Both the position numbers and the translations under genes were made by a program. A stretch of DNA of 64,000 bases from Legionella qingyii (GTDB lineage Bacteria; Pseudomonadota; Gammaproteobacteria; Legionellales; Legionellaceae), in the NCBI RefSeq assembly GCF_003184185.1, contig NZ_QHJG01000009.1, forward strand, positions 84,179-148,178. Direction: 5' to 3'. The stretch's first letter is position 1. Every line of letters starts with the position of its first letter. Under the pieces are notes generated by a model. The model ran no database searches. It was not told the DNA's origin and worked only from the letters and a program-made list of their open reading frames with translations. This document shows, in pieces, positions 1-64,000 of the stretch.

Positions 1-530
1 TTTCTTTGTAAGTAGTAGACTCGAAGCTAAAATGAACCGAATACAGGTACATTATTTCGTTCTTTTACTCGTGGATAACAAACGAGTAGTGAATTCGGTC
101 TTTAAAGAAACAACACTTTTACGGTACGTATGGTCATCGTGTAATAGGGACCTTTATTTCGGTCGTCGGCTAGACGTTATAGTATAACAAGACTTTTTAA
201 TAAAAGACCAAGTTAACATGGGTTTTTACTTGTTCGCCAAGAATCTTGTAGGTACCCTACACATAAAAATCCTTAATTAAATTCATGCCAAAAATTTCAT
301 AGACCGTTACAAAATTCTGATTGGTCAGAAAAACATATGAGTAGGTTAAGGAAAACTCATCCATCAAAAGGTATTTTGTTATTTATCCGTTGGAGAAGTT
401 TGCATCGTATAAGACGGTTTAGTAGTTAACTCATCGGAGACATTAAGTTTGGGAAGGGACGATCAGGTTGACATGTTTAACGACTAACTGGACGTTGTTG
501 AGGCCGATTTGGCGGCGAAAATTGTGAGTA
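1..530 (-). CDS. prpC: 2-methylcitrate synthase, partial (3' end outside window)
   Basis: Condenses propionyl-CoA with oxaloacetate to 2-methylcitrate, the entry step of the methylcitrate cycle, in the cytoplasm. About 176 codons are present and the rest lies beyond position 1. The N-terminus MSVKSGGLAGVVAGQSA is typical of PrpC. Around residues 85-103 it carries IPKNTHPMDVLRTACSFLG, where HPMDVLRT is the family signature distinguishing it from plain citrate synthase. Near the edge is LHGHKPSKIEAQMMNVS, part of the active-site region. The ATG at 530 overlaps the prpB stop by 11 bases, so the two genes are translationally coupled. A GltA-type citrate synthase is less likely because of the prpB neighbour. 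Confidence 0.93.
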
Positions 531-1404
531 ACAGAAGGAGGTAGTTAACCAGATCAAAAACAAGCATAAGTATTATTGGTTCATGAAGTATATCAAGGAG
601 AGCTCAGACGTAACATAGCTCGTATCTGAAAACGCAAGGTAGGTCTTCTTAGCGTGCTATCCATAAATCGCGACGAACACTGTACCGAGATTTACGTGAA
701 TTCCCCATGTTTTAATTACTATGTGGATGGACAAATTCCAGAAGAACTAATTTATTTCCTCAAAAGGGTTTGAGCCATTATAAGCGGTTTTGCCCATGCC
801 CTTGACGGACTCATTTTCAAACTATCAGAAGATTTGCACAGTAACGGAGTCCTTTATAGTATAGTCGGGGATTAAGTTGTGTTTCATTACGAGCAAGTTA
901 TCGGCGTAAGTATGGGAGTTGTCGTATCCGTAGTCAAGAACGGTATTAATGTTTTAGTCCTAGAACCGCGCGTAGTTGCCGACTAAATTAAGCTAGTGGG
1001 TAAAGAAAGTCTCTGTGTTACCGAAATAACCCAGATACGGGTGTAGCAAAACGGTTGTGAACTAGAAGTTACACTTACCGCCGCTGCGGACAAAAGAGGT
1101 ACTCGAAATGGCAAGACCGTTATAATTTGCGTACGGGGGTAGGTCACAGGTGTAGCTGCTCGTCACCATTTCCTGTGCGAAGCCATTAAGCTGCACGTAG
1201 GAGTTCTTGGACTCTATTTAACCAGTACGGTTCCAGTCCATACGGCATTCTACGTAAACGTTGCGGTCGAGGACTTTCTATATAACGGAATCGAGGTCGT
1301 CTAACACGCTCGTATCGTCTTATTCGTAAATACCATGGGTTATGCCCATTCCCAAATAAAAGAAACTGACAGACAAACTTCCGAAAAGGGTACCTTGAAC
1401 GGTA
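520..1404 (-). CDS. prpB: Methylisocitrate lyase
   Basis: Splits 2-methylisocitrate into pyruvate and succinate in propionate catabolism. It has 294 residues, the normal family length. The ATG at 1404 follows an AAGGAG-like ribosome site. The N-terminus begins MASSMGKAFKQTVKEN and leads into PLPVLGTINAY. The C-terminal third reads GADMIFPEAMTRLEDYQTF and later SAFRAMSQAALNTYRAI, both standard for the PEP mutase/isocitrate lyase superfamily. It is the first gene of a prpB-prpC pair with overlapping ends. A sigma-70-like promoter lies at 1451-1478. No prpR-type regulator gene is adjacent inside the window. Confidence 0.93.
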
Positions 1405-1450
1405 ATCGACAGTGAGGAACTAGCATTACATTTGGATAGGTCGACCTTTT

Positions 1451-1478
1451 TATTATACCTTGAGCTCGGAAAGCAGTT
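1451..1478 (-). promoter_or_regulatory. Promoter of prpBC
   Basis: A -35 box TTGACG (1478-1473) and a -10 box TATTAT (1456-1451) are separated by 16 bases. The start codon of prpB lies about 47 bases downstream with a good ribosome site between. The only gene upstream, mnmC, ends at 1543, so this is the obvious place for a separate transcript start. Confidence 0.6.
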
Positions 1479-1542
1479 TCGTAGCTATCAAGCAAAGTAG
1501 GGTCGATGTTCCTATTATAATACGAGATTACTCTTATGGTAG

Positions 1543-3552
1543 AGTTAGCTAAAATTAGAGTGGGGATTAATATAAAAATGCATTCTTTGCACGTCCGCTA
1601 TTTCGTATAACGTTCAAAGACCCATTTGTTGGATAAAGCAATAATTAATGTCTACGTTCGGTAAGGCGTGTATTTCCTTAACAACAGTCCGGAGCTCTTG
1701 GTTTAGGTCGTGTTCGTATTTCTGGTCCTATTATTCCTGGACGAACCCGATAGGTTGCAAAACGTAATCAAAGGTTAGCTCGTTTAACGACATCTTTAAC
1801 AAGCCGTAGTCGTTAAAATGGTTGATTTCCTTCTATTAGCCCTCAACTACGAGACTGAGGTCGGGTTACTAACAAATGCCAAGGTCTGGTGTTTTGGAGT
1901 CCACGATTAACAAATTCAAATCGATTTAATGAAACTAGTAGGACACCAAACTAAACCCTCAGGCGACTAAAATTGAGTATCCATCGTGGCTCGTCCACAT
2001 ATGGAACATAACGACCTTCGTGTACTGGTAGCGGTGTTTCTCCGTAAAAATTCGTTCGTGAAACGAGACAACTCCTTTAAGGACAGTAAACGGGTGCATA
2101 GCCAAATTGACCGTTTATGAGACAAAGAAATTTTCTCGACTAAAACACTGGTAAGCGGTTTTACTCGTGAAGACGAAGATTTAGTAAGTGTTTGGTAGCA
2201 AATAGTTTTAAGTTAACCGAATGTCTTCATAGTCATTCGTTCCTTTATGGAAGACGTAAGTGATTTATGAATGTATTAAGGCCTCTTAATTAGGTAGGAC
2301 TATTTCCCTATACATTAGGCCCAAACAGATTTCTATCAGGACAGTTGAGACTACGGGCGAGACGTAGATGCTCTCTAGGGTTGAGCCCCATTACTCATTC
2401 GGTCCTTGCATTCGACCTGACTCGCCGAAAAAGAAAGAGTCTCATACGTTCATTATTACTCGGTAAGTCAAGTGGTTAGACACAAACTAAATTTTGTGTA
2501 ACTATGCAAGCACGTCGCATATTTTTGCGCCAATTGTATTTAACTCAATTTCCTCTAGCCATCCGTCTATCAAATCCTTTATTTTGACGAACGACTAAAC
2601 GGCTGGGGGGCGATGGCTGAACTGGGTAAAGTAGTTATTAACAATGCAAGGTGGGAGAGAATAATTCACGTACTCGACATTTTGTTGGTCGATTTGGCCG
2701 TGGCTGTTATTAGCGACTAAACGACTTTATGAAAAGTCCGAAGGGGTGTACGGTTCCACGCACAGCAAAGCGCAATAAAACATAGCCACAAAAGCATTTT
2801 GCTCGTGTTTAGTATACTGCAAAACCGGGTTTAGGACATGCAAAAAGATGTAGTTTAGGTAAGACCGAATTAGGACGAAATTGTCTCGGACGCCGCCATA
2901 TCCAACGATTTCACCATAAAAGAAATCTATTGTAGCGATAATGCAATTAGTTTCGTAGTCTGGTGTATGAAAATAAAAATCGACCCCGTTTCGGTAGATC
3001 TTTGGTACGTAGTTATTTTCGGCAAGATTCAAGGAAAAGATCGCATCTAAGCGGTGTTTAATCATCAACAAGTATTGTAAGATCCCGTAGCGGATTGTAA
3101 TTCCAGTCACAATGAGACGGTAATGTTTTTCTGTTTACTACTATAGGTCCTCAGTTCTGACCTATCGAACAATATTCGACGTCCCGTATGAAAAGGTTAA
3201 CACCGGTCCTCCGTTCTGAAAAAGAATTTAGTCGTTCTCTATTTCCTACAAAAAGTGTACTTTATTTTACGTTGACCGACCTGAACCCACGTATAACGAG
3301 GGTATTTGAGGTCGAATGCTCTTTTAAGTTTGGTTAAGGTTTCGGGCAAAGACGTTAGCATTTGGAAACTCCAAATAGTAGTCTTTTACTAACGGTCGCC
3401 AATTAATTTAGTAAAGGTAGTTGTTTATGTACTTCCCGAACTAAATAAGGCGGAAGTCTTCTTACCATTTACAGTAGTATAGCACAGCTCTTTCCGTCTC
3501 ATAGTACGGTTAGGTGGAGACGGAATAAATATCCATGTTTTTTTAATGAGTG
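1543..3552 (-). CDS. mnmC: Bifunctional tRNA wobble-uridine enzyme (methyltransferase plus FAD oxidoreductase)
   Basis: Completes 5-methylaminomethyl-2-thiouridine at the wobble position of tRNAs: the FAD domain removes the carboxymethyl group and the methyltransferase adds methyl. It has 669 residues, the usual full length. The N-terminal methyltransferase part starts MSNFFVPINKAEVDWHD and includes FTIAETGFGIGLNFL, a SAM-binding glycine loop near residues 65-80. The C-terminus reads GFGSRGLTTIPLCAEWLAS and then SPARFLRKNIIRGE, typical of the FAD domain end. The start is inferred as GTG at 3552, overlapping the transporter stop by 8 bases; no better start is in frame. Confidence 0.9.
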
Positions 3553-5071
3553 TATGTTGATGAGCTAAGCATCGGTAGGGAAACCGAAGAAAATTAAGTC
3601 AACCGAAAAAAAGGACTTAATTTAGGGAATTGAATCCGTGATCCTATTTTTCATGTTAACTTCTTGGTTAACGTTTATTAGGATTGTAATTTTTATGTAC
3701 CGATATTGGTGATAATCAATGATTTCCACTTTGTGATAGAACGGGAAGTTAGTAGTTTAAACTTGATATCGATCTATTTCAACGTGGTTGGGGTCTTAAT
3801 TCGTAGGTGTAAGGGTAGTAGTGTGGGACATTACAACATCCTCGGTTTATAGGATAGTATCGTATTGGTTAACCTCTATAATTTTCGAGTGGTTATGAGA
3901 CGTTTTGTATTGAGTTCTATTAGGTCGACCCTAAGTGATCAGGAAGTATTAACCGTATTCGTTATGGTTATCCGTTATAATGTTTTCGCTATGGTTATTC
4001 GTCGTTACTGTTACGTTTGACCCAACCTTATAATTAAACTTGGGGTAAAAATGCGTAAAATACGTTGTTATGTGGATTGTTACCTGGAGGTTATTGTTAA
4101 CGCTGACATAAATATAAAACCTTGGTAACACCACCTTATTAGGTTGAACGTATGAGTGCGACTTGTAATACTAGTTATTTTTTACATTCGGGGTACCCAC
4201 GATAAACCATGTCGTAGGTTTTTTGTCAGGGATGTTGGTATTTGTGACGTTTACGATGATAAAATAGAAATCGGAGAAAACAACCAACAAAAGAACGGTC
4301 TATATTTTATTGAGGCTCGTAATGTTACGGACAATAGTTTTGATTAAAAAATCGGGTCAGTCGTATAACCTCGTAAACTGGATTTTTCTTTCCTTCTTGA
4401 TTTTAGTCCTACGTTGGATTGTCTTGTCGAGAAAAGACTCTTTGGAATAGAAAAAATCTCTTTTAACATAGAAATAGACTATTAACGACGGTTGTTATAT
4501 TTGTTTACTAATTCCGTTAGTTTAAGGGATTTGATGATTCGTTTTTTTCAGCGAGTATCAAGACTCAGTTGACTTTATCAGGTGAGTTTGATTTTGGTTG
4601 TTTTTTTGGCTATAAGTATGGACGTATTAAGTACTCTTTACGACAAAGGGCAGCTCATAGAAGACCTCTCTTTGTAACTCAATTGTATGTCAAGTGCGTA
4701 CAATGTAAATTTGGTCTCGGCCAATTCTTTCGACGGTTTGGTATTATCTCTTTACTTTATAGCGGCTTACTGTTGTCCTGCGTCGGTTATTAAACGCGAT
4801 GGTAAGGGCGTGTTTTGTTGCGTGCTAATCTCTCGTTTGCGGGTGGGGTTTTTGGAGGTTCATTTACGTTGGGTATTAATTTACGCTATTTTTGTGGGTA
4901 CTATGACAACCGCCACGATTAAACCTCAGGATTAAATGGGAAGTATATGTTTTGTTCACATCTCATGTTTTGCGATTTTGAATTTCATCTTTGTTAAACT
5001 TATTTTTTTTCTCCTTACTAAGGAACCCCGTAACTGAATTATTTAAGGAAAAATAAACAGTAATAGCTGTA
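3545..5071 (-). CDS. Proton-dependent peptide transporter, POT/PTR family
   Basis: Inner-membrane symporter that probably imports di- and tripeptides with protons. It has 508 residues, the normal length for this 12- to 14-helix family. The ATG at 5071 follows AAGGAAGG; the early sequence MSIMTNKKEFIKSMPQGIIP leads straight into the first helix, which ends LVLYMKGKLGLQ. Near the C-terminus, QSIGELLISPIGYAMIGYLA is the conserved family motif in a late helix, followed by LQGVMMGMWMLNSGVG. It overlaps mnmC by 8 bases. Peptides are inferred from the family; the exact substrate cannot be read from sequence. Confidence 0.88.
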
Positions 5072-5236
5072 TACTGGAAGGAACAAATAAGTTCTAGCAG
5101 AAACTTATACTGTACACCTTTTTAGTGACAGATCCATAAAATTATTTATATAAAATTTTTATATAATAAAGTTATCCAATAATACGACGTAATGTTGTTT
5201 TAGGCAAATAACTCTCTATTTATTTGAAGAAATTTT

Positions 5237-5262
5237 GACCCACGGCGATAACGAAGTGGGTC
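5237..5262 (-). terminator. Hairpin after hemL, likely intrinsic terminator (repeat-family member)
   Basis: CTGGGTG (5262-5256) pairs with CACCCAG (5243-5237), followed directly by TTTT. It sits 34 bases after the hemL stop and before the transporter gene. The inner sequence matches a GC-rich hairpin family found at several other intergenic sites in this window. Confidence 0.7.
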
Positions 5263-5295
5263 GGATTTTTTCGTAGACCAGCTGTGGAATGTTAC

Positions 5296-6582
5296 GATAG
5301 AAAAATTAACTAATTCTTGAAGGAGCCGCCGGTAAACCCAAAATCACTGAAGTAAAAGTGGTACCCGTGACCTATGTTTAGGTCGAAGTATGTATCTCCC
5401 TCGTTTTATTTATGGAAAGAGATTGTAAGGTACTATCTTGAAAAATTTATTTTGGAGCAGTCTCCGTCGTTGTAGTCGTATTAGGCGTTACGCAAAAAAA
5501 AGACATTTTGTTTTTGGTTTGTACGGTGGATTACTTCGTCATTTTTTACCTTATAAATTGTAAAGTCGTTGTCTTCGATTTCGGACTCAATTCGAAACTC
5601 AACAAAGTGAATTGACACGTTTTTTTGGACCAAAAAGTTAAAGTCTATTTCAACGTTCTGGACGACGGTATCGATTACCCAATGGTCTTTCTCATGGACG
5701 AACTATGTGACCAGGGAGTCCCCGATTTTTCCTGTATTAAAGACGGAATGGTGGATTTCGTGGGTGTCCGTAAGGGGGAGGTTACTGAAATGGTTCTCAT
5801 CATTATAGTCCCCACTATGGTTTATGGGGGACCCGAGGTCAATTGGGATGAGATTTTGGTCAGTAATGAAGTAGTTTATAGTTATTTCGTAATATAGCTA
5901 GCGTATTAACTGCATTAGGTAAGTTCTTGAGAACAAGTCCATTTTGTTTGGGGTACAAAGGTCGTTGACCAAGGTTATAATGACGACGTTATAGTAGTCC
6001 TTTAAAAAGTTTATTAACACGGCAAACAAGGTCCAATAATTTCAAACGTCAATTTCATACAAGACATTGCGAAACACCCTAAGGGCCGCATCTACCCTAC
6101 GGATTACATTCTTCTGGTCTTGGACGAAACTGATCGTTTGATAGTGATACAGGTACTATTGTTGGTAATTTAAATTATTTAAATAAAAAAAACCAATGTG
6201 GTGCGCGGTTAGATTACCGTCAGTAGCAACGGAGTCATGGTCTTAATTGGTAAGCATGAAAAAGTTAGCTCCCTTAATTGCTCTAATAAAAACGTCGGTT
6301 AACATGAAGTTCGAGACATCCGCGCGGTTTTGAGTACGGTGATACGTCGTGTAATAAATGACGAAGTTAATGTCGACCTACTGTTACGGGTTCTTAATTA
6401 CCGGGGGTGCTGGGTTGTATTAGTTACATGAGTAATAATAGTTGCAGTTGTTCTATTCGTGGAAATGGAACAAATTTTTTTTAGCCTAGCGGTGGCTGTG
6501 GAAATTTACGGGAATGACCACTTAACTGTGGAGGTCCTTATTCGCGAACTCGGACTACTTTATTTAGACAACTCGCTCAGTA
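5296..6582 (-). CDS. hemL: Glutamate-1-semialdehyde 2,1-aminomutase
   Basis: PLP enzyme of the C5 heme pathway that turns glutamate-1-semialdehyde into 5-aminolevulinate. It has 428 residues, matching the family. The start MTRSTDLFHQAQALIPGG is the standard HemL N-terminus, with the GG before the NSPVR region. The C-terminal part contains FFTEKKRIADYADV-like sequence, then FYHGMLEKGIYFAPS and FVSSAHGENEVTK, all canonical. The ATG at 6582 follows a GGAG site. It is transcribed divergently from rubredoxin. A second heme gene, hemJ, lies nearby on the same strand. Confidence 0.92.
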
Positions 6583-6705
6583 TTTTTAGAGGTATTAAAA
6601 CGTCATATTATAATGTCTCTTATAATTTTTAACCGTTTTTTTCGTCAAATAGAAATGTAGCTGCAGGTGTTATCGATTTAATGCGATAAAATTTACTCAT
6701 AATAG

Positions 6706-6882
6706 TACGTTCTTATATTTTTTATATAAACACAGTAGACACCAAAATAAATACTACTTCGACTCCCAACCGGACTCCTACCTTAACTCGGTCCTTGTGC
6801 AACCCTTCTGCATGGTCTTTTGACCAAGACAGGTCTAACACCGCGACCATTTCTTCTAAAACTATACCACCTTTACCTTATT
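6706..6882 (+). CDS. Rubredoxin
   Basis: Small one-iron electron carrier. It has 58 residues. Both metal-binding knuckles are visible: CVICG near residues 8-12 and CPDCG near residues 41-45, with [20 protein letters not shown] between them, the classic rubredoxin core. Another in-frame ATG at 6694 would add four residues; neither start has a strong ribosome site, so the start is uncertain. Its redox partner is not encoded next to it. It is divergent from hemL and convergent with hemJ. Confidence 0.93.
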
Positions 6883-6917
6883 CAAAGTTATAATCATGGA
6901 AATAGTTCTTGTATGCT

Positions 6918-6960
6918 TTGGGCCCTAGTTCTCTAAAATCTTTCAATCCTCAAGGCCCAA
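6918..6960. terminator. Possible bidirectional terminator between rubredoxin and hemJ
   Basis: AACCCGG (6918-6924) is complementary to CCGGGTT (6954-6960) across a 29-base loop. It lies between two converging genes (stops at 6882 and 6993). The T-runs are weak and the loop is long, so termination is inferred from position. The same CCCGGG core recurs in other intergenic hairpins here. Confidence 0.45.
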
Positions 6961-6992
6961 GGTGAAGTGAATTGGTCCGATGCTCAAATCTT

Positions 6993-7412
6993 GATGCCAA
7001 AGTGGTGTTGGTTTTAGTGCTAGGGATAATCGTCGTCTCAACCATTAAGTAATATTTAAGCTTTCTTTGCTCTCAAAAAAACTAAAAATACGACACGTTT
7101 GTTGAAATTTATTACGGGTGTATTCTCCACCATTTAGGTATTTTATTGGTGGTCTGAGTTAAATCGTACGTAGGTAGGGTGTGAGTACATTATTCTGTCT
7201 AATATCGATTATTCGGTATAAGGGTTATTTCACCAGTCATAGCGTCGTCCGGTGCATTAAGGTATTATCTCGGCGGAGAGGTAATAAAATTTTGCTCATT
7301 CTGAGCAGAGTAGGACTCATAGTCGTACTATTTGTTTATCAGACCCATTTATTTTATTAGGCCGTTTGGTCCGTTGGTATCGTTATTATACTTTACGAAA
7401 TTATTTGTTGTA
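6993..7412 (-). CDS. hemJ: Protoporphyrinogen IX oxidase, HemJ type
   Basis: Membrane enzyme that oxidises protoporphyrinogen IX to protoporphyrin IX. It has 139 residues, about four helices. It starts MLFIKAFHIIAMVAWFAGLF, where the conserved histidine and WFAGLFYLPRLFVYHA segment mark the family. Later sequence reads FKIMERRLYYGITWPAA, then GWMHAKLSLVVILW and FNELP-like RIYNELPTLLLIGIVIL, ending VVVKP. The ATG at 7412 comes two bases after the upstream stop (7415), so it is expressed with the TerC-family gene. Confidence 0.92.
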
Positions 7413-7414
7413 TT

Positions 7415-8143
7415 AATTAAAGGACTTGCTACGAAAGCAAAAAAGGCACTCACAAAGTCGTTTAAGTCGCTGAGTTGTGGATTTCTTTTAGGGTACCGTT
7501 TTATTTATATAGGAGCTCCTTATACCTTTCTTTTGGGTAGACGTTGTTCCTGGTAAGGTTAGTTTTAATTTATTGAATCACGTTCGTAAAACTAACATCC
7601 TACAAGAAATTATTTACGCGAATGATGAAGTGAACGTTTTTAGTAATAATCCTACCGCGTTCATTAGCGTTGTCGGTAGTGGGTTTTTATACTCCAGTTC
7701 GGGTGACGACAGTTGTGTGACAGATTCCTTTTATATTATAGGTAATTACGTTAAACCTTTTATTGACGTGCTTTACAACGGAATTTTCAATGACAGAAAA
7801 GTAGGCAACGATGTTCGAGAAGCCAGTGTAGGACCACTTAAAGAAGACAACGAAAGGTTTAATTCTTTCGTGGTGGAGGGTACTCCTTTTTTAGTGCTCG
7901 TCTTTTGCTGTACAGTCGGTGCCATTCATTACCAAACCAATTAAACTACTCTAGATGACGGTCGCGGTCGTTCTAATTTGCGTATTGGGTTCTTTCGCAC
8001 TCGGGGGTAGCGGAACGAAAAAAAGAGACAAAACCCCCATTAAAAAGTCTGTTTTATCTATTTTAATGGTTTAACAGTTAAGGGTTTTGATAAAGATTAT
8101 ATTAATTCTGTTAATTCGGATAACATTATAGTTATTTTAGGTA
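7415..8143 (-). CDS. TerC-family integral membrane protein
   Basis: Predicted multi-helix inner-membrane protein of the TerC/YgdQ/YoaE group; characterised relatives act in metal (manganese) export or tellurium resistance, but the substrate here is unknown. It has 242 residues. Seen: MDFIDITIGLIVLIILEIVL at the N-terminus followed by GIDNLVILSILSEKLP, the signature acidic GxDN segment. A second copy of the motif, MDIIFSLDSVLTAVGL, lies near residue 130, and HIPRGYIYFAMGFSLGVE near the end. ATG at 8143 with a GGGG-containing ribosome site. It forms an operon with hemJ. Confidence 0.88.
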
Positions 8144-8345
8144 GTTTAGGGGTCTACAGTCTTTAACTTTTTAATATACTATATGAGAATTGATCTATAA
8201 ATGGATGTAGAAAAACATATTAGGTGTTGTGTTTTAAAATGACTTTCTAGTTCCAAACATTCGTGTTTTCTAAGTGAAATAAGAAAACGAAGCTATATTA
8301 TATTTAAAAAATAATCAGAACACTCTATCTTTCTAGTAGTTTAAA
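8144..8345. promoter_or_regulatory. Divergent intergenic region terC / pcnB
   Basis: About 200 AT-rich bases between divergently transcribed genes. Promoters for both directions must lie here. No clear consensus pair stands out by eye, and no additional gene is seen. Confidence 0.35.
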
Positions 8346-9677
8346 TAATTTTTCGATAATTTCTCTTTGTCCCGAGTACACGGTCGACAACGGAGTCGAA
8401 TATAGTAGGGTTCCTTATTTGTAAGGTATAGATTTCGCCTGTAATCGTCGTTACGCGAGTTTCACGAATTGGCGAATTAATCACGACCGAAAGTTCGTAT
8501 GTAACAACCTCCGTCGCAATCCCTAAATAATGACGTATTCCGAGGGTTTCTAAAGCTACAACGTTGGCTACGTTGCGGTTTAGTTCAATTCTTAAACAAA
8601 GCTTTACCTGCTTAATAACCCGCAGCTAAGTTCGAACATGTATATGACAAGGTAGCGCTTTAATAACTTCATCGATGCAAGGCTTCAGTACACCGCCTCC
8701 TACTCTTAGTTGTTTGTTTACTTGCACCTTACAATCACGCACTATTACGGATACCGAGGGAACTACTTCTACGGACCTCTGCACTAAAGTGTTAATTGAG
8801 CGAAATGATGTTGTAGTTACTAAGGAGATAACAACTAAAATGACCGCCACATTTTCTACAACTTTTATTCGAATAAGCGTACTAACCACTGGGTCATTTT
8901 GCAATAGTCCTTCTGGGGCATGCGTACAACGCACGTTAAGCGAAATCACGGTTTAATTTAAAGTTTGAACGTGTTCTCTGCCTTCGTGGAAAAGGACTCT
9001 AATCAGTAGAATAATGAGTACAAAGGTCAAGTGCGAATAAACTACTTTACTGCTTCGATATAGTTACACCGTTACGCCATCGTCAAGTTTCTAACGAGTA
9101 CGTTATACCGAACAAAGTTGTAAATACGGGAGTTTGTTTACGAGATAACTTGTCGCGAGTAGGTCATGTACGTAATAACCGATAACGAGAACTCTTGTGT
9201 CTATGAGCATAAGTACTTCTTTTTGGGCATTGGGGTCGTAAGAATAAACGCCAAGAAAATACCAAGGGGTACTAACTTGCGCGTGTCCTTGATGTTTTTT
9301 GACCTTATCTAGGTGACGGAAGATATCTATTTCGTTACAGTGAACAGTAACGTCTTGTTTTAGTTTAATAAAGTTAAGGGTTTGCGATATGTGTTTAATA
9401 AGCACTTTAGACCAATAATGTCATAGCGAAACGTTTTTCTGAACCTCCTTCTCGGAAATTAGAAAACGTTGTGGGAGCAAAATCTCGTCGGAAACTAAAG
9501 TACCGCAATGCACGGGAACGTCCGCTACTTAGATACCTCGATCGCGTTACCACCTGTCGAAAAGTTCTACGACCACTTCGTCTCGTTCGATTTTACCATC
9601 GGGTTGAGTTTGGTCTATACGGATTCGCATTCGCTGCGGCATTCGGGTTTTCGTTATTTCAATCACTAGGTGTTACT
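8346..9677 (+). CDS. pcnB: Poly(A) polymerase I, probable non-AUG start
   Basis: Adds 3' poly(A) tails that speed RNA decay. The N-terminal half shows AYIVGGSVRDLLLHKAPKDF with the GGSVRDL nucleotidyltransferase loop and DFDVAT catalytic aspartates, then NGRIIGRRFKLVHI and DEDAWRRDFTINSLYY. The tail ends in a basic KRKRRRKPK stretch before SNKVSDPQ. Sequence similarity continues upstream of any ATG: the frame IIPRNKHSISKADIS is preceded by GTG at 8379, ATT at 8346 and ATC at 8334/8337, then an in-frame stop. I chose ATT because Escherichia coli pcnB is known to start with AUU. The stop overlaps folK by 4 bases. Confidence 0.9.
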
Positions 9678-10096
9678 TACAAACAATAAATCCAGACCCG
9701 AGTTTAGTCGTTCACGGACTTGCAGTTGAAGCTTTTCGTTAATTTAGATATTTTCGAAACGGGAGATGACACCAATGGTTTTAAAGGAGAAAAATAACCT
9801 TATTTCGGACCCCTAACGTTCCAGTTGTTCTAAAAACATTATGTCATTAGCTCTAGCGATGAGCAAATAGAGGAAGTGTTAATGAACTACGTACGGTCTT
9901 TTAACTTTTCTTTGTCCCCGCTCAAGCTTTTTCCGTGACCCCTGGTTCTCAATAACTATAACTATAAAACAAAATACTTTTAGTTTAATAGGCTAGATTT
10001 TTTGAACATTAAGGGGTAGGTGTCTAAGTTAAATCTCTAAAACAGAATTAAGGAAATTACCTTTATTTAGGGTTAATGTTTAAATTTTTTAGAACT
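9674..10096 (+). CDS. folK: 6-hydroxymethyl-dihydropterin pyrophosphokinase
   Basis: Transfers pyrophosphate from ATP to the pterin in folate synthesis. It has 140 residues, slightly short for the family (about 155-165). It begins MNVCYLGLGSNQQVPE, the standard start, and contains RVRKRHWGPRVIDIDILFY near residues 88-106, the pterin/ATP signature. The ATG overlaps the pcnB stop (ATGA), so the two are translationally coupled. This pcnB-folK order is common in gamma-proteobacteria; panB does not follow here. Confidence 0.92.
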
Positions 10097-10263
10097 AACA
10101 TTTTAATAGAGTAGATGAGGACTAATTACGGATTATTTATTTGATGCTTGACGGTTCGTAGTTGGAGTTTCATTTAATAAAAGTGTAAAACACTACATTT
10201 TATCCATGAATATAGTTCCTTAGATGATAATAAATGTTATTATTAAAATTAACACTCCGATGT

Positions 10264-10683
10264 TACATATTCTTATAAAATAAACGATGCCTAAACGAGT
10301 TCCTTGTATTAGTAGAGTGTCTTTTTCGTTAGCGATAGCGTTTCGTTAAATCACGGTTTAATATAGACAATGTACAGTAACTTGATGGACGATCAAAGGT
10401 TAATCGAGTTCCTGAACCAAAATGTCTCAATCGGTTGGGTCGATTTCTGCTACGTGTCTGACACAATCGGGATAACCCTCTTTTAAAATTGTAAGGTGCG
10501 TTGGTAGTTAAACAGCTTCATCCAAGCCATTTTCTCGTATAAAAATTATTCCATTTTCTTAACCTAACAGTCGAATAATAATAACCGTCAGTAAGAAGAC
10601 AACCAAACGTAAGCAAGAACCCCTCGTGTCGTGTACGATGTCAATTAGTACGGGGAACACTACATAATTGTAATGCTGAAATT
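10264..10683 (+). CDS. Universal stress protein, UspA family
   Basis: Single-domain cytoplasmic Usp of 139 residues. It begins MYKNILFATDLLKEHNHLTE and ends with the ATP-loop type segment IIIGSHSSVGLHSFLGSTAH followed by ATVNHAPCDVLTLR, which matches the G-2x-G-9x-G(S/T) pattern of ATP-binding Usps. Start ATG at 10264 after TGAGG. The preceding 167 bases hold no gene. It sits just upstream of the nuclease/phosphorylase operon and may share its regulation. The specific role is unknown. Confidence 0.85.
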
Positions 10684-10720
10684 TTTAATTAAAAAATAGT
10701 CGCGATAATAATTTCCTAAT

Positions 10721-12079
10721 TACTACGTTTAGTGTAAAGAACCACGGTGACCTTGACATTGTCCAAGGTTTATAGAAGACAGCAAATTATTTTTCTTATA
10801 AAACCATCTAACACCCGAAAAAGTTCCTGGATTTCTCGATGCTAATTCTTTAACCTTAGGTGAGGGTAAGTCAGGACTTGAGAACCTACGGTAATAAGAG
10901 TGGGTGCGAGTATAACTGGTGAGCCCTATAAATGGTGACAATCAATTCTTACCTAAATTATTTGGTTATATAACGTGAATACCCTGATTTCTAAATACAC
11001 TGTATAATAATGGACTGTCACGTGTGAATGTTCTTCTCCTACGGTCTGTACGATTACTTGTAGTAATAAGGTTTGTAGCGGGACGAGAAGGAGATATATG
11101 GCGTCGACTACGTCTTTTACGTAATGTTGATAAATTCGGGGTTCGAATGTTATTCTATTAATTGGATGTACTGTTATAGTCAAAAGTTAATTAAGGTCGC
11201 CCTGTATAATATCCAAGCAGGAAACATTCCGATGTCGTAGTTCTATGTAGTGAAGAAAAATCACCTCTAAACCCATCTTACGTACTAGGGCAATACTTTT
11301 TTGGGTGACTTTAATTCGTTTGACTAATAGAACACTAACTCAGTTGGATACCTCTGGCAGAAGTACTTTTTCTTGGTGGATTCCACTGAAATTTTTTATA
11401 ATAGTTATTTTGGTAAGTAGCTCCTCCAAGTCATTAATAAGGGCGTAAACGACAACCCGCAAGTGTTTATTATGACGTGATAGAAAGACTTAATTTTTTT
11501 CTTTTACGTTAAGGTCTACATGGATATATAGAGCTGTCAGGATACCGGTAGTTACGCTGTGTTTAGAATATATTTGTGTATCTTCTAGAAGCGAACTGAG
11601 GTTGGGTTACAGTCCTAGAGACACTACATCGGTGTATGCACGTTCTACATCCTCTTAGCTAACTCGAACTGAACCTATTTAGTGGGTTTTATTAAGAAAG
11701 ACGTTCACCGTACCGGAGACCACCTGCTTAGCATATAGTGTAGTTTCGCATGCGTAGTCTAGGTGCATTATGGAATAATAAATGACCTAAAGTCAGACTC
11801 CTCTGAGACCCGCGTCTCTATTAGAGTCCATTTTTCAAATAACTTTGAGTACCGTTTTAATAGGGATATTTACGAGTTCAACTTAGTTACGTGTCGTGGA
11901 GTCGTGTACGTCTAATACCGCTCTATGAACCAACCGAATTAGTCAAAGTTGTTGGTGGATTTTTCTGAAAATATTGCGTACCCCTCGGGCTCCGGAGGAA
12001 TAGAAATTTTAGATTTTAACTTTGTGTCGAGCCAACCGTTACGCTATAAGGACTTATACCTGTTTTTCTTGTTAATACT
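10721..12079 (+). CDS. Metallo-beta-lactamase fold, beta-CASP RNase-like hydrolase
   Basis: Probable zinc-dependent RNA-processing nuclease. It has 452 residues, the length of the bacterial/archaeal CPSF-like MBL plus beta-CASP proteins. It starts MMQITFLGATGTVTGSKYLL. The zinc motif HAHIDHSGYLPLL lies near residue 62, with LVDCGLFQGPKELR before it. The C-terminal region ends QFQQPPKKTFITHGEPEA, where the late histidine belongs to the metal site. RNA as substrate is inferred from the family. Its stop overlaps the next gene by 4 bases (ATGA), indicating one operon with the phosphorylase. Confidence 0.85.
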
Positions 12080-13587
12080 CGTTTTTCGTGTGATGGAACT
12101 GCGACTTTATAAACCCCTAATTATGGGTATTCCTTGGACAGTAAATGTACGCACTACTAACAATATATACATTTAGTCTTCCTAAGTGACGAGTCCGAGC
12201 ACAATCTCATTATGATTTACTTGCAAGATAACAACGGTGTCACTTATGTCAACTTAGGTTAAATAATTCTGTATTACTTCGTCCAGAAAGTTAAATACGA
12301 ACCCTTGATGAGCGACGTTTTCTTCCGCTATTTTAACGTAATAGAGTAGGTGTTGTTGACCTGAGAGATTCAATGTAAGCGAGTTTCTAAATACCTTTAC
12401 TCGAGAGACGTCTTGTTTGTTGGGTATATTAGTTACTATAGCACAGTCCTGTTGAGAGACTGTAATTATAACGGTACATAGAACGGCGGTCACCGCCTCT
12501 ATCCGAAAGTTTATTTCTCTAATAACTAGATTGAGCTCGCTACTAAGTAAGACCAGTCGTTAATAGTACCCTGTACGGAAAGTAACAACTGTTCGTAAGA
12601 CACCCGCCAAATGGTCCTTTAGCATGCTGGGGATAACACCAAAGTTAACAACGACGAAAGCCGAATCAATAAGGATTTTGTAGAAGAGCACGGTAGTGTA
12701 GTGGACGTCCTTGTCGTCTATGCTACCTTCATAAGTGATTGCAGCTGGACTTGTAATTACTTTACTTTTTGCAACAACTCGTTCTTTTACCGACGGAACA
12801 AACCCCCCCGAGATACCGAAATTCGGGTCGTCTACTAAATGAGTAGGCTTAACTCTCTTGACGTTTATAGCTATCACTTCCTGTTTACCAGCGAAGTTAA
12901 AATAGTTTTTTTTAACGGCGTCCAAGATTAGTAGAACAGTAACTATACGGATATCCCTGATGTCGATTTCAAGCAAGTTAACTTGCGCGGTTAAGCGATT
13001 TTTTTAATAATTTTAAACAACGGCTTCTCAAACTATAGTCTTGTTTTCATTATAATTCACTACCAAGTGTCGGTCATCCGGCACCTTATCCTGGACAAGA
13101 ACTCCGTGAACTACATAATAGTCATGACTTAACGCTATTTGTACGCGGTGTTCTAGATGCACTCGTACGAAATCATAATCGCCGAGTATAGTATCTTAAA
13201 AGGGGAGTCCAAAATGGCCCTGTTCCTAACCCATAACGTTGAGTGGAAGATTTGTCACCGTTCCGTAATCGATTTAAACTTCGTTAAACATCCCGAGTTC
13301 CGCCGGACGCACTCTAATTTTTTCGAGGTTAACAAGTATGACATCTTAGTTTTGAGAGCCCATAGTATTAATTGTAACTATTAGCTGTGTAAAGAGTTAA
13401 TCGATTTAACCGTCCCCGTGGTGCGAGTTTTCGACGTCCGCAACTCAATAATTGAGGGGACGTAAGTTATCATTTTTTTAGACTTGGAGAAAAATCTTAG
13501 ATACGTCTGTGTGCTCCTCTCGAGTTAATACGAGAACTAAAGAATTTCGTCCCAGTACTTCATAAAGTTTAACTCCGGTCGCATACT
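12076..13587 (+). CDS. Thymidine phosphorylase, type 2 (AMP-phosphorylase-like)
   Basis: Phosphorolyses a nucleoside (thymidine, or possibly AMP as in the archaeal relatives) to base and pentose-1-phosphate. It has 503 residues; the extra N-terminal domain separates it from classic DeoA (about 440). Seen near the start: LKYLGINTHKEPVIYMRDDC and YICKSEGFTAQARVRV, then NTVESNLLRHNEAGLSIYA. The C-terminus reads YADTRGELNYALDFLKQGHE. Coupled by 4-base overlaps to both neighbours: the MBL nuclease upstream and a PRPP synthetase downstream. The arrangement suggests nucleotide salvage, but the substrate is not proven. Confidence 0.85.
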
Positions 13588-14486
13588 TTTTTAGTGGGTA
13601 GTAAAAACGTGATAAACCTGTGCTACTCGACTGTAGATGTTAAGTAGTATTTACAGTAATACTCGATCCTTTTTAGTCAAAGGTAGTTAAAGGACTATTT
13701 CTTTGAGAACACTTTTAACTTAGGCTACATCGTTTCGCGCAACAATATAAACAACGGTTAAATCATGTAGGATTAGGCTTTTGAGAAGGAGAAGATAAAC
13801 GACGTGTTTGTCGATTCAGAAATCCGCGTAGCTTTTATCATAATTATTGAGGTATAGAATGTATATACGCAGTTCTGTTTCATAAAGTTGGTCCGGTTCC
13901 CTAATGTAGGGATATGAAACGCCTTAACTAAAGGAGAATAAAACTAATGAATTATTGTCAACTGGGTGTAGATGTAGCGACCGGTCTAAATTTACGCTAA
14001 ATATTTTATGGTTGATTTCATGAAGTACGTTGCATATTCTAAAGTCGAACCTATAGAGTCGTACATAGCTTAGGTTAAGAATAACCTGGACTAAGACTTT
14101 CACGTGTTACCCAACTTAGTTAACGTGTTTTCAGAAGGCATGGTAAATGATAAAATCTTTTTTCTTCTAGTTCGCTATGTGTTCATCTTTAAAGATAGGG
14201 ACCTTATTTCGTTATGGTCTTGCGTTGCGGTTAAGAATAACTACTATATTAGAGCTGCCCTTACTGATACTACCTTTGTAATCGGGTAAATTCACGTAAT
14301 TTATACTTTGGCCGACAAACGTAACCACAAGTACGGCAAAAACGTCTTTTACGTATAGTTTTCGAAAATGACAGGGCACGTTGTTTCTAATAATGGACGT
14401 TATGTTAAGGCGTATGTAGTTTATTATAGCTACAGTCAGTCCTATAATAGATAAAAAACGAATTAACCTTATGGTATTTACTTATT
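13584..14486 (+). CDS. Ribose-phosphate pyrophosphokinase family protein
   Basis: Predicted to make or use PRPP from ribose-5-phosphate and ATP. It has 300 residues, close to short bacterial/archaeal Prs forms. Seen: ISFHQFPDKETLVKI near residue 31, LLFAAQTAKSLGASK, YMRQDKVFQPGQGITS near residue 98 (family RQDR loop, with K for R), and the PRPP-binding ILIDDIISTGMTMMET near residue 218. It is unlike the long housekeeping Prs, so it is probably a second, specialised copy. It overlaps the phosphorylase by 4 bases and the ATP-cone gene by 8. Confidence 0.82.
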
Positions 14487-15327
14487 TCACTGATGCGGAC
14501 TTGTCGGATAAATATATTAATTTTGGAGACCTCTTTTTCATGGTAAACTAGGGGTTGCATAGATAGCGAGTAATTTTGCCCAACCATGACTGCTTCGGGA
14601 GTAATTGTTCTAGTAATTACTGCATAGAGTTAGCTATCAGCTCCCTTACTGTTGTGTTCTTTAAATAGCTTAATGGAAAGCAGTGGATGCGTTACTTAGT
14701 TCTTCGTAGCGACCTTTTATAGTAGATTTTGCACGTTAATACGTTGAACCTAAAAGACCTATAGGTAAACTTTTTAAACAACGACTTTAATACGCGGTAG
14801 TTCCTAAATTACAGGAATTATTAGTTTAATAATTCCCTATAACGCAATTAGTACTTCATCTACATCAACCTTTCGCGGTCTTACTCGTACAAAAACATCT
14901 TACGTTTATGGTATTAGCAAACCCGGAACGAACACTACATTTCTAATGGAACATATAGTTCCGTGCTAAAGAACTATAACTTGTCCGTATGTTATCTCTT
15001 TTAGTACTTGTTGAGTTCCCAACCGAACACTGGTTATGAGCGAAATGGTTACTACGTTATGTTATACCAGTCACAAGACCAAATGTAAATTAACCGACCC
15101 TGATAGGGGTTTTTCCTTCAAATTTTCTTAATTATCTCACAAGACCGGATATGGGATATTGGACGTAATGATTGAAATGTTTTCGACTTTAACTTAAGAA
15201 CGAACCTCTTTTGTAAGAGAATACGTTTTGTTAATCACTTTCAGGATTTGAAGAATTGTTTAATTTATAATCACGCTGTTCTTACTTTGTCTAATAACGC
15301 GTTACGGTACGTGAGAGATTTTTAATT
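14479..15327 (+). CDS. ATP-cone domain fused to a restriction-endonuclease-like domain
   Basis: 282 residues. The N-terminal part, IIKTSGEKVPFDPQRIYRSL, is an ATP-cone, an allosteric nucleotide-sensing module known from ribonucleotide reductases and NrdR. The second half has GYCVNHEVDVVGKRQNEHV followed by FVECKYHN, the D...ExK catalytic layout of Mrr/PD-(D/E)XK nucleases, around residues 120-150. So it looks like a nucleotide-regulated DNase or nucleic-acid-binding protein. It is the last gene of the nuclease/phosphorylase/PRPP operon. Catalysis and target are inferred. Confidence 0.8.
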
Positions 15328-15357
15328 AGCGATTGAATCCCCATCATATTGAACTAC

Positions 15358-15570
15358 TCCATTAAACGGCATTGGGTCCTTTAGATGCTATTCTTTTTGG
15401 TCCGAGGTGAAACGAAGGGCGGTTCGATACTCGGCTTAGAAGATGTGTAGCGTCTTTATTGGTCGGGTCTAGATAAGGCTGCAAGGCGCCGAACAGGTAC
15501 CCTAAATCCGCCAGACGGGATTTTGTGATGCGGGGTGATTGTTTAGCGGGTCGCATCCGTTTCTACACTA
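15358..15570 (+). ncRNA. Candidate structured RNA, possibly 6S RNA
   Basis: Non-coding stretch between two converging genes. TATAAC at 15346-15351 could be a -10 box. The transcript would contain GAGCCGAAT followed about 40 bases later by TTCCGCGGCTTGT and then CCCTAAAACACTACG, which resemble the GAGCCGAUA, UCCGCGGUUGGU and CCUUAAAACUGCG segments of E. coli 6S RNA in the same order. TTTGCC near the 5' end can pair with GGCAAA near the 3' end. Base-pairing beyond that was not convincing by eye, so this remains a suggestion. A promoterless 3' UTR structure is the alternative. Confidence 0.35.
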
Positions 15571-15616
15571 ATTCTTTGTCTCCGATGCTTCGTTCTTTGT
15601 TGTGTTTTTATATGAG

Positions 15617-17020
15617 GATGAAGAAAAACGAAAATCGAAAGAAAAATTGCACTGAGTAATTAGAAGAAAAAAATAAATGAACAGCGACACTATTGAATTG
15701 GAAGAATAGACGTTTTCCCAAACAAGGCGGAAATTTGAGTTTAAAATCACCTCAAGGCTGATTAGGATCTACAAAATATTTAAGTAATGATTCTATTGCG
15801 AATATCGATAGTCCATTTAGGCGGTTAACTAAAGGTACCTACTGTTAGTGGCCCCCTAACACTGGCGGTTCTACGCGTATGGAATTAAAATAGGACGCAG
15901 GTAAGTGTGTTCCTCCTCACACAAAGCACGATTATAGAACTTCGTTAGCTCAGTTAGAACCACAACTTTTTCTAACCTGTCGACTTCGTATGCGAAGTAA
16001 ATATAGAAATTTATTTGGTGGATGTGGTGACGGTACGTTACGGCTATACTTAGAATAAAAACGTTTTAACCGCTTCACATTAGAAGATCTATTAAGCGAA
16101 AAATGAAAAAGAAATACGAGAAGTAGATTCGGTAGGGTGAATAAGTGGCGTTATTGATTACGAAAAGGCCTAAGTTATTATTTCGGCTCATTTAAGTACA
16201 GAACTAGTCATTAGGGAAGGGACCGTAGATCTTGAACGTTTGTATGTAATCTAAAAAGTTACCGAACATCGCAAAATTAGTGTCTCTTAAAAAGATAAAA
16301 AAGTAGTTACGCGCTAAAGGATGCATGTGGGCGACATAGTTAATCTTGTATCAAAACAAGTAGAGAATGTTTTCCTTAGCTTTATGATAGAGACCAACAT
16401 GGACCGTATAGTATTTGTTGCTGAGCAAGGAGTGGATCTTAAGCTAATTAGTTTCATCTAAATGGTTGTAATCCTGCTGGGCGTTTTCGCTAAAATTAGC
16501 GTAATAGAAGAAGTAAAAGTAGTTATACTCGACTTTTACCACTATTTTGGAGAAGCTCATCCCAAGATTATGGTGACGGTACGCTACTCCTTTATCTCAC
16601 TTATAGACGTTACGGATCTCGTACTTTCAGCCGTGTTTGCTGTAGTAGCAGGTCAGGAAGTCAAAATAATTGTTGTTCCACATGGAAAAATAAATTGAAT
16701 GCATTTAATGATCGTTAAAAAAGTAGTTATGGTCAGTTCGGTCGAGAAGGTAGTTGGTTTTTTTCCTGTTATAGTCGGAGTAACTCGCGTTAAAGACTAA
16801 CAAATCTGTAATTTAATAGTTGACGTTATAGCAGTTGTGGCTATGGAGGCCACAGCTGTTGTTATATCACAAATAAAAGTACTTACCGAACTGGTATAAC
16901 AGCCAGTGCTCAATTCGGTCCTTTTAGTCGTTGGTCCCGTAGAACACAGAATCAGTCGGATAATTTATTACATCTGAATGGTTGTAATCCTGCAGGTTGT
17001 TCACGTTAGTGTCCCTAGTA
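15617..17020 (-). CDS. der: Double-GTPase ribosome assembly factor
   Basis: Essential GTPase that assists 50S subunit maturation. It has 467 residues. Two G1 loops are visible: ALVGRPNVGKSTLFNRL near residue 5 and AFAGRPNVGKSTLINR near residue 185. The KH-like C-terminus reads [20 protein letters not shown] and NQLADLPDSYKRYL, ending with a lysine-rich tail typical of Der. Start ATG at 17020. It lies 3 bases after the bamB stop, so the two are co-transcribed, as in many gamma-proteobacteria. Confidence 0.95.
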
Positions 17021-17023
17021 AAT

Positions 17024-18178
17024 AATTGAGTGTCTATTAACTAAATCGTAAGGCAACAGACAATTATGTATATTGAAAGAAGGCGAGTGCGAACCTCTTT
17101 ATGATTGTGGCGAACTTTGAAAACTAGCTCGATATTAAAGTGGGCAGACACTTAGTTATTTTACATCTATTGGTCAAAATAGTGGATGATGGTTTAGTAA
17201 AAATTGGTTACGACCGAGCCAATTATGAGAGCGGAAGTTGGGTCAGACAAAGGTTAACTGAACAGGTGACGCAAATAGTTATCTGGTTTGCTGTAGTACC
17301 GACAGTCATTATATATTTCATAATGGTGAATCTTAGTATAAAAACTTATGTCTTGGACCAAAAGAGGTTTATTTGACAGGCAGACTATTTCTGTCACGGG
17401 GTTATATCGGAACTATCGAGCGTTCTATTTGGTGTAATAAAAGATGTTAACCTAGACGTAGCTATAGTTGATTAGCGAGATGTAGCGAACCAGGACTGCG
17501 TATTCGTTATGAAGCAACGGTGTATTGTGCCGGACAAAAATTGAGATTACGTAGATCGAAAGGTAGTCTTTTCGGTTAATCTTGGTCTAAAGGGTACCGT
17601 TGTCCTCTACTTGAACGGAACTCCTAATTTGATCCCCTTGGTACGAGACAGTAGGTTTAAACAAACGGTAGTCGACGTAACTTACGTATTTGAGCTGGTA
17701 GCTAACAGAATTGCTAATGGAAAGGTGGGTTTTATCGACCACCACTATTTTAAAGAGGCCATTGGAAACAAACGGTATTAAATCATGGTAATAAGAGTAA
17801 ATTATGTTGATTACTTCTTAATAATCACGGGTGTCGTTGTATAGGTGACCGGTGTCGTCCAGGTGACTGGTTTGGTACGAAGTTACGTCATCTGGTAAAG
17901 TAAAACGGTAACACGAATAATTAACGAACTTGATTGGGTGACCGTAGTCGTCACATTTATTGGGGAGGAAATTGATGGCCAAAGTCAGAATTTATAAGAA
18001 ACGAAAAACTACTGAATGGTTGTCGATGACAGGTCAAAACGAGCTGAAATTGAAACAGGAATTAAACGAACTCAAGAAATCCAAAACCGCACAATAGAAA
18101 TGGATTGTACATTAGTAGTTCAAAACTTGTGGGAACCTAATACCATGTTTCTTAATTTTATTTATTAAAGTGAAAGTA
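17024..18178 (-). CDS. bamB: Outer-membrane assembly lipoprotein (BAM complex)
   Basis: Beta-propeller lipoprotein of the BAM machine that inserts outer-membrane proteins. It has 384 residues. The N-terminus MKVKLFILILCTIIQGCSK is a lipoprotein signal with Cys at about residue 17. The C-terminus SGRKLYVLTDNGMLNQL is the last PQQ-like repeat. Start ATG at 18178, ribosome site GAGG. It is followed at once by der and preceded by yfgM with a 123-base spacer. Confidence 0.92.
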
Positions 18179-18301
18179 CTTTTAGTTTGGAGTTAAAAAT
18201 GTTTTGTATAGTTATTTGTGTGAGTAATACAAAATCGGGACTATTTCTCTTGTAGTTTTACCACATACAAAAATACTTGGAGAATTCGACTATTGTTTTA
18301 C

Positions 18302-18976
18302 AATACGTCTAAGATGAAAAAATAGAGGTCTTTGGTAGCTTACGCTGAATGAGCGTTAACGTAACCAAAAGTAAAGGTTTTTATTTAATGGGTAAGGCAA
18401 TAAAAATTGAACTAGATTTCGGTCAAATATCCTTAAGTAGCGGAGAAATATAACGGGTCACCGAGGTATTTATAGTGGAAAATTAAGTAATTATTGACCA
18501 TTTATTCATAGTAGGAGTTGTGATGAGTTAAGAAATTCTCGTAAACATATTCTAAAAAGTCGACGTTCCTATGCACGTTATGCCTAAAACCGTTAAACGA
18601 AATCTCAGCCGTAGAATGACAAGCTTCGTTGTCGGACGTTGAGAACACGTCGGAATAGGTCAAATAAAAAGCTGTGTATTTGAAAACGTTCACAGTATAC
18701 ACGACGCAGCCGTATTTGGCATGCCGGCACAAGTACTTAATTAAGTAAGCGTATCCGAGAATGACGAAACTATAAAACTAAACTATCTCGTTGGTAGTAA
18801 ACGAGTATACGTTGACTTCGAACAACCCATTCGAAAAGGACTACGGTTACGTTTATAGCTATAGGCCGTTACGGTTTCTCATGTTCGCTATTATGATGTC
18901 ACTGCTCTCATGGCATAACGAAGGTGGTAAAAAAATAGCTAAGATTAACAAGGAGAAGTCAGTATATGTGACTGTA
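18302..18976 (-). CDS. yfgM: YfgM-like membrane-anchored TPR protein
   Basis: Inner-membrane protein with a periplasmic TPR domain; in E. coli YfgM is an ancillary SecYEG/PpiD partner. It has 224 residues. The N-terminus reads MSVYMTEEEQLESIKKWWKQ, then a single helix TLVTVVLSLVLFGIAGYRYL near residues 24-43, the signature layout of the family. Start ATG at 18976 after GGAGAG. It lies between hisS and bamB as in E. coli. Confidence 0.9.
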
Positions 18977-18991
18977 TTGTGAGAGGACGTG

Positions 18992-20269
18992 AGTGAGATT
19001 TATTAGAAAATTTTGGACTAACTAGTACAAAACTAGATGGCACTAAACGAGTCGAAGCACTGCGTTTAGGAATTATGATTAAACGAATAAACGGTTGAGT
19101 AGGAGTGGATTTTAATTTCGGTCAGCGCGGGGCGAAAATAGACGAAAAAACTTAACTGAAAATTTCGATGGCGGCCGCCATAAATGACTATGAAGTTAAA
19201 GGCCTATTCGTCATGCATAACTAAGTCTTTAGTGCTCAGGAACATGGTGTCGTAATAGTAACCATCGTTATTATATGTTGGGTAAGGAAAATAAGTGGAC
19301 AGAATTCTGTAATTCTCAAAGGTACTCTTCTATATAAGAAAGTTACGGATTACGTTTTGGATGACGTCCACACCCTAATGGCGGATTGACAAGGTGGTCA
19401 TACAGCATAGCTGGAGGACGTGTTTGACATCGAACTGAAGGATTAAATAGTCAATGGGTGAGTTTGTGGCATACGGGTATTATTAGTTCTGGAGATTGGT
19501 TTTGTCCCAATTGATGTATTCCATGTAAATTACGCAGATTCGGTAGTGTTTTTCTAACTTTTACACGCGCTGAAAAAAGTAGTTCTTGTAGTTAGTCAAA
19601 TCCACGTAATCGGTTATTAAGAACGTAAAGACCCAAAAATGACAGGTTTTATGCGTTACCTAATGCTCAATCGGACGCGAATGACAGGAGTAGATTGACT
19701 ACGAGTACTAGGCAGTTTATAAGTTGTTCTTGAAAAAATATCGCGACTGCGAGACAATTGAGTGGATTACATAAATGAACATTAACATGTTTTAGACGTT
19801 TTGGATTAACAAGGGTTTTAAATGCCGTTTACCTTTAGTTAAGGTTAAGTCGGTACCGAGGTCCGTATGGTTTACGGAGTTGTGGATTAACTAACTTGAC
19901 AGACATAGCAGGAAAGACACCAGAAAGTACTGCTTTGTACCCAGGGTATATGGTATTAAAAACGACGACTAATACATTATCAGGTAAAACGTCCGTTCGT
20001 GCGTGTGTTGGTCGTCAGGGAAGCCCAGAGTCTCATTACGATAGCGGTAAATTCAGTAATTTTCATATGTAAAGAAAAAGCTGATATAGTCACTGAAGTG
20101 GATATCAGGCAAACTTATTAACTCACGAAAGTTATTCGCCCTTCGCATAAAGGACTATTGGTATTGACCTGTCATGTGAATATTTATGAACAAGTTATCT
20201 TGCGGTGTTACCGCAACATAGTCCGTTTTATAGTAAGTACGGAGAATAACGAACTTAAGCTAGTCGGTG
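18992..20269 (-). CDS. hisS: Histidyl-tRNA synthetase
   Basis: Charges tRNA-His. It has 425 residues, the class II HisRS length. The N-terminus RIQAIRGMNDILPE is diagnostic. The C-terminal anticodon domain ends SIKDLRHEAEQITVDQNM then INQVLKDYLE. The start is GTG at 20269, overlapping the rodZ-like gene by 8 bases, and is the only start that fits the conserved N-terminus. IspG, usually between rodZ and hisS, is absent here. Confidence 0.93.
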
Positions 20270-20843
20270 GTTAAAAGAGGTAGCCTCAGTAAAGGCCAAA
20301 CCCTAAATTATTTCTAACGTAAAAACTATACAGTCATTCAAAGTTAAGAACGCAAAGATGACGACCACAAACTAAATCACTATTTAGTTGTCCTCATGAG
20401 AATCAACCTTTGTGAACGAGACATAGAGACAAAAAAACGGTGGTTTAAGGATGTCGTTGATCGTGTGGATGTCGTTTATTATAACACTTGGTCGCTTATT
20501 ATACAAGGCGAAATACTCTAAGTGCAAATGAAACAACGGTATTGTCACGGGATAGCCTAAAAAAGAGTTGATGTATGACAAGTAATTTATAACGGTTTAT
20601 TCCAAGTCCACTTCAAGGATTATTAAAACGTATACGTGCGTTTATAGGAAATTGCTTTTGTCCAAGACCGTTGTTTACTTTAAGTAATGAAAGTTAATTG
20701 AGTTATTATGCTCAAGAATTTACATTAAATAACCGTTGCATGAGTTGACATATGGGAGAAACAAGTGCATATGACCGTTCGACGAGCGGACCTAAAAATA
20801 ATACGAGTTGATATAAAAGTAGGTCACACCAATAACATAAGTA
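20262..20843 (-). CDS. RodZ-like cytoskeletal helix-turn-helix protein, short form
   Basis: Membrane protein of the RodZ type that links MreB to cell-wall synthesis. It has 193 residues, shorter than typical RodZ (about 300), because the periplasmic DUF4115 part seems missing. The N-terminal HTH reads GEQLASIREQEGYTVEYVAN and PEPVFVKGYLRAYAKLLG. One helix, IIRWFTILFAVGVLVAVGIW, follows near residue 120. It starts at ATG 20843 inside the end of pilF (26-base overlap). Loss or truncation of the outer domain is the odd feature. Confidence 0.82.
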
Positions 20844-21594
20844 ATAAATGAGGTGATCACAGCTATAACCTTAAATTTAATAATTACGAAACAACTATAA
20901 GACGACGTTCTCATATAACAGGTTGAAAGAGTCTTTGGAGAAACCGGTTTCTGTTCTCGTGAGATAGTAAATTTTAATTTAGCCCTACGAAAACATTGTC
21001 TCGTTTTCGAAGACTTAGTAAAGGCGAAAATTGAAGTTCAAAGTCATTAAGTATTTTTCTATGGAAAGAACTTCCTAGAACTAAATTACGAAAACGTTTT
21101 ATTTCGAATCGTAACAAAAGTAATCCTCGACTATCTCGTGTTTCTGGACGTAAAAGTATTCGAGGCCGACATACGTGTATAAAATTTAGTAATTGTCGAA
21201 AATTTTTCATTGAAAGTCGAAAAAATATTAGCGGAAAAGCTGTATTTTTCCGAGGTATCAATAAATTGACTCGCGGAGGTAAAGGACGATTACTATCACG
21301 AAAGTTTATCATGAAAAGACGGACTAGGTCAAGAAATCAAACGAGTTTTATTATTCGGTAACGACTCAATTGTAGTCCACTACTTCCAAGAACGAGATTA
21401 CGTCACTCCTAGAAAAAAAAGCGGGATCCAGATAGTGGAACAAAATTTATCGGATCCGGATTGACATGTAATATGCTACGTCGAAACGACTCTAGTCCAA
21501 AAAATTTTAAAACGAAAAGTAGAAGAAGTAATACGTGTGTTCGGACATTTTTGTCTGTCCAGTATTATTTGTTTTCTGTTTTGAAAAAATTGTG
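20818..21594 (-). CDS. pilF: PilF/PilW-type TPR lipoprotein
   Basis: Pilotin-like lipoprotein that helps the PilQ secretin assemble for type IV pili. It has 258 residues. The N-terminus LKKFCLLFIMTCLFLQAC is a lipoprotein signal (Cys near residue 18), followed by a TPR domain beginning ASYNVQLGLGYLKQGDRPRA. The start is probably GTG at 21594; no ATG lies near the signal. A TATAAT box at 21632-21627 lies upstream. The 3' end overlaps rodZ. Confidence 0.85.
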
Positions 21595-21772
21595 TTATAA
21601 AGTGTGATTCCAATCTTTACTAACGCGTAATATTGGCGAATATTTATTTAATTTTTACTAAACAGTGTTTATTACTAAAATAACAACTAAGTTTACCGTC
21701 TTAAAATCTATGTCGTATGACGCTTAGGTTCACAGCTACTAGAGAATTAGCCCTAACCGAGACGATGTTAGT

Positions 21773-22903
21773 AGTAAGATGTCGGACGCCAAGGACTAAA
21801 AGAAATCCGCATTTTACATCAAAAACGGTAGAAACACTCGCTGAACAGGATAGGAAATGAAGAGGCCGATCAACAGGTGTGCGGCGTAGCTATAGTAGTG
21901 GAGCACAAAATGCTCATTAGCACAATTACGGCACACGATAATTAAATAGAGATTTACGTAATTAACAAAGGACCCTACTTGCGAGTATAACACTGTAGCC
22001 TTTTCCTAATTTTCCTTAATTTAACTGAAAACTACCTTATAATGCGTCATTAAAATAGTTGACTAAGCGTACGAGCCCAACCAGTAAATGAGGGAACTCG
22101 TAATGTATGAGTTTTCAATGAAAAGAAGCACCAAGTAAAAATTTTATCCAAAACGTATTTCGGTAGTTGACCCGGTTTCCTATAAAGAATAAATATCCTT
22201 GTTCAAGTAAAGCGTCGAGTAGTCATCCACGTACATTACTTTGTCGGTTTCGGTGTCCCGACTGAAGAGAATTTGCAAGGTCTAGCCCATTTTGAGGTCT
22301 TCATGAATTTCATTGTGCAGCGAAACTATTCGGTATTCGTTTTAGTAGGTAGTATTATAGGTAACGACTGTGCTGTAATAGTTTTAATTCATTCCCAAGA
22401 GGGTAGGGGTAGTAGTGGTGTAACCAATGAGAAAACAGCACTCGAGGAACGACAACACTATTAAGTGCGTGTCGGTTGGTATGAACTGGTTATTAAAGAG
22501 GCCACCTATTTAATGCTAATTTAGGAACAAAGCGTCATCTCGTTTTTCTTGTCAAATTTCGTGTAGGGTGAACACTTCTTTGTGTATTTCACGGAGCTAA
22601 CCGAAGCCCTTATTTATGGCAAAGCTACGTCAATGGTGTCAGGTCAAAGTTTTCGGTAAATACCCATGGTAGTAACCTAAAAACCGTTCGTTGTTAAAGA
22701 CCATTAAATTACGTTCTATCAACACAATTAAAAAGAGAATCGCAGAACGATTCTAATCAGTAAAAACACTTTAGTCATTTTGGACGGACTACTTAGGTGA
22801 CATAATCGACGACTCGCGCTATCCCAACGAGTGGGGTTGATAATTCATTAAGTGCGTAAACAACTATCAACATTAGGTCGTCTAAATGAAAAACACGTCA
22901 GTA
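21773..22903 (-). CDS. rlmN: Dual-specificity 23S rRNA/tRNA adenine-C2 methyltransferase
   Basis: Radical-SAM enzyme that makes m2A2503 in 23S rRNA and m2A37 in tRNAs. It has 376 residues. It begins MTAQKVNLLDYNYQQMRELL and continues WGEQPYRAQQLIQW, the RlmN N-terminal domain. The C-terminus reads DDIDAACGQLAGEVKDRTSR, including the catalytic-region cysteine. ATG at 22903 after TTGGAG. It follows ndk, the usual gamma-proteobacterial order ndk-rlmN-pilF. Confidence 0.93.
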
Positions 22904-23000
22904 AAAATGAGGTTTAAATTACTGTCTCTATTTTTATATTATTTGCTAAACATCTGACCCACTCGTATTGCGTTAGTCCCTAAGGTTAGTAAATTTTCTT

Positions 23001-23032
23001 TGGGCCCAAAGCGATGCGACGTGGGTCCGATG
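23001..23032 (-). repeat. GC-rich hairpin repeat after ndk
   Basis: Imperfect inverted repeat with arms AGCCTGGGT and ACCCGGGTT around GCAGCGTAGCGAA, followed by TTTCTTTT. It lies 36 bases after the ndk stop, so it may also act as a terminator. Same family as the hairpins at 5237, 29498 and 55301. Confidence 0.65.
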
Positions 23033-23067
23033 TACTATGCTCAGTAATTTATAGTTTTTTGGTCTAG

Positions 23068-23493
23068 AATAGCAAGTGTTTAAAGCACACCAAGTTTCTT
23101 CTTCCGTTAAAGTGCTCGGCGTAAAAGTTCTGACAGGCTTGGTACGTGTCGTAACCGTAGTTATGATAGTCGTTTTAGTCGTGCTTACCAAGGTCCTCGT
23201 CGAAGAAATCCCAAACAACGTGGGTACTACAGAGACAAAAAGTTATGTCGTAAAAGCGGAACATTACGGACTTGGTAATGACCTGGTCTTTAGTACTTGA
23301 GTTGATTTAGGAATTTCTTTCCCGCTCGTGCTACTTACAGTATTTTTGAAAGACGAACAAGTGCTCTTTCAACGTAGTAAAATCGTCGTTGATACAAATC
23401 CGGACGCAAAAGTTTCGCTCATATCTAAACTGGTTATTGTCTAAATCGATGACGTAGCCCAAATTATTAACTGTTACAACAAAGAAAACGGTA
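23068..23493 (-). CDS. ndk: Nucleoside diphosphate kinase
   Basis: Balances NTP pools through a phosphohistidine. It has 141 residues. The N-terminus MAKETTLSIIKPDAVAKS is universal. The active-site histidine lies in [20 protein letters not shown] near residue 117. It ends FFEPHEICER. There are two tandem ATGs (23496 and 23493); the second gives the usual N-terminus. Upstream TATAAT at 23533-23528 is a likely -10 box. Confidence 0.95.
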
Positions 23494-23527
23494 GTACGCG
23501 AGGTATCCCCAAATCAATTTCACGTCA

Positions 23528-23533
23528 TAATAT
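23528..23533 (-). promoter_or_regulatory. Likely -10 box of ndk promoter
   Basis: TATAAT about 35 bases before the ndk start, in a 164-base gene-free gap. No convincing -35 hexamer at the right spacing was seen. Confidence 0.5.
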
Positions 23534-23660
23534 GTGCTTTAGGTTCGATATACCGATTATATTTAAGTAAGGTTAACTAATATCAGAAGTATTTATTTCG
23601 TTTTGGGATTATCGATGGGTAAAGTATATATCTTGAGCAAAATGAAAAGAAACGTGTTAT

Positions 23661-24542
23661 GATAAGATTACGTGGTTAGCAAAATAGTTTCATATTTCCA
23701 ACAGATAATTATCGTAGAACAAGTCCTAGTTAAAACATTAGTCCATTTCTAAAGTAATTGAGTTGTTGCGCTTCTTAGCAAAGTATTTTTTCTCAAGCCA
23801 TACTCAATCGACGAGCTGAATCGAGAAGTCAAACGCGTTGTTTTAGTGACTAAACAAGTAGTTTTAGGTATAGCTAAACGTTTTAAAGTCTATTCTAGTA
23901 CTCGTAAAAAAAGAGATTTAGAAGACATTCACTTTATAATTCTTGAAGCAAGTAAAAGAGATATTTTTCTATAACTAACAGAACCTAAAGATTATATAAC
24001 GTTATTTAGTTTCGTACTAATTAACGAACAGCTTAAAATGAAAAAAAGAGACTTTCTGGTCATGAAAACTCATTGCAAGAGTTTCGCCATTAGCGAAAAA
24101 GGTAGAGACGTAATTTATAAACACGATGAGCATAGTTGCGTCGGACTGACACTCGATAGTTTATTAGTACAACGGGTAATTGTAATACTTTGAGTAGTGG
24201 TTGGCATTGGTCAACAACAGCAAGTAAAAGTTCTAGAAGTGCATATCTTCGTGGAACACGAAGGAGTGGAAATCTTAAAAGGGGTCTGTTATTTATCAGC
24301 TATTTATTAAAAACTCATATCTGTACTATTAGTAAACGAACAACGTCGTGCTATGGTAATTCATGTGAAAAATCTCCTTGTGCGTTATAAGCTACTATTT
24401 TTGATATACCTGAAAATTAACGAAGATGATTAAGTGAAACGCGGTTTAACTGAAACATGGATGGATTATATGCGAGTCGACACTAATGGGGCATTCAACT
24501 TTTGGTTACCGAATTAAGTAATAGTCGTAAAAGGGGCAAGTA
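23661..24542 (-). CDS. Hypothetical helical protein upstream of ndk
   Basis: 293 residues, not recognised. It starts MNGENADNELSHWFSTYGVI after a GGATG-containing site and ends QPLYFDKTIGALE. It has no signal peptide and no membrane helix. It is rich in Leu, Glu and Asn, with long helical stretches such as LIRVAQIFNAEMEKAITALR and LEKKMLMILSEILQIDMDF. It is divergent from miaE and ends about 165 bases before ndk starts. The style (charged, helical, no homologue recognised) resembles Legionella proteins of unknown function; secretion as an effector is only a guess. Confidence 0.75.
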
Positions 24543-24739
24543 AAAAGTAGGTTTAATTTAAAAGTTTTATAATCCTAATAAATGTTAAGCGATCTAATTC
24601 AGCTTTAAGGACCGTGCTTTCGTGTTATATGTAGCCGTAGCTCGGATCTTTTAGTTCCGTAATGGTGGCTTTATCATCTTAACATTTTTCCAGGATACTA
24701 TATTCTGACAAATAAGCTATTCATATCACATAATGCGTC
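24543..24739. promoter_or_regulatory. Divergent intergenic region, hypothetical gene / miaE
   Basis: 197 AT-rich bases between divergent starts. Promoters for both genes are expected here. No gene or clear RNA structure was seen. Confidence 0.3.
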
Positions 24740-25366
24740 TACAATTTTGCTAATCTACGACTAAATGTTTATAATTAACTGAAAGAAGTTCATTTTTGTG
24801 GCGTTTCTACCAATCTAAAGCGTCGTCTAGTATAAGGGGACAATAACTAACTGGTACGAGTGACACTTGCATTCCGACGACGTTGACGTTATTTAAAATA
24901 CTCGTTTATAGGCCTTTTTTCTCTTGACCAACTCCACTACAGAGGAGATCGAGCACTCCTTGATGAAGTAAAACTTTTTCAGTAATGGAAATACTGATTG
25001 TTTCCGTAACTTAAAACGGGGAATGTTGGTAGTCCTATACGTTGAGTCTACGTATTCGTCCAATGCTCGTCTTTACAAGAGGTCGCAAATACACTAGTCA
25101 ACTAATAACCTCGCTAATAACTTCGGGCAAGAACACTCGCCAAAATGCGTTAATAAGGGAAGGAACTTCTGGTCCTAAACCATTTTAAAATGCCATGAAA
25201 TTAATTTAGCCTTCGCGCAGTAAAACTTCTAATAGACGCTGACCGCTTTAATATACCCCCCTTATATCTTCTTGCAGATTTTAACAAGAATTGATATCTT
25301 TTACTAAAATAAAATCGTTTACTATGCCATAAAGCGAAGGTATCGCCTTATGGCGTTTAAGTTATT
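24740..25366 (+). CDS. miaE: tRNA-(ms2io6A) hydroxylase
   Basis: Diiron monooxygenase that hydroxylates the isopentenyl group at A37 of tRNAs. It has 208 residues. Seen: VKTPQRWLDFAADHIPLLLI then DHAHCERKAAATAINFMSKY, and SPLAREELLHFEKV around residue 85, which carries the first carboxylate/His ligands of the ferritin-like fold. A later EARSCERFYAIIPFLEDQ segment provides the second set. Start ATG at 24740. Divergent from the hypothetical gene on its left. Confidence 0.92.
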
Positions 25367-25389
25367 TATGAATTATTTAGTAAGTGGTT

Positions 25390-26277
25390 AATACCTCCTC
25401 ATCCTCATCGAGCCCTAAGAACAACGAGGAGTATAAAGTTCAACCGTAATAGAAAATCCTTGAACCTATTTGATCAAAGACCTAGTCGTAAGTTAGAAAA
25501 TTTACATAGAAGTAGGTTATGCCGTGGTGAGCGTATCACGAATATAAGAGGAAGAAATGGTAGTTGTCCTTCTATTAGTAAAAGACGATTGGTTTCTCGT
25601 TGGTAACTGGATTTACGAACTAAACGAACTAAGAGACCAAACCGACCAAGCGGAACGAAAACACCACTTAACTAAACTTGTGGAACCAATATTCAGTTTA
25701 ACCGATGGTATTGGAAAGGTAGAAATTTACATTGAAATACAAGGTTCCATCCATCGACTTCGAGTGGGAGGGGAAAATAACGTACATTGTAGAATCGAAA
25801 TTGTGGTCATATCGGTAGAGGACGAAACAATTAATCCATAGGTTATGGGACACATCGACGGGTCGATAAGAGATCTAGACCTAAGAATTCAGATAAGGTA
25901 CGGAGAGGTCGTTGAACTAGACGACTCTATGAATGACGAAATAAGTAAAAAGGCTTATTTAAGTTGTTCCTGTAGTATAACCTCGCGGTCAGTAATATCC
26001 GTAAAACGAGACTTAATTAGTGGCGTAGTCGATCAAGGAAATTAAGGAGTAGTATTCAACAAAGGAATGGACAAGAAAGCAAATAAAAAAATACAAATAA
26101 AGAGTTGAGTAGGTTGGTAAACCTTATAAAGTAGACGAGAAGAAATGCGAAAAGTCGTTATATTAGTAGCTCTAGAAAGAATAAAAAAAGGAGAGCCTCA
26201 ACTCGGTAAGGAAAACGTCTTTCAAGTAAGTGAAAGAAATTAAGACAAAGGTAGACCAGAAATGAAAATCGGCGGTA
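25390..26277 (-). CDS. Hypothetical protein downstream of lpxH
   Basis: 295 residues, not recognised. The N-terminal third is a charged coiled-coil-like region (MAAKSKDQMETELKKVNELS and then LREEKNKKDLDDYIAEKRKE). The middle has WAATQGIGYLINKAGDG and the C-terminus ends in a proline/threonine tail, ATPTPP. No signal peptide or membrane segment. ATG at 26277 follows GGAG and lies 20 bases after the lpxH stop, so it is probably co-transcribed. The sharp change from a core lipid A gene to an unknown coiled-coil protein is typical of Legionella accessory genes; a secreted role is speculative. Confidence 0.72.
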
Positions 26278-26297
26278 TTGGACGAAGAGGTGTTTGT

Positions 26298-27017
26298 AGT
26301 GTTCACCCGTTTTATCTCGGGAAAACATAATAGTATTGTGTTATTGACCCCAAACAGTAGGGTTAGTGACTCTTGTATTGCGAAATTAAAAACGCTTAAA
26401 AAAACTACTCAACAGTACGGTTTAAATACCCATACTGGTACTTAATTAACTGAGTGAACTATCATATCGTATACCAGTTAATGGTGAAGTCGTTGATGTA
26501 GGTAAAGGAGATATCTAAACGAGACTAAGTAGACTGATGCTATAGCGTGAACTAAATGATTAGCCAACGCTATAAAGTTACCATTTGAATTCTTATTCCA
26601 TCTTTTCTAAGACAAAGACCAATTTTTTGCTTTTGCAACCACACGAGATAGAAATCACGTTATAGCTAGAGGTACGTGGTCATCATAAAAAAGGACAGGA
26701 TTGACTTACTGTCAACCGAGTCTATTTTATCAGGTGGGACGGTATACTCGTTTCCGAAAAGGGTCGTTTTTCAGTGCCAAAGGTACGTATATTTTGTTCA
26801 ATTAAGGAACATAAAAATTCCTTATATTGACTGCTCGTTAGTGGCACGAGGTAAGTAGCTGCCATAGTAGAGGACGGGTACGTACCTTTTTCAGCGGGTC
26901 TTATATTTGTAAGAACTGTCTTTGAGATCGGGTAAGTTATTTAACTAATTTTGCGAGAACTTACCGGACTAGTAGGCCCACATTTACTTCTAGTCTTTAT
27001 TTTTGTCGAAGATAGTA
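26298..27017 (-). CDS. lpxH: UDP-2,3-diacylglucosamine hydrolase
   Basis: Peripheral inner-membrane phosphoesterase giving lipid X in lipid A synthesis. It has 239 residues. All calcineurin-like motifs are visible: FISDLHLHPDD near residue 6, YILGDFFHAWAGDD near residue 40, FYMHGNRDFFAG near residue 78, and LIHGHTHKFGM near residue 196. Ends DNTKGLYFAHL. Its ATG overlaps the minC stop by 4 bases. Confidence 0.95.
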
Positions 27018-27709
27018 TCCCCGAGATATACATATACGAGTAGGTTATTTATTTAAACTGTCCCAGGTAATATTCCAAGCTAGCGTAGCGAATTCGCTAT
27101 TTTAGGTCGATAACTATGGTTAAGGCGTAGTTCACTAACTGTTTTTTAAGCACGGAGAAATAGTGGTCTTTAGGGTCGGTCTCGGGAAGGAGAATCTCGA
27201 GGTATATGTACTTATGTTGGTAGTCGATTATTAAGTCGTGGTACTGAATGACTTCTTCGGTGATGTTCTAGTCGTGGAAAACGATGTTGAACGACGGGGC
27301 TCGCTTGTCCACATCATTGATCAAAACTAAAACATCAAAGTACTACTGATAAAAGTTAACCAGCGAGTTATTACCCAAATAGGACGCAACTTCTTCGTAC
27401 GTCATGCCGGTTAGGCAATGTAACTCGGTCCCATAGTACATAATATGAAGGAGGGACTTACCGTTGTCCTTAGTACGGTACCCTTGCTCGATCAACCTCA
27501 TTTCGGACATTTAGTTTAAGATTAACCACATGGCTTCTATTTAGTTTTTGTTGACCGCATACGAGTTTATTAAATCCCCGAAACCGTTATCATAGCAGGT
27601 CAACTACGAATTTTCGGAGTCCTAGGCATAAATTATGAACATTATGTCATTTACATATTTCCGCTGGAAAATTAGATTTACGAACTCAAACACAACATAA
27701 AAGTGAGTA
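27014..27709 (-). CDS. minC: Septum-site inhibitor MinC
   Basis: Blocks FtsZ ring formation away from mid-cell with MinD. It has 231 residues. The N-terminal domain begins MSENTTQTQAFRLKGRLYTF; the C-terminal beta-helix contains GADLVVASSVSHGAELLADG and then CIHVYGALRGRALAGISG, followed by ARIFCQSLDAELVSIAG, all diagnostic. minD and minE are not adjacent; lpxH follows directly instead. Divergent from fadD with only 71 bases between. Confidence 0.93.
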
Positions 27710-27780
27710 CTCATACTATAGGTATTGGTTATAAAAACAAATATGATTGTACACTTTTGGTTATTGTCTTCCTATAATTC

Positions 27781-29490
27781 CACCTATTTGCCACCAAACT
27801 TGTTATAGTCTTTCCTCAAGGGGTACTTTAACTGGGTTCAGTTATAAGAAGGGAGCATCTAAACAAATTTCTTAGGACGTGCGCAGTACGATTATTTTAG
27901 AGTATATCGTTATACCCCTCATCATAATGAAAATCACTCGACCTACTCAATTCAGCTCTAAAACGACGAATAGAGGTCGTCGAATTTGACCTATTTCCTT
28001 GAGCTCATCGTTAGTACGAAGGATTACAAGAAGTTATGGGTCACCGAGACAAACCTTAGAATGCCCGTCCAATACAACAACAATTATGTTTAGGTGAAAT
28101 GTGATGCCTGCTCGAACAAGTAGTCAACTTACTAAGACCTCGGCTCCGCTAGCAGCACGAACGATTAAAACGTTTTTGCCAACTTTTTCCTAATTTAAGG
28201 TAAGGCTGTAATTTTGTACAGTAACACTGACTTTATCGTCTAGAAAAGGGTTGTGGCTTTGCTGATTAATAATTAAGTTATTATTTCATACAATTTTTTT
28301 ACCATGGACGAATATTGTAAGGAGTACGTCAGCGCAAATTGATACACAATGAACTCCCTTTTGTTCGTGGATATGTAGTACAACTAAATCTCGTACTACT
28401 ATAACGTAAAAATGTTATGTGGCCTCCGTGTTGTCCGCAACGTTTTCCACGGTAAAACTGAGTACCGTTATACCAGAGATTACAGAACGTTCGTCTACGT
28501 ACCTAATCTGGACACTATCCATAGTTACCGCTACTATAATAACAATGACGCTAAGGAGAAATGGTACAAAAGAGCGAGTGCCGATTAACAAACTGGAAGA
28601 ACTTTGTACCTCGTTCTTTACATGACTAATGCTTAGGAGCACTATACCCTGTAAAATAGTTTCTTTAGTTTTTTCATCCAAAATGTCGTTAATGGCCACA
28701 ATTATGTGAGAAATTACCAAATAACTTGGTTGGGTTTAAATTTCTTCAACTAAAGTCATTTGATTTTTAAAGTGAACGGCCTCCGTACCGCAATGTTTTC
28801 TCACATCGAGAATTTACCGCACTCCAGTGGTTTTGTGGCCATGACCTTCGAATACCTAATTGACTCTGGTCAGGGCGCCGGTAGTACTTAGGGTACTTAT
28901 ACTGGCTTATATCGCCCTCATATCCTCACGGATAGGGAAGATGGCTACAGCAATAAGAACTACTACTGCTTGTACTTCATGGATATCCTTGTTCGCCTCT
29001 CTATACGTAATTTCCAGGTGTTCATTGGGGTCCTATAACCTTTGCTGGGCTACTTTGGCGAAACCACAAATGATTTTCACCGATGAATTTTTGTCCACTG
29101 TAGCCGTTTTACTTACTTCTTCCGAAATAAATAAATCAGCTGGCGTTTTTTCTGTACAATGAGCATAGACCGAAATTACAAATAGGATTACTCCACCTTG
29201 TTCAATAACGTTACGTAGGACCACAAGATCTTCAACCACATCACCCACATTAACTGTTCCTCAGACCACTCGCGCAGTTTCGTACGCAACAATTTTTTCT
29301 AGGACTAAATTGACTTCTTGTTCAATAACGAATAACGGCTCTCGTAGATTGACGAATATTTCAAGGGTTTTAACAACTCAAGATACTACTTGAGGGTTTT
29401 TGTTTACAACCCTTTTAAGAAGCAGCCCGTGAATTTCTAAGGGTATGAAGAGGGTCGGTGGGGCTTTTTTTTGGCCGACAACGATATATT
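27781..29490 (+). CDS. fadD: Long-chain fatty acid-CoA ligase
   Basis: Activates long-chain fatty acids to acyl-CoA at the inner membrane. It has 569 residues. The start is GTG at 27781 after AAGGAT, giving VDKRWFEQYQKGVPHEIDPS, close to E. coli FadD. The AMP-binding signature FLQYTGGTTGVAKGAML lies near residue 213. The C-terminus EFYDELPKTNVGKILRRALK contains the catalytic lysine. It is followed by a GC-rich hairpin. With the fadI-fadJ pair in this window it can feed beta-oxidation. Confidence 0.93.
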
Positions 29491-29497
29491 TATACAT

Positions 29498-29526
29498 GGG
29501 CCCACTTCGTGTGTCGCTTCGGGCCC
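29498..29526. repeat. GC-rich hairpin repeat after fadD
   Basis: Arms ACCCGGGTGAAGC and GCGAAGCCCGGG surround a short ACACA loop, giving a nearly perfect stem. It lies 8 bases after the fadD stop and about 90 bases before the converging NUDIX gene stop, so it probably doubles as a transcription terminator. Confidence 0.7.
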
Positions 29527-29614
29527 TACAGATTTAACTTATCTTAATTGAGAGCAGGGAATCATAGCGATGAGGCGTTGTTACAGTGAGAAATCACTGC
29601 ACAGTTTTCTTCAA

Positions 29615-30118
29615 AATAAAATGGTTAACAAAGTAATACGCTCGACAACGAGGGGTGTGGGTTAGGAATAAGCGTCATTTGAGTGTTCACTGTATTGCCG
29701 CTGGCAGTGCAAATTAGTATTTAAGAAATATTAAAACTCGTAGAACATGATCACGGTAACCCTAGCTCTAATTCGCCTGCTGAAGTACTATTAAATTAAC
29801 TATACCCACATGGCTGAGCTACGAGCGTTCGGTTCCTACTTATTATGAAGGATTATCACAAAAAACTCACAAATTAAGAAACTAATCCCAATACGCAAGA
29901 CCCAATTATGGATTGAGAAGTATGTTGAGAGATTCGCGGCATTGTATTATTAAGAGTAGGGGGAGAAGGGTACATGGTGGTCCTTTTGTTTAGAGAGGAC
30001 CTACCCACGCGTTAACTAGCGACGCAACGCAGTCTTAATTACTTAGTCTATTAACAAGTATGTTCTGTTGATGACGGCTTACGAGTTCAAAAAAGGGAAA
30101 TTTAAGTAAATTCAGGTA
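29615..30118 (-). CDS. NUDIX hydrolase, CoA-pyrophosphatase-like
   Basis: 167 residues. The Nudix box is visible as FPGGTWEEGD, then ALRELYEELGI (REx2EE core) near residues 45-75, preceded by THPGEICFPGG, the CoA-pyrophosphatase (NudL) style lead-in. The ATG at 30118 lies inside the 3' end of pabB (14-base overlap) and just after an in-frame stop, which fixes the start. The pabB-NUDIX pairing also occurs in other gamma-proteobacteria. The substrate (CoA or other nucleotide) is inferred from the family only. Confidence 0.85.
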
Positions 30119-31427
30119 ATTATTGGCGACGATAAAACTATTTTGTAAGTGCTATAAGTAGAAGTGTCAGACTCAGTTATTGATAAGGTGGCGGTCGTCG
30201 ATTTACATTTTATAAGAGAAATCGCCATTAGCAAGCTTATCGTTACAAGCACAGTTTAGCGGGTACGGCGCTTTTTATCGGATATCGGGGTGTTATTTGG
30301 GGCGCTCGTATTCTGAGAACAAGTAGTTATTAAGAGTATCTGAGTTAAAACCCACGAGGACATTATCTTGGTGGACCTTTTGTTCTGTTTTTACGAAGTT
30401 TACCGTCTTATCAACCGTTTGTAACTCGAAGTTAACACGAATGATTTACTACTTGACTTAATATTGAAACATAAAGTGTATTTAATCAGTGTAAGTGGCT
30501 CGGTCTAAATCGTTAAAATGGGTCTAGTAAAGAGTTATTTAGTTGCTAGTAATGTAAGAGCCGAGCTAAAAAAAGTGTTCTACTGTTAAATAAAAAATCG
30601 GGTAGTAGGAGTCGAAGTAAGCACCTCGCAGGTTACCAGGGAAATTAACCGCTACATTGATCAAAAGGAAGCAGCATCTTTTCTTTTGCAAGACCACTTT
30701 TTGAATTTTATAGTCGACGCCCTCAGGAATCTTTCCGCCTTTTTCCGTGTCCCAAAAAGTATGTCTAAAAAAATATTTTACGGGTTGATAAAGGAAGTAT
30801 TCGTCGTACTTTACCAACTCATTCTAACTGGACTATTGAAGAAGGGAGAAAATTTTTAACTATATGCCTTCTTTTTCGTAAGTACATTAGGACAAATAGG
30901 TTGTTTCCTCATTTTAGTGAAAATTACTTGCGTAGTGTTCCGACGAACGATTGCCGTAAGGTGTCAAGGTTATGAAGTAGTTGATGAAACCCTCAACTAA
31001 CTACGTATAAACGTCGTTTATTACAATAAAGAAAAACTACTACTAGATGTTATTAACGGGTTAGTATATTAGGTTTCAGGTCGTTTCCGTATAAGAGATT
31101 ACATCCGACATATGATCTCAGATAGGGATAATTGAAACGTGGTTCTAGTATACTTTGTATCGGTTCTCGTGGCGGAACTTTTCCTTCTAGGTGGTGTCTT
31201 CCATGCCCGCTATTCTAAACTAAATAAGAGAAATTATTTGGGCCGTTTAGAACCGTTAAAACAAGCTAAACTTATTTTAGTATTCCTATTCGTGACTATT
31301 ATAGTATTGCAGGTACTTTTGCCAGACATGAAAGATCTTCTTGTTTTGGGCCATTTACCACGTTAAAAACTATCATGAGTACATTACTTAGCGATATCAG
31401 GTTACTTATATTATGTTAAACTGAGTT
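30105..31427 (-). CDS. pabB: Aminodeoxychorismate synthase component I
   Basis: Makes 4-amino-4-deoxychorismate for folate. It has 440 residues. The C-terminal chorismate-binding motifs read VYCGAIGYFSRHGRFDTNIA, then IRTITAKENILHLAAGGGIV and DSDCEDEYREC. The N-terminus is MSQIVYYSLDYSDSLHEYYQ, from a TTG start at 31427 after GAGGAAC; the TTG is the best start but not certain. pabA is not adjacent. Divergent from pdhA. Confidence 0.9.
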
Positions 31428-31629
31428 TTACAAGGAGAATCCATTAATAATGTTTTTGAAAGAAATTATGTCTACGACTCACTTCGCTGCGCTTGGACTA
31501 CTAATCATAAAATCTGTAAAGCGTCCAAGGAGATACGAAGTCATCGGATGTTCAAAGAATGAATAAGAGACCAAAAACTTAATTAAACACTCATACGATA
31601 CGTTTGCGAAATAACTGTTCCTCGGAATG
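31428..31629. promoter_or_regulatory. Divergent intergenic region pabB / pdhA
   Basis: 202 bases with no gene. It contains GCGAACCTG and, 20 bases on, CGCAGGTTC, an imperfect inverted repeat (about 31491-31530) that could bind a regulator or fold in the RNA. Promoters for both genes are expected here. Confidence 0.35.
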
Positions 31630-32703
31630 TACCGTTGTCAACGAGTTAAACTATAATGTATATGAGTTAAAAATTTACTCTTACCTTTTGACCAGCCAGT
31701 TGATGGAGGAAAACGGGTACTAGTAAGACGCGAGTTTCTTGAAATATTTTAGTACCAAGAATGTGCGTGAAAGCTATTTTTTCGATAGCGAAACGTTTCT
31801 TGTCCATTTTACCCTTGAATACGAGGCTAATTACCTGTTCTTCGTTAAAGTCGTCGATATCCAGTACGGTACGCAGGACTTCTGCAAAAACACGGAATAA
31901 TGGCTCTAATACGCCGAGTTAAAGTTGCGCCACATTTTTACAGACTTTAGAATCGTAAAACCCCACCTCTACTCGCGCCGTCAGTCAAAAGTACATTGAG
32001 CCTTCTAAATGGTTATACACACGGGTAGCGGAGAGTCACGAATGTACGTCGTCCGCAACGTAAACGGAAAGTTATGTCTTTAGTTGGTGCACAACGCCAT
32101 CATACGGACCCACTTCCACCATGAAGTCTTCCACTAAAGATGCTCCGGTACTTACAACGTCCATGAACCTTCAATGGACATCAAAAATATCAATTATTAT
32201 TGGTTACCCGTTAAAGTCATGGGTCTTTAGTTGTCTGACCAAGTGTTTGATAACGGGTTTTTCGATATCGACGACCAAAATGTCCGTACGTTTAACTGCC
32301 TTTACTATAAGAACGTTGTTCTGTTTAATAACCACTACGCTAACTTTTTCGTGCGGCACCACTCCCCGGCTGAAATTAGCTTCGGGACAGAATGGCAAAT
32401 AGCCTAGTATGGTGTCGACTACTGCGTTGGGCCATAGTTGGTACAGTTCTTCAACTTTTTCGTTTTGGCTTTCTTGGATATTGCGCTAAGTTTCTTAAAG
32501 AATATCTTGTATTCTAGACCTTACGAGTTCTACTTCTCTCAAACCATTAGGTCACAAGATTTCTCCAACTTCTTCGACAATTACTTATAAATTCATACTT
32601 CTGGGTTGGCTAATCATCGTAAAAACTAATAGTAATACGCCTTGATGGACTCATAAATCACCTCGTTGCACGTTATCGATACCTCCTTCGTTGAGTACGG
32701 ACT
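31630..32703 (+). CDS. pdhA: Pyruvate dehydrogenase E1 component, alpha subunit
   Basis: With PdhB decarboxylates pyruvate using thiamine diphosphate. It has 357 residues. Start ATG at 31630 with a perfect AAGGAG. Seen: LTRTFDKKAIALQRTGKMG, YAPINGQEAISAAIGHAM and VPYYRDYAAQFQRGV in the first half. GEGGTSEGDFYEAMNVAGTW and VNNNQWAISVPR carry the GDG-like ThDP motif (here GEG) near residue 160-190. It is the alpha2beta2 E1 form, not the single-chain AceE. Overlaps pdhB by 8 bases. Confidence 0.94.
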
Positions 32704-33670
32704 ATAATGAAATTAACTTCGTCATTGAGTCCGAAACCGAATACTCAATCGTGTACTACTTTTACAACACCAAAAACCTCTCCTACAGCCATTTTTACCA
32801 CCACAAAAGGCACGGTGTCATCCTAATGTTCTTGCTAAGCCACTTTTTTCTCAAAAACTATGAGGAGATCGTCTTAGGTACTAACGACCTAATCGTTAAC
32901 CATACAGTTATGTCCCAGACTTTGGACAACGACTTAAGGTTAAGTACCCTAAATAGATAGGTCGGTACTTGGTTTAATAAAGAGTACGGCGAGCATACGC
33001 ATTATCCTGCGCGCCCGCTGATGTGACGGGTGAACACAAGGCGCGAGGAAAACCACCACCATAAGCTCGTGGACTTGTAGTAAGTCTTTCGTGGCTTCGT
33101 AATAAACGAGTATAAGGACCAAATGTCCAACACTAAGGGAGGAGAGGTGCTGCTCGAATACCGAATGAGAATCGCCGATACGCATTAGGTCTAGGGCATT
33201 AAAAAGAACTTGGTTTTGCTTAAATAGCAAACCAGTTTGTTGGACACCTTCTATTACCGCTCCGAGAAGGAGATCCATTTACAAAATGAAACGTTGTTCC
33301 ACTACTGCAATGTAATCATTCAACCCCGCGATCATAAGTGCTTTGCGTTGTTCGTCGCTTTGTTAACCCACTACTTCCTTAAAGAACACTTCAGTAACTA
33401 CATCGTTGTTAATTTGGTGATCTATAGCTTTGTTAAGATCGGAGTCAACTCTTTTGACCTGCAACACAATAGCAAGTACTCCCTCGTTTTTGAACACCTC
33501 AACCACGGCTTTAAAGTCGTGTCTAATACCTTTTAAGATACTGACTCAATTACCGAGGCCAAGTTGCCCATTGACCTATACTATGACATTACGGCATAAA
33601 GGTTGACCTTTTTGTTATGTATGGGTCACAATGTGCATAATTTTTGTCGCAATACTCGTATTACCTCATT
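32696..33670 (+). CDS. pdhB: Pyruvate dehydrogenase E1 component, beta subunit
   Basis: 324 residues. Begins MPDITLIEAVTQALAYELAH and FGEDVG follows at about residue 28, the ThDP-binding transketolase-like beta subunit start. It ends YIPSVTRIKNSVMSIME. It overlaps pdhA by 8 bases and is followed after 2 bases by the E2 gene, so all three subunits come from one transcript. Confidence 0.93.
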
Positions 33671-33672
33671 AT

Positions 33673-34788
33673 TACTTATATAAGTTAGATGGACTAAACC
33701 CACTTCCGGATGGCCTACGACTCTAAGTACTTACCAAACAGTTTCTTCCACTATGTCATCATCGTCTAGTTGGAAATCAAAGATACCTTTGACGTTTTCG
33801 TCATCAACTACATGGAACAGGAGTCAGACCTTGATAATCGTTTAATATGCCATTGGGACCTCTACATTAATTTTGCCCACTCGGAAACCATCGAAAACTT
33901 AGTTGTTCACGGTTTCGACGTCTATTTCCTTGTCAACAGCCATTGAATCTTCTTTCATCACTTTAGAAACTTCTATTGAAGTGATAACCTCGGGTTGTGT
34001 CATCATCTTTAGCATAGTTCTGTTGTGGTCGACAATTTTACGAACGATTTTTTGAACCACAACTAAATAGATGTCAATTTCCTTGGCCTCTTAAACCACA
34101 GTAATGAGCATTACTACAAGTCCGCGTTCGTCTATTTTTGAGGCTTCAAGGTCGTCCGAAACTTGGAGATGCGCCTCATTCTGCGCGTTACGAGTTGTCA
34201 TACCAAGTTAGAGTGCGGCTTCAACAAGGGCATTCATAAAAACTACTTCGTCTATAATCACGAACCTTCGGACCATGACTATAATGTCAAGCGGAACAAG
34301 CTCGTTATTAGATACGGCGATTGTTTCTTGGGCGGAATTTACGTACCAAACTATGTTTTGTATCACGTGCTGTTACAAAACTCGTCCACGTGGAGCCAAA
34401 TCGTTACCTATTACTCCTTCCAAACAAACATGGACAATAAGTACTACGCCGTTTTGAAAGGCTACGGCTAGACGCTTTTTACTAATTACTAAAATTTTTT
34501 AGACAGTCATTAGCTCTTTAATGACGTCTATTTAACTTTCCTCGTTGCTATTGGGAAAGATTAAAACCTTTTAAACGACCGGCGAAACGTTCAGGTTAAT
34601 AACAAGGCGGTTACCAACGGTAAAATCGGCACCCATCTGAGATAGTTCCTCGCCAACAGTGATGGGTTCCTAGACATCTTCGTGTATTATATGAAGGGGA
34701 TAGTGAATCAAAACTGGTGTCTCGTCATTGACCTCCGCTTCGTTGAGCGAAGAATCCCCGACACTACCTTAGTAATGTTTTCCTTATT
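33673..34788 (+). CDS. pdhC: Dihydrolipoamide acetyltransferase, E2 of the same complex
   Basis: 371 residues with a single lipoyl domain. MNIFNLPDLGEGLPDAEIHE starts the domain; the lipoylated lysine lies in SMETAKAVVDVP near residue 41. The catalytic domain contains ATITLSNFGKFAG and later LPLSLSFDHRAVTGGE, the His/Asp acyltransferase active site near residue 340. The E3 gene (lpd) is not in the window. A strong hairpin terminator follows within 5 bases. Confidence 0.94.
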
Positions 34789-34792
34789 CCAT

Positions 34793-34823
34793 TTTGAGGA
34801 GAGGGAGTTCCCCACTCCTCAAA
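34793..34823. terminator. Bidirectional terminator between pdhC and a small gene
   Basis: AAACTCCTC (34793-34801) and GAGGAGTTT (34815-34823) form a perfect 9-base stem with a 13-base loop. It lies between converging stops at 34788 and 34829. On the right-to-left reading the stem ends in GTTTT. Confidence 0.8.
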
Positions 34824-34828
34824 TTTAC

Positions 34829-35116
34829 AATGACAACGTAAAAAACAACGTAAAATGAAAAATGAAAAAGACGATTGAAGTAAAACGTAACAACGTTAAC
34901 AAGACCTGATTTTAACCATAAACCATTAACAAACAATGGGTAACGCTGTCCATTTTGTGTCAGAAACTGATCAAGAAATGGGCGTAAGAGGGGCGGAAAT
35001 TTTATTGGTAAAACGTATGTTCATTAACGTTACTGAAACGTTCCAGGCCAGGTTGGTTTATTTCTTTGTGAGTAATTATTCGATTTATATGGGTAGAAAC
35101 GTTTATTAAATAAGTA
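34829..35116 (-). CDS. Small secreted or membrane-anchored hypothetical protein
   Basis: 95 residues, not recognised. The N-terminus MNKLFAKMGIFSLLMSVSLF is a signal-like hydrophobic segment. The remainder has cysteines in GPCKVIAITCMQNG, KDCVLP and LQQCKMKLAEKV, so disulfides in the periplasm are plausible. The tail is Lys/Gln/Met rich (SKMQQKMQQ). ATG at 35116 after AAGGAATT. It converges on pdhC with a shared terminator. Function unknown. Confidence 0.7.
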
Positions 35117-35340
35117 AAAATATTAAGGAAAAGTAACTCCTTTTTTAGGATAAAAATTTGTTAACGGAGATTTTATATCGTGTTATAAATATAAGACGAA
35201 AAGTAGTATATAAAGCTTCAAATTTATGTGTAATTTACTCTTACCTCACTGAATTCTAATTACATACAAGCGTTACATGTAAATCCATTTGAGACGATTT
35301 GGTTATTTTGGGTGAACTAACTTAGTCAAGATTTTGACTA

Positions 35341-35606
35341 GGGTAGATGAGAACCAAGTATAGTTACGAGAATTTTCGTCTTGGTGATGGTTGTATCTTG
35401 GGAGTGCTTTGGTTCTTAGAAAGAGCGGTAATAAGTTGTTTAATATTATACGAAAACGGCTGAACCCAACAAAACGTTTTAGTCCACGCCTCTTTTCCCT
35501 ACACAGTAATGTCATAAGTATTCGTTGTATATAGCCGTTATTAACAACTCATGACGGTTGGTGGATAAGCGGTGACTAATAGTAGCAGATATAGTTTTAT
35601 GAGGTA
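35341..35606 (-). pseudogene. Degenerate small coding region
   Basis: Three frames in succession look protein-like but none is long: MEYFDIDDDNQWRIGGWQYS (ATG at 35606, after TTAGGAAA, stop at 35517), then a frame through PDFAKQPKSAKAYYNLLNNG and GEKDSWFRE (to 35357), then FYVGSGSAFKSIDMNQE (stop about 35346). Together they suggest one gene of about 85 codons with two frameshifts. It could instead be chance ORFs. No homologue recognised. Confidence 0.35.
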
Positions 35607-35657
35607 AAGGATTCGATATAAATTATTTATACGTACGATTGGTTTAACATTTATGTT

Positions 35658-36554
35658 TACTTTTGACGTCATTAAACCAGTTTGCATCTTATATGGCTAT
35701 AAGGAAAACCTGTGAACATGGTTGAACTATTTCAACCATAAAGTTTACAGTAATAAAATGAATTACTCCTGCTTAAATTCTTCCGTGTACTTCGATTTAA
35801 ACACCATAAACTACTATGACTCGGAGTTTGTTAATATCTCGTGATAGTTAGGGTTTCATTGGCTGATTTTTAACTCCAATATTTGTGCCCTTATCGTTCA
35901 TGTCTTCTTCTTTTTGAACTAAAAATGGACTTCTTTGTACGTCTTCTCGTTATATTTGAAGTAGAAATAGAAACATTCCTTTGGTATGGAACCCAATCAC
36001 TCCTTAATTCACGATTTGGTCGTTATTATCTTTGATGATTTATAAGTTAATATGGGAAGAAGTGTTTTTTATGAGCGTCTGTCGAAGGTAATAAACTCCG
36101 GGGTACGAGTAGTCTAGTTCGTTAGTTTGAGAACGTTTTGTTAAATCGAGGTACAGAAACAATGTTTGATCTGAATAAGCTAAATAACGTAATAGTTACC
36201 GACAAATTATAAAAACAACTTAATTAGTCAGAATTTTAGTTTAACGTATTCCTATTTTCGTGCCTCAAAAGTGAAGTCAACTTATTGGACTAATTCCTAA
36301 AGTTATTTTTATATTATCTGAACCTTTTTCGTCTTTTGTTGAAACTTTTTTGTGTGTTTTTTCGGATAAGTTGTGAGTTATTTGGGGTACGACAGTGAGC
36401 TAACGTAGTACGATTCTTACACTTCTTCTTCCTTGACGAGCTTTTATTGAAAGGATTTAATTATCCGTTCGATCAACTTGACATACTGGTCAATCGTAAT
36501 GTCCTTTTAGAACTGCTTCCACGTTTTCTATTAAAATGTGTTTTCTTGAAAACT
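35658..36554 (+). CDS. Hypothetical protein, possible Legionella accessory protein
   Basis: 298 residues, not recognised. Starts MKTAVIWSNVEYTDIPFGHL; the first about 90 residues alternate strands and helices (GISNVIILLNEDEFKKA, KFVVFDDTEPQTIIEHY). The C-terminal two thirds are helical and charged, ending ALQENLDEGAKDNFTQKNF. No signal peptide; one moderately hydrophobic stretch, LFNIFVELISLKIKL. It converges on the S1/P1 nuclease gene and lies among small unknown genes between pdh and tol, so it probably belongs to a variable spot. Function unknown. Confidence 0.75.
35718..35745. repeat. Short perfect inverted repeat inside the hypothetical gene
   Basis: TACCAACTT and AAGTTGGTA with a 4-base loop, within codons of the gene at 35658-36554. 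Probably a coincidence of coding, though a 9-base perfect stem near the 5' end could affect translation. Confidence 0.4.
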
Positions 36555-36720
36555 CATATAACTTTTATGCCAAGTGATTTATCTTATACAACTGGAAAAT
36601 AAATTAAGGTGGATAAAGGGCGTCTGCTCGGAACTCAAAACATGTGTAGCGATTAAGTGTCTAAGTCAAAGTCGATAACGTTGTCGTTAGTGTTCGAAAG
36701 GAAAACTTATCATGTTTTTT

Positions 36721-37539
36721 GATACAAACACGTTAGAATAAGTCGTTACGTCGATTGGCCGTAGGACGTATTCATCGGACAAAAACTTGATTATCGACTC
36801 GTAAAAGAACTATAAATAGTGATCCGCAAAGTAATCCTAATTAAACTATTTGTAAAAAATTCCGGTCAAATACCCTGTAAAAACGGGTAAATCGTCCAAA
36901 TTAGACCCGTAGTTATAGACTTGTTCCATTAAAAACAAGATTAACGACGCGACACGAAAATTAAGCGCGTAGTAGTATAACGGGTTCTTTTTTTGGTCGG
37001 GGTAACAGGGTCATAACTACATTTAATCGGGGATGACCCAAAAAGGGATTTTTCTTATTTAATGGTGGATCCAGGGGAAAGCCCACAACACGTGACTGCA
37101 CCCAATGCCGTACATTTCCAACTACATATAGTGGACGTTATACTTAATTGTAGGCATTACGTTCAAAAAACAGACTACCTAAGCAAAAAAATCTCCATTC
37201 GTGTCTGCTACGAACAAATTAACGGAAATAACGTAATCATGAAAGTTGTCCTCCATTCGCTCAAGGTAGTGACCTTTTTCCCTATAGCTATATTACGTAA
37301 TGTAGTATGGTTATATGAAGGGAGGTGGATTAAAGTAGGTAGGTTCAACTTCGTGATTGTTTTGAGCTCAATCCACACAATACGGACGCGCTTGCTTCTA
37401 TAAATATCGTGTACAGAAAGCGAAAACCACTATTTAATAGCATCCGTTAAACACGGTGCTGGAACACCGGACGGCGTAAGGTTCGTATCGTTAAATTTTT
37501 GGGATTTGTGTTTTGTTCGTGTATTTATTAAGCACTGTA
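36721..37539 (-). CDS. S1/P1-family nuclease (periplasmic)
   Basis: Zinc-dependent single-strand nuclease/3'-nucleotidase family. It has 272 residues. MSRIIYVLVLCLGFLNCYA is a signal peptide ending at WNAAGHKVVAQIAY, where the new N-terminal Trp is the conserved zinc-3 ligand of this family. Later HQYWDNGAGFFFG contains the His/Asp ligands, and the end reads GCRLAALLNKIAQT. ATG at 37539 follows the tolB stop by 2 bases, so it is expressed with the tol genes and takes the place where pal normally sits. Confidence 0.9.
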
Positions 37540-37541
37540 TT

Positions 37542-38801
37542 AATTGGGTTTATCCCTCTGGTGCGTCCAAGAACATGTAGAGGAAGAGCGCGCCCCTCAG
37601 AGTAAGAATAAGATGGCAGGTCTCTTTGCTATGGGTCATGTGGAAATAGAACTAATACCCAGCGCATATCTTAATTTGCTGGTAACCCACGTTATCTACC
37701 TCTGAGTAGCGCCGGTCTCTTACAGTCCGAATGTTAACCGGGTGGCGAACGTGAAACATTAGGATACAATTTAACGAACAGCAGCGCTACGTTGTATTAC
37801 TATAAAAAGTATAGACCTCATATTCTTCGTGCGCGTAATATCAACGGAAGTTTGCAATGAGCTGAATGAACCGGTAACCGATTTCTATTAGCTATATAAA
37901 CTCCACTTGGTGGAGATGGACTCCATTTATTATTCGAAAAAGGTAGGCCTCGTATGGCACCAAGTCATAGTTATCGCAGTGGTTTCCAGTTAACGAAGTA
38001 TAAGGGCCATAACTACAGATATGACATATAAAAACCACAGGGTGAAAATCTATTGTGATGTCGGTTAAGGGACGGTAGGCCTCTGGTGCGTCCACGGGGC
38101 AATTAAGGACCCTTTGATCATTAATTTGCAGAAACCGGACAGAGTTGACTTTGTCATTTATAAACACGAGCAAAAAAGAGCTTTCTTTGTATCCTTTATC
38201 AAAATGGTAGTCCTCGGGTGCGACCTCTGTATTATCCGAGCCTACTTTAGTTGTTCGAAACACCTAATACAGGTAGGCGTAGTCGGTGAAGTTCGCTCAT
38301 TACCCATGACGAGGATCAAGAAACCTGTCTTTATATTCGTTACGCCCATCTCTTTTAGGGGAAAAGTGGACAGTTGAAAACCATATAAAGTAGTGATTAT
38401 ACTACACGATTTCCGGACTAAACTAACCGCGACTAAACTATCCAAAAACAATTATTTCAGCGAGGTAATCGATGACGTAGTCAATTTCATTTTGAGTGGA
38501 GTATTACTGAAGGATGAACCAATTGTGCGGGGCATTGTTGTGACAGTCGTGGCTCGACAAAATTTCATGATTAACTACTAACACTCAAGCGCGGAACACC
38601 CGGTCTTTGTTAAGCTTTGACTGGACTATTTAAATTCAGTAAAAGTTATTAAACAGGCTAAAGAACTCTACATAATAAACTCGGTTTTCTCAACTAACGA
38701 TATCCATTTCGACTTAATTAGGGAACCCAGTTAAGATTTAGTTCTCGTTTTTAAACGACGCATTTTTTATGATTTTTGTCACATTATTAAGCCAATTAGT
38801 G
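37542..38801 (-). CDS. tolB: Tol-Pal system periplasmic beta-propeller
   Basis: Periplasmic part of the Tol-Pal system for outer-membrane constriction. It has 419 residues. Signal segment INRIITLFLVFFTQQIFA precedes LDLELTQGINSALPI. Propeller repeats are clear: GRGGSPQIYRLSLANGQ, VTFEGNYNARASYTPD and LTFSGRDESPSIAPNGRLIL; it ends GDVQEPAWSPYLG, typical of TolB. Start GTG at 38801 after GAGGGGG, 5 bases past the tolA stop. Confidence 0.95.
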
Positions 38802-38806
38802 CTCAA

Positions 38807-39799
38807 AATGGGGGAGTGAACAAGACCAGCTTGCCAATTTGAATATAGCGCTTTGTTTGATTTACAAAGAACTAGACGTCCGTGTCCTTCACCACTACGA
38901 AATATTTATCGTCAAACGCGACTTGCTAGTTCGTTACCTAGTGGCGATGATGCCCAATTTCATTGAAGGTTATGGTAAGGTAGCCCTCGTTCCGCATAAG
39001 ACTTAACTGAACTATTCGATGACAGTTGTAAAAGTCCATTATAGGTCAAGGATGGATATCGTAATTGTTACTCGCGAAATATAAATAGTTGAAGTGGTCG
39101 TTATGCACGGACGAAGCGCCGTAAAAGACGACGAACACGAACAAAACGACGTCGACGTCGGAGTCGAACTAAAAAAGCAAGGTAAAGACGAAAACGTTCG
39201 CGTCGAAAAAGAAAAGCCCGAACAAGGAGAAAATTAAAAAGTCGAACAAGGAAGAGACGGTAAAAAAAGAATAAGTTTAGTCGTTCGAAAAAGCGAAGGT
39301 CAAAGACAACGAATTGGTTGAGAAGAAAAACAAAGAAATTTAGAAGTTATGCGAATCGAAGGTTACGGAAAACGAGAAGTTCAAAAAAATTAGCGAAAAA
39401 AAGAAGGAGACGAACAAAAAATGCCCGTTATCGTTAAGATAAGCGAAGAAGAAATTCAGCTCGTTCAACAACAACAAGAAAATAAGAAACAACGGAACGG
39501 CGAAGTCGGACAGCGAACTCAAGTAAAACAGCTAATTAAAGCCGGGAAAAAACAACGAGTGCGAGGACAAAGTTTGCTAACTGACAAAGGTATTGGACAA
39601 ACAATAGCTGTGATTGGCGAAAGTGATAAAGTCAAACACCAAAGTGTCGCTAACCAACGAGATGGGGTCCGCACAAGAAGCAAAGTCGTCAATTTTGTCC
39701 GGCAACCGAACTCAATAGTCAGTTTTCGTAGTGGTGATTTTTTTCTACGTTCGGTTAACGCTGTTTTTTTCCAAATGCTATTGAACCTAGCTAATAGTA
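38807..39799 (-). CDS. tolA: Tol-Pal bridging protein TolA
   Basis: Inner-membrane protein that spans the periplasm. It has 330 residues. MIIDPSYRKPFFVAIGLHLF is the cytoplasmic start and helix; the middle 39120-39560 is a long Ala/Lys/Glu/Gln-rich helix, which explains why this stretch gives unusually open frames when read in the wrong direction. The C-terminal domain ends TFSLFRDISLTVRPEQ. Overlaps tolR by 4 bases. Confidence 0.92.
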
Positions 39800-40254
39800 C
39801 GAACGGGGAGACTAAAAAGAACGAGACTTAGTCAGTTGTTAGGATGAACAAGACGTGGACGAACGAATTCATTTCGGTAACGGACTTGTTGGAAAGGTAT
39901 ACGTTGCGGGACTAGGGGGAAATGATTTTGTAATTCGAAAACCGGACTAACGAAACGATTAAGGTTGAGACGTCGCTGTGCTTGTTGATTTCGAACCCTG
40001 AGATATCCGAGTCGCCCACACGACGACTATAATTCTTTTATTCATGGAACGACTAAGTGACTTTGTTATTATCCAAGAGATAGACATCCACGGTTTAAGA
40101 CCGAACGCCGAAATCCGTTTAGATGTCAATGAGGGACTGAATCGTAACCACGACACTAGTATTTCTATTGTTCATTTTGGTTGTAATGTAGCTATATTCC
40201 ATGCTGTAATTAAAGACTATACCCTGCGAGTGCAAACCAAAAACGAGACTAGTA
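39796..40254 (-). CDS. tolR: Tol-Pal proton-channel subunit TolR
   Basis: ExbD/TolR family, one membrane helix, couples proton flow with TolQ to TolA. It has 152 residues. N-terminus MIRAKTKRERPISEINVVPY then IDV, with the conserved NVVPYIDVML region carrying the channel aspartate. The C-terminus reads VVQAMALLKQAGAEQVGLLT. ATG at 40254, 8 bases after tolQ. Confidence 0.93.
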
Positions 40255-40262
40255 AAGTTTAA

Positions 40263-40937
40263 GATGGGAGAATGTCAAAGTGACAAAACAACAAGATATT
40301 CGCTATAATTAAGAAGGACTTTGTTCAGTTTAGCTAAATTATTTAGTAATCGTGCGCAACATATAGCCAATATACGTTATTGACGGCCATAACGACATTT
40401 ATTCGGGTTTCGACACCGATGATTGCGAAGTCTTTATGGACCTCGCTGGTATCGCTACCAACGAACAACTCGTACCGGATTACGGACTTTACTCCAGTAA
40501 TAGGGGGTTTGTCATGGTTTATTAGGATGCATTCCACGTTATCTCGGCTGCCTTCGTTTTTTGCCATTTACAAAAAGGTCGAAAAGACGAAGAAAACGTA
40601 CCCATTAAACGTATTGAGCAACCTACCCAAGTTATTAATGTAACGGATCAAAAGATCGGGCATGTTTAAGAAATTTCGGTCGTACCTTTTATCGACGGTA
40701 TGGTAGAGCAAGAAGACTTAATGATAGCTATAGACGTATTTCAGACGAATTTAGTGGCGATAGGGTTTTAGAAACTAATTTTCTTAGTCACTCGACAAAA
40801 AATGCTAATTTTTTGGTCCGCGCAACTTTATAATTACAGGTACTTCATTACCTTCGTCGTCGCTCATTGTAGTACTGACTAAATTGTTGATCTGGACGAA
40901 CGTATTTCATGTAATTATGTAAACGAACTAATGGGTA
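40263..40937 (-). CDS. tolQ: Tol-Pal proton-channel subunit TolQ
   Basis: ExbB/TolQ family, three helices. It has 224 residues. Seen: MGNQANVLMYFMQAGLVVKS and then AASITSWTLIFQRAWFFNRK, standard for the first helix and loop. ATG at 40937 with GGAG. It follows ybgC, the usual tol operon order (ybgC-tolQ-tolR-tolA-tolB). Confidence 0.93.
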
Positions 40938-41024
40938 AATATAATAGAGGTCATGGTTCTAGAATAAAATAATTAGCAGTAGCCTAATATCAAAATGGAC
41001 GTTCGGCCGTTGCTATTGTTGAGA

Positions 41025-41408
41025 AATTAGTTCACTTTTAGCAAAACCAAAGTCAAACGATAGGTGTGTATGGTGAACTTAAAATCGAAGTGTTTAATGA
41101 AACGGAACGACTAAAACGTACCAAACGAGTTTATTTTTTGATGTTCGAGGATTAACAACTTGAACTCAAAATTGACAATTGTTTAGTAGATTAGCTCGTC
41201 CACGAAATATTGCTTGTACACGTAGCATATATCGTTTTTCTCATAGGACAAAGTAATTTAGTCTGTCTTAATTTAATAAAACGGAATTGTAAAGACAAGC
41301 TCGGGCGAGTTTTATTGTTTCTATCAAGCGTACTATTTGTTAAGGGTACATCAGATGCAGAAGTCGCATTTGTGCTTTCCTAACAACTACGTGCCAACAT
41401 CGTAGGTA
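41025..41408 (-). CDS. ybgC: Acyl-CoA thioesterase, Tol-Pal associated
   Basis: Hotdog-fold thioesterase of 127 residues. Seen: QSFRVYAEDVDYMGIVYHA then NYLCYFERARTEMLR, with the catalytic aspartate in the EDVDYMG loop (family consensus has DTDAGG) and the HANYL helix. It ends VDSKLKPKRFSLD. ATG at 41408, 4 bases after the ruvB stop. It lies upstream of tolQ with an 87-base spacer. Confidence 0.92.
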
Positions 41409-41411
41409 ACT

Positions 41412-42422
41412 AGTTAGGACAAGGTGTCACAAATTTGGTTTTACGACCATGCGAGCACCACACCGATAAGATGGAGAACCACACGCGTATTCCTTAGGAA
41501 CAACATAATTTTTACCAAGGTTTTGCAGAAGCTAACACGGGAAAAGGAGTGGTTAACGACGCCGATACGATAGTTGAGGATGGCCTGGAGGTAATTTAAC
41601 AAGTTAATGACGATTGTCGTTAAAGGATAGGTACTCTAGCTTTGGTATAAACAGATGTAGGTTGTAAAGATCTCGAAAAACGCGATATAGTTGTAATTAC
41701 TACGGCGGTGGAAATTGAAGGCGTATTAGAGATTGAGCAGCATTGTTTGCTAAACGTTATGCACCACACGGAGAACTGGAGTTACGTTAAAGAAAACGAG
41801 GAAGCCCAAATCAAAAATGTAATTCATTAACACGGCTGGCACGTTGTTAAACACAATTACTTAGTTGTCTTATTATAAGGTCTGCGACGTGTTATGGTTT
41901 AGCTAGAGACTCCCCACTTCATTCATTGGGTCGAGCCCAACAACGAGGTTAGTTCCATTTTCCGCCGTTAAGGTCAAACTATCTCGCACGCCGTCCGGGG
42001 AGTGGTTAGTACTATAGGTCAAATATTAGAAGGTAACGTCCTATCTCATAAAGAAGTTAATGTCCCGATTCAGATACTTAAAGTAGTTACTTCTCATGTA
42101 GTAAACGAACTTCCAACCATTCATAACGACGTTACAGTGGACGTGCAAGTTAGTGTCCTGGACTACAAACTGCGTTTAATTGTGGGTAAAGTACCCGTTA
42201 TTACAACCGATTTCATCAAAATGGTTCCGGTCCTCCTGGTTTCTAATTTTGTACTAGGTTCCGTAGGAAAGCGAAAAACCGACGTAGTTATTTTTAGACG
42301 TAGACGCTTGAGTGCCGTAGGACGGGATATATGAGTGCTTCTGAATCCCCAGATTAGCGTGCTAGTTACCGGAGAAGGCTCCGTCATGAAACTCATGACT
42401 AATTCGCCAGTGAAAGGTCGTA
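41412..42422 (-). CDS. ruvB: Holliday junction branch-migration ATPase
   Basis: Hexameric AAA+ motor acting with RuvA. It has 336 residues. The N-terminus MLESDRLISTQSTASEEAID is typical; the C-terminal winged helix reads EPFLIQQGFLMRTPRGRIAT then AYQHFGLN. The ATG at 42422 has only a weak ribosome site. ruvA and ruvC are not upstream; two unknown paralogous genes sit there instead. ruvB-ybgC-tol linkage is known in gamma-proteobacteria. Confidence 0.94.
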
Positions 42423-42557
42423 TTTTCAAGAAAATCTCAAGTTAACTTACAATCGTAAAATAGTATACAAAAAAATAATCGTCGAATAAACAACTTATAT
42501 ACGTCTCTTTTAGATTTTTAAATTGATTTATAGGAGCAACTTTACTATAAAGTGGAC

Positions 42558-42589
42558 TCGGGTCCTATTATAGTTAGAAATAGGACCGA
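42558..42589. repeat. Imperfect hairpin upstream of ruvB
   Basis: AGCCAGGATAA and TTATCCTGGGCT form an 11-base stem with one bulge around a 9-base loop. It lies in the 204-base gap between the first unknown paralogue and ruvB. There is no strong T-run, so a regulatory or repeat role is as likely as termination. Confidence 0.5.
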
Positions 42590-42626
42590 AGTAAAACAGT
42601 TCATAAACATCTCATTTAACTCAAAC

Positions 42627-43256
42627 AATCAAATAATTATGGACGTCAACGGGAAGAAACCTTATAAGTAAGTTGAGTTTAAGAAATCTCCCACTGAGTC
42701 TTCCACCGCATGTGAATTTTTTACTATAATTAAAAAAAAGAGCAAATTTGAGGACGAGTTGTACTCATGTACTAAATTTAAGTAGTTATGTTAATTTTTT
42801 CAAGCGACAACTCATCTAACGGCAGTACGTTCGTTAACAATCATATCGTTCTCGTTTTTTTCCTAATTGACGATGGTCACCTCCGCGGTTATTTTGTGTT
42901 ATTCTTTTCTTATATGGACTTTCGCATCGGGTTGTATCATTAAGATTACTTCACTCTTATAAAAGTTCTTGATACAAACTAAAAGATTCACGAAAATAAA
43001 GTAGTTCAAGAAAATTGTGCAGGAGTCTAAAATCGACGGGCAAAAAATCAGGAAGCTCCGGTCATTGTTCCTCGAGTATATAAAATTACGAAAGAAAAAG
43101 ACGAACAAATAGTTAGCGTAGTTATATATTAAACACTATTATTCGAAATTAACAAAAATTAACAAAAAGTTAAAGAAGTAAGTCGCGGTGAGGAAATATT
43201 TCACGTAGTTAAAAAAATAGCGTAAGAACATTTGCATAAAGGTTACTTGATCAGTA
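42627..43256 (-). CDS. Hypothetical membrane protein, tandem paralogue A
   Basis: 209 residues. N-terminal half is helical and charged (MTSSLEIRLQECDKKIDALY, then LEGLKNGQLKSEDVLKELDE). Two hydrophobic helices follow: LLCWATLSGIFFSYCVLLAP and FFALAILTIACMTAIY near residues 115-150. A short conserved block FFNCIDEFKSCTHVEQEF comes next, then a variable tail. The next gene has the same layout and motif order, so the two arose by duplication. It resembles Legionella-restricted families of unknown function (possibly DUF5638), from memory only. Confidence 0.75.
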
Positions 43257-43266
43257 TTAAGTAGGG

Positions 43267-43323
43267 AATTAAATTGCTTCTTTTTTATTGTTGCCGAAAC
43301 TAATCTCAGGCAACTGTAAAGTA
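43267..43323 (-). CDS. Possible 18-residue leader peptide ORF
   Basis: ATG at 43323 after a strong AGAGGA site, encoding MKCQRTLIKAVVIFSSLN, ending 11 bases before paralogue A starts. The ORF spans a hairpin with CAACGG/CCGTTG arms and a T-run. A strong ribosome site on a tiny ORF overlapping a terminator is an attenuator-like layout; coincidence is possible. Confidence 0.35.
43281..43314 (-). terminator. Intrinsic terminator or attenuator before paralogue A
   Basis: CAACGG (43314-43309) and CCGTTG (43295-43290) with a 13-base loop, then TTATTTTTTC. It lies about 250 bases after the stop of paralogue B and 25 bases before the ATG of paralogue A. Confidence 0.55.
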
Positions 43324-43567
43324 AATTAAGGAGAATAAAGGGCAAAAAATACGCGCCCGTTATATCTCTGTGTGATTCTACATGGATAAAAATTACACCA
43401 AAATGACCTAAGGCGCGTATTTCGCGTCTTGCATCCGATTACCTCTTTAACAGTTGTCTGGGATCATTTATTAGTCCCGCAAAATATAGTATTAACTTTC
43501 CTGATAATTTCTACTACATTGGTTAACTTTTTTTTGTAATTTTTATTTTATTTAAAGTAGAGGGTTT

Positions 43568-44176
43568 GATTGGTATATAACCTCAGTATAGATGTCTGTT
43601 AACGCGTACACTTGAACGCTGAGAATTAAGGACACACCTCCTTTACAGACCAAATTTTTTACTATGGTTCGAAGCAAGAGCGAGTAGAAGAAGTTTGTTA
43701 GCTCATGTTCTAAACTTTAGTAGTTACGTAAGTTTTTTAAATAAATAACTAAAATAGTAATCACGTCACTTTTCCTAACGATTTGAATCAGGTGTTTAAC
43801 CTAACCCACGCCAATGACTCCATCGTGTTTTATTCGTTTGTCCTCAACGATATCGGGTTTTTCGGTAAAGGTCACGGAATCGTTATAATATTTTCTGTTA
43901 TGGATTAAAAGACAATTTCCATCAGAGAACTTAAAAAACATTACGGACAAGACGTCTTTCGAGTGGTAAAAATTGAAACTGATCTACGAGTTGTTTATTA
44001 AGTATTCGAAGATGTTAACGGACCCCTACTATCCAACTAAATAGCTTACTTGCGAATATTATGCGTAGTTGAAAACAATCAACAACGTCTTAGTAACAAA
44101 GTACAAGCAAAAGATATATTTCGGCATTTTCAAATAGTGCTGTTGAAAGATTTGCAGAAAGGTCTCCTAATCCGTA
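43568..44176 (-). CDS. Hypothetical membrane protein, tandem paralogue B
   Basis: 202 residues. MPNPLERRLESCRDKLLRLY matches the start of paralogue A in pattern. It has LVKVKNGELSAEQALQKIQE (compare LEGLKNGQLKSEDVLKELDE in A), then helices MAFWAIATPVCLFCATSV and ICGLSLAILFTALMIKS, then FFECIDDFKSCTRLFEEDE (compare FFNCIDEFKSCTHVEQEF). ATG at 44176, ribosome site GAAGAG. About 310 bases separate the two genes, holding hairpins and a tiny ORF. Topology suggests a membrane hairpin with cytosolic ends; function unknown. Confidence 0.75.
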
Positions 44177-44270
44177 CTTAAATTGAGAAGTATTATAAAT
44201 ATTTTCATTGACTAATTATTTATTAGTTTTTAACGCAAGTATAGTATTATCACCTTTCTTCTTTACAGAT

Positions 44271-44828
44271 AATTTGTTTAACTGAATAACTAAGGTACTA
44301 ATCAAAAGCACGGGATTTTTATGCTCTTGCGTGACAAGGCTAACCCGTTAGGTAGAAAAAACGTTACAGAAGTATTCTAACTGGTAGATCCTATATGTAT
44401 CGTATTGTTTCTGCATTGAGAAAACTATTTCATCTTTCTTGATCGAGGTTAACAAGTGGTTTAAGCTATAATTAATTATTTATAAGACCTCTGTCGACGT
44501 GACTCCCTATTATTAATAGTCGTATAAGTCGAAGGTCTAGGTATGCATCTAATCGTCGTGCTATCACTAAAAATTAACATAAAACTCATTAAGCCATGTT
44601 GGTACATCTTTTGGCTGTAAAAAGAAATTTTATTACATTCATCGCTATATGAAATTAATTATGAAGAACACGGTCTAGTGATCGTAAACGAGATAGAACT
44701 TATACATTCACTTATTAAACAACATAAAATAACAATATTGCGCTGTTGTTGTCTAATATTCGAAGGTACAGTGGAACAGAGCGGTTTAATTAGTTCAGGA
44801 GTAGTGACATTCTTCAAAGAAATGAGTA
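44271..44828 (-). CDS. rpoE: ECF sigma factor, RpoE type
   Basis: Extracytoplasmic-function sigma factor. It has 185 residues. Region 2 reads LAQEVLIKVYRYLHYFKEK then CRFSTWLYRITQNT; region 4 reads YEDIAKKMDCPIGTVRSRIF then RARKLIMESI, nearly the E. coli RpoE sequence. ATG at 44828 after GAGGAAG. No anti-sigma gene (rseA/rseB) follows; the tandem paralogues come next, which is unusual. Upstream are ygfX and sdhE. Confidence 0.9.
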
Positions 44829-44886
44829 GTGAAGGAGTATTAAGGTAATAAATTTACTAACCAGAAATAAACATGGAATACAAGTT

Positions 44887-45303
44887 AATATATGATGAAA
44901 CCGAATAAAACTCTACATCGTCCGCATTAACTACTAAGCATTAAACTAGTTCTTTATTTTGCTAAGCAAAAAAAACAAACCTTAAATGTTTAAGTTATTC
45001 AACTTTTTTTCCTAATACTTAATCTTGATGCCGAACCCATATACTAAGAAATAATGGAAAAACGTAAAGGTTTTAGGTAAATAATGGTTATTTAACTTAA
45101 AAAAATTAACTACTGGTGCCTGAAACTAATTGGGTTAGTTACATGTTATTTTGCTTTTAATCTGGGTCGTTTTAATCAAACTAGTTATCTATATACCTAC
45201 TTTTTTCTTAATTTTATCAACATTACTCTATATGGTGATTTTAGTTTGCATTTATTTAAAAACTGAAAGGACCGAGTTAATAATAAAGCCTATTATCACT
45301 GTT
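44887..45303 (-). CDS. YgfX-like membrane protein
   Basis: 138 residues. N-terminal EIIIEPGKSKIYLRLILVVY and two helices (ILILFSSIYLLIKLILLGL, IFVLLYIDWV), then a cytosolic part SPWSSIKKIQFIGNKWILEM and HNPFFQLIEFVNSKQ. The layout and the position after sdhE match YgfX (CptA), proposed partner of SdhE. Start is TTG at 45303, overlapping the sdhE stop by 29 bases; no ATG is possible at that end. Confidence 0.78.
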
Positions 45304-45520
45304 AAAGAAAATTGAGAAATAGAACTCCTAGAAGTACCGGGTAATTGGTTCGTTTGTCGAGACCTAGTCATGTTGAATTATTACTTAATTTTCGTCGTTC
45401 AAGAACACAACTATTTACTAGGTGAACTACAAGTTCTTTGGCAACGTTTTATTCCAGATTAAGGTCGTAAGGGGCTGCCGTTACGGTACGTTCAAAACGA
45501 AAAAGGAACTATAGGTTGTA
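45275..45520 (-). CDS. sdhE: Succinate dehydrogenase FAD-assembly factor
   Basis: Small SdhE/YgfY protein that promotes flavinylation of SdhA. It has 81 residues. Diagnostic motifs: WHCRRGMLELDLILQRFLEH with the RRGMxE FAD-transfer box near residue 15, and DPELFAWLMGHEDPQDKELK. ATG at 45520. Divergent from ygfZ, also linked to iron-sulfur/flavin metabolism, with about 180 bases of shared promoter region. Confidence 0.94.
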
Positions 45521-45702
45521 CAATTTAGAGAAACACTAGAATAATGTCTGTTTACTATGTGATGACAGAAACATTTGCCTTTAGTAATTTAAAAGTAAAT
45601 TTTATGTAAAGCATACCACTCAAATTTCTTAATCTTTTTGAGAATTCTAAAACTAAGCGTCAATAGGTATTATATTTTCATTGACAAAAAATCCATTCTT
45701 AT

Positions 45703-46704
45703 TACTCATGCTGAAAATGTGTAAATTAATTATTGTCTCGGAATTGATGGAAATTTCGGAACTTATTACTCAATCTCGAGAACGGAGTTTTCTTAATAAA
45801 TAAACTAAATAGAATAGATAGACGATAACTACAACTCCCTTTATTTCGGTAACTGAAAGAAGTTCCGGTTAATTGAACACTGAATCCGAGGAATAGACTA
45901 TATGTTTACTAAGTTCCTCGTGTCACGTTAGAATTTCCTGCCTAGGAGCGAAACTACCTATAATAATTGACCGTTCCTCAGTTCAATTATGACGGACTTC
46001 TAAATGTTCTTCGCTGATAAGTAAGTAATTCATTTATACGAGATAATAGGGCACAATCGGAATTCAGTTTGCGGGTTAAATTTTAAAAACCTAAAATAGA
46101 GGTTTTAGTTCTTCTATAATAAGGGCTATGTCTCAAAAAAGGATTACGAGAAATACGTGTATGTATGTTACGGGCGAGAACATAAATAGTAAATCCGTTA
46201 CCTAAGATATAAAAAGATCACGACCGACTCGTACGTGTACTTTAGGTTCTAGCAAAATACTCTTTTCTTGTTAAAGAACCAAGAAATTGGACCGTATGAA
46301 ATTCCGATATAGTTGTTGTTTATCTTTAAATAGGGCTTAGAGCTCCAAACAAAAATGGTGTGTCCGAGCTAAACGTTTTTTGAGGTATGTAGTTAAAGTT
46401 ATTCCCAACGATATTCCCAGTCCTTTAATAACGTGCTTACGTGATATTTCGATGGAATTTTGTGGTTTACTTTGAAATACTTTAATACTGTCTAGTTTTC
46501 TAGATAAGACCTGTTTTTAATAAACTTTTAGGTCTCCCTTGTCTTGACCCAGTCAATCAACTGAAAAGCTAAGACTTCGGACCCGCCATAAATTAACGTC
46601 ATTCATATAACTTTCCTTTACTCGTCTGCCATAAAGAACTTCCTGTATTAGTCAGTTATCTTAACTGGTTAGGTAGTCAATGAAATAGTTTAGGTGAATG
46701 TATT
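45703..46704 (+). CDS. ygfZ: Folate-binding YgfZ/GcvT-like Fe-S maintenance protein
   Basis: 333 residues. Seen: IDVEGNKAIDFLQGQLTCDL, then AQCNLKGRILALMDI, corresponding to the GQxTCD and CxxKGR core (the KGR motif C-x-x-K-G-R is the hallmark of YgfZ). It supports certain iron-sulfur enzymes and tRNA modification. ATG at 45703 after GGTAAG. It ends in a converging arrangement with gdhB and a perfect 13-base hairpin. Confidence 0.9.
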
Positions 46705-46727
46705 ATTTTAGAAGAACATATATGTTT

Positions 46728-46765
46728 CAAGTACAACCAACTCGGTTCCGGGTTGGTTGTACTTG
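46728..46765. terminator. Perfect 13-base hairpin between ygfZ and gdhB
   Basis: GTTCATGTTGGTT (46728-46740) and AACCAACATGAAC (46753-46765) with a 12-base loop. Lies between converging stops at 46704 and 46775. No long T-run on either side, but position and stability suggest bidirectional termination. Confidence 0.75.
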
Positions 46766-46774
46766 TCTGATTAT

Positions 46775-49700
46775 AATACGAAGAACGAGTTGATTGAGTA
46801 TGCTAACGTTGCATCAAACGCAGTCTAGTTCGTTGAGAGACTAACGTTGTTTCTTGTAGCATATCAAATCTTGGCTCGAACGAAAGTCTAGACGATTTTA
46901 TTTCGCGGTTGCGACATAATTACGCGCTACTCTGAGAGGGGTTCTTCGTTCTGCACGGACGTTTAGCCCCAAGAGTGGCAGTATCAATTATTCAGGTCGT
47001 CACTCAACTGCGACAACGGTTAGGTTTAGTAGAGCATTACGAAGAGACCTGTTCCTAAGGGTTACTAAAAGTGAGCCTACGTATTATTAAACAAAAGATT
47101 AGGTACGTTCTAGGTTCTTGAGCGGATGAGGTTTTATTTAAAGTCGTTGGACTCGCTGAAAGTATAAAGAGAATAGTCGCTAAAGATATTACAGCCAACG
47201 TCGTTTATTCGGAGCCCAATGTCAGTTTAGTACACGATTACAACCACCTTATGGAAGTAATTGTTCGGGAACTATGAGGAGTAATATAAAATGGGCAGCA
47301 AGAAGTAAATTCTAACGACCATACCTGTAGAAGTTGAGTTGTTAAGGAACGCTCATCTCAAAATGTTGGAGCCTTTATAGTTGTCAAGATGCGACTGATG
47401 CGTTCTTGGTTGCACATTATGCAGCGCGGTTAGATCGTATTTCGTAGTAGTAAAGATGAACGAAAAATCGTGACTAGAAGCACGGGTTAAGGAGTTAAAC
47501 GAAGGTTTGTCTAAGATTTAATTCATGTCTCGCTCATTACTGCATTCGAGAATGTTAGCGACTTTGTCCTCGTGGTCAAAGTAGGACATTAGACATTTAC
47601 ATTCATTTCGGGTAGAGTAAATGATATTATAACGAATTGAACCAACGATAATAAAGAGAAGAATCACCTACTCTAACGTAAACGAACGATTTAGCGAGAA
47701 CGTTTCCGAACCCTTTACTTGATTAATTTTTAACTCAGTATATGGGAAGAAGTCCTTGTGGTCTCCGGTCTTAAACGAGAAATTCTTAACAAAATGACAT
47801 TGTGTAATTATGCCGTTATGAACCTGCGTAGTCCGGAAATGGGTAATTAAACGCAAGGTATTATTAGAATAGCAGACCGTTCATAAGGTCTAATGCTAGT
47901 TAAAAAGGCCAAGCAAGATTAAGTGACTATATCGCTGAAACATCTAGGTTACGGACTTCTCCGACACTACGTCTATTTGATTAACGAGCACAAACATTCT
48001 TTAACAGTGCTTCGTGGTTAAATGAATGAAGTAGTCAGTAAAGTTAATTGTTAAGTAATGCAACAAAACCTCAATTTAGTGGTTGACGTTGTTATGACAA
48101 TTCTTCTTAGAATTATAAATGAAGAAATAGTCTTGTTAATTGTGGTGGTCTTAATAGTTATTTCAGCCATATTTGGTAAGGCGGTAAATTACTCATAAGT
48201 TGTGCACGGTTAACCCAATTAGGATTCAATGGCGGGAGTGGGTGTTGAAACGTTGCATTAACAAACCGTAACTGAGATCAACATAGTAACCAAGCCAGTG
48301 GTTGTAATCGCAAACTAAGTCATGACCGGAATTGTATACATGGTTAAGGACGCGAGGTTTCATTTAGTTGAAACCGAAAATTTTAGCGAAATTAATTGAG
48401 TAACCCAAGTTAAAGTAAGACAAATTAAGGCTTTTGTCGAACGTAAAGGAATGACTGTCCCTACCTAAACCGTAATGCTAACTTATGTGGTGGCGGGAAC
48501 CTTTATTCAAAAAATAGTATTAGTCAGGTTAAACTTGCACCGTTTACCTTATTTGCGAGTGCGAGAAACTTTGACCGAAGACGTAGTCCTAGTCCTAGCT
48601 GTTTTTATACTTATACCAATTTCCGGGGTTGGTTGAACTACACAAAACTATTGTTGTATGGTAATGGTTTTTGTAGAGGTCGGTATAGCGGTTATGGGTG
48701 CTGTCATTTTAGTAATAAAAGTTACAGATATAAGTTAAGTATTTTCACAGCAAAGTGACTAAGGGTACGTGGAAACCGGCATTAGGGGTAAAAGAATACC
48801 AGTATTGGCTAACTCGGTGGACTACGTTTTCGTAGAGGGTTGGTTTTCGGTATGAGATTTCTTTATCGTAATCGTTATAGTCTCTTGCAACGCCATGGAA
48901 ATAGACGGCGTTGTTGTTCCATCCCTAGTAGGAGTAGTATCGTCTGCTGTAATAAACCAAATTGATGGAATGGAAGTTGTATTAACAGACATTATAGCTC
49001 TTCTGGTGCTTATTTATTAACTATTGTCGGCTAGGGAAGTCGGTAATAAAGAAGAGCGCATGGCAAATGTCCATTTTTAAACCCATGTTTTGGTGGGAAC
49101 CGCGGTGATCCTTGTTAATGACTCAAGAACTGAACGACGCGAAAGTAGTTTGGTTCATAAAGACATGCCTTTAGGAGAGAAGCTAGTCTGGTTGCATTAG
49201 GAGGCGCTCGTTGGAACGGTGTTGCGTTCACTTGGGGAAGTTTAGAACCTCTTATTTGTTTCTAAAGTTTGTATCCTACACCAAAACCGTGTGGTCCTTA
49301 TTAGAACGACAAATTAAAATCTCTTTATATTCCAAATACCACAGGTAGAACTAAATGAACTATTTTTAACCAAGCATTACATCGTGATTAGCGTACCTAC
49401 ATGACAGACTAATAAAATAGAAGTAGTTCTAAGCTATGTCATAGCTCTAGCAAATTATAAAGTTATCTGTTTAGTCACTTTGCTAGAAGAGATAACCCTA
49501 GTAGTCGTCCTAATGTCGCTTAAAGTTTATTAAAGTGATTGAAAAATCGTTATCACTGTAATAATAAATTGCGGTAAAGGTATATCAGAACCGATTTTCA
49601 TTATGGTTAAACGAACTTTATAAACCGCATCCACGCGTTATGTCGATGAAGTGCGGTTAATTCAGGGCGGCGATTTTGGTTGACTAATTTCGGTAGTAAA

Positions 49701-51652
49701 AGTCGAACTGGTTTGGTCTGAAACCGTTTTCGTAAGACCTTATTAAGAAAATAGAGTAGGTCTAGTTTGAGTTAGCCAAATAATATAACGTACCGTTTTA
49801 GCAATTAGGTTCGTTGAAATGGTAGAAGTTTAAAATTACTTATTCCTGCGAGTGAATAACGTGCATTTGGATCAAAAAGATTATAACCATTTTGTAGTCT
49901 ATTTCCATAGCATAATAGTACGACTATTTGAAAATTAGATTTTGATAAAAGACTGAGTAGGTTACCAAATATTTTCAATTATGGGTTGCCTACGAGTCTA
50001 CACTCATTGAGTTATACGAATTATAGTATTTGACGACAAGAACGTCTTTTGTATAGTGTTATCCGTTAGCCTTTACGTAAAAATATTGCACGTTTTTCCC
50101 ATAACCGAACAAGGAGAGGTATACAGAGTAAATTTACTCTAACGTTTAGCAGACAGGTACTGGCGGGACGAAGCTAATCAAAAGCAAGTTACAGAAAATT
50201 TAGTATAAGCTCACCATATAAGCCTAATTAAAATTATTATTTTACATGAGCACGATTTTGTCTGAGCCATTTAACTCAACTTATACATCAGAGTTATCTT
50301 AATTTCGAAAGTAGTTCTTACAAAAAGTAGCGGTAAGAATTAAGCCATAATTAAGATAGAAATCCATGTATATGGTTCGTTCTTTGTTTAGCTGCTATTT
50401 GCAGTTGAGCGCGCTTATCAGCATATGCGAAAGACAGAACGTATATTTTATATGGGTAACGTTAAAGGTCTTCGAGAAGAAGACAAGGAACTTAGTTTAG
50501 TAGGGCACCATCGCAAAGATCTTATAAGTTGTTTTAAAATGGGCGTACTGACGCACCTAAATTAAACCTTAAAAGGTATTACTCGCGATGGAATGCAGAG
50601 TTTTTACCTTAAACAAAACCCAATCATACTATCCGTCGTCTTCATATTTCAGGTTATTAAGAAGCAAGGGGTTAATGGACAGGAACCCGTAATTTAGCAA
50701 ATTAAGGATATATTAGCCATATGCGTAGTGCCACCTGTGAACGATCCCATAAACAAAAGCTTCATTGATTATACGCACCTCTATTCCATTTAAGCGCACG
50801 AAGACCACAGTAACGTCTTTATGAAGCACAGTAACTAAATCATTGTGAAAGTGCGTTTTCAGGGTTAGGTCATAAACCTTGGCGAACATTTTAACAAAGA
50901 AATGGGAAAAGACGATTAAGTATTAGAGAGTAAGGATTTTTCCATTTTACTACTAGAAGTTAGGTTACATTTTTACGAAATCAAAGAAGATGAAGTAGAT
51001 TTAGCTCATGTCTTCTATGAAATAGTTAAAGACTATAACGAAGAGCTTGACTTCGCGCGTAAAAAAGGGTTAGGAGTTTTTGATGAGCCAACAGAAGTTC
51101 TCGCGCGCGCGTAGGGAATACGTTAAGAAGTTCGTGAAATCCCAGTCAAACAGCTAGTTAAAGTTCTTTATAACCGCGGAGTACTTAATGCAGAAAGAGT
51201 AGATTATAAACTCGTGCTCCATTTTAAAGTGTCTGAGCTAAGTAAAATAGAGAAAATTGCGCTTATGGGGGGTATACTTAGCAATCTACTCTCCTATCGG
51301 GGTAAGATACCTAATGGTTTGCTTAACTCAGTTGGTCTTTTCCGTACAGTAGTGTTTATTGGAGTTAATGTCATACTCATCAAACGGTAGGTACTGCAAG
51401 TATTAGACCTAATATCTAAGATTAAAAACAGAGTACTCCTCGAGCAAGTGATTAATTTCTGGTTTTTAAATGATGTCGTGGTATTTCTAGTAGTTATCAG
51501 GTACTTGAGTCCAGAAGGTAACGATGTCATGGTATGTTGACAAACCGTTTAAGCCGCGTTTTGAGTTAAACTAGTGGTGGGTATCTCGAAGATTAAAATA
51601 GATGTTACCGAAGTTAATTATGTAGAAATGGAAGAAGTTTAAATATTCTGTA
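46775..51652 (-). CDS. NAD-specific glutamate dehydrogenase, large (about 180 kDa) type
   Basis: Oxidatively deaminates glutamate to 2-oxoglutarate. It has 1625 residues, as expected for the GdhB-type enzyme. N-terminus MSYKFEEGKDVLIEAIVDKI, then EFCAEFAKQLYGTVAMEDLS. The catalytic region shows EGGNLGLTQLARVEYSLNG near 48240-48190 and TDFIDNSGGVNCSDKE just after. The C-terminus ends FAVALRELLD-like FVAIRELLDLTQTT. Start ATG at 51652 with GAGG. Start and stop are in one frame (4878 bases); I spot-checked the middle, not every codon. Amino-acid catabolism fits the amino-acid-eating lifestyle of Legionella. Confidence 0.9.
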
Positions 51653-51708
51653 ACAACAATATGGAGCAGCTAAAACGGAGTCGGGATGTCGCTCTTAATA
51701 ACAAATTT

Positions 51709-51766
51709 ATTTTTATTGGTCGGTGAGTGTGGTTCGGTTATTTATTTGACCAAATTACTCTCACCG
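51709..51766 (-). terminator. Intrinsic terminator after the aldehyde dehydrogenase
   Basis: GCCACTC (51766-51760) and GAGTGGC (51727-51721) form the outer stem, with further pairing inside (AACCAG with CTTGGT), followed by TGGTTATTTTT. It lies 57 bases after the gene's stop. Confidence 0.7.
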
Positions 51767-51822
51767 GTTTTTTAGTACAACTTCGGTAAATGCGAAACTC
51801 ATTTACTGACGTTTGAAATTAC

Positions 51823-53196
51823 AATACTTAGTGGCTACCGATACCAAAATCACAATTGTTTGAGATTTTATGGAAGAAAACTATTGAGTGCCGGTTTGGG
51901 ACTAAGAAAATAAGGTGGTTTACCATTAGACCCTAGTCTTCGGTGTTTTCGTAATTGCTTTGTGCGCGGTCGAAGATAAAGTATTCATCGATATACAAGA
52001 GGGGAGAGGTTTAGCGCTCATTTGTGGCGCCGTGGATTTGGTATAACCGAAACTAACCGTATTCGTTACGGAAGAAAAAGTAATAACTGACATTATTATC
52101 GTTATTGTCCAGGTTTATTGAGAAGTAGTTTTCGACCGTACGGTCCACAGTGTACTCAATTGTTTCAACCACCTATTATTTTTGGAAAAGGTAGCCCTTA
52201 ATATGGTGGATCGTTATTAAATCGTGGAACAAAATCACTAAAAAGATGAACTTATACGTTCAAAAGCGCGTTCAGACTTGCGCGATTACCCGGTTCGACC
52301 CAAAGCCCTAATTCACCTAGGGGGTAAAATTTACGTCTTTGAACGAGTTAATAAAAAACATAGTTGAGAAGAAGTTAACTAAAATTTTGTTACTACGCGA
52401 ACCGTCGTTATGTTTGAACCGGACTTAATAACTCAGAACTTAATTGTTATGTTGCACGTCGGTCTAGATTTAGTCGTAGAAGTTCTTGCTCTATTCCTAG
52501 CGAGGGGGGATCGAGATTATGACGAAAGAAATTTTTAAAAGGACGTACTGAACGTTGTCGCGAAGGACGTGCAGGCGAAGGACAGTTTCATTGGCGTTAT
52601 TGACTCCCTACGAGATATTAAGATCGGCGAGGTAGTAATAGCTGTTAATTCACAACCTTTTGTATTAGCCCTTTAGGACGGAGGTCTTTATTGAGAAGAT
52701 AAAATAACGGTCAAGGTCTTCTCTATCCACGTACGAAATTCTGTCGTTGTAACGGTCGGTACTCGCATCCTTGTCGTTTCGCTTTATGGACGGTTTTACC
52801 TTTTAAGGTTCCGTACTACCGTTTTTGGTGGGGTTCACCATTTACTGTATGAAATCTAAAAAAGTATAGGCAAACGTGATGAAACCGTCGTTCCATGAGA
52901 AGACGTACAAGACGTATTACGAGTGTATTGGTCCGTGTAAATAATTAAAGACGCTATGGACGTCAATAACCGAACGGGTAAAGTAAACTGTAATCTACTC
53001 GGTTAAGTAGACAAAAACTAAAATTGTCAACCCGCTCGGCATCGTAATTTCGAAAAGAAAACGATTTTCTCCAAAAAAAGGTAAGGTCTATACGAAGTAC
53101 GCGAAACAACTCAAAAAGTAATTGAAGAACGAACGAGTTCGTTAATATTCAAAAGTCCTAGACAAGACAACGCCCTAAATGTCAAACTTAATAGTA
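51823..53196 (-). CDS. Aldehyde dehydrogenase, succinate-semialdehyde dehydrogenase-like
   Basis: 457 residues. Starts MIIQTVNPATEQILKTYNC after GGAG. The catalytic cysteine lies in NNSGQVCIAAKRIIVLK near residue 256; DPLNPETQLGPLARSDLREN follows, and the C-terminus has PFGGIKESGFGRELSKEGIL then EFVNTKTIAIG. This pattern is that of the NAD(P)-dependent SSADH (Sad/GabD) group. A role in glutamate/GABA degradation would fit the adjacent glutamate dehydrogenase, but the substrate is inferred. Confidence 0.88.
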
Positions 53197-53411
53197 CTAC
53201 AGAGGTATGTCTTATTTCATATAAATTAATTTCAATGGTTGAGAGGAACGCATGATGAAAACTAATAACTATGATAAAAATATAAAAATCGAAAAGTAAT
53301 TTTCGTTGTATCAAATTTGGTTATACAAATATGTTAATTATTTATAAAGTCTTTAGGTAGAAATTATCGTGTCGAAAATTACTAACAAAAGATAATTGTG
53401 ATCCTAATAAT
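53197..53411. promoter_or_regulatory. Divergent intergenic region aldehyde dehydrogenase / pcs
   Basis: 215 strongly AT-rich bases with no gene. Promoters in both directions are expected; no unambiguous consensus pair was seen. Confidence 0.3.
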
Positions 53412-54176
53412 TACTTGAATTCATTTGGCTTTAAGGTGGGTAATGTCATGCATCGCCGAACCAATCACGTAGAGAAATGGCGTTCGCGTCGGACATAACC
53501 ACAAAAAAGTAATCATTTTTACATAGTTGTACTTATGTAAAAACGAAACACCGAGTACGAATAATGACAACAATAACTACGTCACCTACCTTCGGAACGA
53601 GCGAATCAATTATAATTCCTTTAAAATGGGTTTTATCTACCGCGTAACGAACTATTATAGCAACTAATGAATTTAATGCAATATTGAGGTACGAAAAAGA
53701 ACGAACACTTCGGGCCATACGAAGGCGGATGGATAAGTCAAAACAATTAACGCCGCCAAAGTTATTGAAGACGAATAGTTAAAACAGTCAGACTACGTTT
53801 TTGGGGTCTGGTAAAAAAATTTCCTAAAGGTACAATAACCTTGCAATGATAAAATATATACAAATAGAAATTATGATGACGGTGTTGTTTACGGTAATAT
53901 AATTGTTAGGAAAGATATGAATAAAAACATGGACATTTTATGCATATAGGGAGTTCTGAGCTGATAAATTGACTTAGGTCCTATAATTTTCACGAATACG
54001 TACAAACAAGATAATAGATACGATAATCAAGTCAAACAAACGAGTAATCAATAGGCTTATGTTTGTAGTAAAAGGAATGTGAAAGTAATCGAATACAACC
54101 TTACATGTATAAAAATTCAAAAATGTCTTGAATAATAGGATACTAATTTCGATTTTAACGACGCGTTTTTCTTATC
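53412..54176 (+). CDS. pcs: Phosphatidylcholine synthase
   Basis: Integral membrane enzyme that joins CDP-diacylglycerol and choline into phosphatidylcholine. It has 254 residues. The active site reads VDGSLARLVNIKEILPKIDG then ALLDNIVDYLNYV, giving D-G-x2-A-R-x12-G-x3-D-x3-D; the 12-residue spacing is characteristic of Pcs rather than other CDP-alcohol transferases. The N-terminus is MNLSKPKFHPLQYVAAWLVH and about eight helices follow. Pcs is found in bacteria living with eukaryotes, including Legionella, which uses host choline. Confidence 0.93.
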
Positions 54177-54256
54177 CAGGATAAAAAAACGACACCCTAT
54201 CTGAAACATAAAAAATACTAATTTTATTGGGTGTTTCAAATGAATAACTCCATAAA

Positions 54257-54751
54257 TACAGACACAAGGTGTTTTAATTATTTAGCTAATAAAAGAGACG
54301 ACAAGATTAATCGCGCCGTGTTCGAGTTCAACGTTCATGGAAGGGTTCTCCTACGCTCCAATGTCCAAAGCCGATATCAGTTTTAATAGACTAAAATTTA
54401 CTTTGTCCTTTCGTCAGAATAATAAATTATGTTTTAGTAAGACTAAGATTTTAGCTTTACCTTGCACATTTATGACTTCTTCATAAATACTCGGGGGGAA
54501 ACGTACGATGTAAGCTTGGTTACTCAACCCCACGTAAACGAAGACTACAATCCTTGAATTTAAAATTTACAATATTTGTGCAACTACTTTTATGATGAGA
54601 ACACCTGACAGCATCACATAATCTTCATACACTTATAGGTTCTCAATTCAAGCGAGATTCATTGTACCCTTTAATAACCTAAAGTAAATTGTTTAGGGTT
54701 CCACTTTAATAGGTTCTTAGTCACCGCTTTCCTTAAATGAATTTTACCACT
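54257..54751 (+). CDS. Hypothetical periplasmic/secreted protein
   Basis: 164 residues, not recognised with confidence. The N-terminus MSVFHKINKSIIFSAVLISA then AQAQVASTFPRG is a signal peptide with an AQA cleavage site. The mature part has four cysteines (RGCEVTGFG, NFKCYKHVD, VDCRSVLEVCEYPRV), consistent with disulfides. ATG at 54257 with TTGAGG. Followed after 3 bases by a membrane protein, so probably one operon with it, and 80 bases after pcs. Confidence 0.75.
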
Positions 54752-54754
54752 ACG

Positions 54755-55270
54755 CACCGATTTTTATGTATATAAAACAACCCTACGTAACCGAGTGAAT
54801 AATATAACTCACCGGAAAACTTCAAAAAGCCTTGAAGTGGAGGAGTAAAAATAAGAGTTGAAATAATAAAGTAACCGCCACAACGGAACGAGTATTGGCG
54901 GTAAGTAAAATTCAACAAAAAAAAATATCGGGATGTTAATTATGAATAACGACCTGTGCGGCGTTAAGATAATCCATCACCGGGAATATGGGTCAAAAAG
55001 AACGGATATAATTACACGACAGTTGAGGAGTGTAAGATAAATTACAAACCGTTTCTTTTATCACACAAAAATTATAACCCTCACAAACCATAACGAAACG
55101 AAAGATACCCAAAACGGATGTTACTATTTACCTATAAAAAAAGTCCCTCGTGTAAATAGCGCTATATACGAATGATATTGCGCATATTTCCTAATATAGG
55201 AAGAATATAAACCCGCAAAAACTTATGTCGCTAACGTAACGAACGAGAAATGGCTTATGAAAAGCATATT
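54755..55270 (+). CDS. Hypothetical multi-helix membrane protein
   Basis: 171 residues, about six predicted helices and almost no soluble part. Starts at GTG 54755 (VAKNTYILLGCIGSLIILSG) and ends WAFLNTAIALLALYRILFV. Helices include LYYFIGGVALLITAIHFKLF and FFIALQLILIAGHAAILL. Gly/Ser/Tyr placement is not that of a known transporter I recognise. It follows the secreted protein by 3 bases. Function unknown. Confidence 0.7.
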
Positions 55271-55300
55271 TTATTTGTTTAGCTACGCATTGAAATCCTT

Positions 55301-55335
55301 TTGGACCCAATGCGCTATGCAAAATGGGTCCGATG
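55301..55335 (-). repeat. GC-rich hairpin repeat between membrane gene and rplI
   Basis: Arms AGCCTGGGT and AACCCAGGTTT around an AAACGTATCGCGT centre. It lies 14 bases after the rplI stop and 30 bases after the converging membrane-protein stop, so it can terminate both. Same family as 5237, 23001 and 29498. Confidence 0.7.
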
Positions 55336-55348
55336 TTCTATCTAATTG

Positions 55349-55798
55349 AATGAACCGTCCTTGTTAGAGTTGCACGTTAAACCGTTATTGTAGTGACACT
55401 TGTACATGAAGTTGTTGCTTTAATGGCTAACTTACTTCTCCAGGGAGACCGTAATGTTAAAGTGCGAACTGATATAGCTATGGAAATAGATGGTTTCGTA
55501 GAAATTAAAGTAATTGTGGTTGCCTTGGCATGTTAAACGGAAGCAGTGAGCGGTATCGTAATTATTAATATCATCATAGTAAGTTGAACCGCCGTGCGAC
55601 GAGTCGTTGTCGTTTTCTGACGACCCGAAAAAAGAGTTCGAGTTGCGCCGCGACAAGTTTATTGAGTTATAAAAAACCACATCGTTTTTGGCGAAATAAA
55701 ACACCATAGTTCTTTAATGCTGGTATTGGACTAAAATGTAAATGAGATAGTGGGTCCAATGGATTTAAAGAGTGAAAAAGATTATTCTATTGAAGGTA
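55349..55798 (-). CDS. rplI: 50S ribosomal protein L9
   Basis: 149 residues, full length. Starts MEVILLEKVRNLGNLGDRV, the universal L9 N-terminus, and ends [20 protein letters not shown] then DVIAKLHVEIVPAK. Last gene of the rpsF-rpsR-DUF2232-rplI operon. ATG at 55798, 10 bases after the DUF2232 stop. Confidence 0.97.
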
Positions 55799-55810
55799 GA
55801 ATTATTGGGG

Positions 55811-56671
55811 AATTTAACTGAGCGGCTGGGAACTTCCCTTTATGCTAGATTTTAATTGATTTGATAGATTATTTGGTTCCTACTACATCCATGTATTATG
55901 TTTTCAACCAAAGTGATTATAATTATTGTAGTTATTTTATTTATGGAAGTGAACAGAAAAAACTCTTTTCTATTTTATTTGGTTAGGTTTAGGTCTTCGG
56001 TTTTTTATTGTTTCGTATTAACCTTCGTGTAAGTTTCGGTTTCCCTAGAGTATTTTTCAACGGTTACTTTGAGGGTACTTTTGATTTTTACTTTCAGATG
56101 GTGATGCTTTATTGTAATCGAGTAAGGACTTTGGTGGTCCATTTTTATTAGAACGAACTTAACGAGCGCGCTTGTAGTTCCTTTAACAACGCCTTTGTTA
56201 GTGTGAATTATAGACTTAAGGCTTCTTATTGACGCGATTTTAATGACTCAAATACGGTAATTCTCACCCTAGTTGATTCAGGACCATAACACAGTTTTAA
56301 TTAAATTTGTCGGATTTAACAAGCTGTTATTTTGGTCCCCGATTTTCAACTTACTCATTCGTAGGGTTTTTCCGGTCATATTTTTTGTGAGGGCGCCGGT
56401 GGACGGTAAAAAGTCATAAAGCGTCCGAGTTACGACGTTTCATTGTACCTTCTATTCGCTAATCTCATAATTAGTCACGAGGCCTGTTACCTTAATTGTA
56501 GTAGTTACCTTGTCTTACTTATTGTTCACGTCCGTTATTTTATAGTTTTGGTCTAGCTCGTGGAAAAGAATTCCAGTGATTTGTGTGATTTCGCTGACTT
56601 TCGGTTCTACGTTTCCCATTATGACTTTTTTAACGTCGTTTTTGTTAACTAACGACAAATGAAAGTTCGTA
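55811..56671 (-). CDS. DUF2232-type membrane protein between rpsR and rplI
   Basis: 286 residues, about eight helices. MLESKQQSIVFAAIFQYYPF starts the protein; later LAYLPCYF-like IAYLPCYFAALSLRNTEKWQ and LPGGFRNELMLFRSGRLSF. Membrane proteins of this family sit at exactly this place in the S6/S18/L9 operon of many gamma-proteobacteria. Role unknown; a link to ribosome or membrane biogenesis is only suggested by position. ATG at 56671 after TAAGG. Confidence 0.85.
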
Positions 56672-56719
56672 ATGGAATGTAACAAAATAATATTTTAACG
56701 GACGAGCGTAGTAATAATA

Positions 56720-56947
56720 AATAGACACCGATAGTGTTATACCGTTGTCCGGTTCTTTAGACCGAACGTATTAACGAGATCGATTAACAGAAACTTTTGC
56801 CCAAACTCATGGTCATTATGCTGAACCGTGTTAAAATGGTCAAAGTCTTTATATCAAAAAGTCATTTAACTATAGAAATATTAGTTAAAGTAACGGCGGA
56901 AGTCGTGACTTTGCCGTGTAAAAAAAAGATGCTTTTATTCGACTGTA
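56720..56947 (-). CDS. rpsR: 30S ribosomal protein S18
   Basis: 75 residues. MSAYFRRKKMCRFSAEGGNE begins it; ITGTQTRFQRQLARAIMQAR and FLGLLPYCDSHR end it, standard S18. ATG at 56947 with a strong GAGGAG site, 13 bases after the rpsF stop. Confidence 0.97.
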
Positions 56948-56960
56948 TTATTTTGAGGAG

Positions 56961-57299
56961 AATTCGTCTAGACCAAAGAAAAAGAAAGAAGTAGTTTTGA
57001 CTAAGTCAGCACTAGCGAACAAAAACTGCTCACTAATTTAAAGACTATTAACGTAGTAATTTAAATTTACGTAAAAATTAAAGAAGGTCTCGAAGTTCCG
57101 ATGTGAGTTACAAGTATTCTTACATTACACGAAATACATGTAGTGTTTAACCTATTCGATTGACCGCTGCTGGGTTTAGAAGAAATGCCACCTACTGGGG
57201 TAACACGAACGAATACTAGGGAAGTATCGCGAGATGGTAACGACCGTGAACAAGCGAAACTAGGCCCACGTGTTCTTTGTATTAAAGTATTACAGAGTA
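56961..57299 (-). CDS. rpsF: 30S ribosomal protein S6
   Basis: 112 residues. [20 protein letters not shown] is the canonical S6 start. It ends VLMKKEKETRSA. ATG at 57299 with AAGGAG. First gene of the ribosomal operon; a promoter sits about 75 bases upstream at 57372-57400. Confidence 0.96.
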
Positions 57300-57371
57300 C
57301 TAAAGAGGAATACCTATTATCGGAGGACAATAGACTTTATTGTCATTCCGTTCCAAATTTTTTTCGACGAT

Positions 57372-57400
57372 TAATATTGGTAAAACCAGCGTAGTATGTT
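57372..57400 (-). promoter_or_regulatory. Promoter of the rpsF operon
   Basis: TTGTAT (57400-57395) and TATAAT (57377-57372) are 17 bases apart. The leader to the rpsF ATG is about 65 bases, long enough for the S6:S18 autoregulatory RNA known upstream of rpsF, which I did not identify by structure. Confidence 0.6.
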
Positions 57401-57581
57401 AAGAGTTAGTTAATTTTTATTAATTTAATACTACGCTCCGTTTATTTTGAGAGATTATTTTAAAAAAAATGATTAAAACATAATTAAAAATCACTGTTTA
57501 TAGATACTTAATCCAATGGCACGTATTTTTCATTTACAGTAACTAAATATTAGTTGAATAAACTTTCATGTCTCCAAAAAT

Positions 57582-57779
57582 TACCTATATTAAAGAGAAG
57601 TTAAACTTCTTGGAAATTACTAAGTATAACCACTATGACGACAATTTTAGAATCGAAAATTTTGTGTCCTCGTACCTTTATATTTTAAACCACATCTACG
57701 AGGGTCCAGTCAATTACACGTATCTCTTCTCTAGAAAGTACGGTAATTTGTTTTCGTCGATAATCTTTGTCAACTTATT
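57582..57779 (+). CDS. CsrA/RsmA-like RNA-binding regulator, divergent paralogue
   Basis: 65 residues, CsrA length. The core is clear: PLMIHIGDTAVKILAFK, then NIKFGVDAPRSVNVHREEIF, including the VHREEI helix whose Arg contacts RNA in CsrA. But the N-terminus is MDIISLQFEEPL instead of the usual LxLTRRxGE, so the conserved Leu-4/Arg-6/Arg-7 strand that contacts GGA motifs is changed. It may bind different RNAs or act as a decoy partner. ATG at 57582 with AGAGG. Divergent from rpsF, 10 bases before the PAP2 gene. Confidence 0.85.
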
Positions 57780-57789
57780 AAGCAGACTT

Positions 57790-58689
57790 TACATAGTTCA
57801 CAGTAGCGCAAGTTAATAATAGGAAAGACCAAATCAGGACCGAAATAGTAGATAACAAAAAAGTTATTTAGTAAAAAAAATATTTATAGGATCATTATTG
57901 ATAAAAGGACTCCCATAGGGCAAAGATCGAGATCATAATTAAGAATATTTAGAACCCGAGCAAGAGATAAAGGGGTTCCCCCTGTTTGAGTCCGTTCAGC
58001 CTTCTCTTGACTAAATAAAAAAAAATCACTACACAAATTAGCGGTAGCGTTGTTTACGTCACGTTAATTGAGGTAAGGGTTAATAACTAGGGAATTAATT
58101 GTGCTAGCTTCTTGTATACCTATAGGTATACCTTCGCTATAATCGGACCTGAGTGTTAGTAGGAGTCAAGTTTATATATGAGCCACATTAAATACTATCA
58201 GAGTGGATAGTTTACTCGTAAAACGGGAATGACCAGTAAAAGTGGACAGCTAAAGTAAATTAGTCTCTTATAATAAAAATATACAACTCATGACAAAATT
58301 AACCAAAACGTAAAATAATAAAAAAGGGATGATGACGAGGGCGCTCATAATAGTTATCGGGAAAAAAAAGAGGACTCGTTTAGCTATGTCCGGAATTCAA
58401 GTTTGTTTAAGTAGTAATGTAATTAGGTTGATGTTTACTTCCACCCAATTATCGTGAAGGAAGAAAAGTGCGCTAAACCCGTTATAATACACACTTAGAA
58501 GAATCTCTTACCGGTTAAGGAACGTAAGATAATAAATATTAATTAGAAAACGAATAACGTAGAACACAAAATAATCCTACCGTAATGAATTAGCTATAGT
58601 ATCCCCCGAAATAACAAAACGAAAATTCGATGATAAGAAACTTTATGTCATCATAATCTCGTCGTTTCGCTTGTAGTCCCTAGTCTACT
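57790..58689 (+). CDS. PAP2-superfamily membrane phosphatase or phosphotransferase
   Basis: 299 residues, about seven helices. The PAP2 motifs are visible: LPSFHAIWAVL near residue 225 (PSFHA for PSGH) and SCVLLGWHYLIDIIGGF near residue 260 (the catalytic His and Asp). The N-terminal half is MYQVSSRSIIILSGLVLALS and further helices. The PSFHA form is typical of inositol-phosphoryl transfer enzymes (IPC synthase/AUR1-like) rather than simple phosphatases. It lies 10 bases after the CsrA-like gene. The lipid substrate is not known. Confidence 0.82.
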
Positions 58690-58751
58690 TTCTAACAAAT
58701 TTTAAGATTGAAAAGAGCCGAGTTGAGTTCAATTGACCTGATTTGTTATTA

Positions 58752-59612
58752 AATTTAAAAAGCCTGATACGGACAACCTATTAATTCAAGTAAAACTTAA
58801 TGAAATGACACCGGATTTAACCTTTATAATACCGGAAAATTATTAAATAGGTCACGACTAACGTCGCAGTATGGGAAAACAAGTGAATTTTATCCTACAT
58901 GAACTTGCTGGGTACACGGTAGGACAAATGGTTAAAAATGACCAAGTAATTAGTGGGAATGACCCCAAGGATAACCTTGGTAAGCTTTATTTATGAGTTA
59001 TAGTAGTCCTTTGTATGCTTCTGTAGGGCGCGACTGTGCGCTCGGTTAAGGTAACTCAGACAACCATGGTACATATTCCTTACAACCGGTAGGGTCCGCG
59101 TTCCGCATGACTGGATTCCCTAATATACCGGGTCTTCCTTTAAGTAGTCCTTCTTTTAGTGGTAAAAAGAGACGAAGCTGTGCTTCAGCAAGACAACCAG
59201 CGGTGAATCCTAAACGAAGAAACCGATGTTAAAACCAATAAGGGTTTCCGCATGAGGTAGGGAAAGCCGGTTACGGTTGACCTTTTCATTAATGGTGTAA
59301 GAGTAAGAGTCCTTTTATTATGTCAGATATAAGACGATTTAACTAATGTTAAGGGAAAGCTCCTTGTAATCCGTTTTATATGACACGTCCTTAATGTTCG
59401 GCTCTTAATCGTTAATTTCTAACAGACCGTAGCTAAACGCCCAAACGAGACTGCTCGAGTATTATGGGTTGTAGTTTTGCAGACGGATAGAGTAGTTAAC
59501 AAAGTAAACGGAGTCGATTGCGTATAACTTAGAGAGGTTGTTGTAATGGGCAGTGACCATTTTGATTTCAACGGCGTACCCTTTATTTGTGCGTTTTTTA
59601 AACATACTTGTA
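58752..59612 (-). CDS. L,D-transpeptidase, YkuD family
   Basis: Periplasmic cross-linking or lipoprotein-attaching enzyme acting on peptidoglycan. It has 286 residues. MFIQIFCVFISHAATLVLPV is a short signal. A LysM-like segment GRRFDVGYYELVRANPQIDA lies near residue 55. The YkuD catalytic site is complete: FLIHGTNRLNGIGSRVSAGC, i.e. HGTN then SxGC with the nucleophilic Cys, followed by LRMFPDDIEYLF. ATG at 59612. Ends IVRKI. ErfK/YbiS-like; the exact acyl acceptor cannot be read. Confidence 0.9.
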
Positions 59613-59730
59613 TTTTTTTTCATTTAAAACGAACAAATTCTAGTAAACATTACTTATAGGGTACAACCTTGCATTGGAGTTCCGAACCCACTTCACTTTG
59701 TCGTGAAGTTAATATAATACCGTTTTACAT

Positions 59731-59750
59731 CAAGGGCGCTTCTGCCCTTG
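59731..59750. repeat. REP-like palindrome, copy 1
   Basis: GTTCCCG...CGGGAAC hairpin (core GTTCCCGTCTTCGCGGGAAC on the right-to-left reading) in the 270-base gap before the L,D-transpeptidase gene. Paired with a second copy in opposite orientation 38 bases on. Confidence 0.7.
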
Positions 59751-59788
59751 GGTAAAGATCGCTCGTAACACGATGAAAACTCTTATTT

Positions 59789-59806
59789 AAGGGCGGAAGC
59801 GCCCTT
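59789..59806. repeat. REP-like palindrome, copy 2 (inverted relative to copy 1)
   Basis: TTCCCGCCTTCGCGGGAA on the left-to-right complement reading. With copy 1 it makes a REP-pair layout between fadJ's stop (59884) and the transpeptidase start (59612). Could also terminate fadJ transcripts. Confidence 0.7.
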
Positions 59807-59883
59807 ACTGTTTTTAGTAATTGAATTATTGTCGACGGATATGGACTCGAAGTTGTATCAAAGTATTTTTTCATCTTAGTTTT

Positions 59884-61902
59884 AATATTTGAAAGTAGAT
59901 GGAATTTTGCGAGTGGTATGAACCTAAGGTTCCAGAATTTATTTAAAAGGTCTAATAAACAAGGCTTTAGGAAACGTATTAAGTAACCTGGTGGTGCTTT
60001 ACCTCGTTTTGGACATCGTTTTTAGTATGGACGCAGTTCATTTAGTCGCAGTCGATGTTGCGGGAGAGCGTTTGTCCGTCGGCTGAGTAAATGGTAAGAG
60101 TCTTAATTAGCTAGTCGTTATACGCCCAATTAACCACATGACCCAACAGAAAATTGACGGAATGGTAAAAACATGACCATTTTAGGAACTGGACAAAATG
60201 CTGGTTCAAATGGGAGAAATTGGTATAGTGCTTCAAAAACACCGTGTCAGGGTGGTTTTACGGGGCAATTTAAAAGTCGTTGTCGTTCTGGTTGTAGATT
60301 AGGATGACACAGACGTTCAAGATGTCCGGGGTATTTGTATGGTTTTCTATTCCGACGAAGTAGTTAGCAAAGTCGTGATATAGGAAGTAGGTCATTAACC
60401 TGTGTGAGGTATTCTATTCCGTAGTTGTGAGCTAAATGATTTTTAGGACCCGACCTAAATTGTCCATTGCCGTCAAACGGTTAAACTAACTGTTTTCGTG
60501 TCCTTAGCTCAAGTTGACAGAACCTCCAAAAACGTGATGATTGATGAAGTTGGTTCAGGTAAAAACGTTGACCTAATTTCTTTACTTATGGTTGGTCTGC
60601 TAAGCCTAATGAGTACTGTGATGAGTAAAGTAGGTTCCCTTATGACCTACATAAGCACCGTTACTACCGTAAAAAAAATCGTTCAAAAAGTTGGAAAAAG
60701 TATTAAAGAACGAATTGACGTTCTAAAAGCTTTTGTCGAAGTTATTAATGTAGACGTGCACGTTATGGTACTGGAAGTCCTAGTCCCTAATTTAATAGGT
60801 AACGTCGAACATATTCAGCTCCGAATGCATTAAAAAAGAATATGTTTCATACTCGCGCTGGTTAACGACCTCGTTAAACTCGTATTCAAACTAGAACGTT
60901 TCAATGGGCGTTTGGTGCATCTCGTGTGGTTCGTCGTTATAGCGGAGGGTAATGTGGGCGTGGATATTGCACATGCACCCAACGGAATTTTAGCGATGGA
61001 AAACGTTTTGGAAAGTTTGCAAGTGCGTTCCTTTTTCGCGCCTAGTTTAAAAAACTTCATTAAGGTCATCTATGGTTTACAAGATGCCTTAGATAAAGAA
61101 AGTTCATACGGGATAGCGGGTATGGTGGAAGAAAAAGGGTGTCTAGTTATTACCGTATTCCGCGACCCATTACAAGATAAGCATGAGCAAACCGTTGCAA
61201 TGCCGCGTAATTTCGTCGTTATCCAAAGGAGTAGGTTCTCGATAAACAATTAGGTACATACTTACTTCCAAATACAAAACCACCGAACAAAAAATATTTT
61301 ATTTGTCGTCGAGCGAAATTGACCGCTTAGCCCTGGTGCAGTAGTTAGTACGGATTTGAAAACCGAAAATGTCGTCCGTGACGTGAAGGTCAGTTTTACT
61401 AAACACTATTCCGTACTTTTGGTGGTTAGTTAACCCCATTAGCGTGTCTGGGAGGGGTCGGACCTACATACGGGTTGTAGTGAAGTCCGTTTGGCTATGC
61501 CCTTAGGAAAAGTAGTGACCGTTGAGCTATTCACGTCCGATCTCGGTTAAGTATTGGTGGCGGGTACGTCTTTGGTAGATAGTATCGGTGCGACCCTTAA
61601 CAATCGCGGACATCTGCTCGTTTATGGCGAACAGGAAAAGCATTTTTTAGGTGGCGAACACGACCCCAAAGTTTAAAACTCTTGCGTAAGTGTAGGCGTG
61701 GGCGCTATTTTGGAAAAAGAAATCGACTTATTTATTAGTCTGGATATCGTAAAAATAGAACACTATAAAGTACGTCTTCTGACAATTCGAGCAGATTATG
61801 GAGAAGTAACTACGATAAATGTCTGCATAGAAAAGATAGGTCAGGATTGGTGTCTTATAACAGCGATAGAGAAAAGTTCAGGGTTACAAACATTAATAAG
61901 TA
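59884..61902 (-). CDS. fadJ: Fatty-acid oxidation complex alpha subunit (enoyl-CoA hydratase / 3-hydroxyacyl-CoA dehydrogenase)
   Basis: 672 residues. The N-terminus MNNYKHWDLKRDSDNILW is the hydratase start; the C-terminus has MIFATGFAPFRGGPMNYAKD and LESKYGERFKVDESL, the end of the dehydrogenase. It follows the thiolase gene, with 8 bases of overlap; thiolase-first order is that of E. coli fadI-fadJ rather than fadB-fadA, so I use fadJ. It catalyses hydration and oxidation steps of beta-oxidation. FadD in this window supplies its substrates. Confidence 0.87.
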
Positions 61903-63214
61903 CAGGAAAGTGGAGTCAGTGAGCAAGTTCTATGTATCGGGGCGGGACAGGAGGTGGTTATGTCTATCTTCGGTATGGGGCGCTGAGTAAAGAAACAAGG
62001 TTACTAAAATTTTGCACATTATGCTATGCACGTGGTGAACGTGGATATCCTACGGGACGACGTTAACGTGGTGGTAGTGCTAATTCAAAAAGATTACTTC
62101 CCGGTGGATTACGAAAAAGGTTTGGATTCACTCACGCCGTTATTAAGAGTAGTAAGGTCCGTCGCTGTGTTGGGTTTTGAACGCGACGTTTACGAAGTAA
62201 TTAAAGGGTCGTTAGCTACAGAAGTCTAAAATTAAAGACAGAAACATTTTATCCCCAATGGCGTACGTGTCCCGGTTCAGGGTAAACACTACCCAGTTCA
62301 CGACTGGTAACACTCAGGTGATAAGATCGATCCTAGAAATTTGGTATAAAGAATTGGCGTAGACGTGATCGATCATTATTGTTTGTTCGTGGTAGGCAAT
62401 AAACGCTCGATAAAGGTCGGCAATGGTATGGCATAAAAAATAGTTTCTTACCGAAATTAAAACGATTAAAAAGCTGTCAACTTAGACGAGCATCAGGTAG
62501 TAGAACTCTTATTTGTGCAGGAAATATTAGTTATTAACCACTATGAAGACAGTAAGATAAAAGCGATATTCGACAACGGTCGAAATTTACCGAAACCAAG
62601 CGTTTAAGTAGGTAAACGAGTGCTCAATTCAATTTTGCCATTCGTTGAAAAAGACGACAAACGGGGTACAAGTATGGTTGTTACCCTAGTCATTCAGGCG
62701 CATCGTTTCGTTATTGTCCTCGTTCTATTCGTCCAGATTTAACTCACTAATCAGGATTAAAAACCGACTTTGAGAATCTAGGTATGGTTGATCGATTGGT
62801 CCTCCGGTAAAAAACTAATTTATTATTTCCTCGTACCGAGTATCTTAGCCATGGTGGCCGTTCGTGGTTCAGTGATGCTGGCGAACGTTAAACGTAACGA
62901 CGTAATAGGTCTCGAACGTAAGGCCTCCGTGTTAAAGAGTAATGACATTTGCGTCCATGAAATAGTGGCGTAGGGTTCGCGTTCCTTTGGTGAGCTCGTT
63001 ATAAACGGAGTAGACCTGATCCGTATCGTGTCGGTTATTAGTGAAGTAGGTTGAGTCAACCTCGTTTTCCAACAGCTAAATTATTACAGCATGGACGGCG
63101 ATGGCGGTTTAGTCTAGGTCTTTTTCCTGGATAAGGAAACCGGAACTCTTTACCACAAGCTAAAGGTAGTTGATATATGTGCAGAGCTGGTACATTTAAG
63201 CTGAAGACAAAGTA
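61895..63214 (-). CDS. fadI: 3-ketoacyl-CoA thiolase
   Basis: Cleaves 3-ketoacyl-CoA in the last step of beta-oxidation. It has 439 residues, matching FadI (about 436) rather than FadA (about 387). MKQKSNLHGRDVYIVDGNRT then PFLKAKGIGPFS begins it. Near the end: LNRDGGAIAAGHPIG (catalytic His) and ASICIGGGQGGAMYLER (catalytic Cys). ATG at 63214 with AAGGAGG. First gene of the fadI-fadJ pair; divergent from the tRNA genes. Confidence 0.93.
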
Positions 63215-63585
63215 GCTAGGAGGAATATAATTTTAACCCAGCGTCAGGACGTTACTACAAAACAATTTTCTTGTCAATGAGGTTTCGAGTTATTTATTGC
63301 TGTAGGGAGAACATTCATTGTTTTTTCTGGATTTAGAAAATTGAAGTGCGGTAATCAGCAGTGACTTTAACCGAAACTAAATACTTACTATTTCTAATCG
63401 TCATTAGTATTTTTATACCTTTAAAATATTTCGTAATATATTTTTTTATTAATAGGATTGAAGAACTTTTTAACTCATGATAGGTCAACACGTTCATTGA
63501 GTGGGAAATAACTAATTAATAACGAGTGATACTTCGTATATTTCTGAAATCGTGCGAAATTTTAAATTAAATATTTCTTCTCTAT
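63215..63585. other. Gene-free stretch between fadI and the tRNA operon
   Basis: About 370 AT-rich bases with no convincing gene. It must hold the fadI promoter; TTATATAATGC-like sequence near 63430-63440 on the right-to-left reading is a candidate -10 region. The fadI leader would then be over 200 bases. Confidence 0.4.
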
Positions 63586-63613
63586 AACTGCCGAAGTTTT
63601 ATGGACTATATGA
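63586..63613 (+). promoter_or_regulatory. Promoter of the tRNA-Ser/tRNA-Arg operon
   Basis: TTGACG (63586-63591) and TATACT (63608-63613) with a 16-base spacer, 15 bases before the tRNA-Ser 5' end. A GC-rich CTCCGC follows the -10 box, resembling the discriminator of stringently controlled stable-RNA promoters. Confidence 0.75.
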
Positions 63614-63628
63614 GGCGTTGGTAACTAA

Positions 63629-63718
63629 CCTCTCTACCGGCTCACCAGCTTCCGCGAGGGGACGATTCCCTCATACCCTCTTTAGGGTAGCTCCCAAGCT
63701 TAGGGAGAGAGAGGCGGT
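63629..63718 (+). tRNA. tRNA-Ser (GCU anticodon)
   Basis: 90 bases including encoded CCA. The acceptor arm GGAGAGA pairs with TCTCTCC. It has a D-loop GCCGAGTGGTCGAAGGC, an anticodon GCT at 63663-63665, a long variable arm TATGGGAGAAATCCCAT expected for class II tRNAs, and GGTTCGAATCC as T-arm. Confidence 0.97.
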
Positions 63719-63724
63719 CAGTTG

Positions 63725-63801
63725 CGCGGGCATCGAGTCAACCTATCTCATAGACCGATGCTTGGTCCCCCAGCCTCCAAGCTTAGGAAGGCCCGCGCGG
63801 T
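63725..63801 (+). tRNA. tRNA-Arg (ACG anticodon)
   Basis: 77 bases including encoded CCA. The acceptor arm GCGCCCG pairs with CGGGCGC; D-arm TAGCTCAGTTGGATAGAG; anticodon ACG at 63759-63761 (read as ICG after deamination); T-arm GGAGGTTCGAATCCTTCC. It follows tRNA-Ser by 6 bases, so they share one transcript. Confidence 0.97.
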
Positions 63802-63900
63802 AAAAAGTATTTTAGTTGTTTTTCGTTTCTTAGTGAGGCTCTAAATCGGTTCCGTAGATTACAGTAACCGGGCCTTCACAAGCTTGGCTTTCTCAACCTA

Positions 63901-63992
63901 GAAGGGGTAAAGGCCCCCGTGATTAGTTATTGTGTTTTGAACCCGAGAAGGGGTTTAGTCCCCCGTGATTAGTTCTTGTGTTTTGAAATTGG
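63901..63992. repeat. 46-base tandem direct repeat (two copies)
   Basis: Copies at 63901-63946 and 63947-63992 agree at about 38 of 46 positions. On the left-to-right complement each has CTTCCCC, a short variable segment, GGGGGCACTAATCAA and AACACAAAACTT, so each can fold a CCCC/GGGG stem. It may continue beyond the window. It lies 100 bases downstream of tRNA-Arg with no clear gene between. Confidence 0.7.
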
Positions 63993-64000
63993 GAATTGGA

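Follow-up and report, generated by a model that had tools for sequence, protein, structure and literature searches.

Cells invert DNA only as a double strand, and the outcome of such an inversion reads as the reverse complement. Sequences that are reversed without being complemented are known as decoys in homology-search benchmarks (Glidden-Handgis and Wheeler, 2024, PMC11099658). The window analysed here, i.e. the whole stretch of 64,000 nucleotides, is with a probability of about 0.99 a piece of a chromosome closely related to that of Fluoribacter (Legionella) gormanii, the letters of which were reversed without complementing, most likely as a purposeful negative control or through a slip in file handling. 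Since base order cannot be reversed in a cell without exchanging the strands, the reversal would have occurred in a text file, such that a natural chromosome stretch had its letter order reversed during text handling and thereby became the window. No proteins or tRNAs are therefore expected from the printed text. Coordinates given below are window positions, and the corresponding position in the reversed text is 64001 minus the window position.

Open frames and RNA genes in the two readings

With ATG, GTG and TTG counted as start codons, the given text holds 16 open reading frames (ORFs) of at least 100 amino acids (aa), the longest of 138 aa, and not a single frame of 150 codons or more in the whole window. 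Neither a tRNA nor a tmRNA was detected across its length, no Rfam family reached the gathering score, and a Pfam search (E 0.01) with the ten longest of the 16 ORFs returned no match. After reversal without complementing, the same letters contain 61 ORFs at or above the 100-aa threshold; 49 remain with a minimum of 150 aa, 43 with 200 aa and 28 with 300 aa, and the longest reaches 1,625 aa. The 61 ORFs together cover 88.6% of the bases. In this reading ARAGORN finds two tRNAs, Arg-ACG and Ser-GCT, and 27 of the 57 ATG-started frames with 100 aa or more are preceded by a Shine-Dalgarno-like word, compared with one of six in the given text. The preliminary description, which had reported no frame beyond about 138 codons in the written text and two tRNAs after reversal, with almost none expected before, is borne out by these counts; it had also named equal or better performance of gene and tRNA finders on the unreversed text as the result that would speak against it, and what was found there is no tRNA and no ORF of at least 150 aa, versus two and 49 after reversal.

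The 16 ORFs of the given text exceed the one to five ORFs of at least 100 aa seen in five mononucleotide shuffles (longest 106–147 aa). This modest excess of short frames is explained by the behavior of reversed coding DNA, which shows 12–21 such ORFs likewise: in the matching 64 kb of L. gormanii their count falls from 64 in the forward direction to 12 (longest 146 aa) after reversal, and in six 64-kb joins of other Legionella-group loci it falls from 58–71 to 15–21 (longest 140–184 aa). Each reversed join contains zero to four ORFs of at least 150 aa, versus none in the given window. The six joins, drawn from 384,000 of the 535,084 bases of loci L002–L029, share a common tolB neighborhood and are thus not independent of one another.

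Complementing the window without reversing it produces ORF statistics identical to those of reversal without complementing, because both operations result in the same pair of strands. The operation could therefore have been a complement without reversal, the same artefact starting from the other strand, and the sequence alone permits no counter-argument to this version, which is compatible with the explanation preferred here and which we consider possible, though the less probable of the two. The earlier claim of reversal without complement accordingly holds in that natural DNA is presented backwards, as the collinear match to L. gormanii at about 92% identity attests (see below), and needs refining in that a complement without reversal is indistinguishable from it.

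Match to L. gormanii and genes recovered after reversal

The TolB frame of the reversed text shares 98% protein identity with that of F. (L.) gormanii ATCC 33342, in line with the earlier expectation that reversed ORFs would match Legionellales at high identity. A TolB-based search returned 78 tolB loci, which served as BLASTN targets (E 1e-5); the reversed window matches 48 of the 78, the given window none. Aligned to 68 kb of contig NZ_FTNL01000004.1 of L. gormanii (L001; G001:C14), the reversed window falls into four collinear blocks that comprise 63,121 of the 64,000 bases at 91.8–92.4% identity, so that a collinear, high-identity match to a chromosome of the L. gormanii group runs along the window, whereas the given text has no match to the same 68 kb at E 1e-3. 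The lack of long frames, tRNAs and family matches in the given text would also be expected of unusual natural DNA, such as a non-coding element, DNA with an unusual code or that of unknown life, yet 63,121 collinear bases at about 92% identity to Legionella after reversal lie beyond chance and refute this idea, leaving it a negligible probability. The idea that the given text uses an unusual genetic code had been weighed and was dropped once the reversed text matched L. gormanii collinearly.

Frames were picked greedily by length, with an overlap of less than 30% allowed and a minimum of 60 aa, giving 67 ORFs in the reversed text. A counterpart in L. gormanii was found for 62 of these, including all 58 that reach 100 aa, and the five without a match are 60–78 aa long; among the 66 frames picked identically from the given text, none matches an L. 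gormanii protein. About 61 protein genes, plus two tRNAs, are thus supported, rather than 62, because an 84-aa frame across the tRNA pair is probably no gene. The figure of about 66 genes in the preliminary description compares with the 67 ORFs picked here. The 84-aa reversed frame (63548–63802) is open in L. gormanii too, and its conservation would follow from the tRNAs beneath it.

The features of the window are as follows:

1–64000, whole window: natural Legionella-type chromosome text with reversed letter order
520–6669, reversed: hemL, oligopeptide symporter, mnmC, prpB
10721–14486, reversed, opposite strand: ribose-phosphate diphosphokinase, thymidine/AMP phosphorylase-type and beta-CASP nuclease-like genes, with 4-base overlaps
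15617–23505, reversed: ndk, rlmN, pilW, rodZ-like, hisS, a 229-aa protein without family match, bamB, der
31588–34788, reversed, opposite strand: pyruvate dehydrogenase E1 alpha, E1 beta-type and E2-type genes
36721–42443, reversed: ruvB, ybgC-type, tolQ, tolR, tolA, tolB and a 280-aa frame, in this order
46775–51652, reversed: the longest frame (1,625 aa), 98% identical to the L. gormanii frame
53412–54176, reversed, opposite strand: Legionella-type phosphatidylcholine synthase (NF045886 above cut-off on the L. gormanii copy)
55349–57299, reversed: ribosomal proteins S6 and S18, a 300-aa protein without family match, ribosomal protein L9
59884–63214, reversed: acetyl-CoA acyltransferase (439 aa) and FadJ-like fatty acid oxidation subunit (672 aa), with an 8-base overlap
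63629–63718 and 63725–63801, only in the reversed text: tRNA-Ser(GCT) and tRNA-Arg(ACG), a pair found at the matching place in L. gormanii

Gene names derive from NCBIfam scans of the L. gormanii copies (E 1e-5 or E 1e-10, depending on the batch), in which 40 of the 53 scanned frames had at least one family; among the 53, L085:8-1231 represents the truncated end of the 1,625-aa frame, for which NCBIfam gave no match at E 1e-10. Several names lie below the curated NCBIfam cut-off, including FadJ, succinate-semialdehyde dehydrogenase, FadD, MiaE, RodZ and the E1 beta and E2 components of pyruvate dehydrogenase, of which E1 alpha is above the cut-off. Pfam, run on three frames of the reversed text itself, gave the expected domains (FadJ-like, RuvB and aldehyde dehydrogenase), so that for the FadJ-like frame the sub-threshold NCBIfam FadJ models refer to the L. 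gormanii copy and the Pfam domain to the reversed frame. The acyltransferase and the FadJ-like subunit share 99% and 97% aa identity with their L. gormanii counterparts, and the ribosomal protein cluster shares 100% (S6), 100% (S18), 93% (300-aa protein) and 98% (L9). A family search found none for the 280-aa frame after tolB. Further genes named after reversal are pabB, fadD, minC, lpxH and pcnB, and taken together the gene content is that of a routine gammaproteobacterial chromosome.

Two places within this gene set may be described separately. The overlapping three-gene set at 10721–14486 (reversed 49515–53280) encodes an archaeal-type phosphorylase, with TIGR02645 above cut-off, and a beta-CASP nuclease-like protein whose best NCBIfam match is a type VII Cas14 model, at 386 of 800 bits and far under the cut-off. 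Judged by its gene content, the set is possibly an RNA or nucleotide salvage operon; a literature search found no publication on AMP phosphorylase in Legionella. At 54755–55270, a 171-aa reversed frame matches an 89-aa L. gormanii frame over 89 aa only, and the L. gormanii copy may have been disrupted or may use another start.

When a 700-base probe from the reversed text was compared with 45 genomes of the genus, 43 matched, the best being L. gormanii at 90%, followed by the next at 83%. Species are usually delimited at a genome-wide nucleotide identity of about 95% or more, and the regional identity to L. gormanii (91.8–92.4%, for this window only) falls below this value. Judged on this region, the source of the reversed text is a close relative of L. 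gormanii, probably a different species or a distant strain. That it was an undescribed sister species, absent among the genomes searched, appears rather unlikely.

Extent of the reversal and the unaligned stretches

The four L. gormanii blocks leave 879 bases uncovered, made up of three inner stretches (157, 388 and 275 bases) plus 59 end bases, as might be seen if only part of the window were reversed, e.g. in a mis-assembled or chimaeric record. However, every one of the 64 one-kb bins favors the reversed reading on two counts: this reading has the greater maximum stop-to-stop frame length in 64 of 64 bins, and a 6-mer model prefers it in 64 of 64 (the model was trained on 28 Legionella-group loci, which share homology with part of the window). 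Neither measure revealed a switch of direction inside the window. Moreover, each of the three inner stretches is short and flanked by collinear blocks, the 59 end bases can be aligned at 93% after reversal, and none of the four unaligned stretches matched in the given orientation, with the 388-base one matching in neither. A partial reversal is thus highly improbable, and reversal of the whole window is the reading retained here.

The 388-base stretch (35214–35601) lacks an L. gormanii counterpart and gave no match in either reading, nor any in the fetched loci, while the 275-base stretch (15330–15604), likewise without an L. gormanii counterpart, has weak matches in L005, L004 and L022. The 157-base stretch (43306–43462; reversed 20539–20695) is a short insertion missing from an otherwise matching L. 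gormanii site. Its termini are imperfect inverted repeats beside a TA, GGGTCTGTTGACA on one side and GAGTCCGTTGACA on the other (read inward), which give it the appearance of a small non-autonomous transposable element. Each of six related genomes searched has zero to two copies of the 13-base end motif, with four of the six containing it; the motif was found in two of 93 loci, with L017 having two facing copies 479 bases apart. A 32–36-base inner piece of the insertion matches L005 as well.

Nature of the artefact and comparison with known systems

The window reads as natural DNA solely after letter reversal, in its ORFs, its tRNAs, its alignment to L. gormanii and its one-kb bins, and the given text shows no homology within the searches performed (78 tolB loci, 68 kb of L. 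gormanii, Pfam with the ten longest ORFs, and Rfam). Positions 1–25000 of the given text also had no match to plasmids and positions 25001–50000 none to phages, both weak evidence from searches run without a reversed positive control. The observation is a property of the text rather than of the organism and implies no new biology. Its value lies in quality control, since any repeat, hairpin or short ORF taken from the window as written would be an artefact or a decoy hit, and in the fact that reversed DNA can be recognised by a reader without tools.

The reversal was probably a deliberate negative control, although the sequence would look alike for intent and for error. In this respect the window differs from the reversed decoys of homology-search benchmarks, which are made on purpose, whereas here the sequence says nothing on intent; it resembles them in being a real sequence written backwards, with composition and repeats kept and homology lost (Glidden-Handgis and Wheeler, 2024, PMC11099658). 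From the chromosome of L. gormanii ATCC 33342 the reversed window differs by about 8% nucleotide divergence and by three short stretches without counterpart, but it is collinear with that chromosome and shares the tRNA pair with it.
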